Of a stretch of DNA of 64,000 nt, positions 1 through 64,000 are shown piece by piece (position 1 is the stretch's first letter; the number at the start of each line of letters is the position of its first letter). The stretch is from Tetrahymena elliotti 4EA (taxonomy: Eukaryota > Ciliophora > Oligohymenophorea > Hymenostomatida > Tetrahymenidae), in NCBI GenBank assembly GCA_000231825.2, contig JH720328.1:747334-811333 (forward strand), in the 5' to 3' direction. A model generated the notes under the pieces. It had not been told where the DNA came from, ran no database searches, and worked only from the letters and a program-made list of their open reading frames with translations. The position numbers and the translations under genes were made by a program.

Positions 1-545
1 TATAAATAAATACTGGATTTATTGAACTAGCTGATTTAATTGATTCACCAAGCTAACCTAGACTTTCATGAAACAAACCTCCAAAATATCCAAGTAAGAA
101 TAACATAGATGTATAGGCTACCTTTTTATTTTTTTATTAATATTAAGAGATAATATAGCTTAAATAGATAAAATGAACACTTGTAAAAGTGATCACCAAA
201 GCTTTAGAAAGAATATAGTTATCAAAAATTTACGGGAAATCTCTTATTAACCTGCTTGAGAAGACCACCTATTGCTAAACTCATGAATATAAAGAAAATG
301 ATTCTACTTTCTTTAACAATATGCTCTTCTGCTTTTACTATTGATGAATCATTAACTTTTTTAATGATATCACTTGTATGAGCCTAACTACTGGAATTAT
401 TTGCCTAATGCTAAAATTATTCTGAGTTGTACTATTAGTTTGTGTCCTGCTGCTAATTATGTTCTAAAGAAGCTAATACAGTTTAGAGGAATATGCTTGT
501 TGCTGCAATCAAAGTAAGCAGCAATCTATAAGTTGTGCTTTTCAT
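1..545 (-). CDS. Sodium/proton exchanger family protein, N-terminal part (cut by window edge)
   Basis: Reads leftwards from an ATG at 545-543. Exon 1 (545-234) encodes a hydrophobic signal-like start (MKSTTYRLLLTLIAATSIFL), a Q/N/S-rich linker and then a membrane segment FFIFMSLAIGGLLKQ. An intron with GT at 233 and AG ending at 122 interrupts it. Exon 2 (121-1) continues in frame as VAYTSMLFLLGYFGGLFHE and ends near SINPVFIY. The order signal segment, first helix, YTxxLFLLG helix and INP motif matches the start of NHE/CPA1-type exchangers, which swap Na+ for H+ across a membrane. Several TAA/TAG codons are read as Gln. The rest of the gene lies outside the window. The family assignment rests only on this N-terminal pattern, so subtype and ion are not established. 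Confidence 0.7.
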
Positions 546-1728
546 AATGTAGATTTAAAATAATTAATTGTATTTAATACAAATTTTAATTTTTATATTT
601 AATTTATGCTCTTAATTTTAATGAGTAAAATTTCTTTTTGTAATCTTTTTGTTTAAATAGATAATAAAACAAAAAAGCAAGCAAATAAACAAACAAACAA
701 ACAAATAAATCTTATCTTTGATTTATTTTGAAACAAAATGCTTGAAAATATCAATCTATTTTTTTTTTTTGGAAAGTGATTATTCTTAAGCTATTCCAAA
801 AAATTTTTGACTGACTAATTTATTTGGCTTTTTAACATTTTGATAACATACTATTAAGCAGCAGTAGAAAAAGTGAATATTCGCCAATAATTTGTAGATA
901 ATTTTAATTTTACTCTGCAATAAAATAAAAATTTATTAAAAATTAGATATAAAAGAAGGTATTTATCTTAATTTCGATTTTTTTTTAACAGTAAATACAG
1001 AAATTGAAATAAATCATTTATTTTCTAATCTCCCAGTTATTGGCCATACTTTACAATTTAAAATGAATAATTACTCCATTAAATCCTACTTTCTATTTTA
1101 TTTTCCTTCCATATCTAAACACAAATACTAAGACTCAGATCATTTTCAAAAATCTATTCTTTTTTTCACAAACCTCAGTTTTAAGCTTCCTTTTTAATTG
1201 TTATTAATTTGTAAAATTCAAAAAATACATCTTAGATTTTTAAAAAATAGATAGTTTTATTTGATAGTATTATGTATCACCATAAAAAACAAAATTTTAA
1301 ACTTAAGTTACTTCTCATAGAATGCAATTTAATTTAATTACTTAACACAAAAATTTTCCAGATAGATTTTATATTTGAAATTTTGTTTTGTTTGAAAAGA
1401 AACCATTTAACCAAAAAGCTAAAGTGATTAATAAATTTAAAAATGTAATGATAGAAATAAAATATTTTAGAGCTTTCAGGCTATACAAAAAGTTCTTTTT
1501 GAATGAAAAAAGAAATGAGTGTATTTATTATTTAGTTAAAATTGAAATAGATTCATCTGAACAATAATTTTAATAATGGAAATTAAATTAGAAAGAAAAT
1601 CAAAAATAATATAGAAAATATCAATAAAAATATTTATTTTAATATAAAAGATTGCATTTATTTTATAAGATTTTTATTATAAAATGAATAGATTAATTGA
1701 GTCAACTGAAACGAAATCATATTATCCT
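546..1728. other. Intergenic, AT-rich
   Basis: Lies between the 5' end of the exchanger gene (-) and the 3' end of the giant repeat gene (-). It is A/T homopolymer-rich with no conserved open frame recognised, and should contain the exchanger promoter and the 3' flank of the large gene. Confidence 0.6.
676..710. repeat. AAAC/AAAT-type microsatellite
   Basis: A run of aagc, aaat and aaac tetranucleotides, about 35 bases long, upstream of the exchanger gene. No function is apparent. Confidence 0.7.
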
Positions 1729-4700
1729 TCAGTTTGATTAGTAGAATTAGTTTTTAATTTTATAAAAGGCATATCTGTAATTTCTAGTTCTTAAATCATT
1801 AAATATGCGAATTAGTTAATTTATTAATGTTTCCGTTATTTGTAAATTTAAATCTTGTATTTCATATACAGCTTCTGGCTCTTAATCTTCCATTCTACTC
1901 TAATTCTAATCTTCATCAATAAAATCATTTCCAGTTTCGTATTAATTTCTGTATTATGCTCTTGCAGGAGATTAGAAATATTATTAATTTTAAGATCTTT
2001 AAGATAAAAGAGATTATTATTATTGTTATTATTATTATTATTATTAATTAGAATATCTTGGATCTCCTTAATCAGCATATTATAATCTTATTCTTAGTGA
2101 TAACTATTATTGTTAATCAGGATAATTGCTGTATTCTTATCCATCATCTATAATTTACTCATGCTATCTTTATGCTTCTTCATCTCTTGCCATCAGTTCT
2201 TAAATCCTGCTTTCCATCATTTGTAAAGTATCTTAGACATCAGTAACTTAATGTAAATATTGATTATCTCTTTGTTAATCCTCTACTTCTAACTAGTCTA
2301 GTTAATTCATAGATCTTCTTTCATAGTCTTCTAAATCACTTTATTATCTACTGCTTCTCTTAAGATTATCCTAATCCTAATTGTCATCATATTATCCTAT
2401 TTATTAAATTAATTAATTTTTTATTGAAATAAATGAACAAAATTTTAAAATACTTCTTTCCATAAGCTCCTACATTTCTTGGTTTTGTCTTTATTGTTCT
2501 AAAAGTTCTTATTACTGCTGTTAATATTCCCATTTTAATTATTAGATAGTACTCTCTTATTCTTTTTTCTCAAGCTCTATTTTGTTTACCTGCCTAAGTA
2601 AATTCTCTGACTTTTATATTGCTTGGTTGAGTTAGTCATCTAATTTTTAAATTTTAACCTAGTATTGCTTAGATGTTATTTCAGAGTTTTGCAACTAGCT
2701 CTCTAATTTTTTCTTTGATTTTTGTAAATCATTTATTTAATTTTGACTTTATTCCTATTCAAACCTAAGCTCAACAACTGTTTAATTATTTCCTCTTTAT
2801 TTATTGAAATTTGACAATTATCTAAATACAGATGATGTCTATCTTTCAAAGATTCTTTAAAGCACACTACATATGTGATCAGTAGCACCAAAGCGATTTA
2901 TTATTTTTAAATTCTCTTAACCAATTTTTTTAAGAATTCCGTTAAGACTGTTATCCTCAACCTCTTAAACTTAGGGAATAAATTAGCTGAGCTATATTGA
3001 TTGCTGCAAGTGTGGTTCAACTAATTGCTAAGCAACTAAAGCTGAAGTAGTTACTCTAATCTCGGGAGGTGCTTAATATGAACTGGTTAAAGAGCTTTAT
3101 AAATTATCTTAATAGTAATTAGGTTACAATTGCTATTAATAGTTTCTTTAATAATTACTAGATTGCTATGACTAAGCATTTTTAGGAGCCATTCTATTAT
3201 TACTGTTATTATAATTATTATAATAGTTGCTTTGATTCCCTCTATAATTTTATGGAGTAGAAGGTGGGGAAGGAGGAGGTGAGTCTTGTGTTTCTAGCTA
3301 AGGGAAGGCTATACTTTTAAGAATATTAAAAGAAGTAGCTATATCAGATAAACTAAACATTTATTAGAATGTTCTCTATTCCCAAACATTAACATTTTAA
3401 TCATAAGCTGAATCATATATTTTATCAAAGGCATATGCTAAAAGATGTTATTTTATTGTGTTTGATTCAAACAGTTTGATTAAACCTCTATTTATTCTAT
3501 AAATTCTATTTGTAAAGCTTTCATTACGGATAGCCTCTAAAGCCATCTATTATTGTGTCTACCTAGCTCTCAACAATATCATAAACAACTTTTCAACTTA
3601 CACTGATTTCTTTGATCTAATTGTAAAAGCAAAACCTATTTTTAATTAAATATTTTTTTATTCATTTTCGTTTTTATTTAAAAATCCCTTTATTTGTTTG
3701 ATATTTTTATTAAAATTGCTATTAAATTTTAGCTTGATTTTTTTCTTTTAATTGATTAAACTCCTCAAAAAAATTTTCAATTAACTGCAGTTGATAAATA
3801 CTAAATAAACTAAATAAGCTTTATCTTTATTATTCAAATTTATCTTTTAATTATTCAATAACTTATTTTAATATTTTATTTGAAACCAAAAAATTGAGGG
3901 ATTGAATCAGATTAGTTATAAATTGTCTAATTAAATTACCTTTAATTTTATTGATAGCAGCTTGTTTCAATAAACGACCTATGATTGAAACAGTACTGTT
4001 TAGCTTTTGATGAATCATAACTGTCATGTAATTTTGTTATAAACTTGCTATGTTATCTTATTCTCTCATTTGTTAAACGCTTTAACTCCACATATGAAGG
4101 CCAAATGCCATTAATTTAACTTCTTCTCTTTCTCTTATACGGATTGCATTCATAAGCTTATAATATTTACTTCTAGGATTTTTAATTCTATCAAATGCTT
4201 CTTGTAATTTATTTGAAACTCTTGCCTATGCTACTTAGACAAACCTTAAGATGATGGCAGATTACTAATATGAATAAAGACATAATTAAAATATTTAGAA
4301 TGTAAAATCAAATATTACTTTATATATTTATTAATATTTTGTGTAGTATTTGGAATCTAAATTTGCGAATTTCCATCTCCAAAGTGTTGCAAAGTAAGTT
4401 CTAAGGGCTACACTTCCTGACTTTCTTTGAATCATGTGTAAAGAATCATTTAAAGTTTTCTTATATAAACCTTCAATTCTCTAGAAGAGACTGTTTAAAA
4501 TAATTATATCAGTAAATAATTTTTTTAAAAAAGAAATCTTACATAACAAGTTTCTAAATCTTTAAATTGTGGGAAGCTGAACCAGTTTTCTCAATAACTG
4601 TATTTTCTAAATTTTATTTTATTTAATTATTAACTCCTTCAAAGAATCTTGTCACAGCATTCCAATATTCTGCTCTCTTTTCATCTTATGCAACCTAAAA

Positions 4701-7700
4701 TTTTAATTAATATGTAAAATTTTAAAGAATTATTTTTATTTTACATTTCTCCATTTGATGAATAGCTTTTGAGGGATGCCCATAGTCTTTTTTAACATTA
4801 AGAAAATGGCTTTCTTCTTGGTAATTTCTGCTTAATATTTATTATCTTTTAGGGATTACAAACTTAACTTTAGTGGATTTGTGAATAAGTTGGCCAATCT
4901 TTGCTAGAAAGAAGCGTATTTACGTCTCTCTTCAAAGTTTACTGGAATAGGAAGAGATTTCCACTATCATTTTATTATAGTTTAATTTTAGATTCAATTG
5001 AAATTGTAAAATAAATAAAAACCTTTTAGAAACATAGAATTTGTTGACCAACTTTAGATTAGAAAATCTTATTGAAGAATTGTATTTGATATCTACGAAT
5101 AGAAGCATTCTTCTTGAAACTATGAATAGCCTATCTAACTTAGTTACCTTTTGAGTGATTAATTGCATTTTTAAGCATAGCTATCATTTATCTTTTTTGA
5201 TTATCATCTAAACGACTATAAACCATAAACTAATACCATGTTCTAAAAGCCTTAGCTGATTTACTTTTAGATGCTTCAAACATCTTGTCAAGAGCATTCT
5301 TCTTTTTAATCATTGCGTCTGAATTTAAAAAGATAATTTCTGTTCTAATTCTAAGAGCCCCAGTCATACTTTCAAAGAGATCAATTGTTCTCTTACATTT
5401 TTCAGCTTGCATAACACTTTTTACAAGTTAACTCCAAACAGAAAATGCATTTTGAGTCTATGATAATTAACATATATTTAAATAATTTATTAAATAAAAA
5501 TAAATGATTTACTCTTCTTCTTTATTCTTCAAATAATCTCTCAATAACTTTCCTTTTTAAATTATTTTATCTGGTGTTTTCTGTGGCCTAGTAAAATCTT
5601 TCAGTAAGTTTTTCTTAAAGGATAGTAAATAGATTTAAAGTAGATCTACACTTTGAATTTTATTTATATTCTTTTGTCTAAGAAGACCATTTTAAGAACA
5701 TTTTCTTGTGATCACTCATAGTCAAATTTATCAAGCGATATATAATGTCCTTTTAAATTAGTTAACTCTGCACTAATGATTGTTTTAAAGGATCAAAGAA
5801 CTATCTTAATCTTTTTCCACTGAATTCATTCAGCAATCTTTCAAACTTTTATGCCTTAATTTTTTCTGATCCAGGAATTATAATTGGAAGAGCTTTCCAT
5901 TTTGTGAATATCTAAACAAATTTATTAAATAAAATATTTTTAAATAATCAATCAGCTTTCATCTTAAATAAATTTGTTTATCAATTAAATTTTTATTTTT
6001 CTTTCAATAAAAACTTTATTTTCTCATAAAATTCAAATAAAATGATGAAATTATTTTGTTCAAATAAAGCTTTTTTTTGCTAAAAACATTTAATATTTAA
6101 AATTTTATTTTGTTCAAATAAAGCTTTTTTTTGCTAAAAACATTAAATATTTAAAATTACTTATAGAGTTTTTCCTATTGAAGTATCAAGAAGCTTAGAG
6201 AAAAATTAGGTTTAAATAATTTTGATGTTCCTATTTTTCATGAATTGGTGTAGAACTTTTCTTTAACCACCAACAGAAGATCCCTCTTTCATTTAAGTAA
6301 GCTTCTCAATAATTCTACGTTTAGTTTCAAGATTGATTTTAGAATCGAAGACATGCTATCTCCATCTGTTAACACATAATCTTATATTGTAATTTTATAG
6401 ATCAATTAACTTTTGTATGTATTTCTGCATTAAATCCCAGTTTCTGCTTTCTACAATCATTCCAAACTGCTGCTAAAGCTTAACGTGAAGAGTATCAAAT
6501 AATTTAATAGTCAATGAGCATCTATTTTTATTTATTTATTTATAAAAACAAAATCTTTATTTTAATTATTAAAATTACTTTTCAATTGCAATATCTTCTT
6601 TTTTTAAGTTCCATTAATCGAAAACTCCTTGAAATTTAGATTTTTGATTTTATAAAAAGAGAGCAATTAGATTCTTTTTCTTTAGGTCTGCTTCATTTTT
6701 TGTTTACTTTAAACAATTCAAAAGCTATCTGTTTCTGCTAAATGCAAAATTACTCAGTTATTTTACAAATTAGTGAGAAATTGCTTTGGGAGGTCTGTAA
6801 GGAAGGTATTTCCACTTTTATTAATAAAAATTATTTTAAGTTTTCATTAATTTAATATTTATTTTTTACCTTTAAGAAAATTTGATGTATCATTGAGAAA
6901 GATGATGCACCTACCAATTTATAAAAATTAATAATTATTTTTTGTTGCTTTTTGTCAACATCAAAACATTCTAGAGTCTTCTTAAGATTTCTCTTGACTT
7001 TATCTTCTAAAAGATCTCCAAGTTATTTGATAGCTTCACCTTTTTATTCATCTTTTTTTCTAAAATCACTTACCTTACTTCTCCACAAAATCCAGAACTC
7101 TTTTCTTAGCCTTTAATAATTTTAAATCAACTTTTACATAGCTTGAATTTTCTTATCATAATCAGGGAGTGAGCTGAACAGAGAAAATTCAACCCTTTAT
7201 GAAAGTATCTCATTCACAACATCAAACAAAATCATAGTTTATTTACATCTACTAACTTTTTTAGCATTATCAGCAATTTGGAACCAGTTTATAAACATTC
7301 TTTTATGAGATGACATTGTTTTATTAAGTAGGGTCTGAATAAAACTTTTCTATTTAAATAAAATTTATTTGATATGATCATTGTTTTTTGATCTCAAAAT
7401 AATATTTGTTAAATTGATAATAAAAATAAAAATTTTGGAATTCCTTTTTGAGCTAATTTTTGTAATTGAAATTGTTTATTTTTTAAAATCTCAACTGAAT
7501 GTATTTAAAAATGTAAATAACAACTACCTAACGTTAAAAAAATTTGAATAATTGCTTTGAATTATCATGAAGGAATTCTTTATATTTCTTAAAATCAAAA
7601 GATTCATGTATCTATGATCATGATGGGTATGGGAGATTAATTAAATGAACTCAATGAAATTTATAAAATAATCATTACTTTTTTAGAAATAGAATCTTGA

Positions 7701-10700
7701 TAGATTTTGGTGAATGATGAGAAGGATTTTTTGATAGGCCTAATTGAGATATTATGCAAGATACTTTCAAATCTGACAGTTTTTATTTTTAATTCGTTAT
7801 CACTTGGTGGGGGAAGATTTTTCCAGAGCATAAATAGATGAAGAATTTTTCCTGCAGAAGTATCAAAGAGAGCTTTGAAGATTTTTTATTGGATGTTCTT
7901 GATTTTGTAGTTTGTATAAAATTGACGAAGAATATATCTGTGAGAGTTCCCTGAGCTTCTTTTGACATACTCAACCATTTTTTTAAGCATATCTTTTTTA
8001 TTATTATCATTGAGGAGCTACTCCATTCTATACTCTTATGTAGCTTATCTCCATTTGAAGAAATAATTATAATTCATTTTCTTCCATTGTGAGATTAATT
8101 TTTCGATTGCTGCTGTCATCTTTCTTTATTTTTAATCATCAGTGAAAACCAATGATGTATTTTACTAAATAGCTTATTCTACTTTTTCGAATAGGTTGAT
8201 TACCATTCTACATCTACGAATCATCTTATCAGTCTAAATCATTTATTTCCATTCAACAAACATTCTTTTATTCGATGATTATGTTTTCAGCAATAATGTT
8301 TGCATAGCTGCTTTCTTTTTGTTTTCAGCTTCTGAAAATAATTCCTTCATAGAGTCTTAGAATAATCTGAGTCTTTTATAAGCAAAATTTTGAAGTTTAA
8401 TTTAAAATTTGTTTGCTGGACCTGCTAAACGAGAAGGTATATCCTTCCAGATTCTGATAACTTTAAGTAATTAACCAGCTTTAGTGTCTAATAATGATCT
8501 AAAAAAATTAATTTGAATCTTTTTAATCTTCATGTGAACATAGAATGAATGCAAAGTTTATCTCATTTTTGTTTTAAAACCATTTGTAACTTATTAGCCC
8601 AAATTTTAAATCATTCTTTAAGTCATTTCTCTGTTGAGAGATTAAAATCTAGTATTGACTCTCCAGGTATGAAGGAGTTAACGAGTGAACTAATTAAAAT
8701 TGCCTAACATTCTTTCAATAACCTTCTTTTTCAAATATTATTCTCTATCTGATGAAAATAAGTGCAAGGTATTAACTGTCATTTCTTTATTCAAAGTCTC
8801 CATAAATTACATAACTAGCCTAAATTACATTTATTATTTATGTTAGTTAGTTTTCTTTAACCACTCTCCAAAGCTATGCTTAATGTCTTTCTCTTTTTCT
8901 TCAAGTGCTTTCAATGCTGCTCTTTTTTTCCTATCCTCACCTTCATCTTTTTATCTTTTAATCATATCCAAAGGTATTCTTATCTTTCTATCAGTAAAAG
9001 AAACTAACAAATCTAAGAATTTTTTATTGACTAAGTAGTCTCTTTAATTTTATTTGATAACCCTAAATCCTATTTTTTTAAGCAACTTGTGCATTTTCCT
9101 TTCAAATAAATCACATAACCTTGTAAATAATTTTAATCTCTTTTGATTCTTCAATAAGATAAGAAATACTTATTTCTAAATTTTCTTTTAAAATGACTTT
9201 TTTGTATTCTCAAGCTTTTCTTCAAATTAAGCTATTTTTTTGCCCACAATATGTTCTTCATAAGGATTACTAATTAAATTTCTAAGTCTCCAATAAGCCT
9301 AAAATAATTATTTAACAAAATATTAATATCTCTTATAATCTAAAATCAATTCAACTTATTTAACAAATTTATTTTTTAACGAATTGTTAAAAATCAAAAA
9401 ATTCAAAAACTTCTTAAAATATTTAAAGCGCTGCCAAATTTATTTAATATTTTTAAATAAAAATTGAAAAATTTGAATAAATTTGTTAGCATTTATTTAA
9501 GGCAATGTAATTAAGTTAAATTTACTATTTCTGGCTAGATTCTTGCATACAATACCAATCTCTTTATTACATTTTTAGGATAAACATTGTTGCTGTTAAC
9601 CCTCCAACGGTAGAAAAATTCTTTCTTTTTTAATTCAGCAGGAAAGTATCTTTGAAATATTGTTAGAAGTATTTGCCCCTTAATTTTATCTTTGCAATTT
9701 AATTGTCTTTTTGCTAAATTGAATAAGACTGTTCTAAATTAATTGAAACCATATCTCAACTTTTTATAATTTTAACATTTAGCATTGTATTTATATCTAA
9801 TATTAAATTTACTCTGTTCTAATTCAACTAATTAAGAGCTCTGCATAAAGGCTAAGCTCTTACTCTCATTTCTCTGAACTAATCTTGTTCTTAATTAACT
9901 CTTTATCCATTGAGAATACTCAATTGCCTTACATTTCTGTATTTATTTAATGAGTTATTTATTTTTAATTGCTTATTAATTTTTATTTACTGTTGCTGTT
10001 GTGGCTGTTATTGACCTGATTAAGATTCTTTCCATTTCAGCATGAAAGAAAGAACATTTATTAAATTATATCTATGCTAATTATTCTAAATAACTTATCT
10101 TTATTATAAATAATATTTTAGTAAGTCTAGAATTTCAATGAAAAACTTACAAAATTAGATCTTTAAATTGGTTTGCATCTTAATTATTTTGCTACTACAA
10201 CTAATTTAAATCATTTATTTCTCTCCTATACTACAATGATATAAAATCCATTACTTCCTCTATTATATTCTTAAAATAGAATTACTTCATATTATGGATC
10301 AGTTTGGTTGATTAAGGCCCTGTTTAAAATGATCAAAACCTAATCCCTAATTCTAAATTACATATAAAAGTAATTAATTTCAAGAAAAATGATGCCAAAC
10401 AAAATGATCTATTACTCGCTATACATCTACTAATTCTTTCAGTGTTCTTATAAATATAAAATATCTTCTTCTATGTTTGCTAATTAATTATAATAATTGA
10501 TTTGTTGTTGGTGATAATTTTGGATCTTTGAGTCTTGTTTTAATAACCTACAATTCAAATTTTTTAACTCTTGATCTATTTATCTTATAATTTATTTATT
10601 TAGTTATTTTTTATCTATCAATCTTTCTATCTTAATTTCTTTTCTTTTTTGCCAAACGAAACAAATTATTTCAAAAACTTGATTGATTATTCAAATTTTT

Positions 10701-11075
10701 AAATATTTTTTATTTCCCTTCTATCCGTTTATAATGATCATTCAACTTATATTTATTAATTTGATTGCCACTAGTTTCCCAATTAATTTCTCTTACTCAT
10801 CGCTAATGTAAATTTTTGAATTGCTGATATTAATTTATATTAAAGTTTGTTCTTTTGTGAATATTATTAAATCTAATTCAAAGTATTTTGACTGTTAAAA
10901 TAAATTTAATTTTATTCATTCAAAATTAAAAGAATTTAAACTTTACAATTTATCAAATGCATTATCATTCTCAAATAACTGTAATTTAATTAATAAGTAA
11001 AATGGTTGCAGCCATCTATCTCTGAATTTATCTCTTTATTCCTAATTACTTATTAGTTTTTAGAGGTAATAACAT
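1729..11075 (-). CDS. Giant helical-repeat protein with coiled-coil, Q-rich C-terminus
   Basis: One multi-intron gene reading leftwards; TGA stop at 1731-1729. The most likely ATG is at 11075-11073, but exon joins upstream of about 9.8 kb are uncertain. The body (about 9.7-3.9 kb) is a chain of Lys/Phe/Trp-rich helical repeats of roughly 190 residues. Recurring pieces are KRMFxxW, RCRxxIxLFE, FxxLLDTxxGKxL and WKxLP (WKDIP, WKNLP, WKYLP, WKALP and WKSLP in successive copies). A 304-base intron (3939-3636) joins this to a C-terminal part that has a globular start, a Q/N/P-rich linker (PPPSPPSTP near 3.28 kb), a long coiled coil (about 2.8-2.45 kb) and a Q-rich tail with 11 consecutive Gln codons. 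Total is roughly 2,400 residues. I do not recognise the family. The spaced FxxW motifs loosely recall Sfi1-type centrin-binding repeats, but the spacing is longer. A cytoskeletal or basal-body scaffold is only a guess. Confidence 0.65.
2014..2046 (-). repeat. Poly-Gln codon run in the giant repeat gene
   Basis: On the minus strand this is (TAA)7 CAA (TAA)3, read as 11 consecutive Gln. The flanking coding frame (upstream RYSN, downstream SLLSQRSQ) stays open to the TGA at 1729, supporting TAA as Gln. Confidence 0.75.
3636..3939 (-). other. Intron joining repeat region to C-terminal region
   Basis: The exon frame ...GRLLKQAAINKIK ends in phase 1 at AAAG|GTAATT. The next exon resumes at AAATAG|GTTTTGC as FAFTIRSKK. 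The join is in frame and the intron contains an in-frame TGA. It decides that the repeats and the coiled-coil part belong to one gene rather than two. Confidence 0.6.
4740..8450 (-). repeat. Tandem protein-level repeats (WKxLP units)
   Basis: At least five diverged copies of a module ending FxxLLDTxxGKxLxxFxxWKxLP are encoded leftwards, near 8.45, 7.83, 6.8, 5.9 and 4.95 kb. Each is followed by a Lys-rich helix and then a KRMFxxW / RCRxxIxLFE segment. Introns tend to fall at or near the WKxLP blocks, consistent with growth by duplication of exon groups. DNA identity between copies is low, so the duplications look old. Confidence 0.7.
6053..6160. repeat. 54-bp tandem duplication inside an intron
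   Basis: The block beginning attttgttcaaataaagc at 6053 recurs at 6107 with only one or two differences. It lies in the intron between the LLDTSIGKTL exon and the WKALP exon of the giant repeat gene. Confidence 0.85.
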
Positions 11076-11364
11076 TAACTTTCACAATAAATAAAAGAAA
11101 TTTATTATCACAACAAATAAGATTAATATGGACAAAAAAAACATAAATTATCTTAATATTTTGCATTAATTTTTTATTGAGATAAAATCCACCCATTCAA
11201 AACAGGAATTGTTTTTGCTGAAATAAATTTGAGAAAAGAATATCTCTTTAATATTCTAACATTTGTTATTGTAAATTAATAGATACAAACATGATTCTAA
11301 TCTGAATTATTTGCAATAATATTTTTTAATTTGCTTCTTAATTAAGTAAAAAACATAAAAAAGA
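11076..11364. promoter_or_regulatory. Divergent intergenic promoter region
   Basis: A 289-base gap separates the predicted start of the giant repeat gene (-) from the start of the first otubain-like gene (+). Both promoters must lie here if the starts are right. No specific motif is recognised. Confidence 0.35.
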
Positions 11365-14300
11365 ATGTCTCAAATATAAAGTGGAAACAGACAAAGTTTT
11401 GAGAATTAAATAGAAATTATTTAATAAGCAATAAAGAAAAATGAATAAAATTTGAATAGCCTAGTCTACAAAGCTTAGGAGGTCTCCTTTAGAATTTCTC
11501 CTATTATAAAATTTGAAAATTTATCAGATTGCTAAATGAAATAGATCCCAGTATAAAAATTACAGTAAAAAAATTATCAATCATTATTGTACATTAGCGG
11601 AGATGGCAATTGCTTTTACAGAGCTTTTATGATTGATTACTTAATTCAAATATTTTCTACAAAAAATATTTCTTAGATAGAGCAATTAGTTTAAAATACT
11701 TACCAATTAAATGAAATTCATTTATAATTCGGATATAGTGATGAAAACATAGATACTCAGCTTTAATTGTCTATCAAACTTAAATTTCTATAAAACATTT
11801 TAAAGTGGCATAACATTTTCATACCTGATTAAAGTCAAACAAAGACAGCTGATATTGCTTCAATAATTTTTTAAGATTATAAAGATAACTTTACCTTAGA
11901 TTTGTGCTCAGTAGTAATATGCAAAAACCTGATTTATTAAGTTGTTAATAATAATCTAAAAAATGATATTGATTGCTCTTAAATAAAAGCTCTTGATAAT
12001 CAAACAAAAGAAGAAATACCCTAGTTGCTCTTTAAATATTAAGAATTTGCTTAACATTTCTGCATATCTAGTGCTCCAAAAGTATAATTTAATAAAAGAT
12101 ATTTAAAAATATAATAAATTTATTTTAAACATTTTAATAGGCTTTCAATTGCAAGTTAACTACTTATCTGATTAACATTTAAAAATAAGAATTACTTGAA
12201 TTTGTGTTTGGTGGCATATAGCAAGACAACCTTACTTAAATTAATCTCCTTCTACTGAATTAGCATTACTATATTCTTTTTAAATAGTCTGCAGAAGAAC
12301 TCTAAATTAAAACTTACAAAAATTAGTAATTCTATTAAATCATGGAATAAAGCATAATGTAATAAATAACTTTTTAATCTAAATTATTATCTGTTTATAT
12401 TAAATCTCTCTTTCCAAATCTCCTCCTCAAATCCTATAAAAGGTTAAATATTATTTTTTATTCCCATAAAAATAAATACCTGATATTTCTTCATATCAAA
12501 ATTTTTTTCTTCAAAAAAATGTAAAAATATCTGAAAAAAAAAAAACTTAATTCTTGAAATTTTTTCAAAAAAGAGTAGGTATGAAATATGATGAATTCTG
12601 CATTAGATTAATATTTTTTTATAAATAAAAATTATTAAAGATTAATATTTTTTTGGTTAATATATTAGAATACAAAATTCGTATTTGAAATCTTAAGATT
12701 TAATGTTAAGTGGTATTAAGCACTCAAATAAGATGTAAAAATGCAATTAATGTAAGAATGAAAGAGACATGATTCTTTATAATAATGCATATTATTGCTT
12801 AAGTTGCATTTAGGATCTAATTAATTAGCCAAATCAAAATAAATAGGCTGATGATTTTATGTTGGAATAGAATATTAAAATAGAAGAACAAATGATAAGA
12901 AATGCTTAAGAATCAGGAAAATAATTCTATTAAAATTAAGTTTAATAAAATAATAATCAAGTAATATTTTTTAAACAGAAAAGCAATTGTCAAGAATGCA
13001 ACTCAAGTGGAATATAAGCTTATATTATTGAAAATAAACAATATTGTTTAGGCTGCTTAGATTTTATATATAACCATGATAAGAGTATAAAACATATACA
13101 AGAAGCCTTTCCATTAATAAAATAGAATAAAGTTCAAGATTTTTCAACTTAAAAAATATGCTAGTAATGCCAGAAAATAAAAAGTGAGCTTTATTAAAAT
13201 TTTTGTATGCAATGTATTGAATATAAATCTCTCAAAGAATATACGATGAATAATTAATCATAAGTATAAAATAAATAAGATAAGATGAGTTCAAGCAAGA
13301 GTAATTAAAGTAATTCTGAAATTAAAAATAGTAACTAGGTCAATTAGGGAAATAACCGTTTGCAAGATAACAACTAATTATCTGCTACATAGTGTGATAT
13401 AATAAATTAATTGATTGGTTAATCTTTGGAAAGGGAAAGTAAGAATCAATAAAAAAATGCTTAGTAAAATGAATAAAACAGCAATAATAGTGGAATTCAG
13501 AATTAATCAAGAGTATCCAATTCCTCATAAATAAAAGCAAATCAACAAACAAATAATATTGAATAAGCCTTCATTGCCTTTCAGAATGTGAAATTATCTA
13601 CTTTTCCTAGCTAATAAAACCAATCATAAGTAAAATAATAACAAAATCATAGCTTCCCTCTTTCATAAAATTAAAATTAAAATCAAAATTATGTTGATAA
13701 TAATTAGAATCTTGATCCAAATCAAAACTAAAATTAAGAACCAAGTTAAATGTAAAATGGATACTAATAGAATAACCAAAACCAATAACAGTAGTAATCC
13801 TATCAATAAAATGGCAATTATTAACAGTAATTTAATCATAACTTTGCTGGTTATAATAACTCTATGCCAAATTAATACAATCCAAATAATAATATGAATA
13901 ACAGCAATTATTATTAAAACTAAAATGGTTAATAATAATATCAAAACATAAACAATTAATAAAACCAAAATAATTTTTAAAACTAAGATAACGGTAATGG
14001 GAATTTCATGAATAACTTCATGATGGCTGGTAATTAAGCTCAAAACCAGTAAATTTAAGGTTAAAATTAAAATAACTAGAAACAACAAATAGTTTACAAT
14101 TTTAGTCAACAACAAAACAATAACTTTAAAAATAACAATAATGTTAATAATAATTTTAATAACAATAAGAACAATAATTAAATCAATTTAAATTAAAATA
14201 AATACTAGTTTAATTTTGTCAATCCATAAATTTAAAATTTTGAAAAAAATAATTTAAGCCAAAATTAGACGTACCAAAATAACTAACATCATTAATAAAA

Positions 14301-15318
14301 TATTGCAAATCAACATGAAAGATTTGGAAGTTTTAATTAAAACTATTAAAAATAATTTTTAAATCAACAACAAAATTTTAACTAATAAAATGGTAATCAA
14401 AACTATTAAATGTAAAATTAAAATTAATAGCCTGCTTTGAATTAAAATATTATGAATTAATAGAAACCAAATAACTTTTAATAAAACTAAAACCCAAACA
14501 ATTAAAATAATAATTAGTAATTTAACTAATAATTTCTAAATCAATAATAGAATAATAATACCTAATAAAATTAAATGCAATTTAACAATAACAATCCGAG
14601 TTAAATACAATAAAATCATAGTAACATGAATTTAAATCAAAATAATGTTATTTTTGATTAATAGTATCATCCTAAACCTTTAAGTGAATAAGAATAATAA
14701 AATTTATAATATCCAAATAACTTTTTGTAAAATAATTAGAAAACAGGATAAACTAATTAAATGAATAATTAGTAATTTAATGGAAATATCAACAGCTAGC
14801 CAAAAAATAATCAAATGTATCAAAATAATAGTTAACAAAATTAGATTCCTAATGAAAATAATAATAACAGAAGTAATAAAATAGAATTTCCAAATAACTT
14901 CAATATGGCTGCTTAAAATCTTAACTAGCCCATTTAAAACTTTAATATTAATTCAAATAACTAAATTTAAATGTAATAATATCCTCTTTAAAATCAGCAA
15001 TAATATAATAAACCCCCTACAGGTTAAAATTAACCTTAATCAGAATTTTAGATTCCTCCTCAACCGCAAAATATAATAAATTTTTTATAAAATTAAGATA
15101 ATAATTAATACCAGTTGTAGCAGTAGTAATTACCACAACAAAACTAATTCTAAAACTAAAATAATTATTAATAACCATAGCAATACCAGTAATAATAACC
15201 ATAATAATAAAATATAGCATAAAAGAATGACCAGTTCTTCTAACCTCAATCAAATAATTAAAATAATATCAATAATAATGGTATAAATAATAAATTATTT
15301 GTGTAAAACTTTAGTTGA
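11365..15318 (+). CDS. Otubain-like (C65/OTU) protease with CxxC zinc-ribbon array and Q/N-rich tail
   Basis: Exons 11365-12081, 12141-12442 and 12669-15318 join in frame (phase 0, then phase 2) to give 1,222 residues; TGA at 15316-15318. The start follows AAAAAAGA. The otubain signature YISGDGNCFYRAF places the likely catalytic Cys at residue 83. The exon-2 start AFNCKL matches the otubain AL.V core, and LLLLNQHYYILF gives the catalytic His at about residue 281. From about residue 365 come three CxxC...CxxC pairs (CNQC/CLSC, CQEC/CLGC, CQQC/CMQC) that look like zinc ribbons. After about residue 500 the protein is almost wholly Gln/Asn with scattered Tyr, Phe and Gly, which is prion-like. Known otubains remove ubiquitin; activity here is inferred from the intact motifs. 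It is the first of three tandem paralogues, all on the + strand. Confidence 0.82.
13260..15300 (+). repeat. Prion-like Q/N-rich coding tract
   Basis: About 680 codons of AAT, AAC, TAA, CAA and TAG, with occasional Tyr, Phe, Met and Gly, form the C-terminus of the gene at 11365-15318. Every TGA triplet in this stretch is out of frame, so the frame is preserved despite the low complexity. Confidence 0.8.
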
Positions 15319-16087
15319 ATTTAAGTTATCTTTATGATCTATAAAAATAAAGATTTCTACTTTGAAATGTTTTTAAAGTTTATTTATAATAAATAAATTA
15401 TTTTTACATCATTTTATAAATGGAGCAATTTCTGTGGATTTTTAATTTTTGAAAAAGGTGAAAGGACATCAATCAATCTTAATGATTTAAATTAATCATT
15501 TGAAAATATGATTATAATAATTCTTTTGTAGATTTTTTTGATTGATTTGCAAAATATTTCAAATATTTATTTTCTTTTGTTTAAAGTTTTAAATATTTTG
15601 ATAAACAAAAAAAATATAAATATTGAAAAAAACATTTTCTTTCACCCTTCTTTTAATCTCATTAAAAAAATATTTTCTTTAAATATTTTTTAAAAAGAAA
15701 GGAAGGAAATATTTAAATTTCAGAATAGTTTTAAAATAAGTCAATAAAAATATTCAATAATATATTAATCGATATGTATGTTGCTCGAAAAGACAAAAAA
15801 AGTTAATAATTATACTTCACGTATTAACTTTCATCAATTAGTTTTGATTATGAAGTGAATAATTATTGGGTTTCTTAGAAATTATGAAGACGAAATTTTA
15901 GTTTTATCTGATCTTGTATTAGAATATTGCAAATTATTGATTGTCCCGGTTTTTTTGAATGATATTTAGTTAATTCATAAATTGATAATTAAGTAGAAAA
16001 ATAAGGTAAAACAAAAACTATTAATAAATTGATTTAGAATAGTAAAAGCAGAATAATAATTATACTGAAAACAAAACTTAAACAAAA
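15319..16087. other. Intergenic between first and second otubain-like genes
   Basis: AT-rich spacer holding the 3' flank of one gene and the promoter of the next. No coding potential or structured RNA recognised. Confidence 0.6.
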
Positions 16088-18673
16088 ATGAGCATAGAGG
16101 TTACTACTCATATAGAAACAATAGAGGTTTTAGTAAATGAATTAAAAAATAGTAAAAATGAATAAATAGAATATTTAAATAGCGTGATAGCAAATTTTAC
16201 TAAAAGTAGTATAACTAAGTGCGATGACATTAACGATATCACCTAAGCTTTATTACCATCAAAAATAGATATCTAAAACAAATTTAAAACTATTCTTTAC
16301 ATACAAAGCTATGATAATAATGGTTTTTACAGAGCTGTATTTATTCATTATTTGATTAATCTTTTTGTTCCTTAAGATAATACCTTATAAGTAGAATTTT
16401 TTATTAGAACTGTTTTCTAGCTAGCTAAGTAAGAAATTTTGTTTTCTACAAATGGTCAAAATGAGGAAATTGCAGAACTTGAAATTGTAGATAAACAAAG
16501 TATTGTTATTGAATTTCTAGATATCGTTAAAGAGTGGTTTTAAGAAAAAAAGAAAGGAAAGAAGCCATAATAAATAATTCAACAGATGTTCACTGAATTG
16601 ATTGAAATTAAAAAATTAGATTTTTTAGCTGTTGTAGTATGCAAAAACTTATTTTATAAGTGCTTTGAAAGAATCGGAATGTCATAGATTTATAGAGGTA
16701 AAGAGAAAAAAGATGTAGAGTAATAAGTAAAGTAGAAACTAGAAGGATTTGAGGAAAGCATTGACCCTTTAATAATTAGTTTGGCTTGTGAAGTATATTC
16801 ATATATATTTATTATTAATTATATTTGATTAACCTATTTTTTATTTGGACTAAAAAAAGGTCTTTGAATCAAAGGTCAATATTATCTACTCAGTTAATAA
16901 AACAACTCAATAAAAGGAGACTCTTCCACTTATAACTAATTAGCCAGAATAAGAAATAAATATCCTTTTTTAAGACTAAAAATTCTATATTTTGCTGAAT
17001 AAAAGTTAGAAGGACTTATGGTTATTGAAAACAGATAATAGAAGTTTAGAATCTCAATTAATAGATAATTAGTAAATCTTTTTTCATTTATTCATTTATT
17101 TTTTCCTCTTGTTATCATTTGGATTACTTGTGTATTATTATACTTCAGCTAAACATTGTAATTATTTATTTTATTACTTTAAGCTTGCTTAGAAATTTTA
17201 TTAGGTTTTCTTGATATTTTGCTTTTAAATCTCTTAATAAATTTAAGAAAATATAAAAATGATTTTTATTGAATCCCTTCACTAAGCACTTAAATTATTG
17301 AAGTTTTTTAATTTTTAAAAATAAAAAATAGTGTTTCTTAAAACCAATAATAATATAATGCCGGATATTAACAACAAATGAAATATTTTCTCCAATAAGC
17401 TAAACTTGTGAAGTATTTTGAAGATAACATAGATCCAAATTATGAAGCTTCTCAAAACATAAGTACAAATAAAAAATAAATAGAAATTAAAATATTTGCA
17501 GAGGCATCAGAAACAAAAGCTTATTTTAATAGCAACATAAAAATTGAGTAATAATAAGATAATCTTTGTACTACTTGCAAAAGAACTCAAAAAACTTATC
17601 TTGTTATAAATAAAAATTACTGTATAGAGTGTATTACATAACATGGAAGTCAATATCCTGGTAAATTCATCCCTAATTCTAATAGTTTTAGTGATGAATT
17701 TAAGTGGGCATTAAGCCTAATTTAAAAGTATGATAGTAGAGACTCTAATTCATAACCACAAAATAATTAGTTGTATTATCAATTTAGATAACATAATAAT
17801 TAGCCTAATAATTAACCAAATAGTTAAAACAATAACAATAACAACTATTAAAATAATAATTATAATCAATTTCAAAATCAAAATCAAAATTACTAAAATA
17901 ATAATACATAGGGCTAGGTAAATTAATAGAATTATAATTAACCATAGAATTAGTTCAATCAAAAAAATTTTAATTAACCATATAACTATATAAATTAATA
18001 GAATTATAATTAGCCATAGAATTAGTTAAATTAATAACATTTTAATTAACGATAGAATTAATTCAATCAAACAAATTTTAATTAACCATAGAACTAGGTA
18101 AATTAATAGAATTATAATTAGCCATAGAATTAGTTAAATTAATAACATTTTAATTAACCATAGAACTAGGTAAATTAATAGAATTATAATTAACCACAAT
18201 TTATTCTAAATACTCATCATAACGTCTAATAAATTGCTTAACACTATCCACCACAAAATGTTATTTCTGGAAATCAACAAAATATTCCTAATAACTTTTA
18301 ATAAATTCCTTAGCAATGCTTTTAGCAAAATCAAATCGACTTTTATTAAAATCAACAAAATATTCATAATAACTTGTAACACGCATAACATAACGGAATT
18401 TAAGTAAATTGTTAAAAAAATCCTGCATATAGAATCAATGACAACAATAATTATTAAACCAATTAAAATTAACTTTAGAACAATTAAAACTAAAATCCTG
18501 TTTTCAGACAAACATTGGAAAATTAAACAAATTTTATGTAAAGAGGAATAAATTAGCCAAACTAAAATTAATATTACAGCTTATAATAAAATTAACATTA
18601 ATTTTAATTTTAATAACATGCATAAGTCTACAACTAAAAAAAGATTCAAGAAATACCCAAGAATTTCTATTGA
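16088..18673 (+). CDS. Otubain-like pseudo-protease with zinc ribbon and Q/N repeat tail
   Basis: Exons 16088-16792, 16860-17071 and 17332-18673 join in frame to 752 residues; TGA at 18671-18673. The fold matches its neighbours: a YIQ...FYRAVFIHYL helix, the phase-0 intron, then VFESKVNIIY, ILF and KFYILL. The active site is gone, however. GDGNC is replaced by YDNNG (Gly79 at the Cys position) and the His of the HYxIL motif is replaced (QKFYILL). A single CxxC...CxxC pair (CTTC/CIEC, about 17.57-17.63 kb) precedes a Q/N-rich tail containing an 11-residue tandem repeat. Intron positions and phases match the genes on either side, so this is a diverged duplicate rather than an unrelated protein. 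The frame is intact over 752 codons, which argues for a retained function without proteolysis, such as ubiquitin binding or regulation of active siblings. That role is inference. Confidence 0.78.
17906..18197 (+). repeat. 33-bp coding tandem repeat (NQxNQxxFNQP)
   Basis: About eight units of 33 bases, each encoding an 11-residue unit such as NQFNQKNFNQP or NQVNQQNYNQP, lie in the C-terminal tail of the 16088-18673 gene. Alternating F/Y/H variants suggest a higher-order two-unit duplication. Confidence 0.8.
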
Positions 18674-19173
18674 TAATTAAATAAAAATAAGCTGGTGATT
18701 ATTAAATAAATATAAGTCTACAAGTCAATCTTGATATAAATTAATTATAATTTTTTGTTTGTTTATTTGAATTCAAAAGTTTATATTAGTAGAATAGTCA
18801 TTTAATTTTATTATTTTCTTCTCTATTTTGCTTTAATTTACAAATAGTAATTCTAAAAATTATTTACTTTTCACATCTCTTTTATTTTTGATATTCTAAT
18901 TAGTTTGTTTGTTTGTTCTTTTTTTATTTTAATTCCTTCTTTTCTGCAAAATAATAAATATTCTAATAGCATTTTCATTAAAATCAAGCAAATTATTACA
19001 TTAAAAGAACTAAGCATCAAAAATAAGCAAGTTAAATCCATTTATTTGAAGCAAAATTAGGTAAAAAATAGAATATTATAAATTGTCTTAATGAGGTCTA
19101 TTGACTAGTGGCTTCTAAGCATCATTTTAAAATATATTTTTATCTTTTTAGATAAATTCAACGCCAATAAAAA
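18674..19173. other. Intergenic between second and third otubain-like genes
   Basis: A 500-base AT-rich spacer. Nothing recognised beyond the presumed terminator and promoter. Confidence 0.55.
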
Positions 19174-21133
19174 ATGAATCATTTTTTACAATTACAAAAT
19201 ATTATTTTATCTCTGCAATATAGGTTGGAAGCAATTTCTTAATAAGTTAGGATGGAATCTATTTCTAATGAAAACTTAGCTTAAAAATAAATAAGCTCTG
19301 ATGAGGTTAAGTAAATGATTGAGCAAGATGCCATTTATAAAAAATACTTAGAAATTTAGAATGATAAGAGTTTTGAGAAGAAATGTGAAAAAATGATACA
19401 GATTTTAAATGATTTTAGTTATGGTTATAAAAGTGTGACAGAAAATGAAACAAAAAACTACCCTATTTATTATTAAAGAAGTATAAACAAAGAAATAGAG
19501 AGGATTTCATCTCAGTTTCCTAAATATATTGATGTTAGAGGTGATGGTAACTGCTTTTATAGATCAATAATGTTAAGTTTCCTATTGTAAATGTTTTCGC
19601 CATCTGAATAAAGACTATTTCCAGAGTTTCAAATCAAACAAATCCTGAATTTCTTAAAAAATGTTGATAATATCAATAATCGTTTGTAAAAGTATAGAAT
19701 ATAATTACCATACTCTTTAGATAACATTGATATTTCAGATTTAAAGGACTACTTCTTGTGTTAAATATGTGGATTGATCTAAGAGTTTTTAAATGGTTAG
19801 CAGTAAATGTTCAATAGTGTTATTCAAGTTTACGAAATCAATCCTCTATTCGATTTTTCATGTGTAATAATATGTAGGCTTATGATTTTTAAATCATTTT
19901 TGATTCATAATTAAAACACTCAACTTCGTTAATTTAGAGACTAAGAAGTAATGAATTAAATTCAATAACTTTTACTAAATTATGGAACTCAAGCAGAGGA
20001 TATGATCATCAAACTTGCAGCTGAAGTAAACTTTAATTAATCAAATTTTAAATTTAGTTAAAATAAATATGCTTTTTTATTGCCAATCTTAATCCTGCTT
20101 CAACATCTTATTTTTACATCTTACCTAAAATGGTTAGATTCTTAAATTAATATATTCTTATAATTGTTTTCTTTAACAATATTTCATAATAAATCATCTT
20201 AAAATCTCAAAAATACATTGAATTTTTAGAACTGAAATAAGCAAAAAATTTAATGTATTAAAAAATTCTTTTATTCTTTAAATAATTAAGTTATTATTAA
20301 TCTAATTTTTTATATTATAGTAACTAAATTAACTTTTTGACAAATATTATTTTCCTAATTTTCAAAAGAGAAAATTTTTAGATTACAATGATTAAAAAAT
20401 TAATTTTTATAAAAAAGGCATTCAACTGCAATCTGATCATTTAGAATCTGTATTATAACAGTATGGATAACATTACAAACTAAATTATTTTTTAGCCTTT
20501 AGTTATTTAGTAGAATTAACAGTACTTTGCAGTTCCAATACTTTATACTAATGGCCATTATATGGGACTAGTTGATAAAAATCTATTAGATAGAAAGTAT
20601 GTTTCTTAAGATTAAGATTTTAATTAATATATCTTAAAAATCAAAAAATAATATTTTTTGTACATATTTTGCCTTCTCATTTATTTTTTTAATTTAATTA
20701 CAGTAAACCTATAGAAATTAAAGGCTAAATTCAAAGTATTATGAATTAGCAATAATAATAAATTATTCTAAATTAAGGAGAAAAACAAATCAAATAAAAC
20801 ATAGATATAACAAAAAGACAATAAGAAATGTAACAAATATATGAAGATCAGAAAATTAGATGGATGCAAAATTTAGCTAAATTTACAGGGCATAAAAATG
20901 ATGGGTTTTGCTTCATTCAATATTATAGTATTAATAATTCTTTTTAATCAATTGAAGCACATTAATAAATATATTTGAAAGTACATTCAATTGAAATATT
21001 AATTTGTTCTAGTTGCTAAGAAAAAATATAAAATGATAAAAAATAATAAGAAAAAAATATTGAATATTTCGAAATAAAAAATGATATTTTTCATGATCTA
21101 GCAGTATTTAAATATAAAGATTTTTAAAGATGA
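19174..21133 (+). CDS. Otubain-like (C65/OTU) protease, compact form
   Basis: Exons 19174-20025, 20418-20596 and 20704-21133 join in frame (phase 0, then phase 2) to 486 residues; TGA at 21131-21133. The signature YIDVRGDGNCFYRS puts the catalytic Cys at residue 127. Exon 2 opens with AFNCNLIIQNLYY, and PILYTNGHYMGLV gives the catalytic His at residue 331. The 392-base first intron lies at the family-conserved site; the second has a canonical GTATGT donor. The C-terminal part is shorter than in the neighbours and keeps only one clear CxxC (ICSSC) and no Q/N tract. The chosen ATG follows CAATAAAA; a second in-frame ATG at 19252 is possible. It is probably the most conventional enzyme of the three upstream copies. 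Deubiquitinase activity is inferred from the motifs. Confidence 0.8.
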
Positions 21134-22676
21134 TTATTTATTATTTTATTTTTTGTGTTTTTTATTAAAATTTAATTTAAAATGGCAAAAAAAAATATTA
21201 TTTCATTCAATTAAAAATTTAAATATCTGGAAATAAATTTTCTTCGAATTTTTATTATTTAACTTTTTATTATTTAATGGAAGGATTTGGGAATAAAAGC
21301 TCATTAAATTACATTAAAATTTAATGTGTAACAAAAAACTCTTTTAAAATTAAAAATATATTTAGTTGATTTGCAAATTTTTTTAAAGCTTTTTTAAAAT
21401 AAAAATGAACAATTTGAGAAATAAAAAGATTGTTGTTGGATTTCTTTTTTATTTTTTTAAAGAACTGATTTATTATATTGATAAAAAATATCTATTTTTT
21501 GTAAAAATCTATTAATAAGAATTTTTTACATGGTAAATTTAAATTATTTTAGAATTATTCTAAATAATTAAAAGCCAAAATTTCAATTTTTGTTTTAAGA
21601 TACTTCTTTTCATGATTTTCAATCAAGACTAATAGAGAAATTATTCTTTTTTTCAATTTTTTCAGATAAACATTAATTATAAATAATATGAATTTTTTTA
21701 AGATATTTATTTTATAAAAAGATAAGAATGTAAAAATATGTTATATTTAATGAAATTATGAGCAGCCAATTGAATAATTTTATTAGTTCTAATATAATAT
21801 GTAAAATATATTTTTTGATTAGTGTGTTTTTTAAAACTTACAAAAAATATTTATTTACTATTCATACTTTTTTACTTCCAAAATTTCAAAAAATATAGTT
21901 CTTTTATCTATGAAAAATATTAAGATATTGCTTAAAGCAAAATCATTAAAAAACTTAGAAAGAAAAATAAAAATCTTTTATATAATATTAAAATTTTGTA
22001 GTTTTTTTTATTTAATTCAATAATCTAATTTTATCAAAATATATTTAGAATTTGTTTCATCACTTTCATTTATAATAATTTTAAAATAAACTTTTTAATT
22101 TATGAGTGAATTTGTTTAAAATCATTTTTTACACTTTGTCAGGTATTTCAACTTTATATTTCTATATTGATATTTTTTAAAGCTTAAACATTTGGAAAAT
22201 AAATTAAAAAGATAGGAATTTTATTCAATTATATTATTTTTAGGTTTATTGAATTATTTAAAGTTTATTTTAAATGATTTATTGTTTTCTTTTAATGGTA
22301 TTTATTTGTGATTATACCTTTAAAGCATTCAAAAAAGACCTACTTTTGATTTACACTTTGAATATTTGATTGACTAGTTTTGTTCTGTAATCTTTAAATA
22401 GACTAAGGTGTTTTAATTGTTTTTTACAGTTAATAATAAGATAGATATTTTTTAATTTTGATTAAAAATTTAAAAAATTATCAGAATTAATAATATTCAT
22501 TAATAAATTGGGATTATTCTTTCTGATGAATTCTAATTTTAATTTACACAATTCTTAATGAATAAAATATATAATTCCACTTTTTAGCAATATTTAAATA
22601 CAAAAAAGATTTTTGTATGATTGTAAAATAAATTTAAAAATCAAAAAATTTAGAAAAAAAAATACCTATTAATAAT
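21134..22676. other. Intergenic, very AT-rich
   Basis: 1.5 kb of A/T-rich sequence between the otubain-like gene and the scramblase. No conserved open frame, RNA or mobile element recognised. Confidence 0.6.
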
Positions 22677-23564
22677 ATGAATTAAGATCTCGCTAAAGAG
22701 TACTGCTACGTTACGCAAGATTTACATAATAATAATAATGATTTGTCATCTAATTTAAAAGAATTCATTTAAAATATAAATAAATGTGCATCAATATTTA
22801 TTTACTAGAAATTTGATGTTGAAACAGCTTTTTTATGTGTAGCTCCAAGAAAATACAAAATATATGGAGAAGATGATCAAAAGAAGATGGTGAGCAATAA
22901 ACCTCTTATTTATGCAAAAGAAAGAAGTAATTGTATAAGCAGAAATTGTTGCCCAGGAGATTGCTAGCCATTCAGAATGAACATTTATTAAAAGTTGCAT
23001 GTAAAGGATGAAATTTAAAATGAGATAAAAGTAGATAAAAATATTAACTGTTTTATTCTATTAGAAAGGTAATTTAGATGCACTTTTTTATGCTTTTTTA
23101 GGCCTTTTATGAATGTTTCAATCAGAATTTAAGATGGGTAATTTAAATAAATTGGAAAAATTAAAGACCCACTAAAAATTTGTCCTCCAAAAGAATTCTT
23201 TTAAACAGGAGTAGATGTTCATGATTAAAATGATAACTTGCTTTATAAAATTGAAGCATCCGAATTCTCATGTGGAACATGTTTTAGTTCTTGCTGTTGT
23301 TCTCCTTGTCAAGAAGTAAAATTTCATATAAAAACCCCTCATGATGACAAAACTGTAGGATATGTAGAAAAGAAAGCAACAGACTGTGTCAAAAATGCAT
23401 TAACTGGAATGTCAAATTTTAAAATAATTTACCCTGAAGGAATAAACTTTGAAGTAAAAGTTTTGATTCTAGCAGCTACATTTTTCATTTAATCATAAAT
23501 GTTTATTGAATCGCCACCAGAATAATCTGAAGACGTAGATGATATTTTAGATTTATTATAATGA
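22677..23564 (+). CDS. Phospholipid scramblase family protein
   Basis: Exons 22677-23068 and 23102-23564 join in phase 2 to 284 residues; TGA at 23562-23564. Scramblase hallmarks are in order: a Cys-rich block NCCPGDCQPFRMNIYQKLHV, then IGKIKDPLKICPPKEF, a Cys cluster CGTCFSSCCCSPC, the VKFHI strand, a GYVEKK segment, an IYPEG motif and a hydrophobic C-terminal helix VLILAATFFI. Family members are Ca2+-linked membrane or nuclear proteins implicated in moving phospholipids between leaflets. The intron is only 33 bases (GTAATTT...TTTTAG). After the hydrophobic helix comes a short acidic tail rich in Glu and Asp. The length is normal for the family. The gene lies between the otubain cluster and a giant membrane protein, with no sign of shared regulation. 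Confidence 0.88.
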
Positions 23565-24488
23565 AAAAAATCATCTTATTGTTATAGTTGAAAAATTTTA
23601 AAATTTACTAACTTTAACTAATTTAGTGCATTTAAAATTATTAATTCGTTTAATTATAAATTATCAAATATAATTATATTTATTTGTATTATTATCACTC
23701 CTTCAAGCTTAATTAATTTAAAATAAATAAANNNNNNNNNNNNNNNNNNNNNNNNNNNNNNNNNNNNNNNNNNNNNNNNNNNNNNNNNNNNNNNNNNNNN
23801 NNNNNNNNNNNNNNNNNNNNNNNNNNNNNNNAATATCTTAAATTTTTATATACATCCCTTGATCATGATTTTTATAAATATTTGCTGATTATTTTGTAAT
23901 TATTTTATAAAACTATTTAAAATATAAATAGAAAAATACCTCAATATTCGTATAAAATTGGATATATGACCTACTAAGTTCAAATAAAAATTTTCTAAAA
24001 AAATTAATTTATTTGTCTAAAGAAAGTAGCATTATAAATAAAATTTTAAAAAGGAAAATAATTTTGATTAATTATGTTAAATAGCAAAAAAATCTAGAAA
24101 ATAGGAATTTTTAGATCATTTTATTATTAACTTATTGATTATGTGTTCATAATTGTTATTTGAAGTAACTTAATAAGATTTCAGGATAATATTGAATTGA
24201 AAGAATTATACTACATATTTATATACAATAAGGTTGTATTTTAGAGTATTTAGATTTTTGAATGATTGTAATTAGTTTTTATACAACCAAAAGTATGTAT
24301 TTATAATTTTTTTATGTTTTTTGAGTAAAAAATTAATAAAAGGAATTGTTTAGTATTTTGAGATTCTTTTAACTTATTAAATAACATTTATACTCTAGAT
24401 AAAGCAGCAATAGATAGATAATTTAGATTTTAAAGAAATTAAATAGGTTTTTCTATAATAAAAAATGTAGTAATTAGCTAAACACAAT
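23565..24488. other. Intergenic with assembly gap
   Basis: AT-rich flank of the scramblase gene, then 100 N, then AT-rich sequence up to the next start codon. No gene recognised in the readable part. The true length of the gap is unknown. Confidence 0.7.
23732..23831. other. Assembly gap (100 N)
   Basis: Exactly 100 undetermined bases, probably a placeholder scaffold gap of unknown real size. Confidence 0.95.
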
Positions 24489-27400
24489 ATGATCACTTTT
24501 TTTTTATACTTTGTTTATCTTTTTAAGCTTAGCTAATAAGGCTATGTTGATGTAGAAATGTCATCTTCTATTAATAATATTTAAAATCATTGCTTAGTTT
24601 AGATATTTGGTGATATAAATGGCTGTAACCTTTGCGAATATGGTTATTTTACTTATGAAAATTCTTGCTTTTAGCTGCCCGCTGATTGCTAAGGAGCCAT
24701 ATATAAGTAAATCATTATTATTGCCATTTTTAAAGATAAATTATTAAGTGATTATTACCATCATTAAAGCCAAATTAATAAATATAATTAGGAAAGGTGA
24801 AACTACGATATATTGCAATTTCAACATAAAATATATTTTTTCTTTGAATAATTTTTATAAATGTGATATGAATTGCTAGAAGTGTGAACTAAATAGTAAT
24901 TTAGATGGAGTATAGTGTCCTCTTTGTAATTAAAATTACTTTTTTGATGAGGATTAGCAACTATGCATTATTCCTATACTGAATTGTGAAGTATTTTAAA
25001 AAAACTCCACATAAGATGTATCAAACTAATATACGTGCTTAAAATGCTAATCAGGGTATATTTAAGATGCGACTAATTAGTCATGCGTTAGCTGCTAGAC
25101 AGTTCTTTAAAACTAATAATGTATAGAATGCAAATATTCAGCAAAATCTATTTAATGCGTAAGATGTTAAAATGGATATTACTTGAATGCTAATTTTTAG
25201 TGTTAAAAATGCAGTTTAAATTGTTTAGAGTGTAATTATGGAACTATATATTTCTATGATTTTTTCACTCAAAAACGTTCTTCATAAACAAGAGAATACT
25301 GTACTAGGTGTCCTTAGTTTTATGGATTTAATTATGATGGAATTTCTTGTATTTTTTGTGGTCTTAACAATGAAATCTGTTACTTCTAAGCTTATTCTTC
25401 TTCTATTCTATCAGGCTATGCAGTTTACACGGCTTCACCGTTTTTCAGGAAGCTTGAATAGACATAAATTACATCTTATAAAGTAACATTTACATTAATA
25501 ACACAGTACCCATGTTAAAATTAATGTATTGTAACAACAGGTAATAAATGTTTTAATATAGCTTTATTTCTTACAAATATTTAATATATATTATAGATGC
25601 TACTAAATGCTTTAATGATGTCTAGCAGTAGCTTAATTAATGCATTCTTTGTACTGAAACTTATTAAAGTTTAGCTCAAAATGACACTATCAGCTATTGT
25701 AGCAAGTGCAATAGTTCATGTAAGTTATTTCAAAATAAAGAATAGATTTTGCTTATTGATAAATTAATATTTCATTTAAAATGAAACAATTTTTAAATTG
25801 TATTTGTATTTTTTAGTTTAAATGACTACAGAAGACTCAATATATAAAAGCAAATGTGTTTTGAAAAGCTGCAATAGTTAATGCTCTTAATGTGTTAATG
25901 ATTTTTAAAGTGGTAATTAAGTCTGTCTCTAATGCTAACCGTTTGGAAATGCAGATGATTAAAATATAAAAGACCTTAATTAATTAAATGATTAATTACA
26001 AACTACTATTAACATAAATCCATAACGCTCTTTGATGCTTATAAAAGAATACAATCTAATGAATGCAAACTATTGTATTCCTTGTAAAATTGGATGTTCT
26101 TCTTGCTTTATATCAGATTAATTAACAGGTTATTTTGCTAATCCAGGTCTCGATTAAAAAATAAAAAATTATGCCATGTAGGATATAATGTCTAAGTTTC
26201 CTACCAATTTTAGTGGCATTTAAGTAGACTTCAACTAAACACCCTAACAAGTAAAACTTAAATAAATCATTTTCGATTAATTAATAATTTCAAGCAATGA
26301 ATTGTTTAAATAAATAAATGTACCATTCAATATTTCAAACATTTTTATTTTAATTTAATTTTGTGAAATTATTGATTATTTGATTGTTTATATTTACAAA
26401 TTTGTTAATTATTATTAATTTTAATAAAGTATTTAAATAGGATTCATTTATGCTCCTCTTGTGAGAGTGGTTTCATTCTCAATTCAAAGTAATAGTGTGT
26501 ACTATAATAGGATGAGAAATCCTTTAATTCATATAATATATAATTACAAGCTAATATTAAATAAAGTGATGGATCACTAAAAGATTAGCTTGATTATGTT
26601 TTTGCATAACTAGAAAATTAAATAGGTCTTTATGCATATAATACTATTGATGTGAAATAAGTTAATATTACAATATAATTTGATGAAGCTACATACATGG
26701 TAAATGAAAATGCATTTATAAAATTGCATCTTATTAGAAACTATTTGGAGATTCCAAGTAGATATTTGTACTTAAATATTGTGTTTTAAGGGATGAAGAC
26801 TGATACTTAAATGACAACAATCATAGTTAACTCATACATTTCTATTTTTAATTTTCATTCAGTTAGTTTTTAGGATATCAAAATTCAGATTTCTTCAAAT
26901 AGTAAAAAATTAATTCTATCTTGATATTAGATTAACATTTTTTAATTTAATAAAAAAGAATAAATATTGATTGGTGATATTGATTCATATTATTTACTCT
27001 TTTTTGAAGGTGTTATTTTTTAGTAAGATAAGTCTTAGGAATAATTTGGGTCATTACTTCTTATGTCAAATATTCAGATGTTAAGCATAAATAATTGTTC
27101 TTTCTAAGATATCTATATGAAAAATGATTAATTCATTACATTTTTTGATTATTCATAATTTGAATCTAATTTTGATTAATAAAACATGGGTACTGGAATC
27201 AATTTATAGAAGTTAAATTTTAGTGGCACAAGTTTTTAAAAGTGTTTTATTTCTACAGAATATATTGGAAAATACTCTTTGAAGTTTCTTTTGGCTGACT
27301 CAAATATCTAATTATTTGCAGATTTTGAAAATTCTAACTCTTCAATCAGTAATAGCTGCTTTATTAGAATTAACTCTATCTATCATCCAAGTAAATATTT

Positions 27401-30400
27401 TTTAATTTATCTTGATAATCTTGAAATTTTCTATAATATACAATTACTAATATTCAAACTCTCAATAACCCTACCCTATTTAGATAAAAAAATTAAATCT
27501 AAAAAAATTTATTTGAATAGTTTTTTATGGGGTATTTTTGACATAAAATGAAATAAATTTATACATTAGAATATTTAAAAATACATATTTTATAATATTT
27601 AAATAAGGGGAACTTTTTTACACTCTAAGAACAATATAGATTACTAATAATGTTATATAAGCAGCATTCTAGAATTATGGTGGAATTATTTTTGACTTCT
27701 AGACATTTGATTTTGTAGATTTGCAGGATAATATTATAGAAAAAATAGATGTATAATAAATTTTATCTAGTGTGACACTTTTTAGCTTTTATTAGGGAAT
27801 CATTAATAATACTTTTGTAGGACCTATTCAAGCGCGTGATAGTGATTTTACTTTATTTGATTTAACAGGGCCATTAATATAATATGACATATAATTGTGT
27901 GTAAAAACTTCAGTTAATGTAAACAATTTTACGAATAATGCTTAGATACAAACTAACTAGCCTCTCTTTAAACAAAGCAGTAAAAATATTTTTTTTCTCT
28001 ATAACTTATTCATAAATTTTATTAAAAAAACAACTTAGATTCGATAAACAATAGCAATTACAAGTTTATTTTTATGAATTAAATTTATCTTTAAGATTTT
28101 ATTAATTCTTCTGCTCCTGTTATAAGCATTTAGGGAGCCTACAAGTTAGTAATCAGCCAACTTTATTGGAAAAGTATCTAGACAAATTTTCACTCACTGG
28201 TGTAGGCAACATCTTATAAAATTTATTTGAGTGAATTATTCATTTCTACTTTTAACTAATGGAGATCAGCTTTTTATCTCAATAGTTACTATTTGAATGT
28301 AGAAAAGATCTAGCAGTAACAAGAGACTGCTTGCATATATTAATACATTAATCATTTAGTCGATGATAAATATTTTGATGAATACTATGATGAAGAAATC
28401 CTACCATAATACTTAATTGGTGATTGCTACACTGAAAGTGGTTGCTCTACTGACATAGAAGTTTGTAAATAAGATCTATCCAATAAAAATGAGACTTTTA
28501 TAGCAAGCAAAACTGTTGAATAAAATTTTACAAGTATTAATATTTAATATGATGACAAAACTTTTCCAGTTGGATAAAAATATTATCCTATAATAATTAA
28601 AGATATTTACTTAAAAAATACTAGATTTTTAAGTCCTTTCCTTTAAATTAGCAATTAGTAGAACTAAGTGTAAAAAATAATTGTAGAAAATATTACAATT
28701 GAAGATTCATCTTTAGATACTTATGCATTTTATAAATCTCTTTTAAAAAATAGTTTATTTTTTGATGTTAATTCTAACTCCTCTTATATATTTATAAAGA
28801 ATTTTAGCTTAATCAATGTCTTTTAAGTGTATAATCTTACTTCAATTGATCAACAAACAATATTCACATCCTCAAGTTAAACTAGCCTTATTTAAGCCTA
28901 ATGCACCATACTATACTCTTAGTAGATATCTTATAGTCTTAATATGAGTTAATACAAACAATAATTAGGTAAATAATAATTGTATTTTTTATTTTTATTT
29001 TAAATAACTAATACTGAAATATAAGCTTAAGACACTCATGTCGAGTTTGGAAGATTTGCAGACTTTATTGGGTTTTAAATATATGTGAAAGATAGCTACT
29101 TCGAAAATATTAAATCTCAAAGTGGAGGAGTAGTGAGATTTTCCCCTAGCTCTACAATTGGAAAAAATCTAATTTAATTTCAAAATGTCACAGCAAAAAA
29201 TATCTTTGTCTATACTGTTGGAGGAATATTATAGGTCTACACAGCTTACTTAGGTTAAGATGTGAAAGTGAATATCTATGATTGTAATTTTCACATGATT
29301 AATGCAAACTACTCTGGAGGTATTGTATACATTGAAAATTTAGGTAAAAGTATCAATATGAATATATACAAGACTACTTTAGACACCATTTCTGCTTTCC
29401 AAACAACCATATTAGAACTTCATGATCAAGCTTAACACTCATTAATGCTCTAAGATGTTCTTGTAAATTTTAATTTAAAATCTTTTAAAATGAAAAAATG
29501 TTTTACTTTTTAGCTAAGAAACAACATGAAATATAAATAAAAATAATTTTAAAAAGATAATAAAATTTTGCTATTAATTAACAAATGAACTTTTTTTTTT
29601 TATGAAAATTAAAAGATAACTGAAGGAAATGCAAATTCAAATTCTTTGTACTAAAGCTACAATAAGAATTCTTTGTTTTTAATCAATAACGCTAATACTA
29701 TATTCTATAATACAACAATTTTAAATATTAAAGGTGCAATTATGTTAATTCAATCAACTTAAAGCAAGTTGAGAATTAGTAATTCATAGATAACTTAGAA
29801 TGACGTATATATGTAAATATTAAATGTACAAAATGGATTTTTAGAAGTAGATTCAACAACTATTTCTTTTAACAATTTAATGTTTGCTTATGTAGATATA
29901 CCAAATGACTCAAGATTCAAAGATATTTATATAAATTGCTAATCTCCAATCAGCTGCTCTTCTTGCAACTAAGCTATTTTTCTAGACTCAATGATTATTT
30001 CAAATCAAATTTTTGGGTGCTCTGATTCATATATGAGCTTTGAAAGGAGTGTGACTTTATTCAAAAGATGCTAAATTTATAACAATACTGTGCCTTCTAT
30101 AGCACGAGATATGGAGTATCCAATATCAGTAATAAAATTCTTTTAAAAAGCTTAAAGCTCAAATTGTCAAATAAATTTGATTCTTCACTCTGACATTAAT
30201 CTGAACATCTTAACTAAAGATTCAAAAGGAGTAGTTCAAGTTTTATCAACTCAGCTTTTAGTATTCAACTCAACGTTTTCATCTAACAATGCAGTAATAT
30301 TTACTACTAATCTTTTTCCTCTCTCAAACAAAAATTTTATTTGAAAATGAAAAAAATAAAACACAAAAAATACCTTTTCAATCTTATTCTTACAAATTCT

Positions 30401-33400
30401 AAAATATTTAATTGATTTTTTTAACAGTAAAAAAATTAAAATATTATCTCAACTAAATATACCTTATTAATTTCATCTTTTAATTAAATATTTTTTGCGA
30501 CACTTTTGAAATACTGGAGAATCTCATGAATTAAATAATACCAATAGATTTTAATTTCAAAATCTGAAAATTTGGCATTAAATAATTTTCAATAATGGTT
30601 AAAATAAAATTTTTTGTGATAAATAATAGGGATATGGAGGTAGTATTTATTATGGATACTAAACATCTTAAACTAATTCTTACAGTGGATCAAGAATGCT
30701 GATGTAATCTAAAGCTAAATTTGAAAATGAATATAAATTTAGATCTTTAGATGAATAGAAGCAGAATATGCTTGATTATGAAAGCTATTATTTGGGATAA
30801 ATAACAAATTAAGTGGCATATGAATAAAGAGACATAAATTATTATCAATAAGTAAATTTACAATATCCTGGTGAAAGCTAGCTAATAAATGATTAAATGG
30901 TGATAAATTAATATAATTAAATTTTTAAATATTAAAACACATCAGAAGTATTTATTGTTGATTTATCTAAATTTGAAAATAATTATGCAACATATTCTGG
31001 TGGGGCTATACATTATGTCAGCTGTTAAGAAGTTCAGAAATGCAAATTTGTATTATATAATTCAAACTTTATAAATAATTCAGCTGGCATTAATTCACCT
31101 GCTGTCAGCAGTCTCAACCATGTACCCACTTTTAAAAATAATACAGCTGAATTAAATCATTTAAAGAATGGTTAAAACATAAATTATGATGTGGCTTCTT
31201 TCAACATAGCTCCTACTCTAGTCAAGATCAATTTCCTTGAAAAAAATGATATCAATTATTTAAAAATTTAATCAGGAGAAGTTCAAGATGAAGGTTTAGT
31301 TGTTGAATTGTACAATTTTTTAAATGAAAAAATATTCTATTCTGAAATAGATAGTCTTCCTACTTGTTAGCTTTACTTTGCTGATACTAAGATGGTAGCT
31401 GATTTTAATATTACCACAAACAGCTTAGTATTCACACCATTTTAGCTTACTTATGAGCCAGGAAAATAAAAATAATTAGGTATCTAATGCAGTTGCTTAA
31501 AGGTGCCTTACATTGATGGAAGTGGGGTTGTGGAAAATTAAAATTACATGACGTATGAAAAAAATATTCTAGTTGAATTTGATAAATGCAATTAAGGAGA
31601 TATATATTTATTTGATAAGCAAATATGCTCAAAATGCAACAAAGGTAGTTACACTTTTGATAATCCTGAGAAGGCAATCTGTTAAGTCTGCCCTATGGGA
31701 GCTTATGTAATATTTTATAACAATTTTAAATATTTTTTAATTTATTAAATTAATACAGTGTGCAGGAGGTAACAAAATATAGCTTTTAAAAGGATATTGG
31801 AATAATTAAAATAATAAACCACAGACAGTTATTGAATGCTATTAAAATATAAATAATTGTGTAGGAGAAGTAGATTCAAATGGAACAACTCTTCCAGAAA
31901 CTCCATTCACTCCTTGTGATATAGGCCATGTTGGAGCTCTATGTGAGTAGTGTGACATAAGAGTAAATTTATTTTAAATTGAGATTTTTTTTTTGAAATT
32001 GTATTTAAATCTAAGTCAGCAAAAAGTTCAAAGAGATATTTCTCAAATGGTAATTATGAATGTGGAGACTGTGATAGTCCTGAAAAAATTTATACAAAAA
32101 TATCTTTTGTGCTATTAGGTTGCTTTATCTTTGCAATTATAACTGTTAATGCAATTGTTTCTGAAGTAAAAAATAAAATTTTAAAGGCAGCGTTTAAGTT
32201 GATGGGAGTCCTTTTGCTTGGAACAAATTCATAATATTTTTAAGCATCTTCATCTCTGTTTAAAATATTCATAAATTATGCTCAAATAAATTTCATAATT
32301 TACACTTTGAAATTAAATAATCCAGGAATTATAACTGAGGTTATTTAATCAATTATTTCTCCTTTCAAGTAACAAATTTCTTTTTATTTATATTTCTTGG
32401 TTTTTGGAATTAATATATATAATAAATATATAATAGATTTCTTGAGACTGGATTCGATTGTGCTTTAAGCTACACTTTCAACTTAGATATTATTTATGTA
32501 AAGGTTTTTGGATATTGCTTACTTCCAATATTTTATTATGTAGTTATAGTTTTTTTTCTTTGCATAATTGAGATCTTCCACAAAAAAATAATAAAGAATT
32601 ATTATTTTTACATTTCTGCATTTTTTGTTACCCTTTTTACTATTCCTTCAGTGGTTTAGTATTTGGTTTTAGTCCTCTCTTGCAGGTAGATAGGTAACTA
32701 AAAATATATAACAGCAGATGTTACATAGACTTGCTATACTGCTTAACATGTAGAGTATATTAAGAAGCTCCTTATTCCATCTATAGTGGTTTATGTATTT
32801 CTTGTACCCTCTGCTATGATAACCTTTTTATATTTTAATAAGCACAAACTCTAAAATAATATCTTTGAATTAAAATTTGGGTTTTTATATAGAGAATATA
32901 AGGCTATTGTTTTCTATTGGGAGATTATTCGTTTGGTTATCAAAGTTATAATATATTCTGTTATCAGTATTTGGGATGAAAATGTTTAAGCTAAGGCACT
33001 CTTCAGTATTTTAATGCTTATTATTTACTAGTATGCACTGAACAAGACATAGCCCTTCAAAAATGATAGACTGAACTTCTTAGAAAGTCTCTCAACAAGT
33101 TTAAATATATTTTCTATTTTTATTGCACTGTTTTGCAAGATTGCAGATAGATTATTCTTTGTCTATCTTGGATTTGTTTTAGTAATAGGTCTCAACATTA
33201 TCTTTTTAACTTATCTTGGAGTTGACTTTTATAAAATCTATAAAAATGGATTCAATAAATTAGGTAGATTGATGAGTAAATGCTTGAGAAGAAAAACTTA
33301 AACACAAGAGATTTAAAGGGAAGAAAATATAGAAAAAGAGCTGACTTAAAGTTAAATTATTGCTATTTAAAAATGGTTTCATTTGAAGACTTTTGTTTTA

Positions 33401-34423
33401 GTTTATATTTAATTGAAAAAGATAAGAATTCCTGTTTAAATTTACTCAGAAGAAGTCTTTTTCATTTATAATAAGATAAAAAAAGTAATTCCTCTAATGA
33501 GCTTAGACTAAATTTAAAAGGAGATGGCAAACAAGATAGATGAAAATATGAAATTAAATGGCTTCTATGTACTTAAAATAGAGAACAATTCTTCTTCTTT
33601 TATAAACAAATTAATAGAATAAAATGCTTAAAATCTTATAAGCTTCAACCTTTCGGATCATTTGAGCAACCTAAAGAATTTCTATGACTTGTAAAATGTA
33701 CATGAAGGAAGAATAAAAAATATTTTTGAAGGAAACACAATTGTAGGTAAAGAAATAACCCTGAATGAAGATCATTAACAAATAAGACTAAGAAATAGCA
33801 GTACAAAATCAAAAACTAATGCCTATGATAATGATTCGAATCTATTTATTCAATAAAACTAAAATCTATACAATTAATAAATGTAGGCCTTAGAATATGC
33901 CAAAGAGATAATACCTTAAGATGAATAGCTTCACTAAAATAAAAGCTAAATTATAAAGTAAAGAACAGCTATTGATGATGACACTAACTCAAAAGGGAGC
34001 TAAGAATTAATTCTCTAAAACAAAGGAAATTTTATGAAATAAAAATCTTAAGAAGAAGAAGAAGAAAATTCTCACAAAGTAATTGAACTTAGTGAGTTTT
34101 AATCAAATTCATAATCAGATTCAAATAAAAAAACTATTTATCAATAAACCTTGATAAGTCCAACAAATAGTATGCATTCAAATATTTGTCTAAACTAAAA
34201 TCTTAAATAACACACGTCTCCAGTATTTAACTCAGGACATGCTTTAACTGAAAAATTTAAAAATCATAAAACAGACCCTTAATAATAAGAAGCACCAAAA
34301 TAAGTATTCTCAAAAAGGTCATTATCTTAGAACAAAGAATGGAGCTCTTTAGTTAATTAATAAAATTTAGAGGAAGTTATACATTTTGAATCTGATGATG
34401 ATGAAGATGATATTAATCTTTGA
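24489..34423 (+). CDS. Giant Cys-rich multi-pass membrane protein with secreted ectodomain
   Basis: A single multi-intron gene of roughly 2,800 residues; TGA at 34421-34423. It starts with a signal peptide (MITFFLYFVYLFKLS). Next come furin/growth-factor-receptor-like CxxC modules up to about 26.2 kb (CDMNCQKCE, CPLCNQNYFF, CLKCQSGYI, CVRCQNGYYLN). A long Asn/Ser/Ile/Phe-rich ectodomain follows (about 26.4-31.4 kb); its short repeated strands would suit a beta-helix, but that is inference. A juxtamembrane Cys block (ECYQNINNC, CDIGHVGALCEQCD, YECGDCD) leads to about 8-9 membrane segments (about 32.1-33.24 kb, for example FVLLGCFIFAIITVNAIV). A cytoplasmic tail ends in an acidic patch (ESDDDEDDINL). 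There are at least ten introns; one, starting GTAAATC near 24.71 kb, is clear. The architecture resembles large ciliate cell-surface proteins of unknown role. Ligand and function are unknown. Confidence 0.75.
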
Positions 34424-35488
34424 TAAAAAAAATACTAATTTATTTTTAAAAAATAAGAAAAATAAAAAACTAAATTAATTGATGATAGATGAATCCTTTA
34501 TGAAAATAATAAAAATAAATCTCAAACAAAATGCCTCTTTATTTTGATTTGAATATAAGAAAAAATATTACTTAAATAATAGATCAGCTTTCCAATTGAC
34601 TGATTAAACAAACAACTAATTGTCTATTTATAGTCTGATAAATTCATTAAATTTAAATTATTTTAACGAATGTCAATACTTATTTAATTCACATTAATTA
34701 ATCTATTTTTAATTCCAAAACAATTTATCATAATCACTCTTATTTTAAAAATATACCATATTCCTTTATTTTATATCATTTAAATTATTTCAATTAACTA
34801 ATATTTTATTTTTATTAATATTTTAAATTAAATTCAATTCTAAAATTTTCTTTTGCTTAAAAATAATAGAATTATATTACTCCTTTTTACAATAAAGCTT
34901 TAAAAATTTTTATTTAAGATTGCACTTTTTATCTTGAACAAAATCATTTTAAAAATTTTAATTTGTTTAAGATGATTTTGATTAATTTTTTTTTATTTAT
35001 TTTCTAAAAAAATATAAAAATTTGATAGTAATAATTATTTTTTTTATGATTAATTTGCTTTAGTTTTTTATTTTTTGATTTAGAATAAGATTCGCTTTTT
35101 GACCTAAATCTTTTGAATCAAATTCACTATTACCTTTGAATCAAATTTTATTTAAAAATCCATCAGTAAAAATTAAATATTTAAACATATGCGTCAACAA
35201 CTACGTTCTAATTCACTGATCTAAATTCTGTATTATTAATAAAAAATTATCTATGTATCTAATTGGATCTATTTATTATTATAATAAGATCATCATTATA
35301 GATCACCTGTAATAAAAACGTATTTATTATAAATAATTTGTTAATTAATATCATTCAAATATTCTTAGATACCTGATTAAGATAGAAAATAAACAAAAAA
35401 ACACACATTTATTAGTATTTTATTAATTTTTAAAAAATATAAAAAACATAAAGGTAAAATACACGAATATTTGAAGTTAGATAGTAAA
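34424..35488. other. Intergenic, AT-rich
   Basis: About 1.06 kb separating the giant membrane protein from the fourth otubain-like gene. No feature recognised. Confidence 0.6.
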
Positions 35489-37938
35489 ATGGATAGAAGT
35501 AATATTTTAGAATCTATACTATTTAGCTTTACTTTTTTCATTAATATTAATTAATACTTTTGAATAATAAATAGGTGGAAGTTTTAACAAACCTAAAATT
35601 TTTGAAAGGATTTCAGATGATGAGTTTTTAGTCCACTTTGGAAAGGATAAAGATTTTGTTGGTATTATAGAAGAAATGATTCACTTGGCAGAGAAATACA
35701 ACTTAAGCTATAAAAATGCTTTGGATTCATTTGTTGATTAGCTCAACATCAAGCTAAAATCAATTCATGTTATATCCAAAATCGATGTATTTGGAGCTAA
35801 GTACTCAAAAGAAGAGAAATATCACAATGCATTAAAAAAAATAGTTGATAAATATCCTTTCTACATGATGGTTAGAGGTGATAAAAACAGTTTTTATAGA
35901 TCATTTATGCTTTCATTAGTTCTTTCTTTGATTCTAAACAAGAAAACAGCTGTGATCGTTTCTCTAATGAAAAAAATTTCCAGTATCTCATTAATTAGTT
36001 TTAAGCACAAGAAAGTTTAAGCTCTTAAAAGAAATGTAGAGTTTCTCAAATGTTTCTTGCTAAGTTTTCTATATGAATGCGTGGAATTCAGTTTAGGTGC
36101 CAGATAATTCAATTTGAGAGATTTTGTTAAACGTTACAACTCAGCTCCTATTGTAGATTTTGGTATGGTTATCTTTTCCAGACATTTAATTTTAACAAAA
36201 TTTGAAGATAATTCTTGTGATCCTGAATACAAGCATCTCTTTGACTAAGTTAACCAAAATAAAACAAAGAACTATTTAAATGAATATTCTAAGGAAGCAG
36301 AAGAGTTCATATTCCCTCTAGCGGCACAAGTAATTTGAATTATTTATTGATAATAGATTATCAAGTAATTCTCCTTTATGTATTTATCAATATAATTCAT
36401 TTATTTTAAAGGCATTCTAAGTTGATTTAGTCATCTAGAACTTGTACTTGTAAAATAACAAATATGTTACTAATGAAATTTAATTCAAACCTTTACCAGG
36501 ATCTGATGCTTTAGAAAAAATTATTCTTTGTTGCTAGAAAGATCACTTTGAATCTTTAATTCCTAAAGATTTGTACTAAACTCATTTATCTGAGTACGAT
36601 GAAATTGAACTTTTTGAGAATATTGATTAAGCTAAGATGGAAAAAAATGGTGAGCTAAAAGATGACGACGACGACGAGGATGATGTTCTTTTAGATGAGG
36701 ATGTTTAAGAATAAGAAATAGAACATAATTATGAAGGAGAACAAGAATTAGATGTTGAAGAAGATAGTACTATGCCTCAAGATTCAAATAAGAAAAAGAA
36801 CCGTAATGAAGAGAAAAGTGAGTAGTTTGAAGACCAAAATTTAGATGATGAGCTATAAAAAGAATAGGAAAGAATTGAGTAAGAACAATTAAAATAAAAG
36901 CAATTAGAATTAGAAAAAAAGTTAGAGGAAGAGAGACTTTAAAAAGAGGCTGAAGAAGCTAGAATAAAAAAAGAAGCAGAAGAAGCAAGAATTAGATAAG
37001 AAGCTGAGGAGGCAAAAAAAAAATAAGAAGCAGAAGAGGTAAGACTCAAAAAAGAAGCTGAAGAGGAAAGAATCAAAAAAGAGGCAGAAGAGGCAAGATT
37101 AAAGAAAGAAGCAGAAGAAGCTAGAATTAAGAAAGAAGCTGAGCAGGCAAGACTGAAAAAAGAAGCTGAAGAAGCAAGATTAAAAAAAGAAGCTGAGGAA
37201 GCAAGACTTAAGAAGGAGGCAGAAGAAGCAAGAATTAAGAAAGAAGCTGAAGAGGCAAGATTAAAGAAAGAGGCAGAAGAAGCTAGAATAAAAAAAGAGG
37301 CTGAAGAAGCTAGAATTAAATAAGAAGCAGAAGAAGCAAGAAAAAAGAAAGATGCAGAAGAAAAAGAAAAAGAAAGAATATTATTAGAGAAATAAAAAAG
37401 AGAAGCTGAAGAAATACGTATAAAAGAAGAATAAATAAATAAATAAAAAGCAGAAAGCGAAAGATAGGAGTCACTTTAGAAAGCTGAAGCTGAAGAGAGG
37501 GAAAGATAGCTGAATTTACAGAGGGAAAAAGAACTTGAAGAATTTAAGAGAAAAGAAGAAATTCAAATTCCTGAACCTCAATAAAGCTAGAGATAAGGAT
37601 AATCTTCTGGGTTGAGATATAGAAATTAGGAAAGATAAGGTGGCCAAGAACGTTTTGATTCTTCTCTGAATCCAGAAGGCCAAACAATTTAAGACAAAAG
37701 CTAGAATCAAGCCTAATCTTAATAAGCTTAAGGTTAGAAGAAAGCTTCAGAAAGAATTTAGTAGATTTAATCTTAGAATGCTTCTTTTAAATAAAACAAA
37801 AAGAAAAAGAAAGACTAATAATATTGGGTATATATTGCAATAGGAGCAGCAGTTCTATTTGGTTCTATTGTTATTGATAAAGTGAAAAAAAATGAATTAT
37901 AAATTACACCATTGTCATATATCAAAAGTAAGCTCTGA
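35489..37938 (+). CDS. Otubain-like pseudo-protease with long E/K/R helix and C-terminal membrane anchor
   Basis: Exons 35489-35498 (ten bases), 35575-36329 and 36412-37938 join in frame to 763 residues; TGA at 37936-37938. The OTU fold is clear: FYMMVRGDKNSFYRSFML, then after the shared phase-0 intron AFQVDLVIQNLYLQ, then IILCCQKDHFESLIP. The catalytic block is changed from GDGNC to GDKNS, with Ser109 at the Cys position, while a His remains in the His motif. Next come an acidic stretch (DDDDDEDD), about 16 copies of a 9-residue unit (EAEEARLKK type) forming a highly charged helix, and a Q/S-rich linker. The C-terminus is WVYIAIGAAVLFGSIVIDK, one hydrophobic helix followed by about 18 residues. 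This is a tail-anchor arrangement and there is no N-terminal signal, so it is probably held on the cytosolic face of a membrane. No CxxC ribbons are present. It is likely an inactive scaffold or ubiquitin-binding protein; Ser in place of Cys makes proteolysis unlikely. Confidence 0.78.
36937..37370 (+). repeat. 27-bp coding tandem repeat (9-residue EAEEAR[IL]KK units)
   Basis: About 16 head-to-tail 27-base units in the pseudo-protease gene encode alternating Glu and Lys/Arg with Ala. The charge pattern fits a solvent-exposed single alpha helix better than a heptad coiled coil. The units differ mainly by synonymous changes and Ile/Leu swaps, so expansion and homogenisation look fairly recent. 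Confidence 0.85.
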
Positions 37939-39036
37939 AAGCAGGGTTGAAAAACCAAAAAAAAAATCAAATAAAATTCAATTAAATACTTCTTATTTAT
38001 ATAAAAAGATATTTATTTTTAAACCATCTTTTTTTTTCAATCAAATGAAATATTATCAATTGGTCTACAATCTCTTTTCATCATTTGTACAATTTTATAA
38101 ATATTTTGTCTTTTTTAATTTAAATCAAGTAATAAAAAATGGTTTGATGTAATTTATTTTATTTGTTTAATTTATTTTGAAATAAACATAATTAATCAAT
38201 CTATTATTGAAAGATTTCTTCTCAATAAAAATATTAAATTATATATTTGCTATTTTTAAAAGTTATCATGTATATTTATTGTTTGTTGTATGATAAAAGT
38301 TGTAAACTTAATAAAAAAAATGTTGAAATATTCTTTTATCAAAAATAAATAAATAAAATGAAAATAAAAATGAAATAAAAAAATAGAAAAATACCTTTTA
38401 GAATTAAAAACATTTGCAATAACAACACTTTCTTTTTTAATACCGAAGCAATAAATATTTATTGAAATCTTTCTTATTTTGGAAAAAATTTGTATTCAAT
38501 TTTTATTTAAAAAACTAAAATTTTTAAATAATTTAATTTAAAATTGATATTTTTGCTTATTTGAGAGAAAAATATAAAATGAATTGGTCATTATTTTATT
38601 TAAAATATTTTTTGGAATTAATTTTATTTATTTGAAACAATTAGAATTATTTCTGTAGACACATTAAAATCAATTATTATTAAATTAAAAATTTTTTTTT
38701 TAAGAAACTAAAATGAATTCAAATCTTCTGAAGAAGATTTAATTAGAATATATCTCTCAGTTGATTGATTGATGATCAGGAAGTTTAGAATATTAAGAAT
38801 AGGTTAGTTTTCAGCTTTTATTTTTACTCATAAATAAAAAAAAAGAAAATACATTCTTTTCTAACAGATTAATAATTTTTTGATTCTGACTGACTTTTTC
38901 TCATAATAAATTATATTAATTAGTTGTGTAAAATTTTAGATAAAAAAGCTTTTATTAGATAATAAGATACATAAAAAAGTTTACTTCGCAATAAATATTT
39001 TCAAAAAAAATATTTCTTAGACTATTAAAATAATAA
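37939..39036. other. Intergenic between fourth and fifth otubain-like genes
   Basis: 1.1 kb AT-rich spacer. A short frame starting at the ATG at 38712 (MNSNLLKKIQLEYISQ, stopped by TGA within 20 codons) was seen, but nothing links it to a gene. Confidence 0.5.
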
Positions 39037-42000
39037 ATGGACTAAATATAATAGGCTTCAGGATAATATCCCTATCATAATAGAGATGTCTAAGGATAGT
39101 AAAATTATTAAAAGTAATAGCTTTAAGGATAATAGCCTACTAATTAAAGTGATTAAGTATTATAATAATAAACTAATTAAAAGTAGTAGATTTAAGGATG
39201 GAAACCTTATGAAAACTAGAATAGTATAAATTAATAATTGAACCAAAACTAGTAGATTTATGGATACTAACTAAATCAAAATTAAAATGACTAAGGATCT
39301 TCTTCTAATCAAAATCTATAACTTAAAGGATAATAATCTAATGAGATTAAGTAGATTTAACCAGATTAGTTTAATTTTCATGAGTTAGCTTAAATCATTT
39401 AGGAGACTTAGGTATCTCTTCCTAATCAAAATTAACTGACTTAAGGATAATTACCTATTTAGAATTAGTAAAATCCAAATTTTGCTTTTAGAATAAACTC
39501 ATAAAATCAAGGACCTTATCAATAATAACAATAGGATTAAGTATAATACGCTAATGGTAGCAAGTAAATTTATGAAAATTAAACTAATTAAAACTAGCAA
39601 CCATATGCATAATAAAAAATTTCGTAATAGTAGTTTTAAGGATCTCTTCCTAATCTAATGTAGCAGGTTTAAGCATAATACCCAAACTAAAATTAATAAA
39701 CAGGAAATGGTTTGATTAGTTAAAACTAATAACCTTAAGTACCTTATCCTAACCAAAATTAATAGGTGTAAGGAAGTTAAAATAATGAGAGTAAATAAAC
39801 AATAGAAAATAAGCCAAATTACAATTAGTAGGTTGATAGATAATAATTTAGGTAGTAATAATAATTTTAAGGATTATTAGCTAATCAAAACTTACAGGTT
39901 TAGGACTAATTGCCAAGCTAAAATTTACAGGCATAAGGATTATTGTCTAATTAGAATTAGCAATTCACAACAAAAGATTTGTTGAGTCAAAAATAATAAA
40001 TTCAAGAATCTAATCCTAATTAAAATTAATAAGTTTTAGATTAAGGATAAATCTCTAATCAGGGTAAATAAATCTATATAAATTAACCAATTTAAAACTA
40101 GCAGGCTTAAGGGTAATAATTGATTAAAAATGTTGAGGCTTAAGGATCTTTACGTAACCAAAACTAAAAGATTTTAGAATAAATTCCAAATATGAATATG
40201 TAAAATATTTAGGATATTCCTTTTCAAAACAAATAAATTTTAGGACCTTATCCAAATCAATAGTAATAGGTTTCAGGACCTCATCTGAATTAAAACTAAT
40301 ACGCTTAAGGATTTTAGCCTTTTAAAAGCAATTAGATTCAAGGTGATTAGCCAAATTAAAACTAGCAGACTTAAAAATAATAATTTAATTGGAATTTTCA
40401 AAAATCTTATTAAAATTAATAGTTTTAAGGATAAATCACAAATTAGAATTAGCAAAAAATCTAAGGGTACAATATTTTTGGAACCTAAACATTTTATGTA
40501 AATTATCCAAATCAAAACTAGTAGTATAATGAAGATTAACATAATAATTTTATTCAAGGAGATTAGAATAGCTAAAATTAGCAGGTGATTTAATAATTAC
40601 CTTTTGAAGACTTACTGAGTTAAGGATTAAATCAGTAGACATAAGGTTTATAACAATAAAACCAATAATTTTATGGATAAAACCCAAATTATGTAAAGAA
40701 TTTTCAGTAGTATTTACCTAGTTAAAACTAATCAGTTTAATTACTAGGAACTTAATAGAACAATTAAATTTAAGGTTAATAACCTATTCAAAACTAATAG
40801 GTTTAAGAATAATAACTAAATCAGAACTAACCTAATCCATTCTAAAATTTTTAAGGATAGTTTGATAATTAGATTTAGTAATAATAAGAAAATTAATAAC
40901 CTATTTAAAATATTTAAGGATTTTCATCTCAATAAAACTAGTAGATTAAAGGGTAATAGCCTCTTGATAACTCATAGATTTAAGGTGAATAGCCTTATGA
41001 AATGTAATAAATTGAAGAGTAAAAATCAACTTCAGATTAGGTGGTGTTTGCTATTTAAAATAACTACTATGAAGGTAAAATAAAATTTGATAATAAGGAA
41101 TATGAAGAAGAGGATATTATTGAAATATTTTAAGATAGAGATATTATTCAAATAATGAAATATTGTGAGTTTTATATTAACTTGAAAATAGATAAATTAA
41201 AGCAGCAGCAACAACAATATTTAATAGATAAGCTTAATTTTCGTTATGAATCTTTGTAATCATTTGAATCTTTAAGATCATATGCTAAAACTAACATCAA
41301 AGGTGAATAGCTTGCATAGGCTTATTATGATGCCAACAAAGACTTTCCTTTCTAAATTCTAATTAGAGGAGATGGCAATTGTTTCTATAGGTCTTTTATG
41401 CTAAGCTATATTTACTCTATTTTCATTTAAAAAAATTCAAAAGAGATTACAACACTTTTTAAGCGAGTTCAAAATTTGAAAGATTTAAATTACAAAATAG
41501 ATAACATTACACAGGATCAAATCAACCTATCACAAGATTTTAAATGCAATTTTTTGCAATTTTGGATTAAAGCCTTCATTGATTATCAAATGCAACTGAG
41601 TCAAAATAATATATATGATTTACAAAGTCTCTTTAAAGAATACAATAATGTTCCTTATGTTGATGCTGCTACAGTCATTCTTTGTAGAAATATCATTTTA
41701 GAGAAATTTAATTAACTGTTAACTGATCCTGATTATTGCTATTTTATCACTGAAGAAGCAAAAGAGTAAAGTCCTAAATATCTTTTACTTTATGGTTAAG
41801 AAGCAGAAGATGTAATCATACCAATTGCAGCAAAAGTAAAATTTTTATCATTTTAAATTAATTCTCCAAAGCTAAATTTTAAAAACTTCTTTTCTATTTT
41901 TCTAGAAAAAAATTAATTAATAAAAAAATCCAATAATTTAATAGAATTTATTTTGTTTTTTTGCAAAAAATGAGGGTTTTAAAATTAAATAACTTTATTA

Positions 42001-43380
42001 GCTTTACAAAACAAAATAAAGAATAAAATTAACTTACTTTTTAAATAAAAAAAGGCTTTTGGAGTTGATTTAAAAGTAAAAAATATATATAGAATAAACC
42101 AGTAAATATTCTAAGATGAGTTGATGTATAAAAATGAGTAATAAATAGAATCAAATATTATAGTCTCTGTTTTATTTACAAAAGGTCACTATAATTGTTT
42201 ATTTACAAAGGAAATATATTCTTTAAACTAAAAATCTTTTATATGGCCTAAATTCGAGGAGGAATTAGAACCTACTTAAACAAACGAAATTTCTAGTAAT
42301 GAAGATATTTATTTTGTTGAGGATGAGACAGAAGAAGTTTCAAATAAAATGTAAATATATTCAGGAAAAGACAATAGATATCAAACATTCATCTAAAAAT
42401 AAGAATAAGAACATTTATTAAAATAATTTGCTTGTTTTAGATGCAAAAAAATGTAATAAGGGATTATAGTAGTAGAAGTTTCTACTCGATAATAGTAATA
42501 ATACTGCTATTAATGTATTAAATAAAAAAAGAACAAGAATGATAAAAAAAATGAAATCTATGATAAAGAAAAGTTTAAAGAATTTTTAAAAACTTTTGAT
42601 GAAAGTGAAAGTTGCTCAAAATGTAAAAAAAAACTGAAATCTATTTAAATTTTTAAATGCAAAAAATATAAAGGCTTGTTGACTAAAAAGTATTGTGTTG
42701 ATTGCTTAGGGGAAAAGTACTAAAATGCGGATCTTTTTAAACCCATATGGTATGACATATTTTAATTTAAAGAAAAGTTTTCTGAAGACTATCCTTGTTT
42801 TGCTTGTAAAAAATTTGACCATTCCATTAATTACATAGTTAGATATTAAAATAATTAAGATTTTTCTTTATTTTTAGTTATTTGCAGATAATGCTACATA
42901 CAAATTTATAATCAATTTTTCAACAAGTTAAATGAAATTCAAAAATTAGGAGGAAAAAATTTTTTAGACAAGTGCTGTTTATGTAATAATATTGATTAAA
43001 TATTTAACTATGAGAATAACTAAAATATTTGCCTCACTTGCATTTAATCTAAGCTTGATGAGACCAATCCAGAAAATTTCAATCAAAATATAGCCAAAAT
43101 TAATTCAGAAATATTTAAATAAAATCTTTGTATTTACTGCTTATCTTAAAGGAATAATTATTTATAAGAAGTATTAGATGTTTCAGCTCCAGCTTATAAT
43201 TATTGTGAACCTTACTGCTATTTATGCTAAAGGTGCATTCTCAGAATTTTCAAGTATCAAAAAATTCAGGTTGAAGAAAATTTTACTTTAACATTGCCTT
43301 ATTTTACCAAAACAGTTTAATTATAATTAAATTTTAAATAATTTCATTTAGAAAGGATAAAGAAAATTATTAATGAATGA
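39037..43380 (+). CDS. Otubain-like (C65/OTU) protease with N-terminal Q/N repeat and five CxxC zinc-ribbon modules
   Basis: Exons 39037-41835 and 42055-43380 join in phase 0 to 1,374 residues; TGA at 43378-43380. Residues 1 to about 670 are a Q/N tract built on degenerate units such as PNQNQQIQG. An acidic/helical linker follows, then the OTU domain. LIRGDGNCFYRSFML gives Cys782; after the family-conserved intron comes AFGVDLKVKNIYRI; VSVLFTKGHYNCLF gives His978. From about residue 1050 there are five Cys-pair modules (CFRC/CYQC, CSKC/CVDC, CFAC/CRQC, CCLC/CLTC, CIYC/CYLCQRC) that look like zinc ribbons. Compared with the copy at 11.4 kb, the low-complexity tract has moved to the opposite end of the protein. 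Deubiquitinase activity is inferred from an intact triad region. The Cys modules could bind nucleic acid or protein; nothing in the sequence decides which. Confidence 0.82.
39040..41060 (+). repeat. Q/N-rich degenerate repeat tract (GQxPNQNQQ type)
   Basis: About 670 codons in which a Gly-Gln or Gly-Ser step followed by Pro-Asn-Gln-Asn-Gln-Gln recurs every 12-20 residues. It uses TAA, TAG, CAA and CAG for Gln. It forms the whole N-terminal half of the 39037-43380 protein. Confidence 0.8.
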
Positions 43381-45820
43381 AACCAATTAAAATAAGAAAA
43401 TTATTTTTTTTACTCCTTTTAACAATCAATTTACCTATTTCATAATTTTTAATAGACCTTAATATATTATTAACAATCCAAGCACATGTGGCATTTCTTT
43501 AAAAAGTTATTTTAAAAATTTACTAACAATTAAAAAAATTTAATTTAATTTTTCAATTAAAATAAATAAAATTTCATTAACTTATAAATGTTCTTTTTTG
43601 TTAATCTAGTTATAATAGTAATATATGCCAAGATATTTTATAAAATTTAGTTTCTTTTGCTTTAAGGAAAAAAATAAGTTCCTAAAAAAATTCTAATTTA
43701 TATATTATTTTTAAATGTTTTTAATTTTAAAATAATTTTTTAAATCAATTAAAATAAATTAATTATTATTTTATTTATTTTCAAATAATAGTTCGTTAAT
43801 GTATAATGCTAAATTTTTAATTTTATTTTTTAAATTTATTCTAAGACTCAAGCAAAAATATTCATCTATCTTTAAAACAGCCTTTAAAATAGTTAAGCAA
43901 ATTTTATTTTATTTAACTCTTATTTTAACATATATCAAAATTATATTTGTTAGAAATGCTTTTTGCTCATAATTTCTCTTCTCTTTTTAATATCAATAAG
44001 TAGATTGCCAAATTTAGGAAAATTTCAGCCATATTTAAATGATCTTAAGAAGGTAATCTTTAGTAGCTAGTAAGATATTTCCTTAAAAAATCATAAAGTT
44101 TTTCTAACTACAAAAATAATTTTATGTGTTAATTTAAATAGAATTAAAATCATTTGATTAGCATTTTATATATTATATTTGATGCTTATTCTGCTAATGA
44201 TTTTAGCTTTTTAATCCTTTATTTTTTATTGAATACCTCAAAATACATCAATAGAGTAGAGTTTATTATCAAAGAAGCTTTTTTTTAAAAATTTATGATA
44301 TTTTCAAGATTTAAAAAACTACATTTTTTGGTTCCTTGCATGCTTCATGCTTATTAATTTATTTCAAACAACAACTTGAGTGCTTTAGAAATAAAGATAT
44401 TTTAGACAAATTTTAATTTAATTTTATTGCAAATGATGCAAAAGAATAAGAATATAGAAAAAATATTCAATGTATTGTTTGTGACTATTCATTCTTTTTG
44501 CTTAAAATTTATTTTGGAAGTAAAAATGTAAATTTAATTGTATTGAAATAAAAATGATTAAGGTTAAGCCTTTAATTGGATAATTGATTGTTAAAATTAG
44601 GAAGAAAGTAATGTTTTAGTAATCAGATTAGATTGAATGAGGATAATTTAGATAATTGAAGATAAGTAATTAGGTAGTTATATAGAAATTGATTCAAGGA
44701 AATTAAATACACTCAATTTAGGATATTTTTTAATATTTTTAATAACTGTTGACCTTTTATATTTTTGTTTTAAATCTAATTCAATATTATAGTATGGATC
44801 AATTCAATCGAATTTTAAATTGGAATATAACTATTTAATTTTACAAAAAAGTATATAAAAAAATATGTATATTATAATCTTTGTTTAAGAAAAAACAAAT
44901 GGATAAAATGAGCGAGCGGTGTAATAAGATAAAAAAATAAAAGGATGTACGAAATTATGCATAATTCAATTTTTAATTATAAAGAAAAATATACATATTG
45001 TTTATATGAAAGCAAACAACAATATTAATTTACCATTCCTCTATTTTCATTAAATTAATAGAATTGTTTATTATTTAGATAGTTAGTTAGTAAATAAGTC
45101 TTTTGTTTGTGATAATAGATAGACAGAATGACAATGACAATAAAGTAAATAATTACATAGAAAGTAATAGAGATTTTCTAAAGAAAATAATTATTTGATA
45201 GAATGAATGAATGATAGATACATTGATTCATGGATTGTTCAATAGAATAACTATTATTAATATTTAATATTTAACAAGTTAAAAGTAAAAGGAAAATAAT
45301 CCTGGTATTGATTGTTTGATTGATAAATATAAAAGAAAAATAAATCAATAACAAAATAACAACAAAAATCTTATATATAATATATTCACTTGTAAATAAA
45401 TTAATTGTTAAAGGAGTTTATAATACTTACTTACACCATTTTCAGTAAGCGTAAGCAGATAAAGCAAACTCTGAAACTACTGCACAAGCAGGATAAATAT
45501 TTATTATAACATACAAGAGTAATACAGATTGTAGAGTTGGTAGGAATATACTTACCTTGAAGAGAACTTAAAATTATAAAAAATTATTAGTCTTATTTGT
45601 TACCATAATAATAGATAGTTTAGCAAGACAAAAACATAGCATCATTAAAGAAACAAAGCCTATTTTTAAGAGTATTTGAATAGGACTTATATTAAAAGAA
45701 ACGAAAATTCAATATAAAAGTTTTTATTTTAGACACTTTATCTAAAATACCAAGAGAATCGCTGCTTTAATTCATTTAACTTAAATATTTAAGACAATAA
45801 TTACTTGATATTGTAAGAAG
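43381..45820. other. Intergenic, 2.4 kb
   Basis: AT-rich spacer upstream of the adenylyl cyclase. The part nearest the cyclase (45.4-45.7 kb) is less AT-rich and carries splice-site-like signals on the minus strand. Short open frames near 43.95 and 44.4 kb (one with CIVC) are too weak to call. Confidence 0.5.
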
Positions 45821-48800
45821 ATGAATGCAATACCAATTTCTAATTCTAATTCATTTTTGGGATTTGTCCCTTCAATGGTAGTTTAGCACTTGCACTAAAA
45901 AAGTACTGATAAATAAAAGATCGTTTTACCAGAAAAGTAATCCCTTAAATCAGTTGTTATGTTTGCTGATATTAGTGGTTTTACGAACCTAACTGAAACT
46001 TTAAGTAAAAGAGGTCCAGAAGGTGCAGAAATTATTGCCTTTGCTATCAATCGTTATATGGAATTGATGGTTAAGGAAATTGGAAGATCTGGAGGTGATA
46101 TTTTTAAATTTGCTGGTGATGCAATGATTGTCGTTTGGCCTCCTCCAAAGTAGGAAAATTAACTCTAAAATACTTGTCGTTAAGCTGTTTAGGCTGCACT
46201 TTCAATTTAATCTAAGTTAGATAATATGAATATCACTGATGGTGTTAAGCTATCAGTTAAAATTGGTTTCGGTGTAGGAGATTTCTCTATTATTTACGTT
46301 GGTGGTATATTTGGAAGAGCAGAATATCTTGCAGCAGGTGCTCCTCTTACCCAAGCTTTCAGTGCAGAGCATGAGGCTGAATCAGGAGGTGTTATAAACT
46401 GCTCTCAGTAGATCTATGAATTAATTTAAAATCATTTTGAATGTAGTGTAAAGAACTCAGAACATAAGATATATTAAGTGTTGAAAGTTAAAGAAAAAGT
46501 TATGGTAAGAAATTAAATTAAAACAACAACCAAAAAACTCAATTTTCCTTTATCAAATCAAAAATGCAGAGCAAAATTATTTGGCAGTGTTTACCAAAAA
46601 CGATATTTCAAAATTTATTGATTTGTTTCAAAACAGCACATTAAAGCTAACTTTCTCCATAAACAGCAGCATTATTTTATAGCATTTTTTATCTATTTCA
46701 AAAAAGCACAAATTGTTTTTACTTGGTTCTAATACATACCAATGACCTCAAATATTATTAATTTTAATACAAGCTTTTCTTTTAGTAAATAAAAAAAGAT
46801 ATCTGAAAAATTATTGGACTCAAAGAGTAATTTCCCTTTATCTCTCTGTTTTCAAAAAAAAAGAGATGGATTATTTAATTTTTGATTAGTTTGGTTTGTT
46901 TGTTAGTTAGTTAGTATGAAATAGTTTATCTTGGAATTTACAGAAAAATTAAGATTTTTGTTTTTGAATAATTTTGATTTTGAAAGATTACAAAATAAAT
47001 AATTTTCGGTAACAAACCAAAATAAAATATGAAAACCAATCCTAAATTCGATTTTGAGAATAGCAAAATAAAATTATGATATTAAATAGGCTTCAATAAA
47101 TGCATTTTAGGATTGTATCACCCACCACTCACTTTATCAATTAAAATAAATTGATGTTTTTTTGATTTCTCATATTACTGTTACTTGAATGATAAATTTG
47201 AAATTAAGATTTGTATCTAATTATTTTACCTTACGCACTTCTTTTTATGATAAAAATTAATCAATTCCAAAAAATTTTTAAAAAAACACTACAACAAACA
47301 CTCAAAACCAACTCTCATTATCATTTGATAAAAAACAAAATAAAATGCTTTTAATTTTGTTTGAATCAGTATTTAATTTTATTTTTTTGCTAAAATAAGG
47401 TCAAAGCCGATGCCATGATGATTAAAGACAAAATGAGGGCATCTGATATAGAAAAAATAAAGAATGGAGTATTACAATATGTGCCTCGTTCTCTTTAGGC
47501 TTACATTTAATACGAATAAGAATAATGGAGTTCTGAACTGAGAGTGGCTACAATTCTGTTTATGAATATAGGTATTGACTTGTCTGATTGTGATGATTCA
47601 GAAGGTTTAAATAAAATCCAAAAAGTCATTTAAACTATCCAAAAATGTGTTTACATGTATGAAGGTTCTTTAAATAAATTTCTTATGGACGATAAAGGTT
47701 CTACATTAATTGTTGTGTTTGGTTTACCTCCTATCACACATTAAGATGATGCTGTAAGAGCTGTACTGTGTTCATATGCAATAAAAAACTAATTAAGTAA
47801 GAACAAATTTAAAAAATATTATTTATCTTTTGAGGTTACTCACCAAATTCTGATTAAGAATTTATTTCTTCTTTACTATCTAAAAAGGAAGTAAAGCAAT
47901 CAATCAATAATTTATTTATTAATTAATAAATTAATTGTTTGATAAAATTAAAAATATCAAATTAATTATTATTTTACAAGAATAAATTTTTGCAATCTAT
48001 ACAATACCATCAATTAGAATAAAATTAATAAACAACCATAGTAAATTCAAATTGTAAATTCTTCCGCCACCACAAAATTAATTTCATCAATTTTTTCTTG
48101 TCATCAATCAAAAATTTAAAATTGAAATTTTGTAAGCAAATAAATTTTTCATTTTTCGAAAAATTTCAGCTTACTTTGGAATCCATGAATCCATCATTGA
48201 AGAATTCATTTTTTCATAATTTACTTTGATGATCAAATGAACAAATGATATTAATTCATTTGATTTTGAAGTAGAGAAATATACTCAAAAATAGATTAAA
48301 TAAAATAAATTGATTCATTTTAATCAATTAATATTCATACTCTTAATTAAATAAATAAATAAATATAAAGCGGCATTTAATTTAAGAAAAGGCTTATCTC
48401 TAATAAAAAAACTAATTAATTTTAATTGATTTTGTTTTGTTAATTCAATATAAAAGAAATTTAATTTTAATCTTAAAAATTTTTTTTTAATTAGGAAATA
48501 AAAATTGTAAATGTAGTATTGGTATTGGTACTGGGTTAGTTTTTGCTGGCGTTGTTGGTACAAGTGGTAATAGAAGAGAGTATTCCGTTATTGGTGATAG
48601 TGTCAATTTATCAGCTCGTATTATGTAAAAAGCATGTGAGTAAACAGATGACAAATTCAAAATATTGTGCTCTGAGGCTACTGTGAAATAGGCTCAGAAC
48701 AAAATTTCATTCAAGTTTAAAGATGAATACAAATTTAAGGTAAATTTATTTTGAGTATGCTAGAAAGAAAAAAAACTTCTTGTGTTAATAAAAAATAGGG

Positions 48801-51800
48801 AAAATCTGTTTTTCTTCCAATTTATTACCCACTCGATTTGGATGATAACTAAATAAGGGATTTAGATAGAGAAAATAGATTCCCTTCACTAAGAACTCAC
48901 TTTTTTTCTTTTCCCATGGATCTCAAAGAAAAACAGCTTAAAAAAAAGTTCTTTAACTTTATGATTGGTAAGGAAAGGATAGATTAATTTTATGATGCCA
49001 AACATCAGATGCAAAAATTTTTAGAATAAAGTGAATCCACAAATTTAAATTAGATTCTTAAAGGGTGTCTTTTTATTTAAGGAGATATGGGTATGGGAAA
49101 GAGTCTTTTTCTTAGAAATCTCATTTATGAAATTTAATCACAAATTGATAGAAATAGTAAGAAAGTTACTTATGAATATAATGAGAGACCTAGTATTATT
49201 GTTTCAACTCTTGATCCTTCTAACAAGTTCAAAAAAATGAATATTATGCGTTCTATTTTAAAAGAAATAATTTAAGTTATTGAGAGAAGAACATACGAAT
49301 AAAGTTAACTCTAGCAGTTATTTGGTGATAAATTGTATAATTAGATTTTCAAAAAAGACAAAGAGAATGACGATCTTAAATCAAACAAAAAAGGATAAGT
49401 TCTTGATGATAGAAAAAATTTCAATGTTGCTAATTTCATAAACAAAGGAAAATGTAAACAATACCTTTTCTTTCTTGATTTAATATATTTAGAATGATTT
49501 TTTATTTTATCATTTAAAAGTCTAATCTGAAAGTCTAAGATATGAGAGCCCAAGCTAAGAATTTGAAAAAAGAGTCAATGATTTTAAAGAAATATGTGGT
49601 ATTGTTGAATACAATTATGTTGAAAATTTCCCTCCTCCCTTCAACACATTGAAAGAAAAAGAATTTAAAGAGAGACATAAAGAAGAAAAGAAATAGCTAT
49701 CAAAGTTGGCCTTAGAAATTTTTTCCATTTATTTTTGTTAAACTTTATCAAAGGGATCCAGAAAAAGTAAATTATTTTTTAATTGATTTTTATTGTATTA
49801 TTTAACATAAAAAAAAAAAACACTTCACTAAAATAAGAAAAAATGAACTAGGCTGATGATTATTTATTTTTTTATTACAAATTTAATATTTTTTGCTTTT
49901 AGAGAAGAACATAAAAACTAAAAAATAAAATATCTTTGATTTAAATATTTGAATTATCAAAGTAAGATCAATTAAATTATTTTTTTAATTAAAAGACTCA
50001 ACAACTTCAATTGGTAGTTAAGACAGCAATAGCGACTCTCAAAGAAAATACAAATAAAAAATAGCTCCTCTCATTTTGTGTCTTGAAGATCTTCAATATG
50101 CTGACCCATTTTCTTTCAAAGTTTTAAAAGATATTCTTAAAAAGTTTGACAGAGTGTTTATTGTTGGGGCTATGAGAAATGCTTCAATTGAAAAACCTAG
50201 TTTTCCTACTCCTTTTCTTCCAACTTAAGAAATCTTAAATCAAAATTTCATAAGATAAGTGAAAGAAACATTATATGATGTAGAACATTATAACAACATG
50301 GACAACGATTCATACAATTCAGATATAGGTTCTCTATTTTATTTAATATTTTCACTTTAACTATTTATCATATAGACTTTAATTGGGATTTTAAAATAAA
50401 TTAAAATTTTAATAAAAAATATATATATAGAAAAACAAACTGACTTGTGCAAAGTAATTGAGCTTAAAGGGTTGACTATGGAAGAGATAAAATTAATAAT
50501 CAAAGAAGTTTATAATTTAGATAAACTAAGTTATATTGAAAAGAAAGATTATTATTTGGAGAATTAAGGAAATAACAATGCAAATGGGTAGAGTCCAAAT
50601 GGTCATTAAGATTAGCACAATTTACATTTAATGCAAAATTAGATTAAGAAGAATGAATTAGAAATTAAGCTTAAGGAAAGAATTTCTAAATATGAATAAA
50701 GCAATTTTAGTTATCTTTTCTTTTCTAAAATTAAAAATGAGCTTTCCTATTTCCCAGATCATTTTTTTCATAATTTTTTATATCTGAAAACATCAGGAAA
50801 TCCTTTGACCGCATTACATCTCATTGATAATTTAATTAGACAGAAGTTACTCTTGATTAAAGACAATAATTTCAATCCAAACACCTAAGAATAGGAGGAT
50901 GAATTAAATAATATATACAATTATGATGAATTAGAACCTAAAACTGGATACATCACTCCACATCTTAAAAAGGCAATATTGCTGGAAGATTTAATTACAA
51001 TTGATGTTCCTTTATGTAAATTATCTTATCTAATCTTTCTTTAAATGAATATATCCATTCTTCTTAAAAAAGGTAAATATAATGTAAACACACCAATCTA
51101 AGACAAACTTGGTTGTTTGGATTTGCTTATTCTCAAAATAGCAAGTGTTATAGGAGATATTTTTGATTTACAAACACTCCTTAAAGTTCATCCCTTTGGA
51201 AATGTTTTAAAAACTGATAAACTTGTTGAAGCTCTTAGCCTTTTGACTGATTAAAATATTTTAGAAGTTATTGATTAAAACGAAAATAATGTCATTTATA
51301 GATTTTGTAATTAATTTGTTAGAGAGACTCTCTACTAAAGATTAATCTACACGCAAAGAAGACAAATTCATTTAATTGTTGCAGAAACATTATAAAATAC
51401 CTTATCTCTTCCATATAATGAAGATGAAGATATCGAAAAGCTTAAATATTAATGGCTACTGGGAGAAAACTCAGTAATTAAATCTTAAAAATTATCTTTT
51501 GTATCAAAATTCATTTAAAATAACTAATCTATATCATTAAATAATAGAAAGATATATCTATTGATAATCTACCTCACAAAGCAAAAAGATCAATTATTGT
51601 TAAGAAGATTCAGTCACAGCTTTCATAAACTACTAGCAGTGCAAACACTATGATCAAAGAAGATTATTTATTTAAAAAATCAGATATGAGTAAATATAGT
51701 TGGTCCTAACGTTTTGTACTGATGAGCACCAAAGATATTAGGTATGTATATTTATTTATTAGTTAATTAATTAATTAATTGATTGATTAACTAAAACAAA

Positions 51801-54800
51801 CTAAAAAAAGATATTACTATAAGAGGGAAGATTCTAAAGATAAACCAGAAGAGTATTTAGGAGCTATTCCTTTAAGATTTATTTATGAAGTTAATATGCT
51901 TGATCCTAAAGAGTATGACAGAAAAGATTATCCTTTTATTATCAAGGCAAGTTATTGGTACAAGAAGACTAAGCAATGCTCTAAAAGAGAATTTTTCTTC
52001 TCATGCTCTACTAAAGAATAATATGAAGTAATTTTTAAAACATAAGCAAAACATTAATAAAGTAAATTAAAAATAGGAATGGTACATTTACTTAAATATT
52101 GCAAAAACAAAAGCTCTGTAAGATGAATTCCTTAGAGAATATGGTAAAGTTAACATTTTAAAGGGAGGTATGGACATAGATGCAACTATCAAAAATTTGA
52201 TTGAATTCAAAAAATCTCAAGTTGTAAAATAAGTTGACCCCAAAAGGTAAAGAAGAAACACTTAAATACAAGGCAGCAGTCCTAGCAGCAAGAGATATAA
52301 AGAGTAAATTTTTTGATTTTTCATTCTTTTTTTGTCTCTTTAAACTAACTAAACAAAACATTCTTTAAATTAATTTATTTTACTATTTTTCTCTAAGTTT
52401 AATCAATCAATCAGTCAATAATAATCAGTCTTCTTGAACTGTACAAAACAATTTTAAATTAGATGATAATTTATTTTAAAACAAATATGAATCATTCAAT
52501 CAGTCATAGTCTCCTTGAATTAAACAAAATAATTTTAAAATGAATTTAATTTATTTTACAAGTTTTATCAATCAACCAAGCAGTTATTGCCAGTCTTGTT
52601 GAACGAAAAAAATAATTTTTAATTTATTTACAATTTTATTTAATAAAAATTGAATTAATTTACAAAATAATTAATTAAAAAGTAAACCTAAAGAGATTGA
52701 TGACACAGAAGAACAAAATTAAAACCAGAAAAACCTTTAAGATAATTTAAAAAATAGCTTAGAATAATTCATAAAAAGAGGTATGATCCTTTTCTTTAGT
52801 TAGCTATTTGCATAAGCTCTTCGTAGTAAAGATGATACTATTCTATTTGGAGAAACTACTAAGGCTTATAAAAATCTAAATCTTAAAGCAATTCAAATGA
52901 CACACCATAATTATAAGTCATCTAATAGTATTTCATAGAAAGCTTCTGTAGATTATGAAGAATTAGATGTTTAGAAAGGTAGTATGATTATGGCCCAAAT
53001 AAATCCTTCGCTATTAAATAATCCTCCCAGTTAAATATTAGATGCTAATGGAAATAAAAAAAGAGTAACTATATTTAGCTAAAAAGAAACTTAAAATAGT
53101 TCTCCTACTCATAGACCTAAGATAGAATCACCTCCCGTCAAACGTAAATCTATACTTCTTAATGGAACAGGTGTTTCTACAACATTTGGATTAAATGAGA
53201 CCTAAGGAATTTAAAGCTAAGCACCATCTGAATTTCAAGCAGCTATGCAAAACGGAAACAATAATATGAATAAACAAAACTTTAATTTCGACTAAGATAA
53301 CACTCCAACAAAATTAGTTTTAAACAAAGTTAACTGTGATAATATTGTTAATGAAAATGAAAACTCTGAAAGACTAAAATCTTCTTCAAAGCCACCTATT
53401 TAACAATAAAAATAACCTATTTTACCTCCAGGCCTCAAACAATAAATTGAGACTTACCCATACAAGATAAATGATTAAAATTAATATGAGTAAAATGAAT
53501 AATTTGGTCAATAAAGAATGGTCTAGAATGAATAGCTTTAAAATAATGGAATGAAAAGAAACTTGTTAAGTTCTTAACCAAGTAAATATAATGAAAATGA
53601 GCTATCTTAGCCTAAGTTACTGGTAAATGATAAAGTAGAAGAATATGATGGTCTCTCTGGATTATAGCAAAAAAATAGAGCAGAGAATTATTCTCCTGAT
53701 TAAAGCCCACCATCAAGTAACAGAAGAAGTGCTTCTCCTAACAATTAACCTAACAGCAGTAGAGTCAATTATTAATAAGTAAAAGGAATAAATAATGTGG
53801 CTGATATGAAGAGGTCAAGCACATAAAGCACTTTAAATATTATGATGAATGCACAAACAAATCAAACAAATAGTTTTTATAATACAAATAACCCTAATAA
53901 TTTATTGAGCATGAGCTCTTCTCCTTCTATTAATCCATAATCTAACTCTTTAATCCACTAAAACAGCTTCAACTTACAAAATTAAAACATCAACGATTTA
54001 TCTAGAAATTAATTTGATGATACCATGTAAAGCAATTATAAATAGAATCACTTTAACAACTCTTAAATAAGACACCCATAATCCTTAAACCATAATGGAA
54101 ATTCATTCACTAGCTACAGATAGAGTGATTAGTTCTATGAAGATGACCAAAATGGTAGAATTAGAGAGCTTTCTGGTAACTCAAATATATAATCTGATTT
54201 CTAAAAAAAGATGAACAATAATTCAAGCAGACTCTCTAAGTCCATGCAATAAAGTGCTATGATGCCTATCTCTAAAATAAACAACATTTATGGAGACAGT
54301 AAGCTTTCTTATTTTCTTTTTTCAAATTAAAATAGATTTTCAAAGGATTCTCAAAAAATAAATAAACAAAGCTTCTGAATTTTTTCAATCCAATTATAAT
54401 CTCTAAAAGCTAAACAAAAAAAGTCCATTAACTCTCCAAATAAAATTTATCTGGAAATTAAATTTGATAGAAGCAAATTTGATCTTGAAAGATAAATATT
54501 TTTTTTCTATTTTTATCACACAAACAACCAATCAAAAACTCAAAAATTGATCATTTAATTTCTTCAAATAAATTTTTTAAAAGAAATTGTCTGTCAAATA
54601 ATACATTTTTTAGCAAACACATAGAATAATTAAAGATAATTATTTTTGTTTCTGCAAAATTTGTTAACTTTTTGAATTTGTTAAACTACCATTCAAATAA
54701 ATTTTTTAAAAGAAATTTGTCTGTAAAAGAAATTTTTTTAGAAACAAATAGCAAAGCCATAGATAATTATTTTTATTTTTTATTTAAAACTTTGATTTTT

Positions 54801-55247
54801 TAATAATTAATTTTAAAAATAATAGAAACTTACAAAGCAAAAGCATTAAAAGTATAAAACCCTATTAAAGGAGATCTATAATTATAAGAAGGGAGTATCT
54901 ATGAAGTTAAAATTAGCAAAAACTCGAATTAAGAATATGTTTAAATAGTTTCAAATAATAAATCAGGTATTTTTAAGAAGGAATTGTTTAAATTCTTTGA
55001 AAATCCTGAATTAAATTCTTACCAATTTTCAATGAATTAGAATTATCCCTCATAAAATATGAGCTATGATTATGGTTAATAAAGATAAACAGATAGTATA
55101 CCTTTAAGTAAATCAATAATTAGTAATGATATGTAGAATATATCTGGCTATTAATAAATGCCTCTCTCAAATATTACTCCTTTGTCAATGTATCAAAGAC
55201 AATTTGAAAGAAACAACAAATAGAATAACTAAACTCAATACTATTGA
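45821..55247 (+). CDS. Soluble-type adenylyl cyclase (ADCY10-like): two cyclase domains, ATPase, SH3-like C-terminus
   Basis: Multi-intron gene of roughly 2,100 residues; TGA at 55245-55247. Exon 1 (45821-46504) holds cyclase domain 1. FADISGFTNL supplies metal-binding Asp50, and GGDIFKFAGDAMIVVW supplies Lys96 and Asp100, almost the same spacing as in animal soluble cyclase. Exons 47400-47796 and from 48495 hold domain 2 (NKFLMDDKGSTLIVVFGLPP, GTGLVFAGVVGTSGNRREYS, GDSVNLSARIM). Then come a P-loop GDMGMGKSLFL (about 49.08 kb), a Walker B LILCLEDLQYADP (about 50.07 kb) and an STAND-ATPase-like helical part to about 51.5 kb. A region ending YWYKK...WYIYLN (51.8-52.1 kb) may be PH-like. A long Q/N/S-rich tail follows. 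The last exon (from 54826) encodes an SH3-like fold (AKALKVQNPIKGDLQLQEGS...GIFKKELFKFF). It should make cAMP from ATP in the cytosol or cilia; there are no membrane segments. The animal enzyme is bicarbonate/Ca2+-regulated; that is not shown here. Confidence 0.88.
46505..47399 (+). other. Large intron 1 of the adenylyl cyclase gene (895 bp)
   Basis: The donor ATG|GTAAGAAATT follows the end of cyclase domain 1. The acceptor AAAATAAG precedes GTCAAAGCC, the start of the exon leading into domain 2. It is long for this window, and its sequence is AT-rich without recognisable genes. Confidence 0.7.
47797..48494 (+). other. Intron 2 of the adenylyl cyclase gene (698 bp)
   Basis: The donor TTAA|GTAAGAAC (phase 1) and acceptor TTTAATTAG|GA join RAVLCSYAIKNQL to the CKCSIGIGTGLVF strand of cyclase domain 2, splitting it between its two metal/substrate halves. 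Confidence 0.75.
51750..51792. repeat. TTAA/TTGA microsatellite in an intron
   Basis: A run of attt, ttaa and ttga tetranucleotides inside a short intron of the cyclase gene. Confidence 0.6.
52391..52610. repeat. Three diverged direct repeats within a cyclase intron
   Basis: Blocks beginning with TCAATCA and containing AGTCT(T/C)CTTGAA followed by AAAAnAATTTT recur near 52.40, 52.49 and 52.57 kb. They lie inside the intron of about 380 bases between the PH-like region and the disordered tail. Confidence 0.65.
54299..54825 (+). other. Intron before the SH3-like exon, with internal duplication
   Basis: The donor GGAGACA|GTAAGC and acceptor AAATAATAG|A (527 bases, phase 1) join the Q/N-rich tail to TYKAKALKVQ. 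A segment starting ttcaaataaattttttaaaa at 54563 is repeated at 54692 (about 129 bases apart), so the intron grew by local duplication. Confidence 0.75.
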
Positions 55248-57856
55248 AACAAAAATTGATTTACTGCTTTTTATTTTGCTTATTTAGTTTCTTGATAACT
55301 TCCTCTCTACTTTGTTATTTTGCAGAGAATAAGAAAACAAATAAAATTAGCAAAATAAAAAAACATCTGAATAAATAAACAACCAAATGTAAAAATTAGA
55401 TTTTAAAATAAACTATAAATAAACACACACACAAATATAAGATTTAAATCTGTAGAAATATATTAAAAACAACAACAATAACAATTAATTGTACTTTAAA
55501 TAAAAACTCTTTCTTTACTTCCAAATAATTTAATTGTTTATAAATCTTGATAAAAGTAAAAATAATTATTATTATCTTAACAAAATTAAAACATCAATAA
55601 ATAAATAAATAAAATCTCATATTTTTCAAATAGTATATTATACGTTACTTTGTTTTTTACCTGACTAACTAATTTTAGATCATTTTCTAATTGTTTTGCA
55701 TTCATATTTATTTTTGATTTCTAAATTTTACGCTAAAAGTTTATAAAATAATTATTTTGTATATTCCAACCACCAAACTTTGTATCAGCTTTCGATTTCT
55801 GAATATGATTAGATATTTATTAATTAAGTATTCAAAACAATAATTAAATTGATAATTTAATTAAATAAAGAAAAATCTAGCTACTTTTTCTCAATAAAAA
55901 ATAATCAAGATGATAACTTGATTTAAACTCAATGTACAATAATATGCTAAATAAATTAAAACCTTTGATTATTTTTTCTTTTAAAAAGTAATTCTCATTA
56001 CTATTTAAAATATTGATTATATTAAAAAAATGTTTTCTACAATACAAAATTAAATGAAGGTTAAAATTTTTTTTTTTAAGTTAAATTAATTTTTACTTAA
56101 CCAAAAACTTCATCTTTTTTATTTATTTAATTTAGATTTGTTCCTTTTATAGTAAAACAAATAAAAATGAGTATCTTAAAAATTTTCTTAATATTTATCT
56201 TATTTTATCTATAAATAATACTTTTAAAAATAAAGCTTGCAAAAAAGGTAGATGTTGGTTTATCATACTAAAAAATTTAAAATAAATAAATGATAAAAAG
56301 TATGATTTTAGAGGATAATGAATTAACTTTTATCTTTTGATAATAATATAGACATTTTATTAAAAGGTCTTTAATTAAATATGAATTTTTTTTTTTGATA
56401 AAAAAATAGAACAGTTTACTTATAGTAGAAACATAGCAAGCAAGTCTTTTAATTATAATTAGATATTTCTTCTATTTTACTAATTATTTTGCTGATGATT
56501 TTTTTGTATTTAATTTATTTCTGATACAAAATTAAAAAGCTATTTGTTTTGTGAGTGAGTTATTGGGCCTACATATCCTTAAAATTATCTTTCCCTTATT
56601 TCAAAAGTCCCTACTCATTATCAAACATCAAGTTAGTTCAAGTAAAAAGTATCAAATAGAGAAATTTTTAGTTACTTGTTTGTTTTTTTTGAGCTTCATT
56701 TTTATGCCAAAAAATTTAATGTTTTTATTTAATAAGTTTTTTGAAATAATTGGATTATTAATTATTCAAATTAAGTCTCTTTCCATCTTTTTTTGTATTT
56801 TTTCTATTTCAAAAATACTTACTGAGATAAAAAAATGAATAACAAAAGGCTCATTAATATTGTTTATTCCATACCAAACTTTAACAAAAAGAGGACATTT
56901 TAAAATGATTTAAATAATTATTAATATTTTTTATTGTTAATCTACAATATCCTTTTACATTCAAAATAAAAACTTTTTAATAGGTACATTAAAATATTTT
57001 TTTAAATGAGTAGAAATAAATTTACATTAAGATTTTCTCATTCTTATTGGTCTACCCAACATTATTTTTTTCATATTAGTTTGCTAAAATGCTAGTAAAA
57101 CTGTAAATTACAAAAATAATACTTTCACTCAGCAAAATTATTTTGCAACACTTTGAGTTTTGGAGAGGCATTTTATGTGAAAATATCATAGAAAATGTAT
57201 TTATTAACTACAATGAATCCTATAATAAACTTTAATACTTTTGAGAAAACTTAGAAGCATTTATTTCAATTAAATATCATCTTCTAACAACTAATTTTTG
57301 GAGTTTTTCCTTTTTGCTGTTTTAACAATGATTAAAAAAATGCAAGGGTTGATAGGAATTCATAAATATAATTGAAACTCAAAATGTATTTATGTTTTAC
57401 TGTATAAATATTTTGAGATAATTTATCAACTTATTTATTTCTTTTTAAACAAATAAATAAATATTTCATTTTTATTCACTGCAATTTAAAATAAAATTTT
57501 TGATCAGGTTATGGAAAAAAGTAGAGATGAATGAATCCTCAACCAGATAAATATCTTTTGCTTACTTAATGATGATTAGGTAATATTTTTTTTCTAATCA
57601 ATCTTAAAAAAGATATTTTAGGAAAAATTGTATGACTTCAATTTTTGGCTTGGCTTGCTATTTCATTTCAAATCAATAAAAATAATTAATTTATGAGTCT
57701 TTATTAATTTGTTTGCTTATTTATTTCTGGTCTTCTTTGCATTCATTCAATTTGTTAAATTGTGAGAAACAAAACAAAAAGTTTATCAATAATAAAAAAT
57801 AAAAATACAAATTAGAAAGATTTCACAAACTTAAAAAAAAGCAAAATATAGATAAA
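55248..57856. other. Intergenic, 2.6 kb
   Basis: AT-rich region between the cyclase and the beta-trefoil-like gene. The only candidate coding unit is a 57-codon hydrophobic frame at 56167-56340. The open stretch after it lacks a convincing start. Confidence 0.55.
56167..56340 (+). CDS. Possible small membrane or secreted peptide
   Basis: An ATG in good local context (ATAAAA then ATG) opens 57 codons ending in TGA. The first 18 residues (MSILKIFLIFILFYLQII) look like a signal peptide or membrane helix; the rest is Lys/Ile-rich. The base composition is like the intergenic DNA around it. In DNA this AT-rich with a single stop codon, frames of this length arise by chance, so I treat it as doubtful. 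Confidence 0.2.
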
Positions 57857-58468
57857 ATGTTCGGCGGACATCACCATCATCACCACCACCACCACAGTGG
57901 AAGCTAAGGTTATCCTCAAATGCCTCAACAAGGATATCCTTAATAATAATACAATCCTTACCCTACCTAACCTATGCCTGTTGTTTCTAACACTGGATAT
58001 GGCTAACCCTAGGTTTTCTACAACTGTACCATTAGATCTTACACTAACCCCAATCACTATCTCTTTGTCTCTAATGATGGTGTTAGAGGTTACGGTTCAG
58101 ACTATGATATTAGAACCCACACTAACTTCGAAGAAAGAAATAAATTCATTATTGAACATTTAGGAAATGGAATTTGCATCATTAAGCATTAACTCTCTGG
58201 TTAAATCCTTTTTGTTGCTAATGACGGTAGCAAGGGATACAATGGAGATTACGATGTCAGATCTCACCCTCATGTTGAAGAAAGAAACAAAGTTTAAGTT
58301 TTGAGAACCTAAACTCCTGGTGTTTGGGCCATCTAATCTACCGTTTGCAATTAATATCTCTTCTGTTCTAATGATGGTGTTAATGGATACGGAGCTGATT
58401 TCGATGTTAGATGCCACCCTCACATTGAAGACAGAAATATGTGGTTTATTGATGGATTCAACTACTGA
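57857..58468 (+). CDS. His-tract, three-repeat (beta-trefoil-like) protein
   Basis: Intronless, 203 residues; TGA at 58466-58468. The start MFGG is followed by nine consecutive His (five CAC in a row at the end) and a Gly/Tyr/Pro/Gln-rich linker (YPQMPQQGYPQQQYNPYP). Three repeats of about 45-50 residues follow, each with a core like YLFVSNDGVRGYGSDYD followed by RxHPHxEERN. Three such units of a small beta-rich module suggest a beta-trefoil, a fold often used for sugar or actin binding, but I do not recognise the family. The gene is markedly richer in G+C than its surroundings and uses C-ending codons (CAC, TAC, AAC, ATC), the pattern of highly expressed ciliate genes. There is no signal peptide or membrane segment, so it is probably abundant and cytosolic. 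The His run could bind metal. Confidence 0.82.
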
Positions 58469-59778
58469 TAAATGTTTATATTTAAATATATTAAAAGGCA
58501 CTTAAATGCTTTCTTATGATTTATTAAATTTATAAATATTTTATTTACATATTCTATATTAGTTAAAATAAATAAAATATCTTAGTTCTCAAAATTTACA
58601 ATATATCTTAATCACAATTTATTTAATAAAATATTCATTCACTTTTTCTCCACAAATCAATTAAATATTTAACATAATCATTTACTTGAAATCAACATTT
58701 ATAAAAAAAACAATCAATTTCATTTATGAAATTTTATTTGTTCATAATTGTTTATTAATCTAAAATACTTCAATAAAAAAATATTTTTACTCCATTCAAC
58801 AAAATGGATTTTCAAATTTTAAATTTTGAAAAATGCCCATATTCTTATTTTAAAGCGAAATAACAAACAAAATTCATCTATCTTTAAAATATGATATATT
58901 GTTTCAAGAAAAATCTGACTAGGAAAATATAAAAAAAGAAGAAATGTGCATGCTTGTAATCTCTAAGATTTTTATTTTGAATTTTTTGTCTTTTGATTCT
59001 TAATTTTGTTTATTTATTTATTTGGTCTTTAGTTTTTATTTGATTTAATTTTATTTATCTATTTATTTTTTATTATTTTATTTTTATATTTTCATAATTT
59101 TGATTTATTTATTTTTAAAATAGTTAATCATTTTTAATATTATTTGAGAGATATATAGAGAGATGATTGGAATGCTGGCTGAGTCTAGAATCTACAAAGC
59201 TTTAGTTTTGTTAAAAAATATTTTATATGTTGTTTTAAAAACTAAAAGAGAATTTGATTTGTTTTCAATCATTTATTTATTTGTTTTGTTTTTTTTTGAC
59301 AATACATTATTTTTTACTTGCCTTTCAGCAATAGAGTAGAATTTATTGTTAAAATTAATGATCACTTCTTAAAAAATATGGCGAAGCTAAATAAAATCAC
59401 AGATTTATCATTTTTATTTTTGGGCATGACTGTGAATTTATTGTTTGTTTGTGGTTTAAAAACTTAAAAGTCATTAATTTTTACAATTCTTTCTCTTTTC
59501 TTTTTTCCTCTTTTCAAATATTAATGAATTATTATTTATCATTCTTTCTGATCTCTTTTTCTTTTTAAGTTAATTAATTTATTCTTTGTTTTAAAAGATA
59601 TATCTATCAATTTAAAGTTTTTTCTACATATAATTTTTTAATTAAGAAATCATAAATATTAATACTTTATTCAAACACTAAATTTTTAAAAATCTTTGAG
59701 AAAAATAATTAAATAATAAGAAAATAATAGAAAAAAATAAATTTTAAATATTTTTTAAAAATCATAAATATGAATTAT

Positions 59779-59805
59779 GTTGTATGTATGTATGTATGTA
59801 TGTAG
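59779..59805. repeat. (TGTA)n microsatellite
   Basis: Five to six uninterrupted copies of tgta/atgt in AT-rich intergenic DNA. Confidence 0.9.
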
Positions 59806-60294
59806 CTTTTGATAGTAATACTTAAATTTATTTTGCTATGCTTTTTTCAATAATAATTATTTTAAAAATTAAATAGAATTCTTGAAAGAAATTAAAATAT
59901 TTTGCAGATTACATGAAAATTATTTATGATCCTTTGATTTGTTATTCTTAAATATTTTATTCTAAGAACATATTTCTAGATAATCTTTGAAATTATTTCC
60001 ATTTTAGTTCAAAAATATTTTATTTAAAAATATGAATGAAAATTTAAGCAAATATCTACTGTAATAAATATTATTGTTAATCAATTAAATATTGGGGAAT
60101 CAATTAAGATTTTTAAGAAGAAAATTTGGTACGAAAAATTTAAAAATCAAATTTAATTAAGAAAATAAAAAGAAAGGATTTCAGTTAAAAATGAAAAAAT
60201 TTTTTGAATTAATTTTGAGGTTAAAAAAGAAAATAAAAGATTCTTTTTTAATTAAAAGCAAAAAAATTAATTAAATAAAGATAACCAAACTTTA

Positions 60295-60480
60295 ACAGCT
60301 AACTCCAAAAGATGCCGAGTTACAAATCGTTCAAAGTTTTTATCCATCCTTTAAGTTTTTAACATCGCGGAACTTTAAATAAAATATGCATTCAATAACT
60401 ATACCAGGCAATAAGTTTTTAAATACGAACATGTGGGTTATAAGCATGTCATCCGAACTAAATTAGATAAATCAGTATCA
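60295..60480. other. GC-raised island, candidate non-coding RNA
   Basis: Stands out from the flanks by words such as gatgccgagttac, catcgcggaac and catgtcatccgaac. An inverted repeat acatg...catgt near 60430-60452 could form a hairpin. No open frame or known RNA family was recognised on either strand. Low confidence. Confidence 0.2.
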
Positions 60481-62748
60481 ATGAGCTAAACATTCTTTTT
60501 CCCAAATAAACAATTACTATAATATCTTTTCTAAATAGAATTATCCTATTTTTTCATAATGACAATCAAGATCGTTTAATTGAGCATTATTTTTTTATTG
60601 AGCAAATAATTCTTTTCTCCACTTTAAAAATATTTTAACTAATCTAATCTATAAAATAAATACTTCTGAAATATCCTAAAAAACTTTTATAATCTAATCT
60701 AATCAAATCCTTAAAAAAGCAAGCAAGTGAGCAAATAAATATAAAAATAATTAAAAAATCTTAAAATATTAAACAAACTAAATAAATGAATGAAAGAAAT
60801 TAATAAAGAATGAATAACAATTACCTAAAAAAAATAATTCTTTTTATCATATAAAATAGAAATGAAAATATTTCTTTAGTTTTTATTTAACTTCAAACAA
60901 CTAAAATATCTCTTGCACTTTCTTACTGTTCTATTTTTTTATACTTGAAACAATTATTAACTTTACTGTTTGATTGTTTATTAGCATGAATGAATAAATT
61001 AATTATTTTTGAATTGGTTGTTATTGAAATCTTTTTTAATTTTGTTTATAAAAGATTACTCGTTTGTTATTTTTGTATCTCTTGAGTTAAAGTATTTAAA
61101 ATTAATTATAATCCTCTTTTTTTTTTAAATAAAATATATTTTCTATTTTTTCTTTATGTTTAAAGTTAATCATTTGAAAGTATTTTTGAATTATCTTTCG
61201 TGTTCACTTGATAATTTAAGAAAGCTTGACCAACAGCAAAATTTTCCTATGCCTTTAACTTTGTTAAGTGGTAAAGATTGCAAATATTAATTAAGTGTGG
61301 ATAATTTTAGAGGGAAAAAAATATTTATTATTTTTGTTTGCTTTTTACTGAAAAGAAAACAGATAACTGAATAAAAATTAAATTGCAAAGTTAAAGAAGT
61401 CTTTTAAATAATAATATAAAAATAGTAATTAATTTACAAACTAATAAATTGTATTTGCTCTTACCATTCAAGCTTTATAAATTTACTATCAATACAAAAT
61501 GACTCTTCTTCTAATATTAGCAATTTTACTGAAAAATAAATCATGATTAACAAATTATAGCATATTTCCGAATTAAAATATTTTAAATTTGAGTAAAGAA
61601 AATGACAAAGAATTATGAATGAATATAAATATTTAGATTTATTTTCAATTTTGGATTTTCTTATTTAGAAAATAGAAATTTATTTAATTCAATAGAAAAT
61701 AAGTGTATTTTTGCTGATTTCATGAAGATTTAAACAAAAAATTGTTAGTCAAATTGTAAGTAACATAATAAAAAAACAGAAATATAGAGTATGAAAGTCA
61801 TTTCAGTTTTATAAAACATATATTTAAAATATTTAATATTAAAAATAGCTATGTATTGATAAATAAGTGAAGAAAGTTAAGTAAGTAATTATAGAAGTTA
61901 AAAAAAACTAAATTTAAAGACACAATTTTTATTGATTGTTTGTTAATTAAAAGAAACAATATTTTATTATTGTCTCACTACTTCAAGCTTTTAATAAAAT
62001 TTTGATTATGAATTTCAAAAAAGAAATGTAATAATTTGTTACTTTTAACTCCAAATACTAAATACTCAAAAATAATTTCCTAATTACTTGTATAAAAAGA
62101 AAATCAAAATAAATTATTATTTTTTGGAATTCCTATCAATCACCTTTGTTATAAATATTTAAACACCTCCAAAATTTAAGCTATTATATCTTTATTAACA
62201 ATTTAAATATTTTTTTAATTCTTTTAGAAAGCTAATGCTTCCTCTTTATTAAGATTTTTGAACAAATTTAAATATATTTATTTCTAAATATTGTGAAGTA
62301 TTCTTGTTTTCTTACATTATTTAGTCATAAACGAATAAATAATTCAAAATGAAAAAATATGTTCCTAATTACTTAATAAATTGTTTGTGCTTACTTTATG
62401 TTTTAATAGTTAAAAAAAGATTCTATCGATAAAAGAAAAAATATTTAGAAAAAGATTGATTAAATCATATCATTACTTCTAGCTCTATTACTATATGAAT
62501 TACTTACAATCAATATACAATTTAGTTTAATTAAGTAGAGTTTACAATCTATGAATTAATTTAATAATAGATATGAATAAATCAACCAACTTCTATCTTT
62601 AGCTATTAAATTTAAGAAAAAAAATTATGTTAAACAGAAAGTATAATGAATTAATTACCAATAAAAAAAATATAAATTTTAATAAACAAAAATTAAATCT
62701 TTATAATATTTTCTTTCTACTTAATTTCAGCTAACCAAGTAAATAAAA

Positions 62749-63150
62749 ATGGGATGCTCTTTATCAACAAACGAATTCTCAGGCAGCAAGCTCAAAAAGC
62801 AAATCATTAAAAATTATAATGAAATTTTTCAGCTGAGAAAGGTTCTTTTCTAAGTTGTTATGCTTCCGCAGCCTCATGAGTGCTTCATAATCAGTGATAT
62901 ATAATTCATTTATGAAAACAGCTCTGAACCAAAAGAAAATTTGAATCTTTTATTAATGATGTATATTAAAAATATAGAGTATAGAGTAAAGAGACTGTAA
63001 GAGCTGTCAAAACTTATTGACATAAATTTTAACATAAATAAAGCCTAAATCCAGTCTCTGCTTTCTTACTATAATATAACCAATGGAGATTTTATTTAAA
63101 CAACAGTTGTTTTATCAGATGAATCTTTCTCTGAAACAAACCAAATTTGA
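62749..63150 (+). CDS. Small, probably N-myristoylated protein of unknown family
   Basis: A single open frame of 133 residues; TGA at 63148-63150. It begins MGCSLSTNE. Gly2 followed by Cys3 and Ser6 fits an N-myristoylation (and possible palmitoylation) signal, so the protein is probably tethered to the cytosolic face of a membrane. The rest is mixed alpha/beta with hydrophobic helices (ENLNLLLMMYIKNIEYRVKR) and an acidic/Ser tail (SDESFSETNQI). The ATG follows AAATAAAA, the usual context here. A TTTCAG acceptor-like site at 62725-62730 hints at a 5'UTR intron. CTG and CAG codons make it less AT-rich than the flanks, supporting a real gene. The function is not recognised. Confidence 0.7.
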
Positions 63151-64000
63151 TAGATTAAATCGTATTGTATAATAATAATGATAATAACAAAATGAATACT
63201 ATTTCCTCAATAAATCCTTTTAAAAAGATAGACCGATTATTCATTAATAAGTTAATCTTAAATATTTTAAACAAAATTTAATCAAGCCTCTCAAAAATAA
63301 TATTCTGTTAAATTAAAAATAATTTTATTCAAAAAAAAATTTTATATATATATATATTATTCGTCATTTATTTTATTTATGTTAATGTCTCGTTAATTTC
63401 TTTATCTCTCTTTTTAATAATCTAAGTATATCACTTTTAAGTTTTTTATTAAAATATCAAGTCCATACTATTTTTATCAATCTATTTATCTATCTTTCTA
63501 ATTTATAAATTAATTAGCCATTAAAATCAATTAGCCTGAATTAATTATTCTGTAAGAAAAAGATAATTTCTGAGAAAATTGCTAACAGCTCTTTTCAAAA
63601 TAAATCATTTTAAATTCAATTTATTTTTGTGGATAAATATTTTTTGGAAAATAAACACTTATTAAAATGAACAAAATATTTTTAATAAATAAAAAAATCT
63701 TCATTCTAACAATGGAAAATTAAAAAACAACAAAAAATTGTTTAATACTATTGATGTTTTATTTTTGTTGGAAACCAAAAATCATATAATTATATAATCT
63801 ATTTTTTCATAAAGAGCATCGTTTCTTTATCTAAAAAAGTTTTATTTTTTTGACCAACATTGATTTATTTAAGGAAATTAAAAATTTAAATATTGTTTAG
63901 AGTAATGAAGAATTACAAAGAGTTTATTTTGTATAAGTAAAAGATAATTTTTATTTTTTGAGGTAATAAAATCTTCATATTGATTTCAGGTAAAATTATT
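63151..64000. other. Intergenic to window end
   Basis: AT-rich, with a (TA)n run at about 63342-63358. No gene could be supported before the edge. Confidence 0.55.

What the first reader, a model, noticed from the sequence alone, without database searches (positions are those of the whole stretch)
11365..43380. Cluster of five otubain-like genes with shuffled accessory domains
Five same-strand paralogues (11.4, 16.1, 19.2, 35.5 and 39.0 kb) share the OTU/C65 core and a phase-0 intron exactly before the [AV]F motif. Around this core the accessory parts differ: three, one or five CxxC zinc-ribbon-like pairs, a Q/N tract after or before the protease, or a charged helix plus membrane anchor. Otubains normally occur as compact single-domain enzymes. 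A local, diversifying family with prion-like and zinc-ribbon partners looks undescribed and could be a ubiquitin-signalling innovation in ciliates.
Basis: partly seen in the sequence, partly recalled or inferred. Interest (0 to 1): 0.9.

Follow-up and report, generated by a model that had tools for sequence, protein, structure and literature searches.

The report
Zinc-tailed otubain family in Tetrahymena
Five neighbouring genes in a Tetrahymena-like ciliate belong to a family of about twenty genes related to ubiquitin-removing enzymes, most of them carrying repeated zinc-binding-type pieces and at least two of the five probably unable to cut; I found no description of the family, although single members are already in databases.

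Summary
Pfam C65 is over cut-off in g1, g3, g4 and g5; g2 is placed by a family profile.

The interpretation needs correcting. This is not a local invention: at least 20 related loci lie on 8 contigs, eight of them in a larger cluster elsewhere, and full-length zinc-tailed relatives are predicted in three named Tetrahymena species. g1-g3 and g4-g5 are separated by unrelated genes. The accessory variation is largely copy number of one CxxC-CxxC module (14 of 20 loci), weakly predicted as treble-clef-like, not zinc ribbon. The Q/N tails of g1 and g2 are locally extreme; the tract of g5 is milder.

Only g5 has a complete triad.

Most likely: a lineage-specific otubain radiation in which zinc repeats or membrane anchors aim active enzymes and dead, binding-only members. 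That function is inferred. Joining of the g1 and g2 tails to their cores is likely but unproven.

The parts
11365..15318 (+). g1: otubain-like gene, Cys-His present, three CxxC-CxxC modules, then Q/N tail. Exons 11365-12081, 12141-12325 (3' end inferred), 12669 (inferred)-15318
   Evidence: PF10275 44.6 bits; family profile 134.5 bits; splice candidates
12082..12140 (+). g1 phase-0 intron before AF
11599..11622 (+). g1 GDGNCFYR, intact nucleophile; the residue two after the His (NQHYYIL) is Tyr, not Asp/Asn
12742..12807 (+). g1 zinc module 1 (CxxC-x14-CxxC)
12988..13056 (+). g1 zinc module 2 (CxxC-x15-CxxC)
13159..13215 (+). g1 zinc module 3 (CxxC-x11-CxxC)
13603..15294 (+). g1 Q/N tract (at least 60% Q+N per 100 residues in 13603-14799 and 14911-15294)
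16088..18673 (+). g2: probable sister of g1, nucleophile lost (Cys to Gly), His lost, one CxxC-CxxC module, Q/N tail. Exons 16088-16792, 16860-17071 (3' end inferred), 17332 (inferred)-18673
   Evidence: no Pfam C65 match; family profile 78.8 bits; 30% identity to g1, E 2.7e-9; triad
16793..16859 (+). g2 phase-0 intron before VF
16316..16333 (+). g2 NNGFYR in place of GNCFYR
17567..17632 (+). g2 zinc module (CxxC-x14-CxxC)
17705..18316 (+). g2 Q/N tract
19174..21133 (+). g3: otubain-like gene, Cys-His present (His+2 is Met), short tail with a single CxxC. Exons 19174-20025, 20418-20596, 20704-21133
   Evidence: PF10275 39.1 bits; models; triad
20026..20417 (+). g3 phase-0 intron before AF (392 bases)
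20597..20703 (+). g3 second intron, phase 2, GTATGT...TTACAG
35489..37938 (+). g4: pseudo-otubain (Cys to Ser), acidic stretch, long charged repeat helix, C-terminal hydrophobic segment, end KSKL. Exons 35489-35498 (inferred), 35575-36329, 36412-37938 (763 aa)
   Evidence: PF10275 27.1 bits; triad
35877..35900 (+). g4 GDKNSFYR: nucleophile position Ser
36330..36411 (+). g4 phase-0 intron before AF
37828..37884 (+). g4 hydrophobic 19-residue peak (Kyte-Doolittle mean 1.92)
39037..43380 (+). g5: Q/N-rich N-terminal part, otubain core with Cys, His and Asn, five CxxC-CxxC modules. Exons 39037-41835, 42055-43380 (1374 aa)
   Evidence: PF10275 36.6 bits; orthologues ABPG74_001885 and ABPG72_007767
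41836..42054 (+). g5 phase-0 intron before AF
41368..41391 (+). g5 GDGNCFYR, intact nucleophile; His motif GHYNC is in exon 2
42433..42516 (+). g5 zinc module 1
42613..42705 (+). g5 zinc module 2
42796..42894 (+). g5 zinc module 3
42973..43041 (+). g5 zinc module 4 (the one modelled)
43129..43227 (+). g5 zinc module 5

Best explanation
The five genes belong to a lineage-specific radiation of otubain (C65) deubiquitinase-type proteins in Tetrahymena and near relatives. Shown: common C65 ancestry; one shared intron site in 14 of 20 loci; a repeated CxxC-CxxC module downstream of the core at 14 of 20 loci; conservation of whole zinc-tailed proteins in other Tetrahymena species; loss of the nucleophile in 5 of 20. 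Inferred: members with Cys and His (g5 best, then g1 and g3) cleave ubiquitin or a ubiquitin-like chain, and the zinc repeats are recruitment modules that select chain or substrate, as the extra zinc fingers are thought to do in A20-type OTU enzymes (recalled). g2 and g4 keep the fold without catalysis and act as binding-only regulators. g4 would do this at a membrane, through its charged spacer helix and C-terminal hydrophobic segment.
For: Pfam C65 over cut-off in 4 of 5 and family profile in 5 of 5. At least 20 loci in the genome; the last three queries (g3, C6h, C1) added none. His half and zinc modules in one open frame at 9 loci: g5, C6b, C6c, C6e, C6f, C6g, C55 and both C1 genes. g5 with its five modules at 48% identity over 90% of the query in T. 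malaccensis and T. utriculariae. C6e at 60% identity over 100% of its length to TTHERM_00008680. g4 and the C5 locus, both Cys to Ser, are sisters at 100/98 and 34% identical, so the inactive form outlived a deep split. OTUB1 has a non-catalytic role as a buffer of charged E2 enzymes, and FAM105A/OTULINL is a membrane-located pseudo-OTU (PMC3705208 and PMC7862380, passages).
Against: No activity, binding, expression or splicing data. The model of a whole zinc-tailed orthologue failed (mean pLDDT 35), so the OTU fold rests on profiles alone. At 5 of the 14 zinc-bearing loci (g1, g2, C6a, C6d, C6h) the modules lie in a following frame and need a further, unproven intron. The modules match no Pfam family over cut-off in the scans of whole tails, and zinc or ubiquitin binding by them is analogy. 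FAM105A does not bind ubiquitin, which weakens 'dead member binds ubiquitin'. No orthologue of g1-g3 was found by the one search made.
Confidence: 0.5

Rival explanations
1. In g1 and g2 the zinc plus Q/N parts are separate genes that follow the otubain genes, so those two cores are short single-domain proteins.
For: The second introns are not forced by the frame: several donor/acceptor pairs fit, the gaps (343 and 260 bases, 17-18% GC) look like introns or spacers alike (spacers 18-19% GC), and an ATG opens each tail frame. No orthologue settles it.
Against: At 9 other loci the His half and the modules share one frame. The best-fitting second introns of g1 and g2 are phase 2, as is the clear second intron of g3. 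g1 and g2 tails align with each other across a module and its flanks, though two duplicated gene pairs would show that too.
Confidence: 0.2
2. g1-g4 are decaying duplicates with little function; only g5 and the conserved members matter.
For: Long branches for g1, g2 and g3 (1.67-2.37 changes per column), catalytic residues lost or altered in all four, no orthologues found for g1-g3. With TGA the only stop, long open frames are weak evidence of constraint.
Against: Frames and intron site are intact in all four, and family-profile scores are 79 to 197 bits. g4 has an equally inactive, 34% identical partner with an intact core frame on C5.
Confidence: 0.25
3. The accessory parts are neutral baggage of a Q/N-rich, AT-rich proteome and drift in copy number without a shared role.
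For: Short polyQ/N tracts are common in T. thermophila proteins (PMC10942620, passages). Spacing between paired CxxC varies from 8 to 37 and identity between modules is low.
Against: The CxxC pairs of the five g5 modules are kept in both orthologues while residues around them change; whole C6e is kept at 60% identity. Long tracts of 60% Q+N per 100 residues are not background: seen only in g1 and g2 in the window and nowhere in 154 kb of other fetched loci.
Confidence: 0.2

Closest known systems
OTUB1/OTUB2 otubains (peptidase C65, PF10275)
   Same: Core profile, D-x-N-C-F-Y-R and G-H-Y motifs; the genome's own C65-contig locus (pieces joined by hand) keeps the usual form.
   Different: At least 20 loci, against one OTUB1 reported in Toxoplasma and two otubains in humans (PMC10038098, PMC3705208, passages); zinc repeats, Q/N tracts or hydrophobic ends added; nucleophile lost in 5 of 20. 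The cluster intron lies roughly seven codons downstream of the intron in the genome's canonical otubain (my alignment by eye of the DNA).
A20/Cezanne-type OTU enzymes (OTU plus zinc fingers)
   Same: General plan: OTU-class protease followed by repeated zinc modules (recalled).
   Different: Core is otubain (C65), not A20-like. zf-A20 was not matched in the six whole proteins or frames named in the membership test, is not among the 25 of 36 families shown for 21 modules, and rings at one place in the genome, on contig C34, where no family locus lies.
FAM105A/OTULINL (membrane-located pseudo-OTU)
   Same: Catalytically dead OTU-class protein at a membrane, as g4 may be (PMC7862380, passages).
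   Different: OTULIN branch, not otubain; g4 has a C-terminal hydrophobic segment and a long charged repeat helix.
Protist calpain expansion by domain shuffling
   Same: A cysteine protease family multiplied and recombined in unicellular eukaryotes, ciliates included (PMC3563603, passages).
   Different: Different protease family; here largely one repeated module rather than many partner domains.
T. thermophila TTHERM_00008680 (P0008) and 'peptidase C65 otubain protein' (P0005)
   Same: Relatives of the C6e/C6f pair and of the C51 gene, grouped with them at 100/100 and 99/96.
   Different: Listed singly as hypothetical or C65 protein; no family description found.

Membership tests
Peptidase C65 (otubain) | PF10275 profile over curated cut-off | tested here: met
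   g1, g3, g4, g5 yes, matches ending at profile positions 77-121 of 243 (exon 1 scanned); g2 no by Pfam, placed by the family profile
Peptidase C65 (otubain) | Cys nucleophile in D-x-N-C-F-Y-R, g1, g3, g5 | tested here: met
Peptidase C65 (otubain) | Cys nucleophile in D-x-N-C-F-Y-R, g2 and g4 | tested here: not met
   Gly in g2, Ser in g4: homologues, not active C65 peptidases by this feature
Peptidase C65 (otubain) | catalytic His | tested here: met
   g1, g3, g4, g5 met; g2 NOT met (K or F there)
Peptidase C65 (otubain) | Asp/Asn two residues after the His (recalled as third triad member) | tested here: inconclusive
   g5 Asn; g4 Glu; g1 Tyr, g2 Tyr, g3 Met
Peptidase C65 (otubain) | OTU fold by structure | tested here: inconclusive
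   model of P0001 mean pLDDT 35, unusable
Peptidase C65 (otubain) | ubiquitin cleavage | not testable with these tools
   needs biochemistry
A20-like OTU enzymes | zf-A20 fingers | tested here: not met
   no zf-A20 at E up to 1 in P0001, P0006, P0008, P0011 or the C1 L016 and C51 L018 frames; whole-genome zf-A20 search rings once, on C34, not at a family locus
Treble-clef zinc fingers | CxxC knuckle, hairpin, helix starting at the second CxxC | tested here: inconclusive
LIM domain | two zinc sites fused with a two-residue gap (recalled) | tested here: not met
   no listed pair of modules is that close; the gaps are about nine residues or more. Against this: Pfam LIM is a hit in 2 of 21 modules (best E 0.0054) and the best PDB sequence hit is FHL2 at E 0.037
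single tandem array | uninterrupted, monophyletic local cluster | tested here: not met
   scramblase and other frames between g3 and g4; window genes not one clade in the tree

The most novel reading that the evidence does not exclude
Tetrahymena evolved, from the otubain branch, an independent counterpart of the A20 plan: an OTU-class enzyme followed by up to about nine copies of an undescribed treble-clef-like zinc module that reads ubiquitin, E2 or substrate. Beside the active enzymes stands a set of dead, partly membrane-tethered otubains (g2, g4, C5, C6h, C8) that compete for or buffer the same partners, making an unusually large otubain-based signalling set.
Probability: 0.25. Interest if true: 0.75.

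Novelty: new variant of a known kind. Interest (0 to 1): 0.5.

Why it matters
Otubains are few in the organisms cited here (two in humans, one OTUB1 in Toxoplasma). A set of at least 20 otubain loci with repeated zinc-type modules and several dead members in a genetically tractable genus would let one ask directly what a deubiquitinase gains from adding zinc repeats or losing its nucleophile, and whether the non-catalytic E2-buffer role known for OTUB1 has been split off into separate genes.

Tried and rejected
Structure of a whole zinc-tailed member: AF2 of P0001 with 7 rows gave mean pLDDT 35; discarded. A search for orthologues of g1, g2 and g3 with a three-row alignment found none at E 0.001 among 4646 candidates; it is limited by length range, shared words and a gappy profile, so absence is not shown. 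The alignment search A1 scored only 7990 candidates and returned 17, so the number of Tetrahymena orthologues is a lower bound. NCBIfam gave nothing over cut-off for five proteins. The phmmer search of g5 exon 1 against PDB sequences listed otubains from E 5.4e-6 up.

Considered and dropped: g1-g5 as one recent tandem array (tree); zinc ribbon (the model is knuckle-hairpin-helix); A20 fingers; viral or mobile origin (a paper holding both 'Tetrahymena' and 'otubain', PMC11071308, concerns OTU domains inside viral polymerases; passages; I saw nothing like it at these genes, but made no search for it). Trees: one search has 32 rows; one search adds C5 and C6h and leaves out four rows (C8 L020, P0013, P0018, P0020). 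In one search g1+g2 had only 76/62 and g4 fell weakly with g3 (60/59) before C5 was added; one search warns that the long branches of g1 and g2 meet, and 13 of its 27 inner forks are open. The profiles left out C8 L020. Rates of selection were not computed: the pairs are too diverged. The start of g4 was first taken as an open frame without Met; a 76-base intron giving MDRSGSFNKPK was adopted because it resembles the C5 gene. The C-terminal S-[KR]-L of anchored members was not pursued.

Full report
What was checked. The window is G000:C36:747334-811333 of an unnamed assembly of 89,954,799 bases in 134 contigs. The genes read through under code 6. The best named relatives are Tetrahymena proteins, so the organism is Tetrahymena or a close relative; the species was not established. 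C6a-C6h below are eight loci on contig C6; the other loci are named by contig.

The five genes. g1 11365-15318, g2 16088-18673, g3 19174-21133, g4 35489-37938, g5 39037-43380, all + strand. The phase-0 intron lies at the same codon in all five and in 14 of the 20 family loci: the five, C6a-C6h, and C55. It was not seen in the frames of the two C1 genes, C51, C5 and C8. The canonical otubain on C65 has an intron roughly seven codons upstream instead (by eye, DNA). The second introns of g1 and g2 are inferred from several possible pairs; the second intron of g3 (GTATGT...TTACAG) is clear.

Family membership. Pfam PF10275 is over cut-off for g1, g3, g4 and g5, not for g2; only exon 1 was scanned, and the matches cover the first part of the profile. 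Family profiles without the tested gene, but with its sisters and orthologues, give 78.8 to 304.7 bits for the five; the best score among 2000 shuffles per gene is 4.3. In whole relatives the profile is matched almost end to end (P0001 26-241, P0008 24-241, C51 gene 25-242 of 243), though P0006 only 16-105. PF10275 rang in 0 of the tool's 14 control genomes.

How many. PF10275 rang at 19 places, several being exons of one gene. Searches with window proteins added g2, the C5 locus and C6h; later queries added none. I count 20 loci on 8 contigs: C36 five, C6 eight, C1 two, one each on C5, C8, C51, C55 and C65. The ordinary OTU profile PF02338 has four places. The tool scores only the best candidates, so 20 is a lower bound.

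Q/N tracts. In the window only the tails of g1 and g2 hold stretches of at least 60% Q+N over 100 residues, and none was found in 17 other loci of this genome, 154 kb, all chosen for otubain genes or their neighbourhood. The g5 N-terminal part is 47% Q+N, at most 57% per 100 residues. Short polyQ/N tracts are widespread in T. thermophila proteins, for instance 106 of 124 meiotic proteins (PMC10942620, passages). So long tracts are a mark of the g1/g2 pair, not of the family; prion behaviour is untested.

Catalytic residues. Nucleophile absent in 5 of 20: g2 Gly, g4 Ser, C5 Ser, C6h Ser, C8 Ala. His absent in g2, C5 and C8, unclear in C6h. The residue two after the His, usually Asp/Asn (recalled), is Tyr in g1 and Met in g3; in C6a-g, C51, C55 and C1 it is Asp, Asn or Glu. 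Within the window only g5 has a complete triad. The C8 alignment is loose.

Relationships. Well supported: g4 with C5 (100/98), g5 with its two orthologues (99/93), C51 with its three (99/96), these two groups together (100/100). Weaker: g1 with g2 (90/86, long branches meet; 76/62), and (g4,C5) with (g5,C51) at 80/84. Deeper order is unresolved. The anchored-looking proteins (g4 and C51 by a hydrophobic C-terminus, C5 perhaps by the cysteine-rich end CCEWLRKYCCCCCPCWC) fall near g5, which has zinc repeats instead.

How it most likely works. Shown: homology, architecture, conservation, loss of catalytic residues. Inferred: active members cut ubiquitin chains; zinc repeats recruit; dead members bind without cutting. 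The inference leans on OTUB1's non-catalytic E2 buffering and on the membrane-located pseudo-OTU FAM105A (PMC3705208, PMC7862380; passages). FAM105A does not bind ubiquitin, which is a caution.

What is known. Single members are annotated in T. thermophila (TTHERM_00008680 as hypothetical protein; P0005 as peptidase C65 otubain protein). Library searches for Tetrahymena with otubain (3 papers, all listed), ciliate/deubiquitinase/OTU (25, 15 listed), Tetrahymena/deubiquitinat (100, 12 listed), C65/otubain/ciliate/expansion (6,960 with two terms, 10 listed), otubain/zinc-finger architecture/protist (54 with three terms, 8 listed) and TTHERM_00008680 (0) showed no description of the family; the lists are capped and the library holds open-licence papers only. 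The Ichthyophthirius genome paper discusses the C19 expansion and its main text has no 'C65' (PMC3341644, passages). Toxoplasma has one OTUB1 (PMC10038098, passages).

Verdict. Interest 0.5: an undescribed variant of a known enzyme family with a testable split between active and dead members, function inferred.

Noticed in passing
window g4 C-terminus (about 37.9 kb); L018; P0004; P0005: The members with a hydrophobic C-terminus end in S-[KR]-L: g4 KSKL, C51 gene RSRL, P0004 QSKL, P0005 KSKL; P0003 has KSKL followed by nine more residues. Such an end is a peroxisomal signal elsewhere (recalled), but here it follows a hydrophobic segment.
   Followed up: no
L032 (contig C5 locus): The sister of g4 also has Cys to Ser and a long AEEKR-type repeat helix, and ends in a poly-cysteine stretch that could be an acyl anchor in place of the hydrophobic one.
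   Followed up: partly
L012 2110 onward (C6d tail): A tandem repeat of roughly 100 residues, each with one CxxC-x22-CxxC module and a conserved helix-like stretch, at least four times.
   Followed up: partly
L017, P0011, P0013, P0020: Otubains whose C-terminus is cysteine-rich and by eye RING-like; P0013 and P0020 come with no organism named (sources 'ena' and 'lgn'). A deubiquitinase and a ligase-like finger in one chain would be of interest.
   Followed up: no
window 22530-23561: Scramblase gene (PF03803, 48.3 bits) between g3 and g4.
   Followed up: yes
window about 24.5-34.4 kb: Large frames, hydrophobic in part by eye, without Pfam match at E 0.01 in the three frames scanned.
   Followed up: partly
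window about 23.7 kb: A run of exactly 100 N, looking like an assembly gap, lies between g3 and g4.
   Followed up: no
L020 (contig C8): A very diverged otubain-like gene with Ala at the nucleophile position and a Q-rich N-terminal part.
   Followed up: partly
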